64,000 bases of DNA from the NCBI GenBank assembly GCA_003024785.1, contig PUQB01000947.1, positions 1 through 64,000 on the forward strand, given 5' to 3'. Source of the stretch: Selaginella tamariscina. Lineage: Eukaryota; Streptophyta; Lycopodiopsida; Selaginellales; Selaginellaceae. A program made the position numbers and the translations under genes. Below are positions 1 to 64,000 of the stretch, one piece after another. How positions within the stretch are numbered: the first letter of the stretch is position 1; each line of letters opens with the position of its first letter. The notes beneath the pieces are model-generated. The model was given only the letters and a program-made list of their open reading frames with translations. It was not told where the DNA came from and did no database searches.

Positions 1-50
1 CATATATACAATAACTTATTAATAATCACATGTGATGTAAGTATGTGTAC

Positions 51-1897
51 CTGCGAAACCAAGGTAAAAACGACCGCATTTAGTGAACTTTTGGACGTCT
101 AACGAGGCAACACGCTGGTTCATATGCTCATCAAACGTCACGCCTAGAGACTCTCCACATGCTATTAATCTCCCTTGCCATACTAACAAAATGACACACG
201 TCTTTGAGTGCTGTTGAGAAAAGAACGTTACGGCCATACTATAACATCTATTCTACTTAATTATATCGACATCCGATATAATCTTTACATTACTGTGACA
301 CACAAGCACGCATGCACGCACCCAATACTTACCAGTGGATGGTCCAAATCCAAGCCAGCATCGTCCGAGTCTCTACTAGGTAAAGAATTGCTAGTTTCCT
401 GCAAGACAGTCAAATCCAGATAAATACGTGTGTACGTTTTATACCTATATATATGTTTACACACATTACGTGCGTGGCTGTGTGCGTGTGCCCGCTAAGA
501 TGTCTTTTATGGATTCAGCAACAACATGAGAATTGGCCAGCACTGTAATGCATAAACAGATAATCATGTTCGTATATACCACAGAATGCAGGAAGGACAT
601 ATAAAACACGACTTAAGAATATAATGCACGATTTCAATCCAAAGGTATTATTAACAACGAATACATAGCCTTTCTCTCTCTGTCTTTACATGTGAATGCT
701 ATATACTCGAGTTATAGTTTAGTAGTATAACATATATACATTGAGAGGCAGGAAGGACGTTATGAACATGTGTTCTATCTCTGTTACTTTATATCGCTGT
801 TTACATATTTATTGCTTGTGACACTGACAAGACAGTGTCACAAGTACTCTGATACGTTTTAACAGCTTACAGAAACAGTAGAAAAGAGTTGAATCTACAA
901 GTCTGTCTGATAGGACGTACTAGCTTATACAAAATATGAACGTGAATATATGTAACAAGGATATGCACTTACATGAATACTACCTAAGTACACGCACGCG
1001 CTTAAACTAGTAAACAGCTACTGGTTAGACGAACATGTACAACGATTTAATAGTTCCTGATATATTAACTCATTACATGTGTTTTAAACAAACCATATGG
1101 ACGATTTTCACCTCGTTTCCACACGGACAATATCTTCAGCTAATCTGCTAAGTTTTACTAACACGGACTGTTCCGCCAGTGCTGGCACAAAGTAATTCAA
1201 CGTAAAGCCCATACTTTGCTAGACAGGCTTGCAATCGGCCAGGGGAAAGAATGCAATCGGAAAATGCACCGGAACAACAAAATCAATGCAGAATCCATAC
1301 TTTATATACAAATCCGCTAGCGCTTCACTGGCGACAATGCAAATCGGCTGATTTTGGAGGATTCTTACAAGACCATTGCGGAATGAACACCATACTTTGC
1401 TAGACAGGCTTGCAATCGGCCAGGGGAAAGAATGCAATCGGAAAATGCACCGGAACAACAAAAATCAATGCAGAATCCATACTTTATATACAAATCCGCT
1501 AGCGCAAATCGGCTGATTTTGGAGGATTCTTACAAGACCATTGCGGAATGAACACCATACTTTGCTAGACAGGCTTGCAATCGGCCAGGGGAAAGAATGC
1601 AATCGGAAAATGCACCGGAACAACAAAAATCAATGCAGAATCCATACTTTATATACAAATCCGCTAGCGCTTCACTGGCGACAATGCAAATCGGCTGATT
1701 TTGGAGGATTCTTACAAGAGCATTGCAGAATGAACACCATACCCTAGTCTCATGAACTCATTCACGGAGAGGCCTACCTCGGCGGGAACGAATGCATTCT
1801 CGGACTCGCGATTTATATCCGAAACGCTTGCTTCGCCTTCCGGCGGCTGTCGGGCGCCATCGTCACTCGCTTCTCCTTCCGCAGGATCAATCGCCAT
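51..1897 (-). CDS. Unrecognised gene, 5' exons, runs off the left edge
   Basis: A minus-strand gene can be built from splice sites. Exon 1 is 1897-1743, starting MAIDPAEGE and rich in acidic residues. It ends CTAGG at a GT donor. The intron (1742-1214) ends in AAAG, and exon 2 (1213-1112) continues in frame as RLG-MGFTLNYF and LSRLAEDIVRVETR, ending before GTGAAA. The phases agree (155 + 102 nt). Further exon-like pieces are 398-333 (ETSNSLPSRDSDDAGLDLD, bounded by TTGCAG and GTAAGT) and 210-51 (after TTCTCAACAG, before GTACAC). A piece near 548-499 reads LANSHVVAESIKDIL after an AG. I could not join the later pieces in one frame, so their order is provisional. The protein is predicted soluble and acidic at its N-terminus, and I recognise no domain. 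The two-exon start is the firmest part. The gene is cut by the window. Confidence 0.42.
815..844. repeat. Perfect 12-bp hairpin
   Basis: CTTGTGACACTG and its exact reverse complement CAGTGTCACAAG are separated by a 6-base ACAAGA loop. It lies between exon candidates of the left-edge gene. It is too short for a plant microRNA precursor and its function is unknown. Confidence 0.9.
1210..1740. repeat. Three-copy tandem repeat, unit about 181 bp
   Basis: Units begin at 1210, 1391 and 1556 with CATACTTTGCTAGACAGG. The second unit is shorter by about 16 bp (165 bp) because the stretch CTTCACTGGCGACAATG is missing. The copies are nearly identical, so expansion is recent. The array fills most of the first intron of the minus-strand gene and each unit repeats that intron's acceptor sequence. 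Confidence 0.95.
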
Positions 1898-1955
1898 ATG
1901 TGCTCGTCGTGCGAAATGAAATTGCGAAACAGAGTATATAAACGGTAAGGACACG

Positions 1956-2600
1956 TCAGAAATTCAGTGGACATTCTGAGTTTATTCTAGGTGCAGATGT
2001 GAATATACTGCGATGGTCGACGTGGCTTTGGTGTTTTGAATCGATACCATGGCGCCATTCTTCTTTTATACATCCTCGCCGCCACAAATTGTACGCCATC
2101 TTAGAATATTCCCAATTCCAGAAATTCCACAAAAGAAGCAATGAGCAAAGGGAGCTGAGAAGCCATCATCAAATTGACATTCATATATTCTTCAATTTTG
2201 TTATTTGCATCCACCTCAACCAATAGCTTATATATCAAATGCTTAATTCTTTATTCTGGTCATCCCTTTCATTTACTTGCTCTACTTTAATAAATAAATT
2301 TATAATTCCCATATCTATCTCTACTTTAATAAATTAATTTATAATTCTCATATCTATTGTATAACAACATGTGCCCACCGTGATTCCAAATTTTATTTTA
2401 GACCATGGCCTCTTAATTAATTAAGCTCAAGTTGGTATATATTAATAGTTTTATATTTTTGTGAAACAACTTAACACACCATGAAGATTGTTCAGATATT
2501 AAAGTTCTTCTCACAACCAAGAAAGCAAACGGTTGGTTTAACACAACTAATATAACCTTTTATAATTTGAAAGCTTGTCTATGAATTTAAATCTTCCAAG
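1956..2600. other. Upstream flank of the left-edge gene
   Basis: On the minus strand 2115-1956 reads openly (MAYNLWRRGCIKEEWRHGID), ending at a possible CGCAG boundary. It could be an upstream exon or 5' leader of the left-edge gene, but no donor could be proved. Beyond 2220 the sequence becomes AT-rich with a short local duplication (TCTACTTTAATAAAT twice near 2280-2340). Confidence 0.25.
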
Positions 2601-2676
2601 ATAAGAATATTCCAAATATAAAGAATATGTACAAATGAATATTCATATTTTGTGTTAAATCTTTCAAGAGAAGTAT

Positions 2677-2905
2677 TCTAAAATATAAAGAATGGTTTAA
2701 ATTAACCATAAGGTTAAAGGGCATTGGATAATAAGTTTTATGTTAATATAAGGTCCATAAAACTCAATCAAATCCAAAACATGTTAAAATATAAAGAATA
2801 GTTTAAATCTTTCAAACAGTAACCATAAGGTTAAAGGGCATTGGATAATAAGTTGTGTTAATATAAGGTTGATCAAACTCAATCAAATCCAAAACATGTT
2901 AAATA
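2677..2905. repeat. Direct duplication, about 105-115 bp, two copies
   Basis: Both copies contain ATATAAAGAAT, ACCATAAGGTTAAAGGGCAT, TGGATAATAAGTT and AACTCAATCAAATCCAAAAC in the same order. They differ by small indels. No coding capacity is seen. Confidence 0.85.
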
Positions 2906-2984
2906 TATCATATAGGGGCCGCTCCTCATGAAAATAAAGTAAAGAGTATGTAGTATGATTTTTGATGTTAAAGAGAGAACTCAT

Positions 2985-3000
2985 TTTAGGGTTTAGGGTT
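2985..3000. repeat. Short interstitial telomere-type repeat (telo-box)
   Basis: TTTAGGGTTTAGGGTT is two plant-type telomere repeats plus a partial third. Motifs of this kind occur in plant promoters and at healed breaks. No gene start is visible close by, so its meaning is open. Confidence 0.6.
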
Positions 3001-3539
3001 CTCCCATAACCAAGTATGTTGCGTCTAGGGAGTTAATGAATTCCTTTAATCTGATAACTTGTTTGTGAATTTAAAAGGCACTATTTAAGTTGAAGTTCCG
3101 CAAGCTTTGTTTTAATTGCTTCATTCATGCGAAGTTAAGAATATCACTTGCAATAGAAATGGTTACATATCCTAACTCAGGAGGGAAGTGTGAATTCTTG
3201 AAAGTTAAGTTTTTAACATTTGAATTTGGGTTTTTAGAGTTAACAATTTTGTGGGCCACACTTGTGGCACTAGGTAAGAACATTTACAATTAGTATAAAA
3301 GCCTATTCTTTACCATCAATATAATTGTTTAAAGTTATAAGGTGTTTAAATAACTTTAGCAAATTGAATGACATTTTACTTAGTACTAAGTTCTTGGAAT
3401 ATTTAATAACTTTGATTAAAAAATTGTATTTTGCATAGAGAGTTTGGTCCTAAAAGTTATCATTCTTCAGATAACACAAGTTGATGTGGGATTTTAAGTA
3501 TGTTCAAATGACTTGTGCTTATCAAATATTGATGTATGT

Positions 3540-5050
3540 GAGTGTTTGTTAGAGTTTTAACCCAGAGTGCTAACACGTGGTTGTCAAGTGGTCATCTGGC
3601 ATCATTACTCTATGTGAGCAATGTTAAGTCTTACCAAAACAACCCTAAGAGTCTAACTCAAATGCGCATGAGACTTAAGATTCCTACTCTAAATCCCTTA
3701 GAATGACTATTCCTCAAACCCTAAAGGATAATCCGAAAAAACTTTAGGACTTTGCCCTAGGAGATCTAGACATGCTTATGTCCTAACCCACCAAGGAGAT
3801 GTGTCTTACACATACATGTGACAGAGCTAAGGCATTATCACTTACTCCTTAAGGAATCACCCTTATCCGAGAGTACAGTCCCTATAGGACAATAAGAAGT
3901 ACCATGAACCACGACTAATCCCTAAGGACTTGAGTGACCAAGAATACCTTAAACCTAGGGCTAGTACTTAATGAGGACAAGAGTGTGCTTCGTAAGTAAA
4001 CATAAGTGTTCTACTAAGCAAATTCCCTAAGGTTAAGTTTGAATAACCCTAAGTACAAGACTGAGAAATGGGTTACTACTAATGAGCTTAGGTTGTTCAA
4101 CCTTAAATCCCAAGGAGAAGCCAAGTGCGCCAAAAGGACACCCAAATATGACACTTAACTTCCCTTAAGTCGATGCTCAAAGCTTAACACCTCGATGCGA
4201 ACACAAACATGCATGTTTGTTAAAGTATCCAACCCCTTAGTGTTAAACTCATGACACAACCCCAAAGGGCGTGCCTTGGCATGTATCGTGTGTTGTCTAG
4301 CCCATGTCACATCTTCATGTGACACTATCTCCTATGATGTATGGTATTATGCCATATCACCTTAGATTCAAGAGTTACACTAGGTGCCACGAACATGGCT
4401 CCTAAATAATAACTCTAGAACTTCTCTGTGAACCCTATGAATATAATAAAAAGAACTTGTCAGTCAAGATCCTACACCCACAGTTAAATAAGAACACGAA
4501 TGTTCCCTACTTAGTTGTGAGTGGTACTTTTAGCTTGGCGTGGGGAGGAGGCTGGAGATATGCCCCAACCTAAACCTGCAGTTCAATAAGACCTTCCAGG
4601 CATGGAGTTGCCAGCTACCCACATACCCTATTGTTTAAAAGTTAAAGCGGCACAATAGAAGGTTGTGCCTTGACGACACAAGTTAAAGCTTGCACTAGTA
4701 GAATAGTAACGAACTTAGTCATGAACCCCAAAACTCTTATTACTTAATATATGAGTTAATTTCTTTACTTAATTAAAATTTATATTGGAGGCTTCTAGTT
4801 AGTGTTTAGGTTAATAAGTTGTTTTATTAATATTAAACGTTGTTGATGACCCTGTCGTTGAGCGCACAACAAGCACTTTAAATTGATCTCAAGTGCTTAA
4901 CCCAACGCCTTCACATTTCTTTGATTTTTCAATGGTTCCGCATCTCTATATATTACAATATTACAGCCTCACATTTCTGCATTCTCGATGTTTCTCATTA
5001 TCCTTTGTATAAGGGTTTGCTACTATACCTATCCTTTCATTAGTGTATAA
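3540..5050. other. Unexplained block of higher GC, no coding sequence
   Basis: This stretch is much less AT-rich than its flanks and is studded with CCCTAA and CCTTAGG-like words, but all six frames are broken. It may be the remains of a repeat such as a solo LTR or another non-coding element. I found no clear ends, target duplication or primer-binding site, so I leave it unnamed. Confidence 0.35.
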
Positions 5051-8000
5051 CTACGCCAGACTAAATATGAGACTTTTATCAGAATTAAACTCTTTCTCGA
5101 TATAAGAGTGAAACCTTGTTTGTAGACATGTCAATTTGGTATTACATATGTATACAACAAGGTCATGCCAACCTGAAAATAGTCCATACACTTGGTGTGT
5201 CATTAACATAAATTCATTCTTGATGGAAATGAAATTCATATTAATATGCGACTAAGTGTCATAACACTACCATTTGTCTTTCAGAACTAGTTTTGTACTC
5301 TTTAACAACATCGATCAGCTCAAGAAATAGATATAAACTAACATACATTTCTATTAAACTGATGTGGAAACCATGAAATTTAACTTACATCTAGTGCCTC
5401 AATTGGCGATTGTTAGATGTTACATGTCTCAATTGGCACATTTCTATTGTACTCATTCTCAAAGAGTACAACAACTAGGTTCATTAAATAATTTGTAACT
5501 CCTTATCTCATTAAGTTCAAATATTAAATTAAAACCTAGCTTCCACGATAAGAGTCTCCTTGAACTCATAATATTATATGCCTTAGTAACATTATATCTA
5601 TTTTCATTCTCAAGATGATTATGTAAATGTTCCTCCAACACTATACCAAAGTATAACAATTTCCATTAATTCAAACAATTAGTGTTTTAACAAGCACCTT
5701 TTAAACTAACCCTTATGCCATAAATAATTGCAATTCCGATATTGATACTCTTGAACTAATAACGATTATTTTAACGTTCAAATTTCAAGTTTATTAACTT
5801 GTTGTTACATTAGCGGACATGATTTTATAACTATATTAAATTATCAAAATGCAAGAACTATATTATGAACATGGAATTAATTGATACGAGCTAAAATTTA
5901 ATTTTCAAATGGAAACATAATGTTTCCAAGAAACCATTCAAAGATTAAGAAGAATTATGAATTAGTGTTTGGTTTATCTAACTAATCTAGTAATATATTA
6001 TTTTTCACACTAAAGTTATCATGGCACTGAAGCGCCACCCTAACTTCATGTTTCAATCATATTTTATAATTTAACAAATTTCACCAAACATGAATAAATA
6101 TTTAATTTAATATGTCGAATTAAGATACACTATTCATTTTGGACACCTAACAATCCACAAAGTACCATATTTCTTAAACAATGTTGAGAAATGCTTCTTA
6201 ACTTGAAAATATGTTTTAAGTTACAACAATAAAGTATTACCTTAGCAAAGTGTTGGACTCAAATCCACCTCAGTCTTTATATTTTATAAATATGGTCACC
6301 TCATGTGATCATAACAAAGTCTCAATATTGAGTGTTCCAATCTCAATGTTTTAATATTTACACTATACTTTGTGAAGTCATTTATAATCAATCTTAAAAA
6401 GTTTCACAAATACTTCTAAAGTTTAAAGTATAAATATTTTAATAAATGAAGTGATAGAAAACCTCATATTTTCAAATTGAATATTGAACAATATGTTAAT
6501 AACCTTATATCACGGTCATCGATAAAAGAGATCATCTTCTTAATTTAATTTAACAACTCTTCTTTGTAATTTTATGAATTTTAAATTAAACTCAAGTAAC
6601 ACCATTAATATTTGAAAAAAACTGACAATGAACTCAAGGAACACCATCAACTTGAGTCAAGAAAAGTTATACTTTTCAATATTCTTAAGGATTGAAGATA
6701 TATATTTACATATTTTCTAAGTGCCCACATTTGCAACCATAATGCAGAGTCAAGAAACCAACTTTTTGAATAGCTATATTCGACTTTAAGATGAAATCGA
6801 AATCGATATCAAAAACCAATATCAATTTTTAAATCCCATTAGAGACTGACTTTCTAAGGAGGTACATGAAGTAAAAATCATAATTTATAAATAATACTCA
6901 ACATAGCTATTAAATAATAGTTTATATTTATTGCAAAGTTATCATGTATATTAATAATTTGAGAAAAAAACTAAATTATCACATACACACAATAACTTTT
7001 TTTATACAATTCTTCACAAATAAACATGTCAAATTACATTTGTATTTTCATTATCCACACAATTTTATTTTTAAATATGATATTTGTTTATCTTCAACCA
7101 TACAACCTAGAATTTTTTCTTATATTTTCTATTTTTATTTTAATTTTGTATCATTAAGTAACTTATTAGAAAATACATATATCTTCATAGTGCATCCTTC
7201 ACATTTCAAGTTTTAATTCGTCATATAAGTTTTTGTTTCTTTTTATGCTTTTTAATGGACTTCAACATGTCTTATTGAATTATTCTTATTGTTATTATCA
7301 TACTTTAAATCAACTTTTTAATGAACACTTGTGTTTTCCAAATTCGAAAATTACTTTAATATTACGTATATAGCACGTGAGTATACAGTGAATAGAGGTA
7401 AAATAAATAATACATATTTATTTTTATGTCAAGGATTTAATAGCTTTATATAAAATTAAAAATTAGCTTAAGGGCATAAAGGATGTATTATAAGAGGTCA
7501 TGGTTTGTATAAGGCTCATGGTAAAAGTAATTCTTTAAAAATTTGTTTTTTTTAATATTTTATGTTTTATGAATAAATAAATTTTAATTAATTATTTTAT
7601 TTTTATTATTATTTAGCTTTTAAAGTAAAGTAAATCTAAGATGAATTTATGCCATATATGTAATTTTATATTAAGAAATAGTATAAATTATGTTAAATTT
7701 ATTGAATTTACATTAAGGGTTTATATTATTTTATATGAATTTTTCATATATGTGGAAATTTTGATATATTTTGCACGCACGTGATACTGAAAATATTATT
7801 AAATAATTTCTGAACATAATAACTAAAAATATATTTTAAAAACCCTTGGATATGCACCACATGCACTTGTAAATAATATTATCTTTTTGAATGAATGTTT
7901 TGAACATTTTAAATAAGAGAACGCCATGTTCTTTTTTTTATTATTTTTAACCAGTTTTATAATGTATTTATATTATTACATTGTAAACAATAGTATTTAA

Positions 8001-11000
8001 ATAAAAAAATTTGATGTTATAAATTATTAATTATTAATTTTTTTATTACCATAACAATAATTACAAATAAGAAGTATTAATTATGCATAGTATAAAATTG
8101 CATAGTAAAGAATATAACCTAACCTGAACTTTTATGAATAAATCATTTAGTTATAAGTTTACAAATTATCATTTGGTGACAAGTTTACAAACTAATTTAT
8201 AACTTTTAAATTAAGAGTATAGTTAACCTTCTAATAATTTAAGAATATATGGGCCTAATATAAGTTATTAAAAAGCATGAGATGTAAAGTATATATACAT
8301 TATTATACAAGTATTAAATTTTATATCTATTTAAATTTAAAATTAATTAAAAATTTGTAATAATCACTCTCACATAAATAAGGTCTTTGTATTTATGTTC
8401 TACAATATCTTATATATAAAGAAAAAAGTTTAACATTGTATAAAATATTAAGTTATAAGAGAGAGTTATAATAATTATTGTATAAAAACGCTTGAAAATA
8501 AATTAAATTATAAAGAGTATTGTAAGGTAACTTACGTATTTACCGTAGTTACCTTACAGTATTAATTATTAGAATATAAATTATTATAGTGTCAACTATA
8601 TTAAGGGTTTTGAGTTAAACAATTTAATCATGTGAGATCATCATTGTATAAATGAAAAAGCATAATAAATTATTAAATCTTAGGTTTAAATCTATTATTG
8701 AAAATTATAAGAAACAAGTGATAACTAAAAAAATTCATATGAAATGATAGAGATTGGCATAAATCTTTAATCAAATTTATATTTATTTCATAGTAATAAG
8801 TTTGTGTTTTATATTTTCATTAACAAATGAATATATATAAATTGAATAAGTAATCAACTTTAAGTTTGATTCATGTTAATTTTAAAATAATAACAAGCAT
8901 GACAATTAAAATGTAAGTATAAGTAATATAATATGTATTTTAGTTCTCTTATTTAACACAAACATATAAATTGGGAGCGTTTTAATGACCAAATTGCTTG
9001 ATTAGTTTAAAGATTTGGTTAAATAAACAATTCTTTTATGTAAAAAATTTAATAATATATTTTTTCTTTTCAAAATTATATATAGTTTCACATATGATAA
9101 TCGTTATAAAAAAGTAAAAAAATGAAAAGTTGATTCCATCGAAATCATTATAACTGTTAAAATAATTTTAAATTATTTATGTGTTTCAATTGTTATAATT
9201 TTCTTAAATAAGGTAAGGTTTAAACTCGTAAAATTTATGTACATTTTTAGTAATTATTCATATGTTGGTTTATAATTAAACTATTATATTTCATATTATA
9301 TAAAAATGAATATAATTAAAAAACTATTGTTAAAATTATAATCTATCATGCTATTTAAATTATCATCAAGATTATCAATAGTATTAATAAATTATGATAT
9401 GTCACATTGTCACAAATCATTATAATAACAATAACAACAATTATATATGTTATATATTATAAAAACATGCATCTTGTAAAAACTACTATGATTAATAATT
9501 TTATAAACATATAAACTATTAATAATTTTATAAAATAAACTATTCAAAAATACTATTAATAAAATATGACCAGCCTTATCCTATAATCTTACTATTAAAC
9601 CATAGTTTATACAAATATTATATAAAAAAAGGCTTTTAACGATGTAATGTAAAAGGTGAATGACAACTCGTGGTTTAACATTTATAATAACAATTAATTT
9701 CCCTTTAAAATTTATAAACTTTTTTACTTTCCACTGAGTATTAATTATATTTACTTTAAGAGTTCCAATTGAAATTAAACTTTATTAACGTCCTCCTTTT
9801 AAATTCATACATATAACTAAAAAAATCAATTTTAGAATTATGATTATCAATTATGAATTTTAATAAATATCATGATTTGTAAAATGCAAACAGAAGATAT
9901 CATTCATAATTTTGAAGAAGTCATAGTTTATAAATATCACAGTTTCACATGATAATTTTTATAATATTTTATTTTTAATTTATTAATAGTTTTATTATGA
10001 TAGTTCACTAGAGAAACATAGTTATATATCATAATTTATATAAGAATCTTATCTTAAAACACGTTAATAAAAAGATAACATAATTTATGATTAAATCATA
10101 AGTACATATTCATAACCCTTATGAATGATAAAAAACCACATTCAAAATTATATTCCAATTTTATGATTTGTAATTCAAAGTGAATATATTCTCTTCTCGG
10201 TACTTGAATTATATTAATATACATGTTTTTTTCACAATTTTCATTATTACATTATTTACATGCCTTACATTTTCTACAATATAATTTAACAGTAGGTGGC
10301 ATGACCTTAATATTCAATGCCATAGCTCATGTGTTTACTGAACTTTAAAAAAAACTATTTAAGTATTTATTAATATATTGCTTAAATCCATTTCAAAAAT
10401 AATTACAACATAATAATAATTTATTAATTAACTAAAGCTAACTTATAGTTTAATTATACCTCTCGAAGTTAAAACGCCTATATGTAAATCTCGGTGTGAC
10501 TCCCTTTACGTGTCATGTCATGTAAATCCATGTCCACATATTTATCATGTAAATACTTAATATTTAAATTAATATTAAGTATATTAATTTATGAAACCTA
10601 TCACCATAACATATAAGATTAATTTTGTAGAACTCTACTACATACATTATTCAAGTTTTCTTACTGTTTATCCCTTCATGATCATTACAATAACAATGAA
10701 TTAATAAATTTTAAACAATTAAATATTGATTTAAATTAAAAGTTCAAGATTTTCTAAATATGAAAATGTTCAATTTAAATATATATTTCTTGGTTTTTAA
10801 ATCATATTTTTATTTACACAAGTATATTTCTTTATAAAATGTTGAAAAGTTTAAGAAAACAAACATTAACCTTTTTTTTTAAAATCATAGACTCATTAAA
10901 ATATTTGATATATGTATATAACACTATTTATTGTAATATTTTATTATATAAAATCAAATATTTATATAACTAAATATAATAAATAAATGTTATACTTAAA

Positions 11001-11860
11001 AGTTTTATAATATTCATTGTAATATATATTAATTAATTACATATCAAACATGATAACAATGAATGACTTTACATTTTCAGTTATTTTATAAGTATGCAAA
11101 TCTTATATTTATAGGTTTTTTTTAGCAAAAGCATAATAATGGTTTTTAAAACTAGTGATTGGGTTTATCTATTGAACAAGGAGTACCATAATGTAGCAGA
11201 AGGTAAGGTACAATGAGTAGACCATAACTAGAGTGGAGGTAAGCATGTAACATACATCATGATTTGTGTTAATATAACTTCCTTACAAAGTATGAAAACT
11301 TGAATAAAAATTTCTAGTTTAGATTAAAAGTAATACATCTAGTTCTTTTCATTTGAATATAATGATTTTATTTTCATATATATTATATGGTATAATACGT
11401 AAATATACATACATATGATTCAACTATGTATAATTGAATTGTAATCAATAACTTAGTTATGAATAGTTTACACAAAAATTAATTACAATCGTTACAAAAC
11501 TCATATGCATAATTATTATTTATGAACTATCATAGTTTGGATTGTCCAACATAAATAAATACTATTATAGTTTTTTAATGATTCAATAACTAATAACACA
11601 CCATATATATATCAAAAGGACATAGTTTGAGTCTTAAAAAATTATTAACTTCATAAAAATGGGTTCTACTGATTACCAAACAACCTTATATAAGTAAATA
11701 TGTACGTGTTGATGTCTTAATCTACCCAAGATTTCCAAATAACGAAGTTTCAATTGAAGAAAAAACCAAGTTCATCTGAAAAGATAATCTCTCTCTCACA
11801 CACACACGTGCGCATAAGGAGGATGGAGAGAGAGTGTAGTTACACATGTAATTTTTAATT
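5051..11860. other. AT-rich gene desert
   Basis: Nearly seven kilobases of very AT-rich sequence. Open frames are short and of low-complexity composition (Phe, Ile, Asn, Tyr, Lys), as expected by chance. No splice-bounded exon, RNA gene or intact mobile element was recognised. Confidence 0.7.
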
Positions 11861-11898
11861 CTTTTATTTATGTCTGTGTATTATGTGTATGTAAACAT

Positions 11899-11928
11899 AA
11901 CATATATATAATATATATATATATATTA

Positions 11929-11959
<31 letters not shown>

Positions 11960-11980
11960 ATATAGATATATATATGAAAC
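11899..11980. repeat. TA / GATATA microsatellite
   Basis: A run of TA dinucleotides passes into TAGATA repeats, next to an ACACAC stretch. It lies immediately upstream of the exon-like segment at 12008. Confidence 0.9.
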
Positions 11981-12007
11981 ACACACGTACACACTTATAC
12001 ATGTGAG

Positions 12008-12158
12008 ACACGCGCAGGACAAGATTGAGGATTTCACAAATGAGCTGGAGCGTGGGGGCGTATGGAATTTGGTACAACGTGAGAACCTTGCCAAGGTTCT
12101 ACTCCTGAGGTTAGATGGATGTGGGGAAGTCATCTCTGCTGTTCATTGTGCCACCCAG
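12008..12158 (+). CDS. Isolated exon of an unrecognised gene
   Basis: An open, GC-balanced segment reads QDKIEDFTNELERGGVWNLV then ENLAKVLLLRLDGCGEVIS and ends CCACCCAG at GTATGTG, a good donor. Acceptors are possible after GTGAG (12007) or CGCGCAG. No matching downstream exon was found before the UGT gene, although a short candidate follows near 12322-12370. It may be a relic or one exon of a gene whose other exons have decayed. The charged helical composition gives no family assignment. Confidence 0.4.
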
Positions 12159-12771
12159 GTATGTGTGTGTGTGTTCCCTTCTCTGTATATGAATGTACAT
12201 TAAAGCTGTTGTTGTTAGTTATTATATAGTCTGTATCATAATATTGTTTTAAGGCATAGTTTTCTTTCTTCGGGTATTGTGCTACATTATTCATGTGTAT
12301 ACACGTGTTTTTGTGTATGAAGGTCATAGAATGCAATCAAGGACGTCCATCTCCATCTCTCCAGAAGCATTGCTCTAAGTATTTTATTATGCCAGGTGGC
12401 GTAGGCCTGCATTAAATCTCTAGACCGCTAAATCTACAGTCAATATTAAATAATAATTATTGAACGACTAAAGACTTTGACAAGTATTCAATACACGGCA
12501 TGCTGGTTCGTCAATAGGAAGAGTTAAACATCCAGAGGACCAAATGAAGATGCTTTTCCAGTGTAGCCAAAATAGAAGCTTCCCACACACAGTGTTTTAT
12601 GAATGTCTTTTTAACAAAGTCGGCCTTACAACGACTCCGCATTATCAAGCTCTCCCTTTTTCCACGTATTGCAACCTTTTAAAACTACTGAGTCATATTT
12701 AAGCGTAATTATGCTAGGTGATTGTGTGTCCCAGCAGTAGCCAGCTCTTGCTCTTTTCCCAGAGTTTTTCA

Positions 12772-14423
12772 ATGGATACTCAATCAAAACCCAAGCCCCA
12801 TGTAATAACATTTTCTTTCCCAGGGAAAGGGCACATTTCTCCCATTCTCCACTTGTCCAGAGCAATAGCTGCACAGGGATACACAGTCTCCCTAGTAAAC
12901 GTCGACAGTGTTACCACGAAGATGCGGGAAACATGGCAATCCAGCCTTGACATTCGCCTGGAGCCAGTCCCCTTCAAATGGTCTATGCCCAATGGCCTCG
13001 ATGTCTACTGTCTCAAACACATTAGAGATGTCTTTGCGGACTTAGCTTCTATGGAACAGGATTTTGAAGTCCTTGTTGAGAAGCTGTGTAAGACTGTAGC
13101 TCCAGTTCTCTGTATCATTTCCGATTATTTATTTCCATGGACCCAGCGTGTTGCTGACAAATTTGGGATTCCTAGAGTCATCTATATGTGTGGATCTGCA
13201 GCGTATTTGAATATAGAGCTCCACGCTCCTGAACTGTTACGTTTGGGCGTGCTTCCAGTCAAAGGTACTTAACTTCTAATTCTCAGTTTAAACTTTGGTA
13301 ATCTAATGTGATTGCCATATACACAGAAGTAGTATATTCTACATTGTTGTGATGATAACATGCTTCATTTTCAGAAACATATATATGATATGAATGTATA
13401 TATATACAAGCATGAGCCATGACATTTTGATCTGTGTGTACCAGACTCAGATCTTGAGAAAGATGAACTTGTCAAGCTTGTTCCTGGGCTGTCCCCAATG
13501 CAAATGTCCGAGGTTCCAATATTCTTTCACAACAGAAGCATGGACTATGGTGTACTTGCACGTTCCCCTTCAATAACCAAGGCATCTTTGATATTCATCA
13601 ACTCTTTTAAGAGACTGGAACCCCAAGGCTTCAATGCAATGCAAGAAGCTGTTGGTCACAGGGTCACACCATTGTTTTTAAACAAGACGTTATTGGAGTC
13701 CAAGGGAGACATACATACTGAAAAAGAAGAGTGCCTTTGTTGGTTAGAGACACAAACTCCCTCATCTGTTCTTTACATTTCATTCGGCAGCATCTTTGAT
13801 CTTCCTAACGTACAGCTCCAGATACTTGCAGACGTTATGGAGTCCTTGAAACAGCCCTTCCTCTGGGTCATAAGGTATTACATTTATTGCAAGCATTTGA
13901 ATCTGGTCCGATGGTTAGATATACTCATCTTGCTTAACTAGAACATGTCTTAAATACTCTACTAATATGCAATGTAATTAGGCACACAGTGTTGGAGGAA
14001 CTAAGTTGGTACCAAGGATTTCAAGAGAGGACCATGAGTTATGGAAGAGTGGTATCTTGGGCTCCTCAGGTCAAAGTTTTGGGGCATCCATCAGTTGGAG
14101 GGTTTATAACACACTGTGGATGGAACTCTGTACTGGAGAGTATAGGGAATGGGGTACCAATGATATGCTGGCCTCGTGCTGCAGATCAAAACCTGAACTG
14201 CAAGTCTGTTGTGAAAGATTGCGGGGTCGGGATAGCGGTTAGGACAGCGTCCGATGGGCTTGTGGAGAAAGGAGAGATTGAACGGGTGGTAAGTATGTTG
14301 ATGCATGGATCGGAGGGTGAGGAAATGAGGGAGAGGATTAAGGAACTGGCTAAAGATGTTACCAATGAGGAAGCAGATGCTTTGAAGGAGTTACAAGCAT
14401 ATCTTGACAAGCTCAAGTTGTAA
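12772..14423 (+). CDS. UDP-glycosyltransferase (plant family 1, GT1), intact
   Basis: Three exons (12772-13264, 13445-13874, 13982-14423) total 1365 nt, giving 454 residues and TAA, the usual family length. Introns are 180 and 107 nt with GT-AG ends and phases 1 and 2. His21 in FPGKGHISP is the expected catalytic base and Asp118 in IISDYLFPW the activating acid. The C-terminal PSPG box is a full 44 residues: it opens WAPQ, contains HCGWNS and ends in DQ. Trp22 and the terminal Gln are the pattern typical of UDP-glucose donors. The enzyme would transfer sugar to small acceptors such as flavonoids or hormones in the cytosol. The acceptor cannot be read from sequence. The start was chosen because it places the GKGH motif at the usual distance from the N-terminus. 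Confidence 0.95.
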
Positions 14424-14829
14424 TGTGCTTGATCGGACTTATATACACACATATAGTGCTTATTTAATTTCACATAAAATCTACAAAAGTTATGACATTT
14501 TCCAATTATGAGTAGTATATATGCTGTACAACGACCTATCTTTAAATAAGTCTCTAATTCACTGAGAGTGTTTTCAACTCCCGGCTCCTCTTGCAACAGC
14601 CAAACTGCTTCGTGCAAAATGAGCCTTCCACATAAGTAAACAGAAACATTACAAAAACATTTTTTATTAAAATTAAATTTTAGAAACAAATGCAAATAAT
14701 AACAATTTAAATTTTTAATGTTATATAAAGTTTATATATTGTATACACACAAAGTCATACAAACAAATCCTCTATATACTTGTACATCGAGGACATGTTC
14801 AAAGAAGCTTTACTCATAATTTCAATACA

Positions 14830-15516
14830 TCATGTAACCACCATAAGTCGCATCCCAGGAAACGTTGTCCTGGAATTTGCCATCTTCACACCAGCTGCCA
14901 ACCATTTTTGCAGTGCCGGAACCAAGCACAACACAGTAACGGGTGCACCCTCTCCATCTCCTCGGAACTCAACTCCATCACCCTCCAACCCGAAGTTGAT
15001 CATGTACATATGACAGGCATGCGTTTTTGCGTACCAAAGTGCTCGTTCATAGTGTTCCTTCAAGCTCGCTTCAGTTCCTCGCATCACAAACTCAAACGCA
15101 AACCATCTGTCCATATCTCCATCACGCACGAGCAATTCCAACCTGCGCCTCATATTCTCTTCGTACTTTGCCTCTGGGATGACGTCCCACTTTAAGAAAG
15201 GATATCCTTGTTTCAACATGGTCTTTATCTTCAGAACTCGAACTGTCAGCCATACTCAGATGTGTATTCATCCAGTAAAACTTGGAGGTCCAGCACCTCT
15301 ATAGTCCGCTCAATGACCCATGTCCTGTTAAAGGGCAACGGTCCAGCAATCGTCCTGCAAGAATATCTGCTTAAGCAGTAGAGAGTGCAGTAGTGAGGAG
15401 GAAAACTGCAGGACGGACAGGCCACTCGCATTACTCATATCAATTACAACGCCTTCCACTAGAGCTCGGTCCCTCCAAACTACCTTCAAACTCCCACCAT
15501 TCCTAAGCATCTCCAA
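14830..15516 (-). pseudogene. Unknown protein gene, frame disrupted
   Basis: Three minus-strand open pieces follow one another. 15516-15328 starts MEMLRNGGSLKVVWRDRALV. The 15246-15431 piece continues in another frame as FNRTWVIERTIEVLDLQVLL. 15219-14830 reads MLKQGYPFLKWDVIPEAKYE and then AKTHACHMYMINFGLEGDGV. The GC content and amino-acid make-up are those of real coding sequence. The frame changes once near 15340 and is interrupted by stops near 15220-15245. I do not recognise the family. It is convergent with the UGT gene, about 400 bp away. It could be a decayed gene or a real gene with sequencing errors. Confidence 0.45.
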
Positions 15517-15519
15517 AAA

Positions 15520-17880
15520 AAGTCCGTAATTCTCCTATATTGCATTATGCGTAGGTCTGTTAAACACATTGTCCACCAGGTGCAACTTCAAAAACTTAAA
15601 CTCACATTGTCATATTCATGTGCTTGTAGTTTGTCATGGTGCCATCTACTGCCAACAACGAGTAACAAATACCCACGAACCCCTTATGCCCCTGGGTAAG
15701 GCTCCAAATGCTATCTGCTACTTGGAAACCATGTTGTACTTATATTACCAACATCTAACTGGGTGGAACGGATTAATTTATTGACACGTACACACGGTGT
15801 GCATGTACAGTTCATTTACACATACAGGGTCATGTACACACATACATATCTTGGAATTGCCTATCAGCAGTTTATATATATAAATAGACGTACCACTGGG
15901 AAGAAAAAAAGATTGAGGATCCAGATAAAACAACTATCACGGGAAAGTCTTCCACATCGTGCATAGAGAGTAACTCTACATGGAACCTATATTGATTTGC
16001 AATTCCTCCAAACTTTTTGGACACTTGGAAAATGATTCTTCACAGAATTCTTTTTCCCATAGAACTATGTGGTCTTTGAGTAAGTTTCGAAAGATTCTTC
16101 TGTGACTTTATCATTCACCACAGTCACGTCACCAAAGATATCTTAAATTCTATAGAAAACCCTTTATATACCCACACTTACAAAACCACAAAAACTTGTC
16201 AACCCTCTTTCTCTATATATACTCACGGTCACATTTTAAGTTCAAGCGTTATTAAGTTGAAGTTCTTTTCTACCACTCACCTCAAAATATAAGCGTCCAA
16301 AATGCTTCTGATCATATAAAGACTTCAACAGGTATTTCCAGCTATTTGTAGAAGCTTAATAAAGGTCTGTAAATTATGCATCAACCTTTAACCTCGATAA
16401 GCACATGAGACACTCAGATTTTGATTTGATTTCTTGACTCGATGTGGGGTTAGTCGTTGTGACCTCTGACAATATAATGGCATCTTTTTTCCACTTCTGT
16501 TAATAAATAACTTCATTACCATAGCAAAACAGTGACAAACCGTACATACCTTGGATTTTCGTTCATCATGAGACAGTTTGTTACTCAAACGTTTAGCTAT
16601 CGCTCATGATTTCATGCATGGAGGTGAAACTTCAATGTACTCGCCATTATCACCCACGATGGAGTATCTAACCGGGAATGCATTTGCGATAACTTGCATA
16701 TAAACATTGATATGAGAATGAAAGCATCAATTTTCAAACAGAACCAAATACCTTTTCGTCCCCAACAACAATGGAGATGAGACCTTCTCAACTATCGACC
16801 AGTTTTACTTCTCATTATAAACTTCGTTACAAACATGTTTAAAACAAATTTTTGATTTGAACAGTGCATGTGGTTGAAGATTTATTTTTTCCACTCACAT
16901 AAAGGGAGTAGTATAAAGTAACTATGTAAGTTACCCTAGTAAGTGTGGTATGTACGAAGGTTAACCATGAAATATTATTTAAATATATTTATAATATAAT
17001 TAATTTTATAATTAAGATAACGTTTAGGACAATCTAAATACGATGAAGGATCTGCCCTTTCATTATGTATATAAATCTTGAACTTAAATATGTGTATTTA
17101 TTATATGTTGTTTTGAGGCTGTAGTGTTCTAAAATATTTCATGATTAACTTTCATATGTCTTTTAGTTACTTTATATTTAGTAAGGTAATTTATGTATTT
17201 ACCATATTACATTACACCCATTATATAATTTCAATAATAAAAGAATACCTCATTAATCATTGTACAATTATTTATATATCGTTCGAGGAGTGGCGGCATT
17301 TCCTGAAAAGTGTTACATATTCTGTACAAGTTCTTACGGATGACAAGAACCTAGAACTTAAGTGAGCTTAAGTAAGGGAAAATGGATTCGTACTCACCCT
17401 TAAGTTGAGTAACCACTTACTTAACTTTGTTAAGCTTAACTTGACTTAAGCTTAACTTAGCTTAACTTGAAATTACAGCTTTAAGTATTTATAAAGATTT
17501 ATCGTTAAACTTTTAAATTTTAAATTATAACTATTTAATTTACATAAACAAAAGATATTTAACCGTTGATAATAAATTATATTGATTATATATCTTGGTT
17601 GCACACACGTAACTCCTCAAACAACTTTATTCGTGTTGAGTTCATATAGGCATTCTAAAAAACTAAGAAATGTACATTTGCATAAATAATTATATATACA
17701 TGTTATATGAGTATCTTTTAAAGAAACATAGTTTCATAAAAGTTAATAAAATATATTTTAAAATTTATTAAACCAAAAAGAGATTTTATCTTTAAATTAG
17801 AATTTCAAGATCACATAATATACAAATTAAAAACTTTTTGAAGTCTCGTTTACACAACAATAATACAGAAAAATATACTC
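15520..17880. other. Intergenic region
   Basis: No exon was recognised. 15900-16650 is of moderate GC and could hold promoter sequence for the minus-strand gene at 15516 or old repeat DNA. From 16850 it becomes AT-rich. An AAGCTTAACTT-type repeat lies at 17345-17475. Confidence 0.5.
17345..17475. repeat. Imperfect AAGCTTAACTT / ACTTAAG repeat cluster
   Basis: Variants of CTTAACTT and its complement AAGTTAAG recur about ten times in 130 bp, in both orientations, so the stretch can fold on itself. It lies just outside the left end of inverted-duplication arm A. Confidence 0.7.
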
Positions 17881-18213
17881 AGGCTCATTGCTTAATAATT
17901 GTGTAAAAAGTAGTCTAATAGTTTAATAATGAAATTTTGAAATGTATGTAGTTTTACATGTCATTGAAGTGCTTTTTTAAAAAAATACCGTTGTGAAATA
18001 AAAAACACTTCGTTTTGAAATGAGCTATACCACGAGGCATAAATTATATCTTATTAATGCTTTAGTAATTCCAAAATAAAAAATATAAATTGAACAATGA
18101 ACAAATTCTTAACTTTATTTTCAATAATAATGTTAAAACATATATTTCAAACATATTATATATTATATGTATATACCTGAGAATTGCACTCGGGTTAGGG
18201 CCATATAGGGTTT

Positions 18214-19937
18214 ATGCGAGAGCCAGCCAGAATGGATTCGCGTTCGAATGAGGAGATCTTCATGGCCTTATTTGCAATTGCAGGTATGGTGAAGGGACGT
18301 ACCAATGAGCTCTTGAAGCAGGCGGTAAGAGAATGCTTTGTATTAAAAGATTATCTTAGTGGCGATCTGCTAGGGATATTGAAGGCGGAGATATTGAAGG
18401 TGAGCGTGTGTCTTTTTCCTCTGAGAATTTTTCCTCTGAACGGGTTTGTTTCACAGGGCTCAAACAAAGCCGCCTCTGATTTGCTGTGCCTCTTGGAAGT
18501 CCTCAACTTGGTCAAGGATGAATCGCACATGGAAGCTAAGCAGCGGGCTATCAGAGCTGTTCAGGGATGGAACTGTGACTGTCTGACGTACAACCCATTG
18601 CAGCTGGCTGTGTATGATCTTATGTGTGAAGCTATCCTGAAATCGACGGTGGAGGTGGAAGGAAAGACTACTGTGTTTGGCTCCCTGGCGGATAAATCCG
18701 GGCAAGTTGTAGCTTTCCCCCAAAGTAATCGCGCGGTTCTCCTCCACAAGTGTGCTATGATCAACGTGATTAAGGTCTGCATCAATAATCCCAACATAGA
18801 TACAGCCGAGCTACTGGGTACGTAGTTTTTTAATTATGTTCTTTAACTATGTTGTTTAACTTACCGTTTCTTTATCTTGAAAGACATTGGTCTTTTTGGT
18901 GTTGCCGGTGTAAAAAGACTGGAAGATGAGATGCGGCAAGGTATATCTATCACGATAGCCCTTGAATTAATTCGGGTTGAGTACGAAGGTTTACCTCCTG
19001 CTAAGGTTCCGCCTCCTGTTTTGACGTATTATCCAGGTCAGGTTTTGATAATGTCTTTAAGAGTCTAGAATAATGTTTCAGGTTCTGATAATGTCTTTAA
19101 TAGTCTAGATTAACGAAGTTTTCTTCAACAGGTTCCTCTGAGAGTTCATCAGAGGAAGAGGAAGAGGAAAGCAGCAATTTAGATCAATTGCACATAGTGA
19201 AGAAGGGAAAGAAGTCGTTTTCAACTTTGGATCTTTTCAAGAAGATGGATAATATGGATTTGAAGCTAGATGGAATGCGCAAGAGTATGGATTTGAAACT
19301 AGATGGAATGCGCAAGAGTATGGATTTGAAGATGGATGCGATGGGAAAGAAGATTGACATGTTGCATGCAGATATGTCGGTTATAGCGGAGTCTACAGGG
19401 CGGAGTTTGCTGTTGCAGACCTTGCGATCACAATTTCCAGAGGTTACCATTACTTGCTATACATCCGCCAGAGAGTTTGACTATGACAGTTCAACCCCCG
19501 CTGCTACTGCTTTAGAAGCCTTAGGTAAGAGGTGTCTGAAATCTGTTACGAGAGAGATACCACAAACTGCAGAGATAGATTGCGTCTGCAAGATGACTAT
19601 ACCGTCTTTCGGCACAGACACTCCTACTTATTATTACTTCGGAGAGATCACCAGATCTAATGGGTTGTGCTCATGTGCTTCTGAGTATAGACATTCATCA
19701 TCCACCGGTGGCTTCTCACCTTCAACGACGTTTCTCTACAAGCTTGTACAGCTAGAACGAGGGATCCTTGCAGCTGATGCACAGGTTCTAGGGTGCGCCG
19801 TTATTTCACCGTCCTTCAGAGGGATGTCTGAAGATGGGAAATCTGCTCTTCTATCTGTTTGTCTCGGCCAATCTCCCGAATTGCGGAACCTCAACAGGAT
19901 GTATGAAAAGGGCCACGTGTTGCTTTTACCAAGTTGA
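18214..19937 (+). CDS. Gene X: uncharacterised 501-aa protein with acidic tract and 11-residue-repeat coiled coil
   Basis: Four exons (18214-18399, 18457-18817, 18884-19036, 19132-19937) give 1506 nt in one frame. Introns are 57, 66 and 95 nt, all GT-AG, and the first is a multiple of three without a stop. An alternative start is the Met at 18232. Residues 1-230 are mostly helical with no recognised domain. Exon 4 opens with a Ser/Glu-rich acidic tract (SSESSSEEEEEESS). Next comes an 11-residue repeat, KLDGMRKSMDL twice and a third degenerate copy, which suits a hendecad coiled coil. The last 180 residues look globular, with several Cys. No signal peptide or membrane segment is seen. I do not recognise the family. 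It is convergent with the PPR gene and has a broken second copy in arm B. Confidence 0.8.
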
Positions 19938-20029
19938 TCTACAGTGATCCAAGTGTTCATTGTATACATATATGAGAAAATTTACTATATACAACACTGA
20001 AACAATAAGTGATCGACGCACCTGCTGTT

Positions 20030-20130
20030 TTTTTATAAAAAACATTGACTGACTATAGCTCTGTTCAGATTGCAGTTGATAACAGTACAGATATTCTCAC
20101 TAAGGGTTGAAACAGTAGCATCTTCTAGAA
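20030..20130 (+). pseudogene. 3' end remnant of a mannose-binding lectin gene
   Basis: The segment matches the reverse complement of the end of the intact lectin gene around 34,600-34,660 (shared words include TCAGATTGCAGTTGATAACA and TATTCTCACTAAGG). Only the last part of the coding region and the 3' flank remain. It sits between gene X and the PPR gene. The same remnant lies in arm B, so the truncation came before the duplication. Confidence 0.7.
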
Positions 20131-20221
20131 TAAACTTGACTTATGTCAAGGTTGATACAAGTTTGAATCTCTACCGTCAGATTTACAAGTTTGAACCTCT
20201 TCTGTCCGATCCTCAATCTTC

Positions 20222-22737
20222 TTAGTTTGTGCATGGTGCTACTAACATGTTTGAGAGAGCTACATAAGGCCCGGAAGTACATTCTTCAAACCCGAAAACA
20301 CTCTCTGCAGCGGTTGCTCCAAGCTGGACATCCCTCTGTGTCTTACAGGAGCCGAGTAAAGACCCCCACGCCCCGACATCTGGCATAAACGGCATAGTCT
20401 CCAGCAGCTCCTTTGCTTCCTTGAGCCGTCCGGCACGACCGAACACGTCGACCATCCTGCAGAAGTGCTCCCTCCAGGGAGACAATCCGTGGTCGGCAAT
20501 CATGGAGACAAACTTTTCTTGTCCCTCGATCACCGATCCGATATGTGTGCAGGCCATGAGTATCCCAATGAACGTAGCCTCGTCTGGCTTAGAGCCTTCG
20601 CTGCAGAGAGTGTAGAAGTGATTAAGTGCCTCATAACCTCGTCCGGAACTCGCATTGCCCGTAATGATTGCATTCCACGACACAGTGTTTCTCAAGGGCA
20701 TCTCCACAAAGAACCTCTCAGCTTCGTCTAGCCGTCCGTTGTGTGCAAGCATGGAGACCATCGCAGTCCAAGTTATCACATCTCGCTCCTTCATTGCCCC
20801 GAACATCATCTTTGCTTCTTCAAGGCGTTTGTTGTGTCCATATCCCACGAGCATCGCGTTGTAGGACACAATGTTCTTGTGAGGTATTGCGTCAAAGACC
20901 TTCTTGGCCTCTTCAACACGCCCGGCCTGGGCGTAAGCAACAACCATTGTGTTCCAAGACACCAGAGTCCGCTCCCCGAGCCTGTCAAAGATCTCCTTGG
21001 CGGCCTCCAACATCTCCGCATTTGCATACGCCTCCATCATTGCGTTGCTTGCGACCACGTCCGGGTTTCGAATGCGATCAAAGAGCTCCTTGGCCTCCTG
21101 CAGATGCCCGTTCTGTGCATATGCAACAACCATGGATGTCATCGTCCCCAAGTCACGCACTGACATCCTGTCCAGCATCTCCCTCGCTAACTCCACTTCC
21201 CCGTTCTGACTATACGCCATGATCATCGCAGTATGTGATAGATCGTTCCTCTCCGGCATCAAGTTGTATATCTTCTTCGCGACCGTAAGGCGTCCGTTCG
21301 ACCCGTATGCGTTTATCATCGTAGTCCAGGAGACGAGGTCCTTCCCCGGGAGTCTCTCGAACAGCCCCTCAGCTTCTTCCAGGTGTCCGTTCTGGGCATA
21401 TATAGTAACGACCGTCGTGTAAGCGACTGTATCTTGCTCGGGCATACGTTCAAAAGCTTCCTTAGCCGAGTGGATATGCCCCGCTTGGGCAAACGCTGAC
21501 AACAACGTGTTCCACGATACGAGTTCCCTCCTCGGCATTTTCAAAAATATCTTCCTCGCTTGCTCGGTATATCCATTCTGTGCATACGCTGCAACCATCG
21601 AGTTCCATGATACTACACCTCTCTCCGGCATTCTTATGAAGGTCATCTCGGACTCTCCGATATGCCCTCTCTGGCCATACGCTGAGATAAGTGCGTTCCA
21701 CGACACATCGTCTCTCTTTGTTGCACTGTATATAGATATCTCACGTTAGTGTACGTATATAATATCTATACATACCTGTGGAACGTCTCTACAGCCTTGT
21801 TGAGATGCCCATTTCGGGCATATGCCGATAACATGGTGGTCCATATCATTGGGTCTTGCCTGGACATGTTCATAGAGAGGCCCTCGGCTCGGATGACATC
21901 CCCGTGGTCAATGTACATTTGAAGCATCACACTGTACGTAACTGCGTTGTGCTCCGGCATACTGGTGAACACCCCAACGGCGAGATCGAGACGCTCGTGT
22001 AACGAGTAAGTCTTGAGGATCAATGTACAGGAGACTATGTCTTGTTGGGGCGTCCTATCGAAGAACTCGTTGGCTGTTTCGAGATGCCCGACTTGGGCAT
22101 ATGCGGTTAGCATGGCGTTCCACGATATTTTATCTCTCTTGGGCGTATCTCTGAACACATTCTTCGCATCTGAAACTCTTCTGTGATCTGAGAATGCAGT
22201 GATCATCGCGTTCCATGAAACGACAGTGGATTCCGGTGTGTTCTCGAACATGTAACTGGCCTCACGGAGATGCCCATTCTGGGCATATGCAGTAATCATT
22301 GAATTCCAAGACGTAGAGCTCCACTGGGGCATCCTCTCGAACATCTCCTTTGCCTGTCGGATATGCCCGTGTTGGGCATATGCAGAGATGAGTGCGTTCC
22401 ATGAGACAACGTTCTGTTGCGGCATCGTATCGAAGATGTACCTGGCGTTGTGGACTTGCCCATTCTCCGCGTATGCCTGCATAAGGATTGTCCACGAGAA
22501 GAGATTTGGGTACGGAAGAGAATCGAACACGGATTGGGCCTCGCGTATAGAGCCGCATTTGCCGTACATTTGAACCAGGAGGTTGTGGAGGTATACATTG
22601 TTGTTGTGGTAAACGTGCGTGGAGATGTGTGCGTGGATGTGTCTGCCTTGTGAGAGGTCGTTCCTTATACAGCAGGAGCGGAGTGACGTGGCGAGTTCGT
22701 CTTGTTGTAGCTTCAGTAATACCCTCTGTAATGACAT
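20222..22737 (-). CDS. PPR protein, about 20 S-type repeats, truncated E region
   Basis: Two exons (22737-21776 and 21725-20222) flank a 50-nt GT-AG intron. They total 2466 nt and encode 821 residues. After a short N-terminal region (about 90 residues) come about 19 consecutive 31-residue repeats of the VVSWNALISAYAQNG type, then one longer L-like repeat (KPDEATFIGILMAC) and an E1-like region. The protein stops in what should be the E2 region (YVALSNMLVAPCTN), with no DYW domain. Such proteins bind organellar RNA in plastids or mitochondria, and E-class members act in C-to-U editing with a separate deaminase. Targeting is not obvious from the N-terminus. The gene is divergent from P4H across about 1 kb. 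The arm B copy and a third copy at 34 kb are broken, so this is the only intact version here. Confidence 0.93.
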
Positions 22738-23677
22738 GGGACGTACATGTTCGTGTGTTTTCTTATGTATTGTAACCTCGTTAGTGATTATATATATATA
22801 ATATAATATTTATTTAGATTTTAAAATGTAAATAATTCAATTAAAACGAAAAGATTTTTTCTTAATTAAGAAGTAAACATAAAATATTCTTATTGTTTTG
22901 CTATATATAATTAATTATTTAATATTGAACTCCAAAACACAACTAATTAAACATATTATCGCAACATAATGTTGCTTATTTATAATTTAATAATACTCAA
23001 TAAACTTTATTATATTTCTTTCAAAAATTTATATATATTTTAGTTATTATAATTTTAAAAATTGAAATATAATATTTTTTTAAATTGAATTTAAAAACAT
23101 TTCCCAGATTCTGCAAGAATATGCAAATCTCTTTATTTTAAACTATGATAAATTTTTAAAATGCAAATATTTTAAATAATGTTAAATAACTAAAGATTAA
23201 ACAAATTTATTATAATATAAAGTCTATATTTAATTAAAACACATTTTAAATTATAAATATTACACTAATAAATATATATATATATTGTTAAAAAAAATGC
23301 ATACGCTGAGTTAATTCTTTTTAACAAAATAAGTCAAAGATAGTATATTATATTTATTAGATAATGTTAGACCAACTTAACCTTATTTAAGAATGTCAAG
23401 GCCGCCGTCCACGTGGAAGCATCTGGTAAGCCTGGAAATTCCCGAGGGGAAATCACTCTGTGTGCAGGGGTTTTCCTTGTTCAATTTGAACCCTTCAATC
23501 ATATAGATCTAATTATTCCAGGTACGTGTGTATGTGTATGTAGATATATGTGCACATATATGGATCATTAAAATGCTTTATTTTTTTTATTATTTATATT
23601 TTCTATTCATTTCCGTCAAAAATGTGATGTTATGGGGAATACACAATCAAGTGGAGCCCCAAGTATTGATTATGTCA

Positions 23678-23711
<34 letters not shown>

Positions 23712-23790
23712 ATATACCCACATATGATTATAATGCTTTTTTTTTTAATTGATTAAAATATGTGATTTTATGAGTTTTCAGTGAGATCAT
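22738..23790. promoter_or_regulatory. Divergent promoter region between PPR and P4H, with a likely P4H 5'UTR exon
   Basis: The first 650 bp are AT-rich. A GC-balanced island at about 23,395-23,521 ends in CCAG at GTACGTG, and an acceptor TTTTCAG lies near 23,780, eleven bases before the P4H start. This fits a non-coding first exon and a leader intron of about 260 nt containing a TA run. In arm B most of the interval is deleted. Confidence 0.5.
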
Positions 23791-23895
23791 ATGGTGGAAA
23801 TGTATACAATTAAGGGCAATGTAATGAAGCCCAAAGGATCAAGGTATCTCTACACTTTGTTAACTATTCTTACAGCGGCTATGGGCTTTGGTAAG

Positions 23896-23981
<86 letters not shown>

Positions 23982-25695
23982 TATATCTCTTTGTGTGTGA
24001 AGTTCTATAGAGATATGTATATATGTTTGCCATTTCTGGGCATTTGCTGAAAACTTAGCTGATTTATTAAATTATTTATTTGACTTTTTTTCTTTGATAG
24101 CTGCTTTTTCCCAGTTGTTGTTCCTTAGGCGAATTGAAGACACCAACGGTAAGTATATTCATGTATACGTATTATACACGTATATATACACTTATACAGC
24201 ATGACGACACACACACACACACACACATATAGACACATTTATTTACAGAACATTTTACATGGCACAATGATGAGGAAGCTCGGATTCTTCGTTTAGGATT
24301 TGTAAGTTTGTTTTGCTATATATCCATGTGCATATACGAATAATATGTTAAACCTTAATTACAGGTAAAGCCAGAGATTATTAGCTGGTCACCTAGGATT
24401 TTACTTCTGCACAAGTTCTTAAGCCCGGAGGCATGTATCAACAGCTCCATACATACACATAGTACATATAAATCAACTTAATACCCTCTTATATATTACA
24501 CACACATATACAACTTAATATGTATCATGTTTATGTATGTATGTGATATATGTTTTGCAGGAATGTGACTACTTGATGGCAATTGCGGGCCACGATTGCA
24601 GAAATCAACAGTAGTTGATACGAACACAGGCAAGGCATGTGTGAACAAATATATATCTGTTAAGTTAAGCTAGAAACTATATTAAAGAATATTTTAACAG
24701 GGAATTGAAAGCAAGGTTCGCACTAGTACTGGAATGTTTCTAAACAACGAGGACCGTAAGTCTCCCCTCATTCAGGTGTGTGTGTGTGTGTGTTGTTTAC
24801 ACATGTACATATATAATATGCAAACATAACATTGACGTGATATAAGGTAATTTAATACAAATGCATGCAAACATAATACTGACGTGAAGTGTTTTAATAT
24901 ATAAGGCTATTGAGAAGAGAATAGCAATGTTTACCATGATTCCTACCGAGAATGGAGAGCTGCTTCAAGTATTGAGGTGATAATTTCCTTCAAATAATAT
25001 GTATACCTCAATAATATTTACGAATATTGTCTTAATAATATAATAACAGTTGTGGATATTCTACAGGTATGAACCTAATCAATACTACAAACCTCATCAC
25101 GACTATTTCTCAGACGAGGTAACTGCACGCGCTTGCGTGTGCGTGTGATATATTGTGTGTGTGTGTGTGTGTGTGAATATATACATAAGACAGAAGCAAA
25201 CTTATATATATAACTTTGTACTTGTAGTACAATATTAAACGAGGAGGTCAACGTGTGGCAACAGTGCTTATGTCCTCACAGATGTAGAGGAAGGAGGAGA
25301 AACTATATTTCCGTCGGTCAGCAAATTATTATTACTAAAATCATTAGTGAATTAGTAATTATACTTAATTAATAAGTTAATGTTATTTAAGGTTGGAGAT
25401 AGTGAGTGTGAATGTGGTGGTGAGCTCGGAAAGGAGTATGTGTGAAACCGAGAAAGGGTGACGCTGTCTTGTTCTGGAGCGCTGTAAGTACACGCACACA
25501 CACACACACACATCACTATATATATATTTAATACGTTAATATATTATTAGTTTACTAATAATAAATACATAATTATATCTTTTACAGAATTTGCATGGGA
25601 ACGTGGATTCTAATAGTTTACATGGGAGTTGCGCAGTGGTTAAGGGAGAGAAATGGTCTGCAACTAAATGGTTAAGACAATTGCCATTTAACTAA
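23791..25695 (+). pseudogene. Prolyl 4-hydroxylase (P4H) copy A, eleven exons, three frame breaks
   Basis: The start (MVEMYTIKGNVMKPKGSRYL) is followed by a membrane anchor (LYTLLTILTAAMGF), as in plant type II Golgi/ER P4Hs. Later exons give HFTWHNDEEARILRLGFVKP, ISWSPRILLLHKFLSPEECD, KSTVVDTNTGK, KVRTSTGMFLNNEDRKSP and YEPNQYYKPHHDYFSDE (iron-binding His-x-Asp). They end with SLHGSCAVVKGEKWSATKW, which holds the second iron His and the 2-oxoglutarate Lys. The enzyme hydroxylates proline in hydroxyproline-rich wall proteins. Exon 5 (near 24,590), exon 9 (near 25,272) and exon 10 (near 25,430) each change frame by one base. Two introns use GC-AG ends. All active-site residues survive. It is convergent with ALDH, with 149 bp between stops. 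Confidence 0.85.
23899..23976. repeat. TA-GA compound microsatellite in P4H intron 1
   Basis: A TA run passes directly into more than twenty GA units just after the exon 1 donor. The arm B copy is much shorter, so the repeat has changed length since duplication. Confidence 0.95.
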
Positions 25696-25844
25696 AGCGG
25701 TAAGTTTCACACAATGTGAAACTAGTGTGAAAGTTAGTTTGACACTTTCATTCAACACTCCAAAATTTTGTAAACTAACATAATAATTCTATATGGTTTT
25801 ACTTCTGATTTAATGCTTATTAATGAGTTTAAGTAACTAAATAG

Positions 25845-25977
25845 TTAATTACGTAAAGGCTTGTGAATATGAAAGCCTTTGGGTTGTACAAAGGCCCTAA
25901 GCCCATCAATCCCGAGTGTTGAACCCATGCCTGAATTCTTTCTACCAGACCTGTTGAAATATGTGTATTATGTATGC

Positions 25978-26010
<33 letters not shown>

Positions 26011-26768
26011 GTGTGTATTGGAGTTACCATGGCAATCGTGGGGAAACGCGGTCACAGCAATTCCAATAACCAGTGCCAACATCTAGTTCTGCAAAAATAA
26101 TTTATAAAATTAATAATATAAATGATATTATTATTTATTTAATAATATCAAATATAGCTACCATTAAGGATAACTTCTGCATCTTCAAAATGCTTACTGA
26201 AGACACTCGCTGTTAAACCATATTCACTATCTTTCATTAAATTGATGGCCTCGTTGTCATCTCCTACGCACTAATTATGTACAAAATAGATAATTAACAA
26301 ACTAATTAATTAACTAAATAGTAATATATGATAGTTACCTGTATACCAACTACTGGACCAAAGGTTTCATTCCGCATTATGCACATTTGATGGCTTACAT
26401 CAGTTAAAATCTGTATACCATATATTATATAAGGTGTGTGTGTGTCTCTCTCACACACATACACGCACGCACATACACACACTTACAGTAGGGGGAACAA
26501 AATGGCCAACTTTGTGAGCCTTGGTGTTTTTAGTATCTCCACCAACATGAACTTGAGCACCTTTTTCCATGGCTTCGGCAAGCTGTAAAATTAATAATAT
26601 TAATATATATAAATTATTAATTCCAGAATATTACTAATAAATTATATATAGTTATATAGAAAATTAAAAAATACCTGCCGTCCAATCCGGTCGACTTGCT
26701 GCTTTGTGCATAGAGGTCCAATATACGTCTCCTCCAACATAGGATTTCCAATCTGTATAACATATCAC

Positions 26769-26812
<44 letters not shown>

Positions 26813-27650
26813 TCACACACACAGAGCGTATGTAGCATACTTTGTAAGAACGTATTATCTTCTTCATAGCCTCCACAAAAGATACGAAAACATTCTTATG
26901 CACATATATTCTCTCCACTGAGCAGCAGCTCTAAGAAATATTAAGTTAATACTTAAAATATGAAATAACATCTTAAGTACCTGACCAGAGTTGTAAAATG
27001 CTCCGTCAGCAACTGTAGTAGCCGCAGCTAGAATATTTGGCACATCATCTCGAATATACGTAGCATCTTTACCGCCAAGCTCCAACTGTAGCTGAAATAA
27101 ACTTGAATTATTAGTATATTTTATATTATTATTTATTTTTGTTTTAATAATTCAAATACAAATCAATGTTTTAATTAACTAGCTATTTAATTAAATATAG
27201 TTATTTAATATTACCTTTATAAGGTTGGGAGCAGCTCTTTTAATAATTTCTATACCATTAATATAAGAGCCAGTAAAAAATAATCCATTAATGCCTTTTG
27301 ATCCTGCTATATTTGAACCAGTTTCTGGGCCTCCAGTTGATATAGCAAATACATTCTCAGGAATACCTGACTATTAATAAAGTAAACAAAAAAATTAATA
27401 ATCATTAATATCGTTATTTTAAGTTAATATAAAAATTTATTAGAGGTTTACCAAATGGAGGATATTCGTAATCTCATGACCTGTAAGGTTGGCATATTCG
27501 CTCGGTTTGTATAGAACACAATTCCCAGTTAAAAGAGCTGGTGCAAATATATTACTTGAAAGGAAATACGGATAATTCCACGCAGATATATTTGCCACCT
27601 GTAAGAAAAAGAATTGAAATTTAAATATACACTAATAACGTATGTATATA

Positions 27651-27711
<61 letters not shown>

Positions 27712-28587
27712 ACTTACTATGCCAAGGGGTTCATACACCACTTTCTCCTTAATACTAGAGCTTTCGAAAACTGTCATTCTTTCCAGTACCTGTAAAATTT
27801 GATATTAATACTAAATGAATATTTATTTATGTTAATTACCTTATCACAATTATTTACAAAATACTTTATCCGATCAATAGTTGCCGTAATCTCACTCGTG
27901 GCTTGTGTTATTGGTTTGCCTGTTTCCGAAGTCAATGTTTTCGCAAGCGCAGCCTGCCATATAAACATAGTATTCTATAGTATACACCTATTGATACATA
28001 TACACACGTGTATTGTAATATAACGTGTGTGTGTATAAGTGTATAACTATACACTTACACACATACATATACATGTCATACCTTCCTCCAAGAGAGCATA
28101 TCAGCAAAACGCATGAGTGTTGTCTGAAAACATTTCAATATTTACAAGCGTAAAATTAAAACTTGTTTAATTTACCTTCCGTTGTTCTATATGTGTTTGT
28201 TTCCAATACTTTCTTCCATCGTATAGATATTCAAGCTTCCTGTTTATCTACACAAACAATGTGTGCGTGTGTGCGTGTGCATAAATATATTCATTTTCAT
28301 ATATATAATCAACTGAACACACACACACACACACATATACATGTTGTTGTATAACTTACGTCTTCAATAGTGTCTTCTTGAACCTCTCCTACTTTCGTGT
28401 AGTAGCTGGGTTTCTGATATCCAGTACACTCCTGTCTAGTGGCAAACTGCAGAATGTAAAATAGAAAAATAAATAAAATTTTTTTAAAATTATATTTATT
28501 TATATAAATATAAATAAAAATATATACTCACTTCTTGCAAGCATTGACAGTAGCGTTAGCACGGTGTATACGTTTGTTAATCTTCAT
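25845..28587 (-). CDS. Aldehyde dehydrogenase copy A, nearly intact, one frame break
   Basis: About fourteen small exons run from MKINKRIHRANATVNACKN to PKGFHIHKPLRN. Recognisable ALDH landmarks are LDIRNPATT, SAWNYPYF (cofactor/oxyanion Asn), FTGS, the general-base Glu in LELGGKDAT, the catalytic Cys in GQSCCSVER, NETFGPVVG and the C-terminal YWNCCDRVSPRLPWSGRK. The SCCSVER and NCCDRVSPRLPW signatures recall an ALDH group better known from bacteria and algae than the common ALDH2 or ALDH3 groups. That subfamily assignment is from memory. It would oxidise an aldehyde with NAD(P). One base appears to be missing in exon 2 (near 28,400, between NPATT and KVGEVQEDTIED). Otherwise all exons join in frame with GT-AG introns. 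No clear transit peptide is seen. Confidence 0.85.
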
Positions 28588-28737
28588 TAAACAGATACCC
28601 GTTGCAGATGCCGGGTCCGGGCATCTGCTGTAAAACTTGTCACTTGTATAAATAGACGCTATTTAACACTTTTATTAAAAAAGAAGAAAACAATTCATTA
28701 TATAAATATATAATGCTAACTTGCAAAAGCCAGAAAA

Positions 28738-30351
28738 TACCCTCCCTGTTTAGGGCTAACACTCCAGGTATTCACGTTTATAATAAACATGATGACCTAA
28801 TTTTAAATAGATTTTGAATTCATAAGCGCGCCAATTCTATTTCAAAAACCCCGCGCAAATCTGATATCCTACACATTCTTCTCTCCCGCAATCTTCCCCT
28901 CCATAATCTCCCGCACTGCAATCTCTATATTCTCTACTTGATTCTCCATAATATCTACAGAATGAGAAATTCTCTCTTTCCCCTCTATAATCTCCCGCAG
29001 TCTCCATATTCTTCCCACTGCAGTCTCCATATTCTCTACTTGATTCTCCATAATATCTACAGAATGGGAAATTCTCTCTTATAATTTTGCTCAAGGAATG
29101 ATACTGATGATTCAATTGTAATGCATGATAGTTTCTTGTCTCCCGTCCCAAAAGGAGGTCTGGAAGAGGTATAATGATTACACTTTGTTTCCAAGTATTC
29201 GTGATTTGAGTCCATATTCTGGCTTTGAAACCATCAATCTGGACAAAAGCCATTTGCTTATTAAAGACAGATGTTCAAAGATTAGAGTGTTCTGAAAAAC
29301 AAAGAAGAAAAAATCCAACGGCATATATGATATTTCTCACACACACGTAAAAAAGTCCTGGAATTTATAGGACAAAATAGTTTCAAAAATCCCAAAAGCT
29401 ATCAAATAGAAGAATAATAAAATCTTATACATAAATAAAATAAAAAATCATATACTCACTTCTTGTAAGCATTGATAATAGATACCGATGTGTCACTTGT
29501 ATAAATACTATTTTTTCTTTTGAATGAAGTCTTAAATAGCGTCTATTTTAAATAGATGCTATTTAAGACTTCTATTCAAAAGAAAAAAAAAACAAAGAAA
29601 AATATATTTTATAAATATATAATGGAAAATATTGCTTATGAAGTGGTATTTCATTATATTATTTCTTCTTATAAATAAGAAATTCCTGGACTCTAAAAAT
29701 TCTTAAATGAGTTTTACATTTAAACATACAATAGGTATACATTAATTGTTAATAATGTTATACAAATGCCATAATATCAATCTGGACCGTCCATTTAACA
29801 TTTTAATGGCTCGGGTAACTTACTAACTACATAATGCACTTTACAACCATTTTTGTTGTACAAATCAGACAATAATTGATTTTTTTCCGTTGCTTTCAGC
29901 ACAAACTTTGCACATTAATCTTTTAACATCTGTCTTATGGGAAGCCTTAAGCAAATGAAACTTCTGTTCAAAATCGATGTACTTCAAAACCTGAATATGA
30001 ACTCAAATCATGAATGTTTAGATACAAGCCTGTTGGTTGCCCATTTTCAGTACATATTGCCAGTCGTGAATGTTTTTATGTAATCACTATAGAAACCTTT
30101 TCCAGACCTCCTTTGGGGATAGGACTCGATACAGCAGGCCCGATCATTGACAAGAAACTATCATGCAATACAATTGAATCATCAGTATCATTTTTTAGCA
30201 CAATTATAAGAGAGAATGAATGGGAATTTCCCATTCTGTATTATTGAGAATCAATTAAGATTGTGATGTATTATTGAGAATCAAATAAGATTGTGATGGA
30301 ATCAGATTTGCGCGGGCTCTTTTAAATAGAGTTAACGCTTAAAACAGGGTA

Positions 30352-30352
<1 letters not shown>
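28738..30352. mobile_element. Foldback DNA element with 400-500-bp terminal inverted repeats
   Basis: The sequence from 28,738 (TACCCTCCCTGTTTAGGGC) to 29,275 matches the reverse complement of 30,352 down to about 29,930 (TACCCTGTTTTAAGCG at the end). Shared inner words include CGCGCAAATCTGAT, TGATACTGATGATTCAATTG and GCATGATAGTTTCTTGTC. The left arm has its own partial duplication (28,913-28,990 and 29,013-29,085). No transposase was found, so it is non-autonomous. Its superfamily is unclear: the outer TACCCTCCCT recalls Stowaway-type ends. The centre carries sequence matching the ALDH 5' region and a palindrome at about 29,525-29,575. Confidence 0.75.
29430..29635 (-). repeat. Second copy of ALDH promoter and exon 1 edge inside the foldback element
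   Basis: Words in order match 28,500-28,715: ATACTCACTTCTTG[C/T]AAGCATTGA, GTCACTTGTATAAATA and ATAAATATATAATG. The first word covers the ALDH exon 1 donor. Most of exon 1 is missing. The segment contains the palindrome CTTAAATAGCGTCTATTTT / AAATAGATGCTATTTAAG. Confidence 0.65.
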
Positions 30353-30390
<38 letters not shown>

Positions 30391-32020
30391 ACACACACAC
30401 ACATATATACATGTGTGTGTGTGTGTGTGTGTGTGTTTAGCACTGTATACATACATATACACATCTTAATCTAATCTAGCTGCATTAAAATCAGTATGAT
30501 AACAAGTGTTATTCAAAATGATATAGTTCCGATTCAAATGTTTCACTCCTTTAAAAGAGAGTGAAAAGGATAAGTTTACGTAATGGTTAACTTTTAAATT
30601 ATTTTTATTTATTCAAAAGGTGTGTGTTTATTTAAATTATATCTCGTGAACTCATAGTGGAATCTTTTTATTTTATTTTATTTTCCTTTGACCTTTCTTA
30701 TTTGCATAAAATAGAAGTTTAACATAATGACATGCAACCTGAGACGTGTAAACATGACCCTATCAGATGCAATAGATGCTTAATAGATCATCATTTAAAA
30801 TTAAAAAGATGAAAGAAAGCACGTCTTACGTATCTTACGTACCTATTAAGAAAACACGTCTTAATCTTTGTTAAAAAAGATTAAAATTTAGGATTACATT
30901 ACGTAATTTATGAAACATCCCTGCAGCTCCACCCAACATCTAATTAGATTTTATTTTTTATTTTTTAACTTTAATTTTTTCTTTATTTTGACATCTATAG
31001 AAGTGCCTGGATTACCTAGCTCTACCTCATCCCCTCTCTTCTGGCCTGCCTGCAACTCTTCGTCTTCACATATTATTGGCTACACAAAGCTTACTCAACA
31101 TGTTTATCAAGGTCTAAATAAAATCAAAAATGTAAATTAAGCTCACATGCACCAAAGGACTAAGGGGAATTAGCAGTATAATAAGATACCCAAATTCTCG
31201 CTGTTTTAGCAATGGACGTGATGTTGCACATGTGAATATGTATATGTACACTGGTGTATATATTTTAAGATACGGTAACATACACATTAAGAGAAAGAAG
31301 ATTGTGTATTAATTGTTTATTTTTAATTATTTTCATTTTTGTTAGTGAACAAGCTAAGTAAAAGTGGAGGCTATAAGCTTATTTATTTTACATGAACTTC
31401 CAAGCTTTAAGTTCTTTCTTTAACAATTTTAACAAGAATTTGCTTCATTTAGAATGTTGGGAAGCTACTTTATAAATACAAGTTCAACCTTATTATTGAA
31501 TATTCTTAATTTATTATATATATATATAGTTATTTGATTTATCATATCTCATTGCTAGTGCTTCTTGTTTAAAGACTCTCTTTCTCTCCAGATACACATA
31601 TAATATGTGTACATAACTTTATGTATATAGTGAGAGAAATGGAATGAGTTTGGGGTGTGTGTATGTATGTATATGTATATACATTTTTACTTATTTATAT
31701 ACAAATTGATTTATTTAGACGAGGCTTTAGAATTAAAAGTAGTACACAAAGACGTTAAAGCAAAATAACATATTGTTAAATGGACATTAGAATATTAAGA
31801 TTTCAAATTTTAAACTTCAACCTTGCAAAATTATAAACATATAAAAACCATATAAAAAATCAATTAGTTGAATTTGAGACATAATGTTTAAATAGATTAT
31901 ATTAAAATCCATTTAAAAAATCAAATGACTAAACTTTAAATTAACCATATTAATTAACCAAATCATATAATAAATTACATTATAAATTACTTAATAAACT
32001 ATTGTCATAATCATGTTTAC
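30353..32020. other. AT-rich intergenic region with microsatellites
   Basis: TA and GT runs occupy 30,353-30,440. A GC-richer patch at 30,985-31,090 (CTGGATTACCTAGCTCTACC) has no splice-bounded exon. Nothing else was recognised. Confidence 0.55.
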
Positions 32021-32029
32021 TTTGGACGT

Positions 32030-32500
32030 GGTGAGGATGTTGTAATGGTTGAAGAGGCACACCTACATCTCCATGGTTGAAAGATGCTTGACTTGCATCA
32101 CATCAGGTAACCTTGATAAGACGATCGTCTTCGATCGCTAGTCTGTATCCAGGGTTTGTTATTGTTGCAACTCCTACTGCATGGTGGCAGTTGATCCTCG
32201 TCGATTAAATCGCCTTCCACCACTGTTGAAACTCCTACACGTGGCGTGATCTACTCCACAGTGTCCCAAACTTTCTCCAGCTTGAGAACCCTTGTCATCT
32301 TTTATGCCCAAGTAGAAAAGCTTCACTTCCCATCACACCTTGCAAGACTACAAGTGCTAATTTGTTGCCACTCATGGCTTGAATGGGAAAGAAAGAGCAA
32401 GTGCAACGAGGATCAAAAATTACAAAGGCTCCGATACCATGAAATGAACTCTTTTCAGCTTAGCAATAGAGGCCTAATTTATTGATACACATATCCCAAT
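32030..32500 (-). mobile_element. LTR retrotransposon fossil, probably Copia
   Basis: On the minus strand a primer-binding site complementary to initiator-Met tRNA (TGGTATCGGAGCC, 32,444-32,432) is followed by GC-balanced leader/gag-like sequence down to about 32,030. LTR sequence should lie at higher coordinates from about 32,443, but its far end is not clear. This is a short, old and broken remnant with several breaks. Confidence 0.5.
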
Positions 32501-33299
32501 TAGCTGGTCTCAGGATATTCCAGTAATGGGTCCATATTATTTATTCAAGATGACACTGGATAATACCATGAGTTTTGTGCTACATCAGATCGTACACTTC
32601 CATATTTAAAACGATAACCATGGGTAATACTGAAAAACATCCACATCAGCCCTTATTTGTTGATATTTACGAAAGTTAAATAAGGGTTTTATAGTCACAC
32701 TCTTAAATTAATGGAATGATTTAAGGGTAGTCGATCTAAACAAAAGAAATGCATGACAAAGCTACATATTGTTGTTCTCCGTAGTAAAAATCTAAATTAT
32801 ATGTTCCTTATGTTAGAGTTATTTTTGTACGAGTGTGTGGTGTCGCTCTATTGAATTGTCACTGGACATACATTTGTATGACCATTTATTTTCTGGCAAA
32901 ATGTTCCAGGAATATTTTTGATGAATAATGTACTTGCAAATGTCATTCTTTACATGAAGAACACCGGATTTACAATCCCACTTTGTTAATGCATAGACAT
33001 GAGCTGTTACCTTCTTCCTGGTTATGAAGTGACTGAAATGCTCCTCAAGCAGCTTCTACGGCCAAATCCAAAACCCTTCCCCCATCCTCATTTAACTTTT
33101 ATCCACCCTTAACTTTTCTAAGGATATGGTTTTAAAAAAGACAAGTAATAGTTAAAATCGTTAAGTAACGGACTTAAAAATAATGGCTAATATCGGGACT
33201 TTAATAAGTAATATAGGAATTGTAATAAATATCCATGTCGGGTGGAACATACATAAAGATTATAACAATAATATTAATAATTTATTTTTGATTAATAAA

Positions 33300-33950
33300 A
33301 TAATTAAATTATAGTTGGGATACATGTACTGGTTTAAAAGCTATATAACATTTTTAACATAATATATAAGTTTAATCATTTAATGTTTCAACACTTTGAA
33401 ATTTAAAATTCAAAATATATTAGCATAACTAATTATCACATAATCTTTAGTTTGATATTTCTTACAATCTTATATGTATTAATAAAATATTAAATAATAC
33501 TTAATAAATATTAATAATGTTTAAAAGGTAAAGTCACAACAAATTTAGATTTTAAATTATATTAATTAATAATTAATAAAATATTAAAATTTATATAGAG
33601 TCTCAAATTAATGAATTTCAACTTATAAGTTTATTATGTGTCAATTTTGCTATTAACAAAATTGACACAAAATAAATTTATAAGTTTGAAGCTCGTTTAC
33701 ACATAATAGCTGATAGATGTATAATCGAAATATTTACAGCCCTGAGAGAGAGAGAGTTTAAACATAAGAGATTCGCATATTCTTGCAGAATATGTGAAAT
33801 AATTTTGATTACATGGACGAAGTACAAGATTTAAGAATATTGTTATGCTTAATTTAGAAAAAAAGAATATATATATTTGCATTTTAAAATTTAAATAAAT
33901 ATCATTAAAATAATCACTAACGTATCCAAAAATAATTCTTCTCTGTGGAC
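33300..33950. other. AT-rich spacer
   Basis: Low-complexity AT-rich sequence with a short inverted repeat near 33,640-33,680 (TGTGTCAATTTTG / CAAAATTGACACA). No coding sequence was recognised. Confidence 0.5.
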
Positions 33951-33959
33951 AATATATTT

Positions 33960-34580
33960 CCTTCATTATTTCAATTTCTTCTCGTGGACAATCCTACAGA
34001 CATACGCCGGGAATGGATTTCGAGACTATGCTGCAACACACCGTTGTCCCATGGAATGCACTCATCTCTTGCCCAATACGGGCATATCCAAAGGCAAGGA
34101 GATGTTTGTGTCATACAAAGCTATGCGCGTGGGATATGGCCATAACAAACGGCTTGAAGAAGCGAAGATGATGTTCGGGCAATGCAGGAGCGAGATGTGC
34201 TAACCTGGACTGCCATGGTCTCCATGCTTGCACACAATGGTAGACAAAGCTGAGAGGTTCTTTGTGGAGATATCTTTGAGAAACACTGTGCCAATGATTA
34301 TGGGCAATGCGAGTTCCGGACGGGGTTATGAGGCACTTAATCACTTGTACACTCTTTGTAACGAAGGCAAGGCTACATTATTGGGATGATCATGGAACAC
34401 ATATCGGATCGGTGATCTAGGGACAAGTATTGTCTCCATGAGTGTTTTCGGGTTTGAAGAATGCAGACATATTAGTAGAACCATGCACAAACTAAGAGGA
34501 TTGAGGATCTGACAATAGAGATTCAAACTTGTAATCTGACGGTAGAGATTCAAACTTGTATTTTTATTCAAGGTTGTTGT
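33960..34580 (+). pseudogene. Third copy of the PPR gene, internally deleted
   Basis: Pieces match the arm PPR gene in order: the region around TILMQAYAEN, the NVVSWNALIS repeat, then a jump of well over a kilobase to VGYGHNKRLEEAKMMFG, TWTAMVSMLAHNG and the C-terminal region, ending CCATGCACAAACTAAGAGGA as in the arms. Several frame breaks are present. It points toward the intact lectin gene, tail to tail, with the same junction as the lectin remnants in both arms. Confidence 0.85.
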
Positions 34581-34593
34581 TTATTCTAGAAGA

Positions 34594-35040
34594 TCATGCA
34601 TTCTCAACCTTAGTGAGAATAACCGAACTGTTATCAACTGCAATCTGAACAGATCCGGTGTTACTAGCCCACACCGGAGCATATATAACAAGGTTACCAT
34701 CGTCTTGCATTATAAGTCTGTTACCTCTGCTTCCTCCGCTGTTGCTTGACCAAAGTGGTGTTCGGTTCTGGTCGTAGACAACCAGATTTCCGTCATTCTG
34801 CATATCCATGTAACAGCCATATCCCCTCCCGCCTGTGTCAGTAGCCCATATGGCTTCATTGCCGTTTCGGTATATCACCAAGTTGCAGTCTCTCTGCATT
34901 CTGAGTGTGTACACTCCATTCTGGGAGCGTAACTCTTGTTCCGGATACATTCTGTTCCCGGAGCTAAAAAAATCGGAAGCATTGCAAATCATAACAATAA
35001 GTGTGAAAACAGTAAGTACAAGAAGCTTAGACATGTTCAA
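34594..35040 (-). CDS. Secreted B-lectin (GNA-type mannose-binding lectin), intact
   Basis: A single exon encodes 148 residues. Residues 1-22 form a signal peptide (KLLVLTVFTLIVMICNAS). The rest is one bulb-type lectin domain carrying three Q-x-D-x-N-x-V-x-Y mannose-binding motifs: QRDCNLVIY, QNDGNLVVY and QDDGNLVIY, all with their key residues. It should fold as a three-sided beta-prism and bind mannose-rich glycans outside the cell. Roles in defence or storage are known for the family. A TATA element lies 42-49 bp upstream of the start (35,082-35,089), implying a very short leader. The 3' end abuts the decayed PPR copy. Only this copy is whole: the two arms keep just its 3' end. Confidence 0.95.
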   Translation of the reverse strand: MNMSKLLVLTVFTLIVMICNASDFFSSGNRMYPEQELRSQNGVYTLRMQRDCNLVIYRNGNEAIWATDTGGRGYGCYMDMQNDGNLVVYDQNRTPLWSSNSGGSRGNRLIMQDDGNLVIYAPVWASNTGSVQIAVDNSSVILTKVENA

Positions 35041-35081
35041 GGAAGTAAACTTAATATACTCTTACACTATGAAGTGAGGGT

Positions 35082-35089
35082 GTTATATA
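35082..35089 (-). promoter_or_regulatory. TATA box of the lectin gene
   Basis: TATATAAC on the minus strand lies 42-49 bases upstream of the ATG, a suitable position for transcription starting roughly 10-20 bases before the start codon. Confidence 0.6.
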
Positions 35090-35231
35090 GGTGGATGTTG
35101 TGTGACATTGGCCACATGAATGTAGATAGACGATCAACGGTTCACGATGCTCTTGTATTCTGGCATCTTCATGTACCTTTATACCTTCTTGTATCATATG
35201 CCAGCTAACAGAGTCTACTTATATATGTGTG

Positions 35232-35234
35232 CGT

Positions 35235-35287
<53 letters not shown>

Positions 35288-35288
35288 G
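35232..35288. repeat. GT microsatellite
   Basis: About 25 GT units lie upstream of the lectin promoter. The run can adopt Z-form DNA and should be highly variable. Confidence 0.95.
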
Positions 35289-35433
35289 CTAGAGTATGTT
35301 TAAGCACGTGGGCTTAACAACTATATATATATATAAAACACGAAGTCGGTGGATAAGTTAAGACATAGTAAAGTAGATTAGAGTACATATGAATTGATAG
35401 GCTAACTATCATATTTATATTTCTGATATATGC

Positions 35434-37254
35434 CTATATCACAAGAAAACCACCAAGCACATCTCTTTCTTCGCCAGTACTTAACTGAGTGCGCATGCGT
35501 GTGGAGAGAGAAAGAGAGATTATCATATAGAAAACTAGACAATAATCCTCATCGCTTAACACTGCATGTGTGCCATAACCAAATTTCTTGTACATGTCAC
35601 GCATAAGTACATATGCAGCACCACTCTTCATATTACAAGCAACTAAAGCATCAAATGCAACCTTGCCGACTTCAAGGTTATTTGAATCTCTACAAGCCAT
35701 TAACAAACTCGTCCTATATAACTATCACCTTCATATGGCATACTCCGGATAGTTAATAACGCTTCTTCTAATCTCTCCCCTACAAAACATATCAACCACG
35801 CACGCATAATGCTCCATACTCCGACTTATACCATATCTACACATTGTTTCCAAACACTTTTTACCTTCTTCTACCATACCTGAATGACTACAAGCTGTAA
35901 GAATCAACAGCATTGTAACACCATCTATCTCAAAACCACCTTCCTGCATATCCCTTACAAGAGCAAGCACTTGATATGTGTCCCCAACCGAGCTGTAACC
36001 TGCTATATAGGAGCTCCACAACACTCTATCGCGTGTGTTTACCGTGTTAAATACATACTCTGCTGCGTACATGCCTCCACACTTACCGTAAAAGTCCACT
36101 AGTGTAGTAGCTACTAGCCTCTGTTGCTCTAACCCGAGTTTACATACTTCACCATGTATTCTCTTCCCAGTTGTGAGTGCCGATGCACAACCACATCCTT
36201 TGAGCACAACAGTGAATGTAACACTGTTTGGTTCACAATCCATGCTAGTAAACAAATCCAGTGCTAGTGAGACTTCCCCATTCTCCACGTATCCAATAAT
36301 GAGGCTAGTCCACAAAACAACGTCCCTACGAAGCACCTTATCGAAAACTGCTTGAGCAAGTCGCATGACACCGCATTTTCTGTATATCTCCACAAGGCTG
36401 CTTGCAACCACAATATCTGTATCAAATGCTCGTCTGTGGATCGCCATCGCAATCTCTAGAAGAAGCTCGTGTTTACCACTATAAAGTACCGCAGATGCCT
36501 TTAATATAGCAGAAAGTGTCACCGGGTTAGCTTCACAATCCATCCTTCTGAACAAGTCTAGCGCTACCGAGCACTCCCCATTCTCCACGTATCCCATGAT
36601 CAGACTCGTCCACGAAACGCAATCATGCTGCACCATGCTATCGAAAACAACTCGGGCGTACTGCATGCATCCGAGCTTCTGGTAGATATCCACCAAGTTG
36701 GTCGCCACAAATATGTGTTGATCCAGTCTCTGTTCTCTAGCTAGCTTATGAATATACATTGCTTTCTCTAAACAAAACTCCATATCCGAGTGTTTCTCAC
36801 CTATGTTCGCACATGCCTTAAGTGCAGTAACAAATGTAAATGAATCTGGTTCGAAGTCCATGGCATTAAGTAAATCCAGAGCTAATAGGCTTCTCCCATT
36901 CTCCACGTATCCCATAATTAAACTGTTCCACGAAACAACATCCTTGTGTAGCCATTTTCTCGAAGATATCCCGGCTGACCGCATGCAACCACATTTTCTG
37001 TACATATAAATGAGAGCGTTTGCTATGTATTTGTTAATATGTAATCCGGCTTCGATGACATCCAAGTGTATGGTTGTCCCTCTCTCCAAATCAAACTTCT
37101 TACCACATTCCTTCAATGCAGCCAGGAACGTTAGAACATTGTCTCGTTTGCTGTTGCTTTTGTTGCACAAGTTCTTCGACTTGTTATTGCTATTCTCTGG
37201 AGTTGCAAGTTGAGACAGTCTGATCCATAATGTAGCTGCCTGTTGCAAACTCAT
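35434..37254 (-). CDS. Second PPR protein (PLS type), C-terminal frame breaks
   Basis: The main frame (37,254-35,731) encodes 507 residues from MSLQQAATLWIRLSQLATPE. Repeats alternate between VVSWNSLIMGYVENG S-type units, LALDLF-M-CEPNSVTFV L-type units and IHLDVIEAGL P-type units, the PLS pattern of plant organellar RNA-binding proteins. Near 35,780 the frame changes by one base: the next frame reads LEEALLTIRSMPYEGDSYIG. It changes again near 35,707 to enter LLMACRDSNNLEVGKVAFDA and DMYKKFGYGT, an E-type region that ends at 35,434. A real E region spread over three frames suggests recent decay or base-call errors. No DYW domain is present. It is not related in detail to the SS-type PPR gene. 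Confidence 0.85.
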
Positions 37255-38769
37255 CTACCATCCACGTATGGTGCACATGTGTTACAAAATTATTGATTTT
37301 ATTTTTGTAATATATAACTCTCTGCTAGCGGATGGTTATTTGACATTGGTTAAATTAAAAAAAATGCCATAAACATATTAATAACATAATAACAAATACA
37401 TAGCACTGACAACTAAATACTATAAAATCAGTTATTATACCATGAATAATTATAAGAAACATTTAGCATAATTTTACTTTGTTACATTCCACAATTAAGT
37501 CATATTTATCCTCGTATTATTCGTAATATTAGAATGTGACCTTAATATGGTTCACGGTTTAACATTAGTTAATAAACTTTTTATAATATGCTCATTATAT
37601 ATTTAATAAAATCAATTAATATTAGATATTTTAAATTAATAAGTAATTGATAAAGTCTTGAGGCAAAATAACATTATACACAAGCGGGAAATAATAATAT
37701 TAATCAAGTGTATGAAATATAAATGAATATAAAAGTAAAAGCTATACAAATGAGTTCATAAAATTATATTAAATAAATTAAATCCTCTATATTAATATCT
37801 TTTCTTTCCAATGCAACTTTGTATATGTATAAAAATCATTATATAATTATAAGCCCAATAATATATGTAAATGAATATTAATTTTTAATAAAGAACCACA
37901 CTATTATAATTAAGTTCATTGAAAAATAACAATGATTATTATTATATTATTCAATTTTATTAGGTTACAGTGGTATAAATATACAATTCAATAAAAATAT
38001 TTACACATACAATTATGTTATCAGCCCCCCTTCCACGTCACCTGCTGGTGATGAAGTGTTATGTTAAATTAAATAAAAATATAAATATAATTAATAAATA
38101 CTAAAAATCAAGAGAAATATATAAAAACTTATGTTTAATAAAACATGTATATGCATTAATCATAAAGGTCTTATATACATTTCTTACGTTTTAAGGTCCA
38201 CTCTCCATTGGTAAATAAAAAAAAATGTTATGTCATTAGTAATAATATCACCATGTTTTTGATTATTTAAAAAAAAATAAATTATCAATAGATAATTTTA
38301 ATTACTCTTCTAAGGGGATTTTTACATATATATGTTATATAATATTATGCAACGAAGGTATACCTACTTAATATTTTCAATTAAAAGGAATTTAAAACTA
38401 ATTTTAGTGTCTTTATTATATTTTTTATTACAGTGTATCTCTTTTATTTATATATATTAAATATATATTACACACAAACATGTGGTGTGTAGAGAGAAAG
38501 AAGAGCTCTATCTTTCAACTGTTACATACTATGCATATAATATATTAATGTACATAAATACATATAGAATTATACTATGTAAGATTTGTTCGTTTATTGA
38601 TTATTCATATAAGGTTCTCTCTCTCTCTATATATATAATAAATATGTATATATTGTATATATATAAATTAATGTTATACATATATATGTATATTTTTAAA
38701 TTTAAATATAATGTTTTTATCATTTTCTTACAATCATTTTTAATTTAAATACATGTTGAGTCTAAGTGA

Positions 38770-39010
38770 AACAACATTATATATGTTGTGTTGACTTGAG
38801 TGTGGATGGGTGTGGGCGTCCTTCGTTTTTGGTGTATGGTTGTGGCTTCCCTTTGCTTGCAAGGGATAGTCAGGCATGTTCCTGCCTATCTCTTGGGTTG
38901 GCTCCGCTAACTTGCTAGCACTGTGTTGGCACTTGTTCGTGGCCATTGCCGGCAATTGGACTTGGGCATTCTTGGGGCTGGTATCCTTCTCAATGGGGAT
39001 GTGTCGTGAG
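38770..39010. other. GC-rich island in the AT desert
   Basis: About 240 bp of GC-balanced sequence interrupts the desert abruptly. It is not obviously coding in any frame (the minus frame 38,955-38,740 is open but of low information) and I recognise no RNA gene. A small inserted element is possible. Confidence 0.4.
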
Positions 39011-42000
39011 AGATCTTCTAAAGACCGTGCATATTATTCATATTAATGTCTTTAATATAAACAAATTCAAATGTGTGTGTATATATATAATATTTTAAAT
39101 GTAAATGATTAATATTTTGGTGAATTTTGCTCCTCTTATTTTCAAATCTAAATTTTTTATTGTTTCTCAACTTCACTTAATCTAAATGAAAAAAATTTAA
39201 AGTAAAACGTAATTAACTAGTGAATTAATATTGAATATATATATTATTAATTTATGCATGATAACCATACAACTGAGTAAAATTATTTAATTATTGACTT
39301 CCATCCAAAGAGCCATGTATGTATTACATAGGTGTTATTTAAATTAAAATTAAAAATAACCACTAAGTGGAAAAATAAATTCATGATAATATAAAAAAAA
39401 TAAATTGAATTTTATAGTTGAGGCAATTAATCACTAGTTAGTGAAAAGTGAACCTAAGTGAAAATCAATAAAAAATAATAAATTAATAATATTAAAAAAC
39501 CAAAAGAAATAAAATATATAAACTTATATATAAATTGAAAGAAGTGTAAAACAATATGCATAACCCTCTTTATGTATACATTTCTTATGTTTCAAGTGAA
39601 AATCAATTTAAGAATAATAAATTAATAAATACTAAAAACTAAAAGAAATAAAAAATATAGAAACTTATATATAATTAAAAAAAAAACATGTAAAAACTAT
39701 ATGCATTAATCTTAAAATTTTTTGTTATGTATATATCTATTACATTTTAAATGAAAATGAAATCTAAAAATAATAAAATAGTAAATATTAAGAAGTTGTT
39801 ATACAACCCCTTCATGTTGTTAAGTTTCACGTTCACAAATTACTTAACATAAAAAAAAATGATAATATACACATTAGCAACAAACAACACACACAGTATG
39901 CTTAGTTATAAAAATGTTATAATATGCCCATTATATAATTAAAAAACACTATAATATACTTAGTTAATATTAATATTTTAAAGTAATATTACTACTCACT
40001 AGTAATAATGATAAAGCCTTTAATCAAAATAACACATTAATACACAAGTGCATTAAATATTTTATTAATCAAGTGCATGAGATATAAGTGTAAGTAAAAG
40101 TAAAAGATATATAAATGAGTTTATAAGAATTTATATTAAATAAATTAAATTACTTATATTAATACCTTTTCTTTCCAATAGAAATTTATATATATGTGTA
40201 TATATAATATTTATATTTAAAATCATTATATAATTACAACCCCAATTATCTAATTAAAATATATGTAAATGACTAGTAAATTTGTAATAAAGATTACAAT
40301 TAAGTTCAATATAAATAATAATGAGTATGATTATATTATTATTTATTAATTGCAGTAATATAAATAAATATCTAACTTATAATATAACCATTATCTTAAT
40401 ACATAATGATTGTTACAAAAATAAATTAAGTATATTTTATTTTTATATTTTTCAAATTTATTATAGTAGTTGAATAAATCATATGCATTTAATATTTATA
40501 ACTAATTATAAATTAAGAAGTAAAATATTAATAAATAAGTATATACGTGACATGAGATGTAATGACACTCATTAAGTGATTTTGATTTATTTTATTATAA
40601 AATGAACTTAAAGATGGTGAGTTTATATTTAAGTTTTGAGGTTTATTTATGCTTTTTAACGATTCTTAACTTTTAATGGTATTATTAACTTGGTGAGTTT
40701 ATTTTTAAAGCTTGAGCTTTTCGATGATTTAAATTCTCTTTTAGTCATTAATCAAGTTGTTATTCTTAATTTAATGAGTTTATCTCGAAAACCTATTCCT
40801 GAACAAGAATCACATTTCAACACCACTTTTTATTATCGTTTTTAATATCTTTAACGGAAAAAACGTAATCTGAATTCGATTTATCCATAAAATCCTTAAT
40901 CCAGTTCATATTCTTAATTATCTCAAAGTTAAAAACCTTTAATTTCTTCTTATTTCTTCTTAATCTAAGTTATCCTTATCCTAATGAATTAACTTAAGTT
41001 AATGTGTATATAAATATATAACACATGAAATTTTTATTTAAATTATTATGTATATGTGATAATTTAACTCTTTTTTTTAAAAAAAATTTATTTTATGTAT
41101 ATGATAACACATGGAATTTTTCTATCCTTATTGTGTCAAATTATTATATATATGTGGTAACTTTTTCTTAACTTTCTTAAATTATTATCTATGTAATAAT
41201 TTAAATTTTTTAAATTATTCTAGGGAGTTTAAGATAACCATGGGTTTAGTCCTCCGTTTTGAAGAACCTTAATTTTATAATTTTTAATATTTTTTTGATA
41301 CACTTATGTATGCATAAAAATCATTGTAATTTAAATTTATTTTTATTATAAATATATGAAACCAACTATGACATTTATAATGAATCATCACACCAAAGAT
41401 AATTATAGAGCTTATTAGAGTAACTATATAGCAAAGTATGATTATAAGAATTGATATTTAACAATTATATATAACATAAGTTTTTTTAATAACTTATTAT
41501 ATTATTATAGTATATAAGTATTATTATTTTTTGTAAATTATCTTTTTATCTTCTTTAGTGTAACTCTTCACAATTTTGTGATGTTTATTTCCAAAAATTA
41601 TAATAAGGAAAAATATATACATATATACACCCTTGAAATTATGATATTTAGTAAATTTCTTTGATAATTTTACCCCTCATGTGTTTCAATAATAAAATTT
41701 ATAATATACTTTTGAAAAATAAATAAAATTTCAATGAATTTATAATTTATACTATTTAACTCTAAAATAAACTAATCAGACTATATCACAATATAGTATA
41801 ATTATAAAACTTTGTGCTTATTATGAAGTGGTTGTACTGATATTGTTAAAATATGCTAAGTTAATCTAAATCAAAGGCTAAGATTTAATCTTAACTGCTG
41901 ATTTGTATTCTTTTAAGGTAAGTAAATAAATTTAAGTTAAAAAATTAATAAGAATATGTATTTAAGATTAATAAATTATTATAAAGAAATAAAATACAAG

Positions 42001-43252
42001 ATATACATTAACTAATTAATGAATATTTTAAACATATGCATATAAATAAGAGAATATACGTATTTATATTATAAGTAATTAAGGTAATATTATTTAATTA
42101 AAAACATAAACTATTATAAATTTGTAGATTAATATATTAAAAGACTTCATAATATGATTGCATCCGTATTAGAATATGCCTTAGAGTATTTTAAGGATAT
42201 TTCATGTTATATTTGAATAAAAAATTCCATTTAAAATAAAAATAAAAAATAATATGTATTACAGGTGAGATACTGGAGCAGGAGGAATATTATAAGGTAT
42301 CATATAACATATAATTGAACATATTATGAAGTATAATCTAAATAATATTATCAAAGATAATATTATACTTAATATAGCATTCAGCATCACATTCAGCATG
42401 GTATTAAACATGATTGTAACCATAATGAAAAAATGCACTATGAGATAGTAAGAATAACAACAAATTAACATGTATTAATATTTTGAATCGTTAAAAAACT
42501 CATCGACCAATATGATATGATTTATTTACATTACATTATTAAATATATTGAACTTCTATGTCTTGCCACACATATTCGCATTACATTCTTGAAATTAAGT
42601 ATATTATTTCATAAATATTAAGATATGGTACATGTGTGTCTTTTATATACACTTACACGTACAATAAGACGTGGTTTCTCCCGAACAAAAAGAAAATAAT
42701 AAGTTTTTTTGTTTACGTGTAAAATAATTAAAACTGAACCAGTCAATTAAAATGTGCAGCGTGAAGATTTATATATTACTTATGAAGATATTATATAATA
42801 CATATCACTTACACACAATATCCATGCTATGCATGACTCTCCAACAGAAATGTATAAAAACTTAAAAGTTTTATTTTATAAGTTAATTTTGAAAATTAAA
42901 AGTCTCGTAAAATATACATGTATAATAAATGCATTTATATATATCGTACATATACATTATAGATATGTCTGTTTATATATTTTATATTTTCATTCTAATA
43001 AGAGTTGATATAATAATGTAAGCATATATACTCCACACACACACACACATACATAATATATATGCAAGTGTATATATGAATGAACCTGCATGAGCTGCAT
43101 ATTGGCTGGCCTTGATAGGCTCAAGCTGTGTGTAATCACGAATAAACATTAATTTATATAATTATAATACCATGAGAGCGGTTCTTGATCAAAAACGTGC
43201 ATATCTGCAGAATAATTAAATTCTAATAATACTATCTGAACCGTTGATATTA

Positions 43253-43272
43253 GCGTGTGCGCGCGCGCGCGT
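43253..43272. repeat. Alternating GC run (Z-DNA prone)
   Basis: GTGTGCGCGCGCGCGCGTT is an alternating purine-pyrimidine tract in AT-rich surroundings. Confidence 0.85.
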
Positions 43273-44109
43273 TATCCTGACATGTTATAATGCTTATGTT
43301 ATATATAACACAGGTTTTTTTTATGTATGTGCGACTCTCTTTCATAGTGCGTGAGGAGTTTCCTCTCGTTCATTATATTACTAAATAGAATATTCTTTGT
43401 ATGTTCTTTTTGAATATTCTGTTCTATACTTTATATTCTGTATTATTTAAAGGAATATTTTATATATACACTTAAATACAAGGAATTCAGAATAATTTCA
43501 TTATATTAATAAAAATGCTGTTAAGTATTAATTATATAAAAACAAATTAGCACATATGTTACTAAGGATTTTTAAAATAAAATAAAAACAATTATTGCTT
43601 TACAAAACATAAATTTTTTTATAGCATCTCAATTATAATTAATAATAAATGATCTAAGTGATATTGAATATTTTATTTAAATTTATAATTTAAAATTCGA
43701 TAAACTTTAAAGTCCATATCACAATTCTCTTTATCATATAATTTCTGAAATAGTTTTAGCTATAAAATAAAGCACAATATTTACAACAGATATATATTCA
43801 TGTCTGAAGAGTTGTTTTTGTTTTGTGAAACATAAAGCAAAATTTGAAATTAAACATAATGAGGAATATTCTTATTAATAATGATTATTCATATTGCAAA
43901 TTTAATATAGTTTATTAATATAAATATATTAATAAATTAAATTTAATATGTTGAATATTGTTATTTTAAACTCGTTAAACAAATAATATGTAGTCTCTGT
44001 GGTGCGTTTGCTCTCATGTATACTATTCACACATACAAACATAAATTTATATTTACACTATTTGTATACTTGTATAATTGTTTGGGATGTATATGCATGA
44101 GTGAGTATA

Positions 44110-44110
44110 C

Positions 44111-44173
<63 letters not shown>

Positions 44174-44190
44174 TGTGAGAGAGAGAGATA
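44110..44190. repeat. GT-GA compound microsatellite
   Basis: A GT run followed by GA runs lies next to the 3' end of the GT90 gene. Confidence 0.95.
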
Positions 44191-44223
44191 CACAATACAT
44201 TTAATTCTTATCATGAGAATAGC

Positions 44224-45611
44224 TTAAGAATAAAACAAATTTGCACACTTAGTTGTTGTGTCAAGCATTGCTATGTGCAACGGGCGGGCAATGCAATGAA
44301 CAGCGTCTTTACATATCAGTTCAGCTAATTCTGGTACCTCGACTTTAAATTTTTGAAGTTTAGCATATTCCTGCAACAGTTTCAACATGTATCTGTAGAC
44401 GTTATCCATTCTTAAGTCACGCTTAACAAACTCCTGAGCCTCAGCAGCAACAGCTTTTGCTTCATTTGGATATAAATTGCCCCATTCGATTGTCCTTTGA
44501 ATATCCCCACATGTCGGAACCACGGCTGATTGAAAAATGATGTTTTCCAGAAACCAAGCCTCTTGAGAAGAAGTCGTAATAATCAGAAGCAATCGATAGC
44601 ACAGCAGACCCACAAGACATTATATATTTGCGACTAACAGACCAAGAGTAACCTTCAATATAAATTTTGTACCTGTAGTTGCATGTTCTTCAAGTTTAGA
44701 ATTTGCAAAATGGTTTTGCCCTTCAGCAAGCCAGTCTGACCATAAATGTATGCACCAATCTGCGTGTTATTACACTTGAGTAGCTCGTTCGAATGGAAGC
44801 AACATGCAGGTTCCCTTTCCATTGTGCATATGGGTCCTTAAGTTCCCATTCGGTTTGTTGTGCATTAGCATTTAACGTCTCTTCCCAAGGTGGAATCTGA
44901 ATTTCAGGCCAACCCCAAAATGACCAATCCGGAAATGGAATGTCAAAGTGCTTGTTGGTGCTATCGTATCCGAACAGCGTGGTGGAACACGACCATGGAA
45001 GCGTTCCTTATCATTCTAGGCATGTCTTGACAGTTGAAGAAAAATTCAACATTTGGAACTTGGTCTGGATATTTTTCGAGCAACTCCAACAACCCCCAAA
45101 TGGTGAACATCATCCTACTTTGGAAACAGCGATAGTAAAGCTCGATGTACAGCTTACCCTTGTAAATGATAGCTCTAAAAGCTGCATTCTTCCTAGACTC
45201 TTGGAGAATGTCTGGAGATCCCTATGTCCCTCCAAGGAGATAAATCTTCCTCAATCCACTTGAAATAACCGGGATCTGTGGTTGCATTGGAAAGGTGAAA
45301 AGTTGATCTTTTGCCCCCCTCGTTCTCTTGACCTGTTCCACATGAGTCAATGCATCCTAGCACATGTGGTACTCTACTAATCCTAGACCACAGCGTGGGA
45401 CGGCTCATTTTTGCCACGGAGTGGCAGCCATGTTGTCCCCTGCCACTGTTGGATGCAACATTCCTATACTGAAAAGTAAAGTGCAAACCAACAAGACCAC
45501 CAAGCCGATGATTTTTAAACTCTCTCCAAAGCTTTTAACCCGTGGAAACAATCCAATGTTTCTTTCTATTACGTCGTTCCTGGAACCCGTGGAAATCCAT
45601 TGTGGAATCAA
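44224..45611 (-). pseudogene. GT90 / CAP10-type O-glucosyltransferase (DUF821), disrupted
   Basis: Minus-strand pieces in order match the family. There is an N-terminal membrane anchor (LKIIGLVVLLVCTLLFSIGM), then YFKWIEEDLSPWRDIGISR, then AAFRAIIYKGKLYIELYYR and MMFTIWGLLELLEKYPDQVP. Next come the diagnostic DIPFPDWSFWGWPEI with IPPWEE, DPYAQWKGN, and the tail IEWGNLYPNEAKAVAAEAQE with VYRYMLKLLQEYAKLQKFKV. Members are Golgi or ER glycosyltransferases related to Rumi and plant wall or glycoprotein enzymes. The frame changes at least four times (near 45,420, 45,200, 44,950 and 44,640-44,800) and no clean introns explain this, so it is probably a pseudogene. Assembly error could account for some of the changes. 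Confidence 0.85.
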
Positions 45612-45900
45612 AATCCCTAATAATTTAAGCTACAATTGCATTATGATGTAACCTTGCCTTCTGTGCAAGACTCTCTTATATCGAAGCGCCATGGATTGCT
45701 CCTCGCTGCACAGTGTGTACTGTAAACCCTATATCCGGAAGAACCCTTTAATATAAAACCTAACCCTAACCTAAACTAAGCGTCTTCACCCATATAAGAA
45801 AATACAAAATGTGGTCTTCCATCATTTGTATTCTCCGGTGTTAGAGTTTGTGAATTAAACTCTGTGCTACGAGAGAGAGAGAGAGAGTGTGTGTTTTATG
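45612..45900. other. GT90 upstream region
   Basis: Moderate GC. It contains a telomere-like AACCTAACCCTAACCTAAAC (45,758-45,777) and a short GA run. It could be the GT90 promoter. Homology to arm A begins right after it. Confidence 0.4.
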
Positions 45901-46519
45901 TTCGTAAACATTGTATATATGTGTGTACATGTGTGTGCTCAGTTGATTATATATATGAAAAATGAATATATTTATGTATATATGTATATATTTATGCACA
46001 CACAGGAAGCTTGAATATCTATACGATGGAAGAAAGTATTGGAAACAAACACATATAGAACAACGGAAGGTAAATTAAATAAGATTTAATTTTACACTTG
46101 AAATCTTTTCAGACAACACTCATGCGTTTTACTGATATGCTCTCTTGGAGGAAGGTATGACATGTATATGTATGTGTGTAAGTGTATAGTTATACACTTA
46201 TACACACACACACACACGTTTTATTACAATACACGTGTGTATATGTATGAATAGGTGTATACTATAGAATACTATGTTTATATGGCAGGCTGCGCTGACA
46301 AAAACATTGACTTCGGAAACAGGAAAACCATAACACAAGCCACGAGTGAGATTACGGCAACTATTGATCGGATAAAGTATTTTGTAAATAATTGTGATAA
46401 GGTAATTAACATAAATAAATACAGGTACTGGAAAGAATTACAGTTTTCGAAAGCTCTAGTATTAAGGAGAAAGGTGTATGAACCCCTTGGCATAGTAAGT
46501 TTTATATAAATATATATAA

Positions 46520-46522
46520 TGC

Positions 46523-46600
<78 letters not shown>
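46520..46600. repeat. GT-GA compound microsatellite in ALDH B intron
   Basis: GT units followed by GA units, corresponding to the CT-CA tract at 27,656-27,707 in arm A. The arm B tract is longer. Confidence 0.95.
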
Positions 46601-46603
<3 letters not shown>

Positions 46604-47296
46604 TATATACATACGTTATTAGTGTATATTTAAATTTCAATTCTTTTTCTTACAGGTGGCAAATATATCTGCGTGGAATTATCCGTATTTCCTTTCAACT
46701 AATATATTTGCACCAGCTCTTTTAACTGGGAATTGTGTTCTATACAAACCGAGCGAATATGTCAACCTTATAGGTCATGAGATTACGAATATCCTCCATT
46801 TGGTAAACTTTAATAAATTTTTATATTAACTTAAAATAACGAATATTATTATTAGTATTGTTTACTTTATTAATAGTTAGGTATTCCTGAGATGTATTGC
46901 TATATCAACTGGAGGCCCAGAAACTGGTTCATTAATGGATTATTTTTTACTGGCTCTATATTAATGGATAGAAATTATTAAAAGAGCTGCTCCCAACCTT
47001 ATAAAGGTAATATTAAATAACTATATTTAATTAAATAGTTAGTTAATTATCTAAAACATTGATTTATTATTTGAATTAGTAAAACAAAAAATAAATTATA
47101 ATAAAGTTATACTAATAATTCAAGTTTATTTCAGCTACAGTTGGAGCTTGGCGGTAAAGATGCTACGAATATTCGAGATGATGTGCCAATATTCTAGCTG
47201 CGGCTACTACAGTTGCTGACGGAGCATTTTGCCAGGTACTTAATATATTATTTCATATTTTAAGTTAATATATTATTTCATACAAAGTATGCTACG

Positions 47297-47360
<64 letters not shown>

Positions 47361-47659
47361 ATACAGATTGGAAATCCTATGTTGGAGGAGACGTATATTG
47401 GACCTCTATGCACAAAGCAGCAAGTTGACCGGATTGGACGGCAGGTATTTTTAATTTTCTATATAACTATATATAATTTATTAGTAATATATTCTGGAAT
47501 TAATAATATTAATTTTACAGCTTGCCGAGGCCATGGAGAAAGGTGCTCAAGTTCATGTTGGTGGAGATACTAAAAGCGCCAAGGCTGGCCATTTTGTTCC
47601 CCCTACTGTAAGTGTGTGTATGTGTGTGAGTGCGTGCGTGCGTGTCTGTGTGTGAGAGA

Positions 47660-48036
47660 GAGGAGAGACACTCACAGCAATTCCAATAACCAGTGCCAAC
47701 ATCTAGTTCTGCAAAATAATTCATAAAATTAATATATATGATATTATATATTTATTTAATATTATCAATATATAGCTACCATTAAGGATAACTTCTGCAT
47801 CTTCAAAATGCTTACTGAAACACTCGCTGTTAAACCATATTCACTATCTTTCATTAAAACGCACTAATTATGTACAAAATAGATAATTAACAAACTAATT
47901 AATTAACTAAATAGTAATATATAATAGTTACTTGTATACCAACTACTGGACCAAAGGTTTCATTTCACATTATGCACATTTGATGGCTTCCATCAGTTAA
48001 AATCTGTATACCATATATTATATAAGGTGTGTGTCG
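47660..48036. repeat. Micro-inversion inside arm B
   Basis: Here arm B runs in the same direction as arm A (26,053-26,430), although the sequence on both sides is reverse-complemented. CAGCAATTCCAATAACCAGT and CATATATTATATAAGG mark the two ends. Breakpoints fall at GT/GA microsatellites and near GGAAACG. Confidence 0.9.
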
Positions 48037-48358
48037 TTTCCGCCATGGTAACTCCAACACACACACACACACATATGCATACATAATACACATATATCAA
48101 CAGGTCTGGTAGAAAGAATTCAGGCATGGGTTCAACACTCGGGATTGATGGGCTTAGGGCCTTTGTACAACTTTCATATTCACAAGCCTTTACTTAAACT
48201 CATTAATAAGAATTAAATCAGAAGTAAAACCATATAGTATGTTTAAGCATTGAATATTATACCAATATATACACAATTGTACTACATTATATCGAGTGTT
48301 GAATGAAAGTGTCAAACTAGCTTTCACACTAGTTTCACATTGTGTGAAACTTACCTCT

Positions 48359-50160
48359 TTAGTTAAATGGCAATTGTCTTAACCATTTAGTTGCAGACCA
48401 TTTCTCTCCCTTCACCACTGCGCAACTCCCATGTAAACTATTAGAATCCACGTTCCCATGCAAATTCTGTAAAAGATATAATTATGTATTTATTATTAGT
48501 ATACTAATAATATATTAATAATATAGTGATGTGTGTGTGTACACAGTGTCACCCTTTCTCGGTTTCACACATACTCCTTTCCGAAGCTCACCACCACATT
48601 CACACTCACTATCTCCAACCTTAATTAACATTAACTTATTAATTAAGTATAATTGCACTAATTAGTAATTAATAATTTGCTGACTGACGGACATATAGTT
48701 TCTCCTCCTTCCTCTACATCTGTGAGGATAAGCACTGTTGCCACACGTTGGCCTCCTCGTTTAATATTGTACTACAAGTACAAAGTTATATATATAAATT
48801 TCTTATGTATATATTCACACACACACACATATCACACGCACACGCACGCACGCGCGTGCAGTTACCTCGTCTAAGAAATAGTCGTGATGAGGTTTGTAGT
48901 ATTGATTAGGTTCATACCTGTAGAATATCCACAACTGTTATTATATTATTAAGACAATATTCGTAAATATTATTGACGGGTATACATATTATTTGAAGGA
49001 AATTATCCCCTCAATACTTGAAGCAGCTCTCCATTCTCGGTATGAATCATGGTAAACATTGCTATTCTCTTCTCAATAGCCTTATATATTAAAACACTTC
49101 ACGTCAGTATTACGTTTGCATATAACATGTGTGTGCATGCATGTGTTTGTATTAAATTGCCTTATATCACGTCAATGTTATGTTTGCATATTATATATGT
49201 ACATGTGTACACCACACACACACACACACACCTGAATGAGGGGAGACTTATGGTCCTCGTTGTTTAGAAACATTCCAGTACTAGTGCGAACCTTGCTTTC
49301 AATTCCCTGTTAAAATATTTTAACTTAACAGATATATATTTGTCCACACATGCCTTGCCTGTGTTCGTATCAACTACTGTTGATTTCTGCAATCCCAGCC
49401 CGCAATTGCCATCAAGTAGTCACATTCCTGCAAAACATATATCACATACAACATAAACATGATACATATTAAGTTGTATATGTGTGTGTAATATATAATA
49501 GGGTATTAAGTTGATTTATAAGTACTATGTGTATGTATGGAGCTGTTGATACATGCCTCCGGGCTTAAGAACTTGTGCAGAAGTAAAATCCTAGGTGACC
49601 AGCTAAGAACCTCTGGCTTTACCTGTAATTAAGGTTTAACATATTATTCGTATATGCACATGGATATATAGCAAAACAAACTTACAAATCCTAAACAAAG
49701 AATCCGAGCTTCCTCATGTAAAATGTTCTGTAAATAGATGTGTCTATACGTGTGTGTGTGTGTGTGTCGTCATGCTGTATAAGTGTATAATACATATGCA
49801 TATGCATACATACCGTTGGTGTCTTCAATTCGCATAAGGAACAACAACTGGGAAAAAGCAGCTATCAAAGAAAAAAAGTCAAAAAATATTTACTAAATAA
49901 ATAATTTAATAAATCATCCAATAAGGATATAGTTAATAAAACCGCTAAGTTTTCAGCAAATGCCCAGAAATGGCAAACATATATACATGTAACTATAGAA
50001 CTTCACACAAGATATATAAATGTGTGTGTGTCTATATATATATATATATATGAGCTTACCAAAGCCCATAGCCGCTGTAAAGAATAGTTAACAAAGTGTA
50101 GAGATACCTTGATCCTTTGGGCTTCATTACATTGCCCTTAATTGTATACATTTCCACCAT
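48359..50160 (-). pseudogene. Prolyl 4-hydroxylase copy B, broken
   Basis: The same eleven-exon layout as copy A, with the start codon at 50,160 and TAA at 48,361. The HHDYF and final LHGSCAVV-type exons are present. Exon 3 has lost 11 bases (WHNDEEA region). Exon 5 has the same one-base shift as copy A. Exons 9 and 10 are in frame here (LILTDVEEGGETI, ECGGELRKGVCVKPRKGD), unlike copy A, but exon 10 has lost its LFWSA end and donor. Both GC donors are conserved. Confidence 0.88.
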
Positions 50161-50344
50161 ATGATCTCACTGAAAACTCATAAAATCACATATTTTAATC
50201 AATTAAAAAAAAAAGCATTATAATCATCATATACGTATGTGGGTATATACACACATACATATATATATAATATATACATATATTGACAATCAATACTTCG
50301 GGCTCCACTTAGGCTAATACGGCCCCCTCTTATTCCAATACTAT

Positions 50345-52498
50345 TTAGGCACTCCGCTCCTGCTGTATAAGGAACGACCTCTCACAAGGCAGACACATCC
50401 ACGCACACATCTCCACGCACGTTTACCACAAGAACAATGTATACCTCCACAGCCTCCTGGTTTAAATGTATGGCAAATGCGGCTCTATACGCGAGGCCCA
50501 ATCTGTGTTCCATTCTCTTCCGCACCCAAATTTCTTCTCGTGGACAATCCTCATGCAGGCATACGCGGAGAATAAGCAAGTTCACAACGCCAGGTACATC
50601 TTCGATACGATGCCGCAACAGAACGTTGTCTCATGGAACGCACTCATCTCTGCATACGACCAACACGGGCATATCCAACAGGCAAAGGAGATGTTCGAGA
50701 GGGTGCCCCAGTGGAGCTCTACGTCTTGGAATTCAATGATTACTGCATATGCCCAGAAAGGGCATCTCCGTGAGGCCAGTTACATGTTCGAGAACGCACC
50801 GGAATCTACTGTCGTTTCATGGAACGCGATGAGCACTGCATTTTCGGATCACAGAAGAGTCTCAAATGCAAAGAATGTGTTCGATTCATCGGCCAAGAGA
50901 GATAAAATCTCGTGGAACGCTATGCTAACCGCATATGCCCAATTCGGGCATCTCGAAAGAGCCAACGAGTTCTTCGATAGGACGGCCCAACAAGACATAG
51001 TCTCCTGTACTCGTTACACGAGCGTCTCGATCTCGCCGTTGGGCTGTTCACCGGTATGCCGGAGCACAACGCAGTTACGTACAGTGTGATGCTTCAGATG
51101 TACATTGATCACGGGGATGTCATCCGAGCCGAGGGTCTCTCTATGAACATGTCCAGGCAAGATCCGATGATATGGACCACCATGTTATCGGCATATGCAC
51201 GAAATGGGCATCTCAACAAGTGTATGTATAGATATGTATATACGTACACTAACGTGAGATATCTGCAACAAAGAGAGACGATGTGTCGTGGAACGCACTT
51301 ATCTCAGCGTATGCCCAAAGAGGGCATATCGGAGAGACCGAGCAAGCGAGGAAGATATTTCTGGAAATGCCGAGGAGGGAACTCGTATCGTGGAACACGT
51401 TGTTTTCAGCGTTTGCCCAAGCGGGGCATATCCACTCGGCTAAGGAAGCTTTTGAACGTATGGCCGAGCAAGATACAGTCGCTTACACGACGGTGGTCAC
51501 TATATATGCCCAGAACGGGCACCTCTAAGAAGCTGAAGGGCTGTTCGAGAGACTCCCGGGGAAGGACCTCGTTTCCTGGACTACGATGATAAACGCATAC
51601 GGGTCGAACTGACGCCTTACGGCCGCAAAGAAAATATACAACTTGATGCCGGAGAAGAACGATCTATCACGCGTATAGTCAGAACGGGGAAGTGGATGCT
51701 GGACAGGATGTCATGGTTGTTGCATATGCACAGAATGGACATCTGCAGGAGGCCAAGGAGCTCTTTGATCGCATTCACGTACTCTCATGTCTTGGAACAC
51801 AATGGTTGTTGCTTACGCCCAGGCCGGGCGTGTTGAAGAGGTCAAGAGGGTCTTTGACGCGATACCTGTGTCCTACAACGTGGGATATGGACACAACAAA
51901 CGCCTTGAAGAAGTGAAGATGATGTCGGGGCAATGAAGGAGCGAGATGTGATAACTTGGACTGCGATGGTCTCCTCATGCTTGCACACAACGGACGGCTA
52001 GATGAAGCTGAGAAGTTCTTTGTGGAGATGCCCTTGAGAAACACTGTGTCGTGGAACGCAATCATTGCGGGCAATGCGAGTTCTGGACGGGGTTATGAGG
52101 CACTTAATCACTTATACACTCTTTGCAGCGAAGGCTCTAAGCCAGACGAGGCTACGTTCATTGGGATACTCATGGCCTGCACACATATCGGATCGGTGAT
52201 CGAGGGACAAGAAAAGTTTGTCTCCATGATTGCCGACCACGGATTGTCTCCCTGGAGGGAGCACTTCTGCAGGATGGTCGACGTCTTCGGTCGTGCCGGG
52301 CGGCTCAAGGAAGCAAAGGAGCTGCTGGAGACTATGCCGTTTATGCCGGATGTCAGGGCGTGGCGGTCTTACTCGGGTCCTGTAAGACACAGAGGGATGT
52401 CCAGCTTGGAGCAACCGCTGCAGAGTGTTTTTGGGTTTAGGGTAGCTCCTCCTTATGTAGCTCTCTCAAACATGTCAGTAGCACCGTGCACAAACTAA
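50345..52498 (+). pseudogene. PPR gene copy B, broken
   Basis: It starts inside the N-terminal region (after LRSCCIRNDL), so the first codons and promoter are gone. An in-frame stop replaces Gln just before MYGKCGSIREAQ. Long open stretches follow (IFDTMPQQNVVSWNALISAY and so on) with a frame break near 51,010. The short intron near 51,222-51,270 is recognisable, then further small deletions and stops occur at 51,350-51,960. The end (YVALSNMSVAPCTN) matches copy A. Confidence 0.92.
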
Positions 52499-52584
52499 GA
52501 GGATTGAGGATCGGACAGTAGAGGTTCAAACTTGTAAATCTGACGGTAGAGATTCAAACTTGTATTGTTATTCTCGTAGAAGTC

Positions 52585-52685
52585 AAGTTTATTCTATGCA
52601 TTCTCAACCTTAATGAGAATATCTGTACTGTTATCAACTGCAATCTGAACAGATCCGGTGTTACTAACCACACCGGAGCATATAT
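52585..52685 (-). pseudogene. Lectin 3' remnant, arm B
   Basis: GCATTCTCAACCTTA, TGTTATCAACTGCAATCTGA and ACAGATCCGGTGTTACTA match the end of the intact lectin gene at 34,600-34,680. The remnant stops at GGAGCATATATA and passes directly into sequence 3' of gene X, as in arm A. Confidence 0.75.
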
Positions 52686-52937
52686 AGTCAGTCAATGTTT
52701 TTAAAAAACAGCAGGTGCGTTAATCACTTATTGTTTCAGTGTTGTATATAGTAAATTTTTTATATATGTATGAACACTTGGAGCAACCCTTCTGTTTAAT
52801 ACTTTAATAAAAAAAACAGAAATCCATTACAAGTTGACTACTTAAACAACTCTAGCTCCTCATGTAGTTAAAAGTTATTTTTTGTCCTTGTTGAAGCTGT
52901 GTATTAAATCCTTTAGATCCTAGGCACTTCAACAGTA

Positions 52938-52955
52938 CCTCCCTCCCTCCCTCCC

Positions 52956-53022
<67 letters not shown>
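52938..53022. repeat. CT-TA compound microsatellite
   Basis: CCCT and CT units pass into a TA run. It has no counterpart at the matching place in arm A, so it lies in sequence inserted into arm B. Confidence 0.9.
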
Positions 53023-53084
53023 GTCTATGTGTGTACAATAGGCTTGTGGAAGTTACGATCGATCAACAACTTCCTGCCACTCGT

Positions 53085-53550
53085 GAGGTTTAAAGGATAT
53101 GGAGTCTTGTAAAAAGGCTTGATTCTTCGTAGTGAGCAACAACATATTGAGAAAAGTAAGGCCTTTGAGAAACAAGTTAAACTTCTTCAAAAACAGTGCT
53201 ACAAAAAGGAATCAGAGGTGTGTGTGTTATTGCAATGCAAGTAATGTACGAGTCCTAGACGTACTCAATTGTACATATTGATTGTTAATAATTTGAAAAT
53301 AAATATTTGTATGTATAGTGACTACATATGATATTTTATTGTATGACATATAAGTATATATAATACTGTTTTGTACAGAAATGTTATGTGTAAACCAGGC
53401 AGAGGAGCTTAAGGCTCTTAAGGGCATGTTTCCACCTACATTAAGAGAGGTTGTATAATTAAGAGACATGCAAGAAGCAGGAAAGGAGCTGCGTGATGCA
53501 CGTACTGTGGTTTGGTTGCAGGAGCAAGTTAAATTGTTAACTCATTGAAA
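53085..53550 (+). pseudogene. Exon fragments of a coiled-coil protein
   Basis: LILRSEQQHIEKSKAFEKQV then KLLQKQCYKKESE ends at a GTGTGT donor near 53,218. A second piece after CCAG near 53,402 reads AEELKALKGMFPPTLRE and ends at GTTGTA. A third reads DMQEAGKELRDARTVVWLQE then QVKLLTH and a stop. Heptad-like spacing suggests a coiled coil. The family is unknown. The fragment lies inside arm B, without an arm A counterpart. Confidence 0.5.
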
Positions 53551-53559
53551 AGGTTTCTC

Positions 53560-54490
53560 TCTCTTTAGATTATCAAACTAGCTGTGATGATTAACAGGTG
53601 AAAGAATAAATATAGGAGCAAGTGGTACCGTTATTAAAATCCCATTATGTTAATAATAATATATAATCATATTTAGTTATTAATTCTTTTATATATATAC
53701 ATTTCTATTTGTTAGCTGTAATGCCTACGAGAGAGAGAACAAAAGATAGCAAAAGTGTATATATATATATATAATATATATATATATATCAACGTCAACG
53801 TCTTGTTGACGAAAAACGTGGTGACCAATCCGACAGACAGTTCAGCATGTACCCTATAGGGTTTATTTAACCCCATGTCATAAATTCTTTAAGTTAAGGT
53901 TTGGACGAGTTTATTAGTTAAATTCAACCAGTATATTTTGATAGTCCACTTTACAAAATAAGAAAATAAAGAAGGTTTTTATTATATATATTAAGTAAAA
54001 TATATAATAAAGATTTTAAATTCATAATTAAATTAATTATTATTTTTTATTAATGTAAATTTTAAATTATGTTATTAATACAGAACCTGTCGTTGTGCCA
54101 CTTCAACTTCCAAACTATACGTCCCATCTTCCCTGTGTAATGTTAAGGCATATCTATAGCGTTCTCTTTTATTTCAAATTACGAGTAATATTTATAATTA
54201 AGCGGGTCACATTGGTGTCTTTATTTAACTATAGACCTGGTGTTATTAAAAGACATGTACTAGTTAACTCGTTGTATCTTCTTATTTCTCACTGCATTAA
54301 TATCTTTTGCATATTATTCATATGTAGCGTACGCTAACACGTATACATATGTTACTGTTATGTCTATGTACAAAGACCGAAGAATCCTAGATTCTAAATG
54401 GATGATTATCCAACGTCTGACGTATATTACTACTGTTTTCTCAAGCTTTCATCTTTTTATTTAAACTTGATTATTAAAACAAAGAAAACA
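53560..54490. other. AT-rich insertion in arm B
   Basis: This stretch has no counterpart between gene X and the lectin remnant in arm A. It is AT-rich, with a TA run at 53,758-53,790. No coding sequence was recognised. Confidence 0.5.
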
Positions 54491-54494
54491 AGAG

Positions 54495-55980
54495 TAGATC
54501 AACTTGGTAGAAGCAAAACGTGGCCCTCCTGTTGAGGTTCCGCAATTCGGGAGATTGGCCGAGACAAACAGATAGAAGAGCAGATTTCCCATCTTCAGAC
54601 ATCCCTCTGAAGGACGGTGAAATAACGTAGAACCTGTGCATCAGCTGCTGCAAGGATCCCTCGTTCTAGCTGTACAAGTTTATAGAGAAACTTCGTTGAA
54701 GGTGAGAAGCCTCCGGTGGATGATGAATGTCTATACTCAGAAGCACATGAGCACAACCCTTGATCTGGCGATCTCTCCGAAATAATAATAAGTAGGAGTG
54801 TCTGTGCCGAAAGACGGTATAGTCATCTTGCAGACGCAATCTATCTCTGCAGTTTGTGGTATCTCTCTTGTCCGCCACTGCATCTCCTGGCCAGTTTCCT
54901 GTCTAACAGACTTCAGACACCTCTTACCTAAGGCTTCTAAAGCAGTAGCAGCGGGGATTGAACTGTCATAATCAAACTCTCTGGCAGATGTATAAGAAGT
55001 AATGGTAACCTCTGGAAATTGTATCGCAAGGTCTGCAACAGCAAACTCCGCCCTGTAGACTCTGCTATACCGACGTATCTGCATGCAACATGTCAATCTT
55101 CCTGTGCATCGCATCCATACTCTTGTGCATTCCATCTACCTTCAAATCCATACTCTTGAGCATTCATCTATCCTCAAATCCATACGCATTCCATCCATCT
55201 TCAAATCCATACTATCCATCTTCTTGAAAAGATCCGAAGTTGAAAACGACTTCTTTCCCTTCTTCACTATGTGCAATTGATCTAAATTGCTGCTCTCCTC
55301 TTCCTCTGATGAACTCTCAGAGGAACCTGTTGAAGAAAACTTCGTTAATCTAGAGACATTATCAGAACCTGAACATTATTCTAGACTCTTAAAGACATTA
55401 TCAAAACCTGACCTGGATAATACGTCAAAACAGGAGGCGGAACCTTAGGAGGAGGTAAACCTTCGTACTCAACCCGAATTAATTCAAGGGCTATCGTGAT
55501 AGATATACCTTGCCGCATCTCATCTTCCAGTCTTTTTACACCGGCAACACCAAAAAGACCAATGTCTTTCAAGATAAAAAAATAAAAAAGACAAACGGTA
55601 ACTTAAACAACATAGTTAAAGAACATAATCAAAAAACTACGTACCCAGTAGCTATGTTGGGATTATTGATGCAGACCTTAATCACGTTGATCATAGCACA
55701 CTTGTGGAGGAGAACCGCGATTAAAGCTACAACTTGCCCGGATTTATCCGCTAGGAGTCAAACACAGTAGTCTTTCCTTCCACCTCCACCGTCGATTTCA
55801 GGATAGCTTCACACGTAAGATCATACACAGCCAGCTGCAATGGGTTGTACGTCAGACAGTCACAGTTCCATCCCTGAACAGCTCTGATAGCCCGCTGCTT
55901 AGCTTCCATGTGCGATTCCTCGTTGAGAAGTTGAGGACTTCAAGAGACACAGCAAATCAGAAGCGGCTTTGTTTGAGCAC
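54495..55980 (-). pseudogene. Gene X copy B, broken
   Basis: Exons correspond to copy A: IGLFGVAGVKRLEDEMRQGI and GLPPPKVPPPVLTYYPG are intact. The 11-residue coiled-coil repeats are scrambled by deletions. The globular C-terminal part reads FPEVTITSYTSAREFDYDSS and then carries 33 extra in-frame bases relative to copy A (near 54,870-54,905). Frame breaks occur in the first exons (near 55,760 and 55,930) and after YYYFGEIARS. Confidence 0.88.
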
Positions 55981-56164
55981 TGTGAAATAAATCCATTCAG
56001 AAGAAAATCCCCATAAGAAAAAGACATGCTGCTGCAATGTTTAGCCACGCATGTGAAATAAATCCCCATAAGAAAAATACATATATTTTAAATTTTCATT
56101 ATTAAACTATTAGACAACTTTCTACACAATTATTAAGCAAATGAATCTCAAGTTCATGTCATTC

Positions 56165-56960
56165 TCACTCGCATGATAGCCGATCAAAGTCACGGATACC
56201 GTATCCGTCCAAGAGTGCGTATCTCTGTATCAAACTGCTGCACACCCTGAAACTGTCCGATAGACAACCTCTTTACTGCAACCACCAGTTCGGGCATCAT
56301 CTCAGCCTTGTACGTCGCCCCTAATTCCCCATTTCCTATTAGATAGTCCAACTGAAGTTCCCCGTTGCACGCACCATGTTCTCATATGTGAACCTAAGCT
56401 TATAGTCGTGAATGTCACGACTTCCTTCCTGTGTCCCCCACGCTCTGTCCGAGGTGAAGCACTCCTCGGGACCCTCTGTTTCGTGCATCATCTCAGCCTT
56501 GTACGTCGCCCCTAATTCCCCATTTCCTATTAGATAGTCCACACTGAAGTTCCCCGTTGCACGCACCATGTTCTCATATGTGAACCTGAAGCTTAGAGTC
56601 GTGAATGTCACGACTTCATTCACGACTGTACCAAGACAGCCAGTGCAAACAGCACCACAGAAACCGCACACCCAGACGTGATAGCCACAATTACCAGACT
56701 AAGTCCCCCATGTCTAGGAGACTTAGAGTTCTCCGTGCTGTTCGGTGGAGACTCTCCAGGTCCAACAGACTCTTGCATGTATGGAATCAGGTTACCGGCC
56801 AAAACTGCACATTTCTGTAAGTTCGGGTTCCCCTTGAACATGTTCTCGTTCCCACACAAGTCTCCCACATGTCAAGTACATGTCCACCAAGGCGCCTCGA
56901 GAGTGACAACAGGTTCTTCAGCTCCGGATCATACAACACCCAACTTCCTCTCGCTTTCCA
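56165..56960 (-). pseudogene. LRR receptor kinase fragment, RPK2-like
   Basis: Minus-strand pieces give a juxtamembrane region (MGDLCGNENMFKGNPNLQKC), a transmembrane segment (LVIVAITSGCAVSVVLFALA), then [31 protein letters not shown] and [20 protein letters not shown], the start of the kinase domain as in RPK2/TOAD2. About 180 bp (56,310-56,490 and 56,490-56,616) is tandemly repeated. The kinase stops after the N-lobe and the extracellular LRRs are absent. It abuts the outer end of arm B. Confidence 0.85.
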
Positions 56961-56974
56961 TCTAGAAAAGCCAT

Positions 56975-57995
56975 CTCAATGGTTCTCTGTCCTGCTACTC
57001 TCAATTGACAATGTGTCATAAGGTGTGTTGCACAACAGTCCATCACCCATGACCTTGTCTTTGTGCCAGCTGTAGCTCCCAATGCCTCAGCTACTAATGC
57101 TTCTAGTGAGCATTGAACTTCTTCCTCAATTTCTTCTTTACTCTCAACTTCCTTTACAGCAACATTTTATCTGCTAGTGAGAAAATGATTGATCTCCACC
57201 TCTGGTCCTTCATCACTTTCTTGGCATCATCTTCAACACCAAAGGTGTAGCCTGCACGAATTGGTTCCCAAGTCTCCTCCTCAGCTACAGCCATTGAGCA
57301 CTCTCCTTCACCTTGATTGATCTCCACCGCTAGTTCTTTATCACTTTCTTCAACATCATCTTCAACACCAAAGTGTACCTGCACAGATGAGTTCCCAAGT
57401 CTCCTCCTCAGCTACAGTCATCAAGCACTCTCCTTCACCTTGTTCTTCTTCCCAATATCCCAAGTTATGTTCCTTCTGCAACTTGGGCAACAGCTCTCTT
57501 ATTCTTGTTATTTGTCCACCGTCCTCTTGCTTGGCCTCGACCTTGACCTTGAGTATGCTTGACCGTCCTTGAAACCAAACATCATTGTTGTTTTGGCCTT
57601 GTTATCTTTTCTCTTTCACGCAGCTATCTTGGTTGGATCTTGGGCTGCTGTGGATATTGACGACAAAGCAGCTGATGTTGCTTTCTTGGCCTTCTGCCAT
57701 CGTCGTCGTCTGCTTTCTTCATCCTCATCTGAACTCGACTTTGAAGACTCATCTTCAGAGTCGGCTGGCCTAGGATCTAGCCCTGACACTACATCCCAGA
57801 CTTCCCTCTCTTCAAGAACAGATTGCATTTTCCAAAACCAGATCGTCGAATTCCCCCGGTCAAGCTTGTCAAAGTTCTTCAAGTCCATTTGGTGATGGTC
57901 GCCTCCCGTAACGCGATCACCCTTCATAGCTTGAAAAATTTGCCATCTTGAAAAAGAAATCCCGGTGCTTAAGGCTTTCTTGATCAAGAACCATA
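56975..57995 (-). mobile_element. Copia-type LTR retrotransposon fossil (gag and protease region)
   Basis: The minus strand carries a Copia gag N-terminus (KNFDKLDRGNSTIWFWKMQS, VWDVVSGLDP), a highly acidic stretch, a roughly 125-bp internal tandem duplication (57,180-57,420) and a protease-like segment near 57,000-57,080. No reverse transcriptase, integrase or LTRs are seen. It is a broken, truncated and moderately old remnant with several breaks. Confidence 0.75.
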
Positions 57996-58062
57996 AACCA
58001 TTGGCTCTTTTATACATCGTACATCGTACGGACTGTTAAGCAGATCAACATTTGAGAAGAAT

Positions 58063-58410
58063 AATGGGTACATTCAATCTTCAAATACAAGAGGGAGATT
58101 TTACAGAAGCATGGAAGAAGGCTCAGCAAGGCGTTACAGATAGTGTTGTTTTGCCCATGTATCCGATGTCATACACAACACAGTCTCGGTACCAGTAAAA
58201 CTTGTTGAGTCGGCCGATACCAATACAAAGTGTAGCGAATCGGACGATATCGAACATTCTATGGACTGATGTATCAAGTCCGCCAGTGGCTAGGTTGAGT
58301 TCAGAGGCAAAGAACACAAGAGGATCAAGAATGTTTCGTACTATGAATGCACCTCGGATTTACGGATTGATTCGGATAGCTCCATTGACAAAGTCATTGC
58401 CTCTGTCAGG
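58063..58410 (+). pseudogene. Possible 5' exons of the carrier gene
   Basis: An open stretch from 58,063 reads MGTFNLQIQEGDFTEAWKKA to a stop after TTQSRY. A shifted frame continues as KLVESADTNTKCSESDDIEH and later VSYYECTSDLRIDSDSSIDK, ending at a GTATAC donor near 58,407. It looks like coding sequence with breaks but I cannot match it to carrier repeat 1 with confidence. It may belong to a different gene. Confidence 0.35.
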
Positions 58411-58539
58411 TATACATGTGTGTGTACATGTACACACACATATACACATTTGTACCAAGTACAGACATCATTTTGTTATAACTAACACACACACACGTAT
58501 GGGTCCTATGCAGACACATTTGATCACGTCTCATGACTA

Positions 58540-58607
58540 CCATAAACAGCAATGGAGATATTCTTTGAGATTTGGAATAAAGATGGCTGGCGAGGTCTTT
58601 TTCGAGG

Positions 58608-58682
<75 letters not shown>

Positions 58683-59174
58683 AAGTACGAATGTTATCTA
58701 CAGGAGAATGGGGTGAACTGTATACGTGTTGCACCGTGTAAGGCTATAGATCTGTGCACGTTTGAGATAGTAAAGAAGATAAGGAGCAGGGAAGGTAATC
58801 CTTTTCGTGGGATTGCTGCTCCTATTGCTGGTGGTGCTGCGGGTACGGCTGGTACACTCGCCACATACCCACTTGAGCTCATTCGTACTCGTATTTCCCT
58901 CCAGGTGTGTGTGTGTCTGCACGCACGCGCGTATATATATCTACACACACAAACACACATGGACGACTTTGTTAACAGATAGAATATGTAGTGGAATATA
59001 TTAATTAACGTTTTCTTTGTGAATTAATAATCACACACGCACTCACGCACGCACGCACACACACAGAGTTAATTAATCAAACTTGCTTCTGCAGCCTCAA
59101 AAAGTACACCGGAGCCATGTCATCCATTCTCAAAGTTATTCATGAGGAGGTAGACGCACATAAGTATATATATA

Positions 59175-59206
<32 letters not shown>

Positions 59207-59233
59207 GTCAGGCACTTCATATGTTATACATAG

Positions 59234-59276
<43 letters not shown>

Positions 59277-59430
59277 GAATATATACATATATATACATTC
59301 ATACATACGCAGGGGACTGGGAACAACCTGGTTGAAGCTAGTTCCAGCTGCTGGAATATCTTTTGTCTGTTATGAAGCTGCCCGAAAAGATTGGGAGCTT
59401 GAAGAACAGCGTATCAGGCAGAAAAAATAA
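58540..59430 (+). pseudogene. Mitochondrial carrier family (SLC25) protein, BT1-like, partial
   Basis: Exon pieces read MEIFFEIWNKDGWRGLFRG, NGVNCIRVAPCKAIDLCTFE, AGGAAGTAGTLATYPLELIR (the P-x-E-x-x-R carrier signature with TRISLQ), LKKYTGAMSSILKVIHEE and LGTTWLKLVPAAGISFVCYE, ending at a stop at 59,430. These match repeats 2 and 3 of six-helix inner-membrane carriers, closest by eye to adenine-nucleotide (Brittle1/ADNT-like) carriers. Repeat 1 is not recognisable. Joining the exons requires at least two one-base shifts, and a few residues before GLGTTW are missing. It is probably decayed. It lies 110 bp upstream of the next gene, same strand. Confidence 0.75.
58615..58680. repeat. CT-CA microsatellite
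   Basis: CT units followed by CA units in an intron of the carrier gene. Confidence 0.95.
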
Positions 59431-59540
59431 TAAAAAATAAGTGAGTATATATAAACGTTACGCATATAAATAATACATTTATATAATAAATATAAATATA
59501 TATTTAGTTTGATAATAATAAAACTATGCCACCTATTTTT

Positions 59541-60559
59541 ATGACATGGCGTTTTTGTCCAGGTAATTTATACACGTCATCTATCGCTGCTTTGAGATGG
59601 CGGATTCTTCGGAGATCTCTGCTTTCCAAATCCAACGGTACTCATTGATTTTGTATTTTTTTAATGATTAATTTTAATGCAAAAATTCTTTTATATTTGT
59701 ATGCATTGTGTTTGTATTATTTGTGTCTGTTTATTGTAATTAGAGGAGATTAGCGAGGATGAGGTTGCAAGAGTGTCTAGAGTCCCTTCTGGAAGCTTTG
59801 GATTCATTAAAGCTCGATGTGTGGATCAGATTGAAAATGACGCATTGTGGGAATATATTCTACCCGACAAGCACACCAAGCTTCTCTTGCGGTATACACG
59901 TACATACACACCTACATTATATGTGTAAATCAGCACACACACACACACACACAGATCACAGCACAGAGGCAGTTAACTATGCAGACAAGCACGAAAGGGT
60001 CAGTTTAAACTAAATGATCATTCAACTTGTCGAGAGCTTGGGGTTGATAATACTGGTGTTGTATGTGAGTTGTATATATGTTTTTTTTTATATTATAGAT
60101 TATATTTATGTATATATTTATCAGGTTTATGGCCAGCTGAGGAACTACTGTCATATTACTGCCTTTTGCACCGTGAAATGTTCAGGTAATGCATTATACA
60201 CAGTTTATGTCTGTCACTTATGTACATGTCTAATGTATATACACGTGTATGTGTCTATATATATACAGGAACAAGAGAGTTATTGCGCTAGGTGCTGGAT
60301 ATGGTTTAGCTGGGCTTGTAGTGGCAACATGTACAGAAGCAGATGAAGTGATGGAAACCCAAAGGTTGTGGATTGTATTCTGAGCTTTCACACACACACA
60401 CACACACTGTGTCCTTAACTCTTTGAAAGACATTCAGCAAAATATTAATATGAATATGGAGTTGTTTGGAAATACTAAAGTTCGATCGTCAACTCTTTAC
60501 TGGAGTAAGGAGACACGGCCTTTTAATCCTGGCTTTGATATAATCATTGCTGCTGACTG
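59541..60559 (+). pseudogene. Calmodulin-lysine N-methyltransferase (CaM KMT), truncated
   Basis: Exons 59541-59637, 59744-59891, 59962-60064, 60125-60185, about 60270-60375 and about 60440-60559 follow the plant CaM KMT layout. The N-terminus reads SIAALRWRILRRSLLSKSN. Then come SGSFGFIKARCVDQIENDAL, LGVDNTGVVC-LWPAEELLSY, the SAM-binding motif KRVIALGAGYGLAGLVVATC, DGNPKVVDCI, and STLYWSKETRPFNPGFDIII followed by AAD. The enzyme trimethylates a calmodulin lysine using S-adenosylmethionine. Exon 3 changes frame once near 60,010 and exon 5 near 60,350. The final exons after the donor at 60,560 were not found in the remaining AT-rich sequence. It may be a pseudogene, or the last exon may lie beyond the window. 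Confidence 0.82.
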
Positions 60560-62022
60560 GTAAGCTATAAGTTTATTTACTATACAAGTCCAAAACAACT
60601 CAGTCCTTAATGGTTTTCATCTTTACAATGAATTTAAACTTTATAAATGGATTAATATTTTAAAAAATTATAAAAATGAATGTATAGTAACAATTACTCT
60701 CATCGCTATCAATTTTTTTTATAAGCATACTTGAATATTAACAATTGAGTTAGCATGTGTAAACTAAAACAATGGTGTAATATGAAACTTGTTTCAAATA
60801 CATTTACTCGTTCTTAAATATAAATAAAGATTGTGACATAAAAAATACATGTGTATACACACAGCACATGCACACAGTGTGTTAAGATCTAGAACCTTTT
60901 AATTTTAAAAACATCATTCAAAGTTTATTAACATTAGTTATTTATAACTTTACTTAAATGTCTAATTAGAAATAAATATGAAAAAATATTATTCTTTTTT
61001 AATTCATGAAATATAACAGCTATAATTAATTTATTTGATAAAATGAAATTGCATTAAACCACAAAAAAAAATGAGGATGTTAATTACAATTTAATAATTA
61101 TTTAAATTCTCATTAAAACTTTAAAAAATATTTTACAACATTTGAATTGAAAGTCCTTATATGAAATTATTTATATCATTTTTCACAAATGTTAAAAGCT
61201 AGAGTATTATATAATGATTTTTAATATTTTTTAAATTGAATTATATTTAAAATCGAATATAAATTATATTTAAAATCAAATGAATCGAACAAAAAAAGTT
61301 GAAATAAAAATAATTTTATAATAAAATCTGTATATTATTTGACTTATTAAGAAAGAAAATGTAGATCAATATATAAGTGTTTTTTAAAGATGATTTTAAT
61401 TTACACAATAAATTATGTTTCTAAAATCAATAATTCATAATAAATATGATCAAGTTAATAATTAAAGAAATGCAAATTTTATCATAAGCCCCTCTTAAAA
61501 GTCATTTATAACAAAGTTTATTATACTTAATATGATACATAATTTGTTTATTTTGTTTTCATTATATATGCTTGTTTATTTCTAATATTGTAAAATTAAA
61601 AGGATTTCTTAAACAACTTTGGTATTGCAAAATAAATTGTGTCAATCATTTTTAATATATTTAAATAATTTTAACTCGTTAAATAATTTATAATTTAATA
61701 TAAAAATGATTTAAAATAATACAAGAGGAAGAAAATAATATGAGTTCTTAAAGTATACATAATGATAAAGAAGGTTAGTGTTCTACATGAAATTATTAAA
61801 CATTTTAAAATTATCATAATTAAAAAATTTATAAAGTATAAATTTTAATCACTCAAAATTAAATAAACATAATTGAATAAAAAGATATCAAACAATGAAT
61901 CTTTATTAAAAAAAATGAGTATATATTATTCTTAAATGTTTTATTTTTAATTAATTACATGTAAGATATCAACATAAATAATAATATTATAAAGAACATA
62001 ATGAGTACAAATAATATAAATT

Positions 62023-62211
62023 TTAAGCATTCTTAATCTGGTTTATTAAATCTGGCGTCGGATAAACAAAGTTTTTCTCATTTTCCTCGCACGGCATGAA
62101 CCCATAGTTTCCCGCATATGACCGTTGAGGCTGAGGCGGCAGGGATGAGGTCTCTGACTTGACAAACCTCATGCAAGGTATCCGAGGACTGTGAATGCTG
62201 GGTAAATCCAT
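62023..62211 (-). CDS. Small open frame, 62 aa, possible exon or gene remnant
   Basis: MDLPSIHSPRIPCMRFVKSE through SYAGNYGFMPCEENEKNFVY to a stop. It stands out as GC-balanced sequence in the desert and has balanced amino-acid use, unlike chance frames nearby. There is no recognised family, no membrane segment and no partner exon. It may be a small gene or a remnant. Confidence 0.35.
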   Translation of the reverse strand: MDLPSIHSPRIPCMRFVKSETSSLPPQPQRSYAGNYGFMPCEENEKNFVYPTPDLINQIKNA

Positions 62212-63734
62212 TTGAGATCTAGTGAATGCGACTCAAGGCACCGAATTTCTAATAGGAATGCGCATGTTCTTCACAAAGACAATGCCGCAATACGATAGGC
62301 AGATTTTGCCTATGACAAATGAGATTTTTATTTTGTGTTAAATAAGAAGTTAGTAATTATTTAAGAGTTTAAAATACAATTTACAAGTGCAAATGTGTTT
62401 TTGAAGAAGTGAGAGGTAAACTGAGCATGGATCAAGATTTGACACACCCGTGTGATAGTAGTGATATTAATGAGGCACATTGTTTGTGTATGATCTTCAA
62501 TACATTGATTCTCACATTATAATAGTAACAATACTGATTTTAATTATACAAAAATTAAGTTAACATTGTAATTATATGATGTGTTTTTATTTTATATATG
62601 ATAATTTATGATTATATATATGCTTATATTTGATAGGATATATAATGTAATAATTGTGTTTTTATAACTTATTTTAATATTAAATGAATTGATAGGATAA
62701 AAGAATAAGAGTGATTATTTTCTATTTAAAATGTAAATAAATATAACGAATTGAATATTAGAAAGTAATTAATTTTGTTATTTTAAAATTTTTATTAAAG
62801 AAATAAAAACTAATATTATTTATATTAAATGACTTATAGGTTATCATATAGTGATTTAAATAAATTATTTTTTAAATTACATCTTGTAATGCAGCAAGTT
62901 AGTTGTTTATATTATCGTAAAACATTAAAAATATTTTAAAATGTTTTTTTTTACAAAAAATTATAAATGAAACTCAAGAATTATTTAGTAAGGGTCATTA
63001 ATCAAACAAAAATAATCTTTTTAAACCATGTTAACTTAATATAAATAATAAACACACTCACATTAGTTAAATGTAAACTATACACACTTAGATATAATAC
63101 AACATTACATTGTAATATTCCTTGTAAGTGTAATATATTTAATTGTAATATTTTCATTGTTCTTTTATTCTTATTTTGATTGAAGGAAGCAATTTAATTC
63201 TTATTTATTCTTAATAAAAATTGAAATTAAGTTTTTCTAAATTTAGTTTATAATTAAAAATTAAAACCAAATGTGAGATTGACATTTTAATTCCCCATAT
63301 AATATTCACTTCATTTATAATAATTATATTATAATAAGAATACATAACAATTTATTTCTTAATCATAATATAAAAATGACAATTGTAAAGGCAATGCAAA
63401 TAAATTATATCTTAATAGATAATATATTAGATATCTCATTACATTATATAACGTAAACATGTTGATTATTTAGTCAAACTCACTATTTGATTCAGTTTTA
63501 AGTATAATTGTTTTAAGTACACTTAAAGGTCATGTAGTTATTTTCATCTGAAATAAATAATTTTATATATTATGTAAAAGTATACTTAAATTATTGGCTA
63601 TGATTGCAAAATATTAATATATAGGTCTTGATTAAAGTGGCATTATTACATTAAATTATATTTCATATAAATTACACTATTATGCATATAAATAATATAA
63701 TAATAAAATATATATGGTAATTTGATAATAAAAA

Positions 63735-63965
63735 ATGAGAAAATTACCAAATTACCCCTATAATTCTTATCATATTTATGAAAATGCCTTTTTATAATTA
63801 TTAAAATGCCCTTCAAAGAATTTATTAAAATATCCTTTTAAAAGAAATTATTAAAATACCCTTGGAAAATTAATAAATCTACATTTTTATTATATTAAAA
63901 TCTAAATACATAAAAATCTACATTTTTAAAAATATGCATATAAATCTACATTTTATGTATTTAAA
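63735..63965. repeat. Imperfect short tandem repeats
   Basis: The word ATTATTAAAATGCCCTT recurs with variation (TATCCTTTT, TACCCTTGG) at about 30-bp spacing, followed by AAATCTACATTTTTA repeats. Confidence 0.75.
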
Positions 63966-64000
63966 ATGTAATAATCTCTCAAGGGATTATCTAGGGATAC

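Follow-up and report, generated by a model that had tools for sequence, protein, structure and literature searches.

Within 64,000 bp of the Selaginella tamariscina genome, five genes recur in mirrored order and strand on either side of a long spacer. The locus raises the question of whether these are the arms of a true genomic inverted duplication, and whether such arms still pair, exchange sequence, flip the DNA between them or feed small RNAs. The window is this whole stretch, positions 1 to 64,000 of contig C1334 (69,370 bp), and the genome searched with it comprised 300.7 Mb in 1,391 contigs. The locus is a real, old and partly decayed inverted segmental duplication, which is a known kind of event. 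We consider a DNA-level inverted segmental duplication, followed by pseudogenization of one arm (arm B), to be very probable.

Layout of the two arms

Self-comparison of the window bore out the original prediction of an inverted duplication with two arms of more than 10 kb around a 17.5-kb spacer, and alignment of arm A against the reverse complement of arm B placed the predicted coordinates correctly within 20 bp.

17,888-28,345, plus strand: arm A, probable source copy (self-comparison, ends aligned)
28,346-45,906, no strand: spacer of 17,561 bp, in the same orientation on contig C705
45,907-56,140, minus strand: arm B, inverted and decayed copy (self-comparison)

The predicted order of gene X, a lectin remnant, a PPR gene, P4H and ALDH was recovered in mirror image as collinear inverted blocks, with gapped identities between 84 and 91% depending on the block.

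A 17,888-17,955 with B 56,140-56,073, inverted: 91%
A 18,409-19,942 with B 56,026-54,494, inverted: 88%
A 19,945-22,685 with B 52,785-50,350, inverted, in three pieces: 84-89%
A 23,649-25,997 with B 50,310-48,057, inverted: 85%
A 26,445-26,850 with B 47,661-47,277, inverted: 84%
A 26,932-28,345 with B 47,282-45,907, inverted: 86%

The five longest blocks have an E-value of 0 and chance is therefore excluded. Together with a micro-inversion described below, the blocks span approximately 8.8 of the 10.46 kb of arm A and 8.4 of the 10.23 kb of arm B when rows are summed. Over the eight blocks longer than 250 bp, substitution divergence is 4.2% (339 of 8,143 sites), with 118 gap openings. Introns and intergenic DNA match between the arms as well as the genes, so that retrocopies, for which intron loss and single genes would be expected, are ruled out, and the description of the arms as copies of a genomic segment stands.

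Gene content of the arms

The genes and remnants of the two arms are as follows.

18,199-19,934, plus strand: gene X in arm A, stop-to-stop frames of 208 and 277 aa
54,494-56,026, minus strand: X in arm B, with 195 bp of the first exon missing and more indels, on both contigs
20,057-20,104, plus strand: lectin remnant in arm A, 16 C-terminal residues recognised (E 0.018)
52,597-52,665, minus strand: lectin remnant in arm B, 23 C-terminal residues recognised
20,225-22,737, minus strand: PPR gene in arm A, an 821-aa open frame once one short putative intron is removed
50,349-52,495, plus strand: PPR remnant in arm B (alignment to A)
23,785-25,695, plus strand: prolyl-4-hydroxylase-like (P4H) pseudogene in arm A, with 2OG-Fe(II) oxygenase domain
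48,057-50,310, minus strand: P4H block of arm B, paired with A 23,649-25,997
25,845-28,425, minus strand: aldehyde dehydrogenase (ALDH) gene in arm A, joined exons, N-terminal exon beyond the duplicated part
45,907-48,057, plus strand: ALDH remnant in arm B, with a gap of 80 bp at exon 8 and with exons 11 and 12 turned round, on both contigs

A Pfam search recognised PPR repeats and two aldehyde dehydrogenase pieces and, after the P4H exons were joined, showed the 2OG-Fe(II) oxygenase domain in part of that gene. Gene X matched no Pfam family above its cut-off; it has a 75% relative on contigs C948 and C935. In both arms the lectin consists of its C-terminal end only. Searches with Rfam at gathering thresholds and for tRNAs each returned no match. 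With its exons joined, the ALDH of arm A matches plant betaine/aminoaldehyde dehydrogenases in the PDB (best 230.7 bits, from query residue 64 onward). A first ALDH exon guessed at approximately 28,531-28,640 was rejected along with the guessed frame of the next exon; the best PDB match starts after both, and a paralogue on contig C47 supplied a better reading of the second exon.

On both contigs, arm B has broken versions of X, PPR and ALDH. The PPR remnant has lost 97, 84, 55, 28, 19 and 14 bp on both, in addition to other deletions. Many single-base indels separate C705 from C1334 in coding parts, and the ALDH N-terminal exon on C1334 is out of frame relative to the C47 paralogue and differs by one base from C705. 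We therefore make no claim of working genes in arm A.

For P4H, one frame defect is common to all four arm copies and missing from the copies on contigs C1060 and C900, which are themselves truncated or altered. This suggests that P4H was probably already dead by the time the segment was copied.

A second contig carries the same duplication

Contig C705 (247,566 bp) is collinear in reverse with the window, from 161,388 down to 98,284, with unaligned stretches of at most about 0.7 kb. Arm A, the spacer, a third partial copy of the PPR/lectin part and arm B are arranged on it as in the window. Substitutions between C1334 and C705 amount to 1.9% over the aligned parts of the window and to about 1% within each arm. 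An alignment of the four arm copies gave identities of 98.95% between the two A copies, 99.07% between the two B copies and, counting all columns, non-homologous ones included, 89.9-91.0% between A and B. Sites at which two copies stand against two group by arm in 680 cases, a number that includes non-homologous columns in the micro-inversion and its flanks, by contig in 1 case and crossed in none. The duplication is therefore older than the split of the contigs, and there has been no visible exchange between the arms since.

The comparison with C705 bears on two explanations. The duplication would be an assembly artefact if two diverged haplotypes or paralogous loci had been joined head to head on one contig, and the placement of the window on a contig of 69,370 bp, in an assembly of 1,391 contigs that contains a second copy of the region, would fit such an error. 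Against this, C705 has the same arms and spacer collinearly, with differences of its own, and each arm has a close counterpart, so that a false join at identical places would be needed in both contigs. Since the duplication is present on two contigs that were assembled separately, we regard an artefact as highly improbable.

The second explanation is an active palindrome, with pairing or sequence exchange between its arms or with a spacer that flips. Exact runs between the arms do remain (127 reach 21 bp or more and 34 reach 50 bp or more, the longest being 161 bp). However, the spacer has the same orientation on both of the two contigs, large arm-specific indels are retained on both, and the gene-conversion signature, a change common to the arms of one contig, occurs at only 1 site against 680 grouped by arm, with no crossed sites. 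An active palindrome is accordingly the sort of explanation that we would give almost no weight. Of the original interpretation, the genomic segment thus holds, whereas flipping of the spacer and recombination between the arms are not supported by the comparison with C705 and the site patterns.

We take C1334 and C705 to be probable haplotypes of one region. Two other places that were compared also pair (C948 with C935 at 94.1%, C705 with C505 at 95.4%). A search for Gcd10p (PF04189) yielded three contigs with 84-90% mutual identity and no near-identical pair, and a uniform two-haplotype assembly is therefore not borne out. Passages of the S. lepidophylla haplotype genome report describe collinear haplotype contigs with 98.2% similarity, and duplicate genes that are local or segmental, without whole-genome duplication (PMC5750206). 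The likeness of our locus to that genome lies in the collinear haplotype contigs and in the local or segmental duplicates. If the rate quoted there, 1.3e-8 per base per year, is borrowed for this locus, the duplication would be about 1.6 million years old, and the contigs would have separated about 0.4 (from the arms) to 0.7 (from the whole window) million years ago.

Spacer and neighborhood

The third partial copy lies in the spacer.

34,019-34,687, plus strand: third partial copy of the PPR/lectin part (self-comparison)

It is 80-86% identical to the arms, and the PPR/lectin end also has a 91% relative at C568:80,199-80,769. A B_lectin open frame (Pfam) at 34,597-35,061 overlaps the third copy, the two spanning 34,019-35,061. 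The spacer further holds a second PPR open frame of 507 aa (35,734-37,254) and, toward the inner end of arm B, pieces of a Glycosyltransferase 90 gene (44,227-45,007). Elsewhere in the window, a 165-bp sequence occurs twice as an exact tandem repeat (1,339-1,670).

In 80 kb of C705 there are 15 internal repeat pairs of at least 250 bp, 10 of them inverted and 8 of these from the arms; 60 kb of C568 (5,000 N) contain 5 internal repeat pairs, none inverted. A further inverted pair of 75.5% identity (L009-L010) lies near the arms on C705:90,286-101,599. AT-rich intergenic BLAST matches at 56-62% were taken as composition, not homology.

Stretches unshared or rearranged between the arms

Four stretches interrupt the collinearity of the arms.

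26,052-26,441, minus strand: piece of arm A with ALDH exons 11, 12 and part of 13, inverted in B (self-comparison; likewise on C705)
47,672-48,034, minus strand: micro-inversion in arm B, with TG/CA repeats near its ends (self-comparison, ends aligned)
52,786-54,493, no strand: 1.7 kb only in arm B, a fragment of locally repeated sequence and a dispersed repeat
22,686-23,648, no strand: approximately 0.9 kb of arm A, nearly absent from B (self-comparison)

The first two stretches match each other over about 0.4 kb at 90% and lie on the same strand in both arms; the piece has therefore been re-inverted in one arm. ALDH exons 11-12 fail to align between A and B because they are inverted in B, and this micro-inversion is present on both C1334 and C705. 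With 40 of 331 candidates scored, the fragment in the 1.7-kb stretch has at least 4 further copies on C705:25-88 kb and at least 4 on C505, in both orientations, and the second component is a repeat scattered across many contigs. The sole match of the 0.9-kb stretch in arm B is 64 bp at 77%. Its portion at 23,317-23,648 resembles the DNA upstream of the P4H copies on C1060 (74-88%) and C900 (88-89%), which suggests that at least this portion has probably been lost from B.

Decay of arm B and direction of copying

Arm B is decayed on both contigs, with long deletions and the flipped piece that holds two ALDH exons. Length differences common to both contigs were counted in the homologous blocks, excluding the unshared stretches of 1.7 and 0.9 kb. 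Of these events, 59 leave B the shorter arm, by 712 bases in all, and 21 leave A the shorter, by 230 bases.

The direction of copying is indicated by the ALDH N-terminal exon, which lies at about 28,359-28,425, just outside arm A. Around 28,369-28,423 it is 80% identical over 56 bp to the corresponding place upstream of the C47 paralogue. The window and the compared stretch of C705 hold one occurrence each, next to arm A in both cases, and none was found next to arm B. This distribution points to arm A as probably the source and to arm B as an incomplete copy of it, although the absence of the exon beside B could reflect a later deletion.

The P4H substitutions go against a simple picture of a conserved arm A. 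With the C1060 copy as outgroup, in an alignment that repeats may disturb, the derived state of the 41 fixed differences falls in A at 29 and in B at 12; deletions number 5 in A and 11 in B, and insertions 6 in A and none in B. Arm A is therefore not simply the better-kept arm.

Ends of the arms and mechanism of duplication

Plants possess gene-capturing transposons, and one of Helitron or Pack-MULE type could have carried the segment. A copia-type gag match, below the Pfam cut-off, lies just outside arm B (57,619-58,035). The ends were compared by exact words with random placements of the same span, the exact ends being uncertain. At the estimated ends of B there is one exact 10-bp inverted word, and 214 of 2,000 random placements had one; no exact inverted word was found at the estimated ends of A. 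A shared flanking word of at least 6 bp was found at neither arm and in 495 of 2,000 random placements. Terminal inverted and flanking words are thus at chance level, which argues only against the terminal-repeat type; Helitrons have neither terminal inverted repeats nor a target-site duplication. Overall, carriage by a transposon appears extremely unlikely.

The preferred reading remains a DNA-level inverted segmental duplication. A nuclear segment of about 10 kb would have been copied at the DNA level and placed, inverted, about 17.5 kb away. It would have contained X, the 3' remnant of the lectin, PPR, the P4H pseudogene and ALDH without its N-terminal part. The event may have been a local break-repair or template-switch duplication, a mechanism that we infer by exclusion, no transposon ends having been found. 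Arm B would since have been an unselected set of pseudogenes, decaying largely by deletion, and the inverted arrangement itself would require no function.

Potential for RNA silencing

An inverted pair of gene sets could also act as an RNA-silencing locus, in which arm B or read-through would supply small RNAs that target arm A genes. Arms A and B share 3,023 exact 21-mers in the alignment, and the micro-inversion puts antisense of ALDH exons 11-13 on the strand of the presumptive transcript of the ALDH remnant in B. Passages of a study in rice report pseudogenes, including two inverted neighboring pairs, with antisense small RNAs (PMC2708354). However, the anatomy of the locus is such that RNAs from both copies of a gene would be same-sense, the micro-inversion in B being the one local exception; a duplex between A and B therefore requires either that one arm be transcribed in antisense or that a transcript run across the 17.5-kb spacer. 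Judged on anatomy, silencing by this route seems very improbable.

The micro-inversion could in principle have made the dead ALDH of arm B a built-in source of antisense that yields trans-acting siRNA. The predicted transcript of this remnant would include 363 nt complementary to the ALDH RNA of arm A before splicing. About 200 nt of these lie opposite exons 11, 12 and part of 13, where exact matches extend over 32, 39 and 35 nt. We consider such a source very unlikely.

Inverted duplication as an origin of plant MIRNA genes requires both arms in a single transcript, which is unlikely here at this scale. The likeness to the published model (PMC3237417) is in the inverted copies of protein genes or pseudogenes. 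The rice pairs resemble the present locus in being inverted neighboring paralogues that are dead or partly dead, and the same passages of PMC2708354 describe two of them as able to form RNA hairpins, with small RNAs mapped. Their arms are about 154-185 bp long and 1.0-1.3 kb apart, whereas those described here are 10 kb long and 17.5 kb apart. A literature search for inverted segmental duplication in plant genomes found one paper, on T-DNA lines.

Conclusions

At this locus an inverted duplication is cleanly supported, and placed in time order, by two copies of the region that were assembled separately. The same case gives the likely direction of copying and the deletion-rich decay of one arm, and its importance is modest. 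For this region of the S. tamariscina genome, an active hairpin or a flipping spacer is less to be expected in view of this result.
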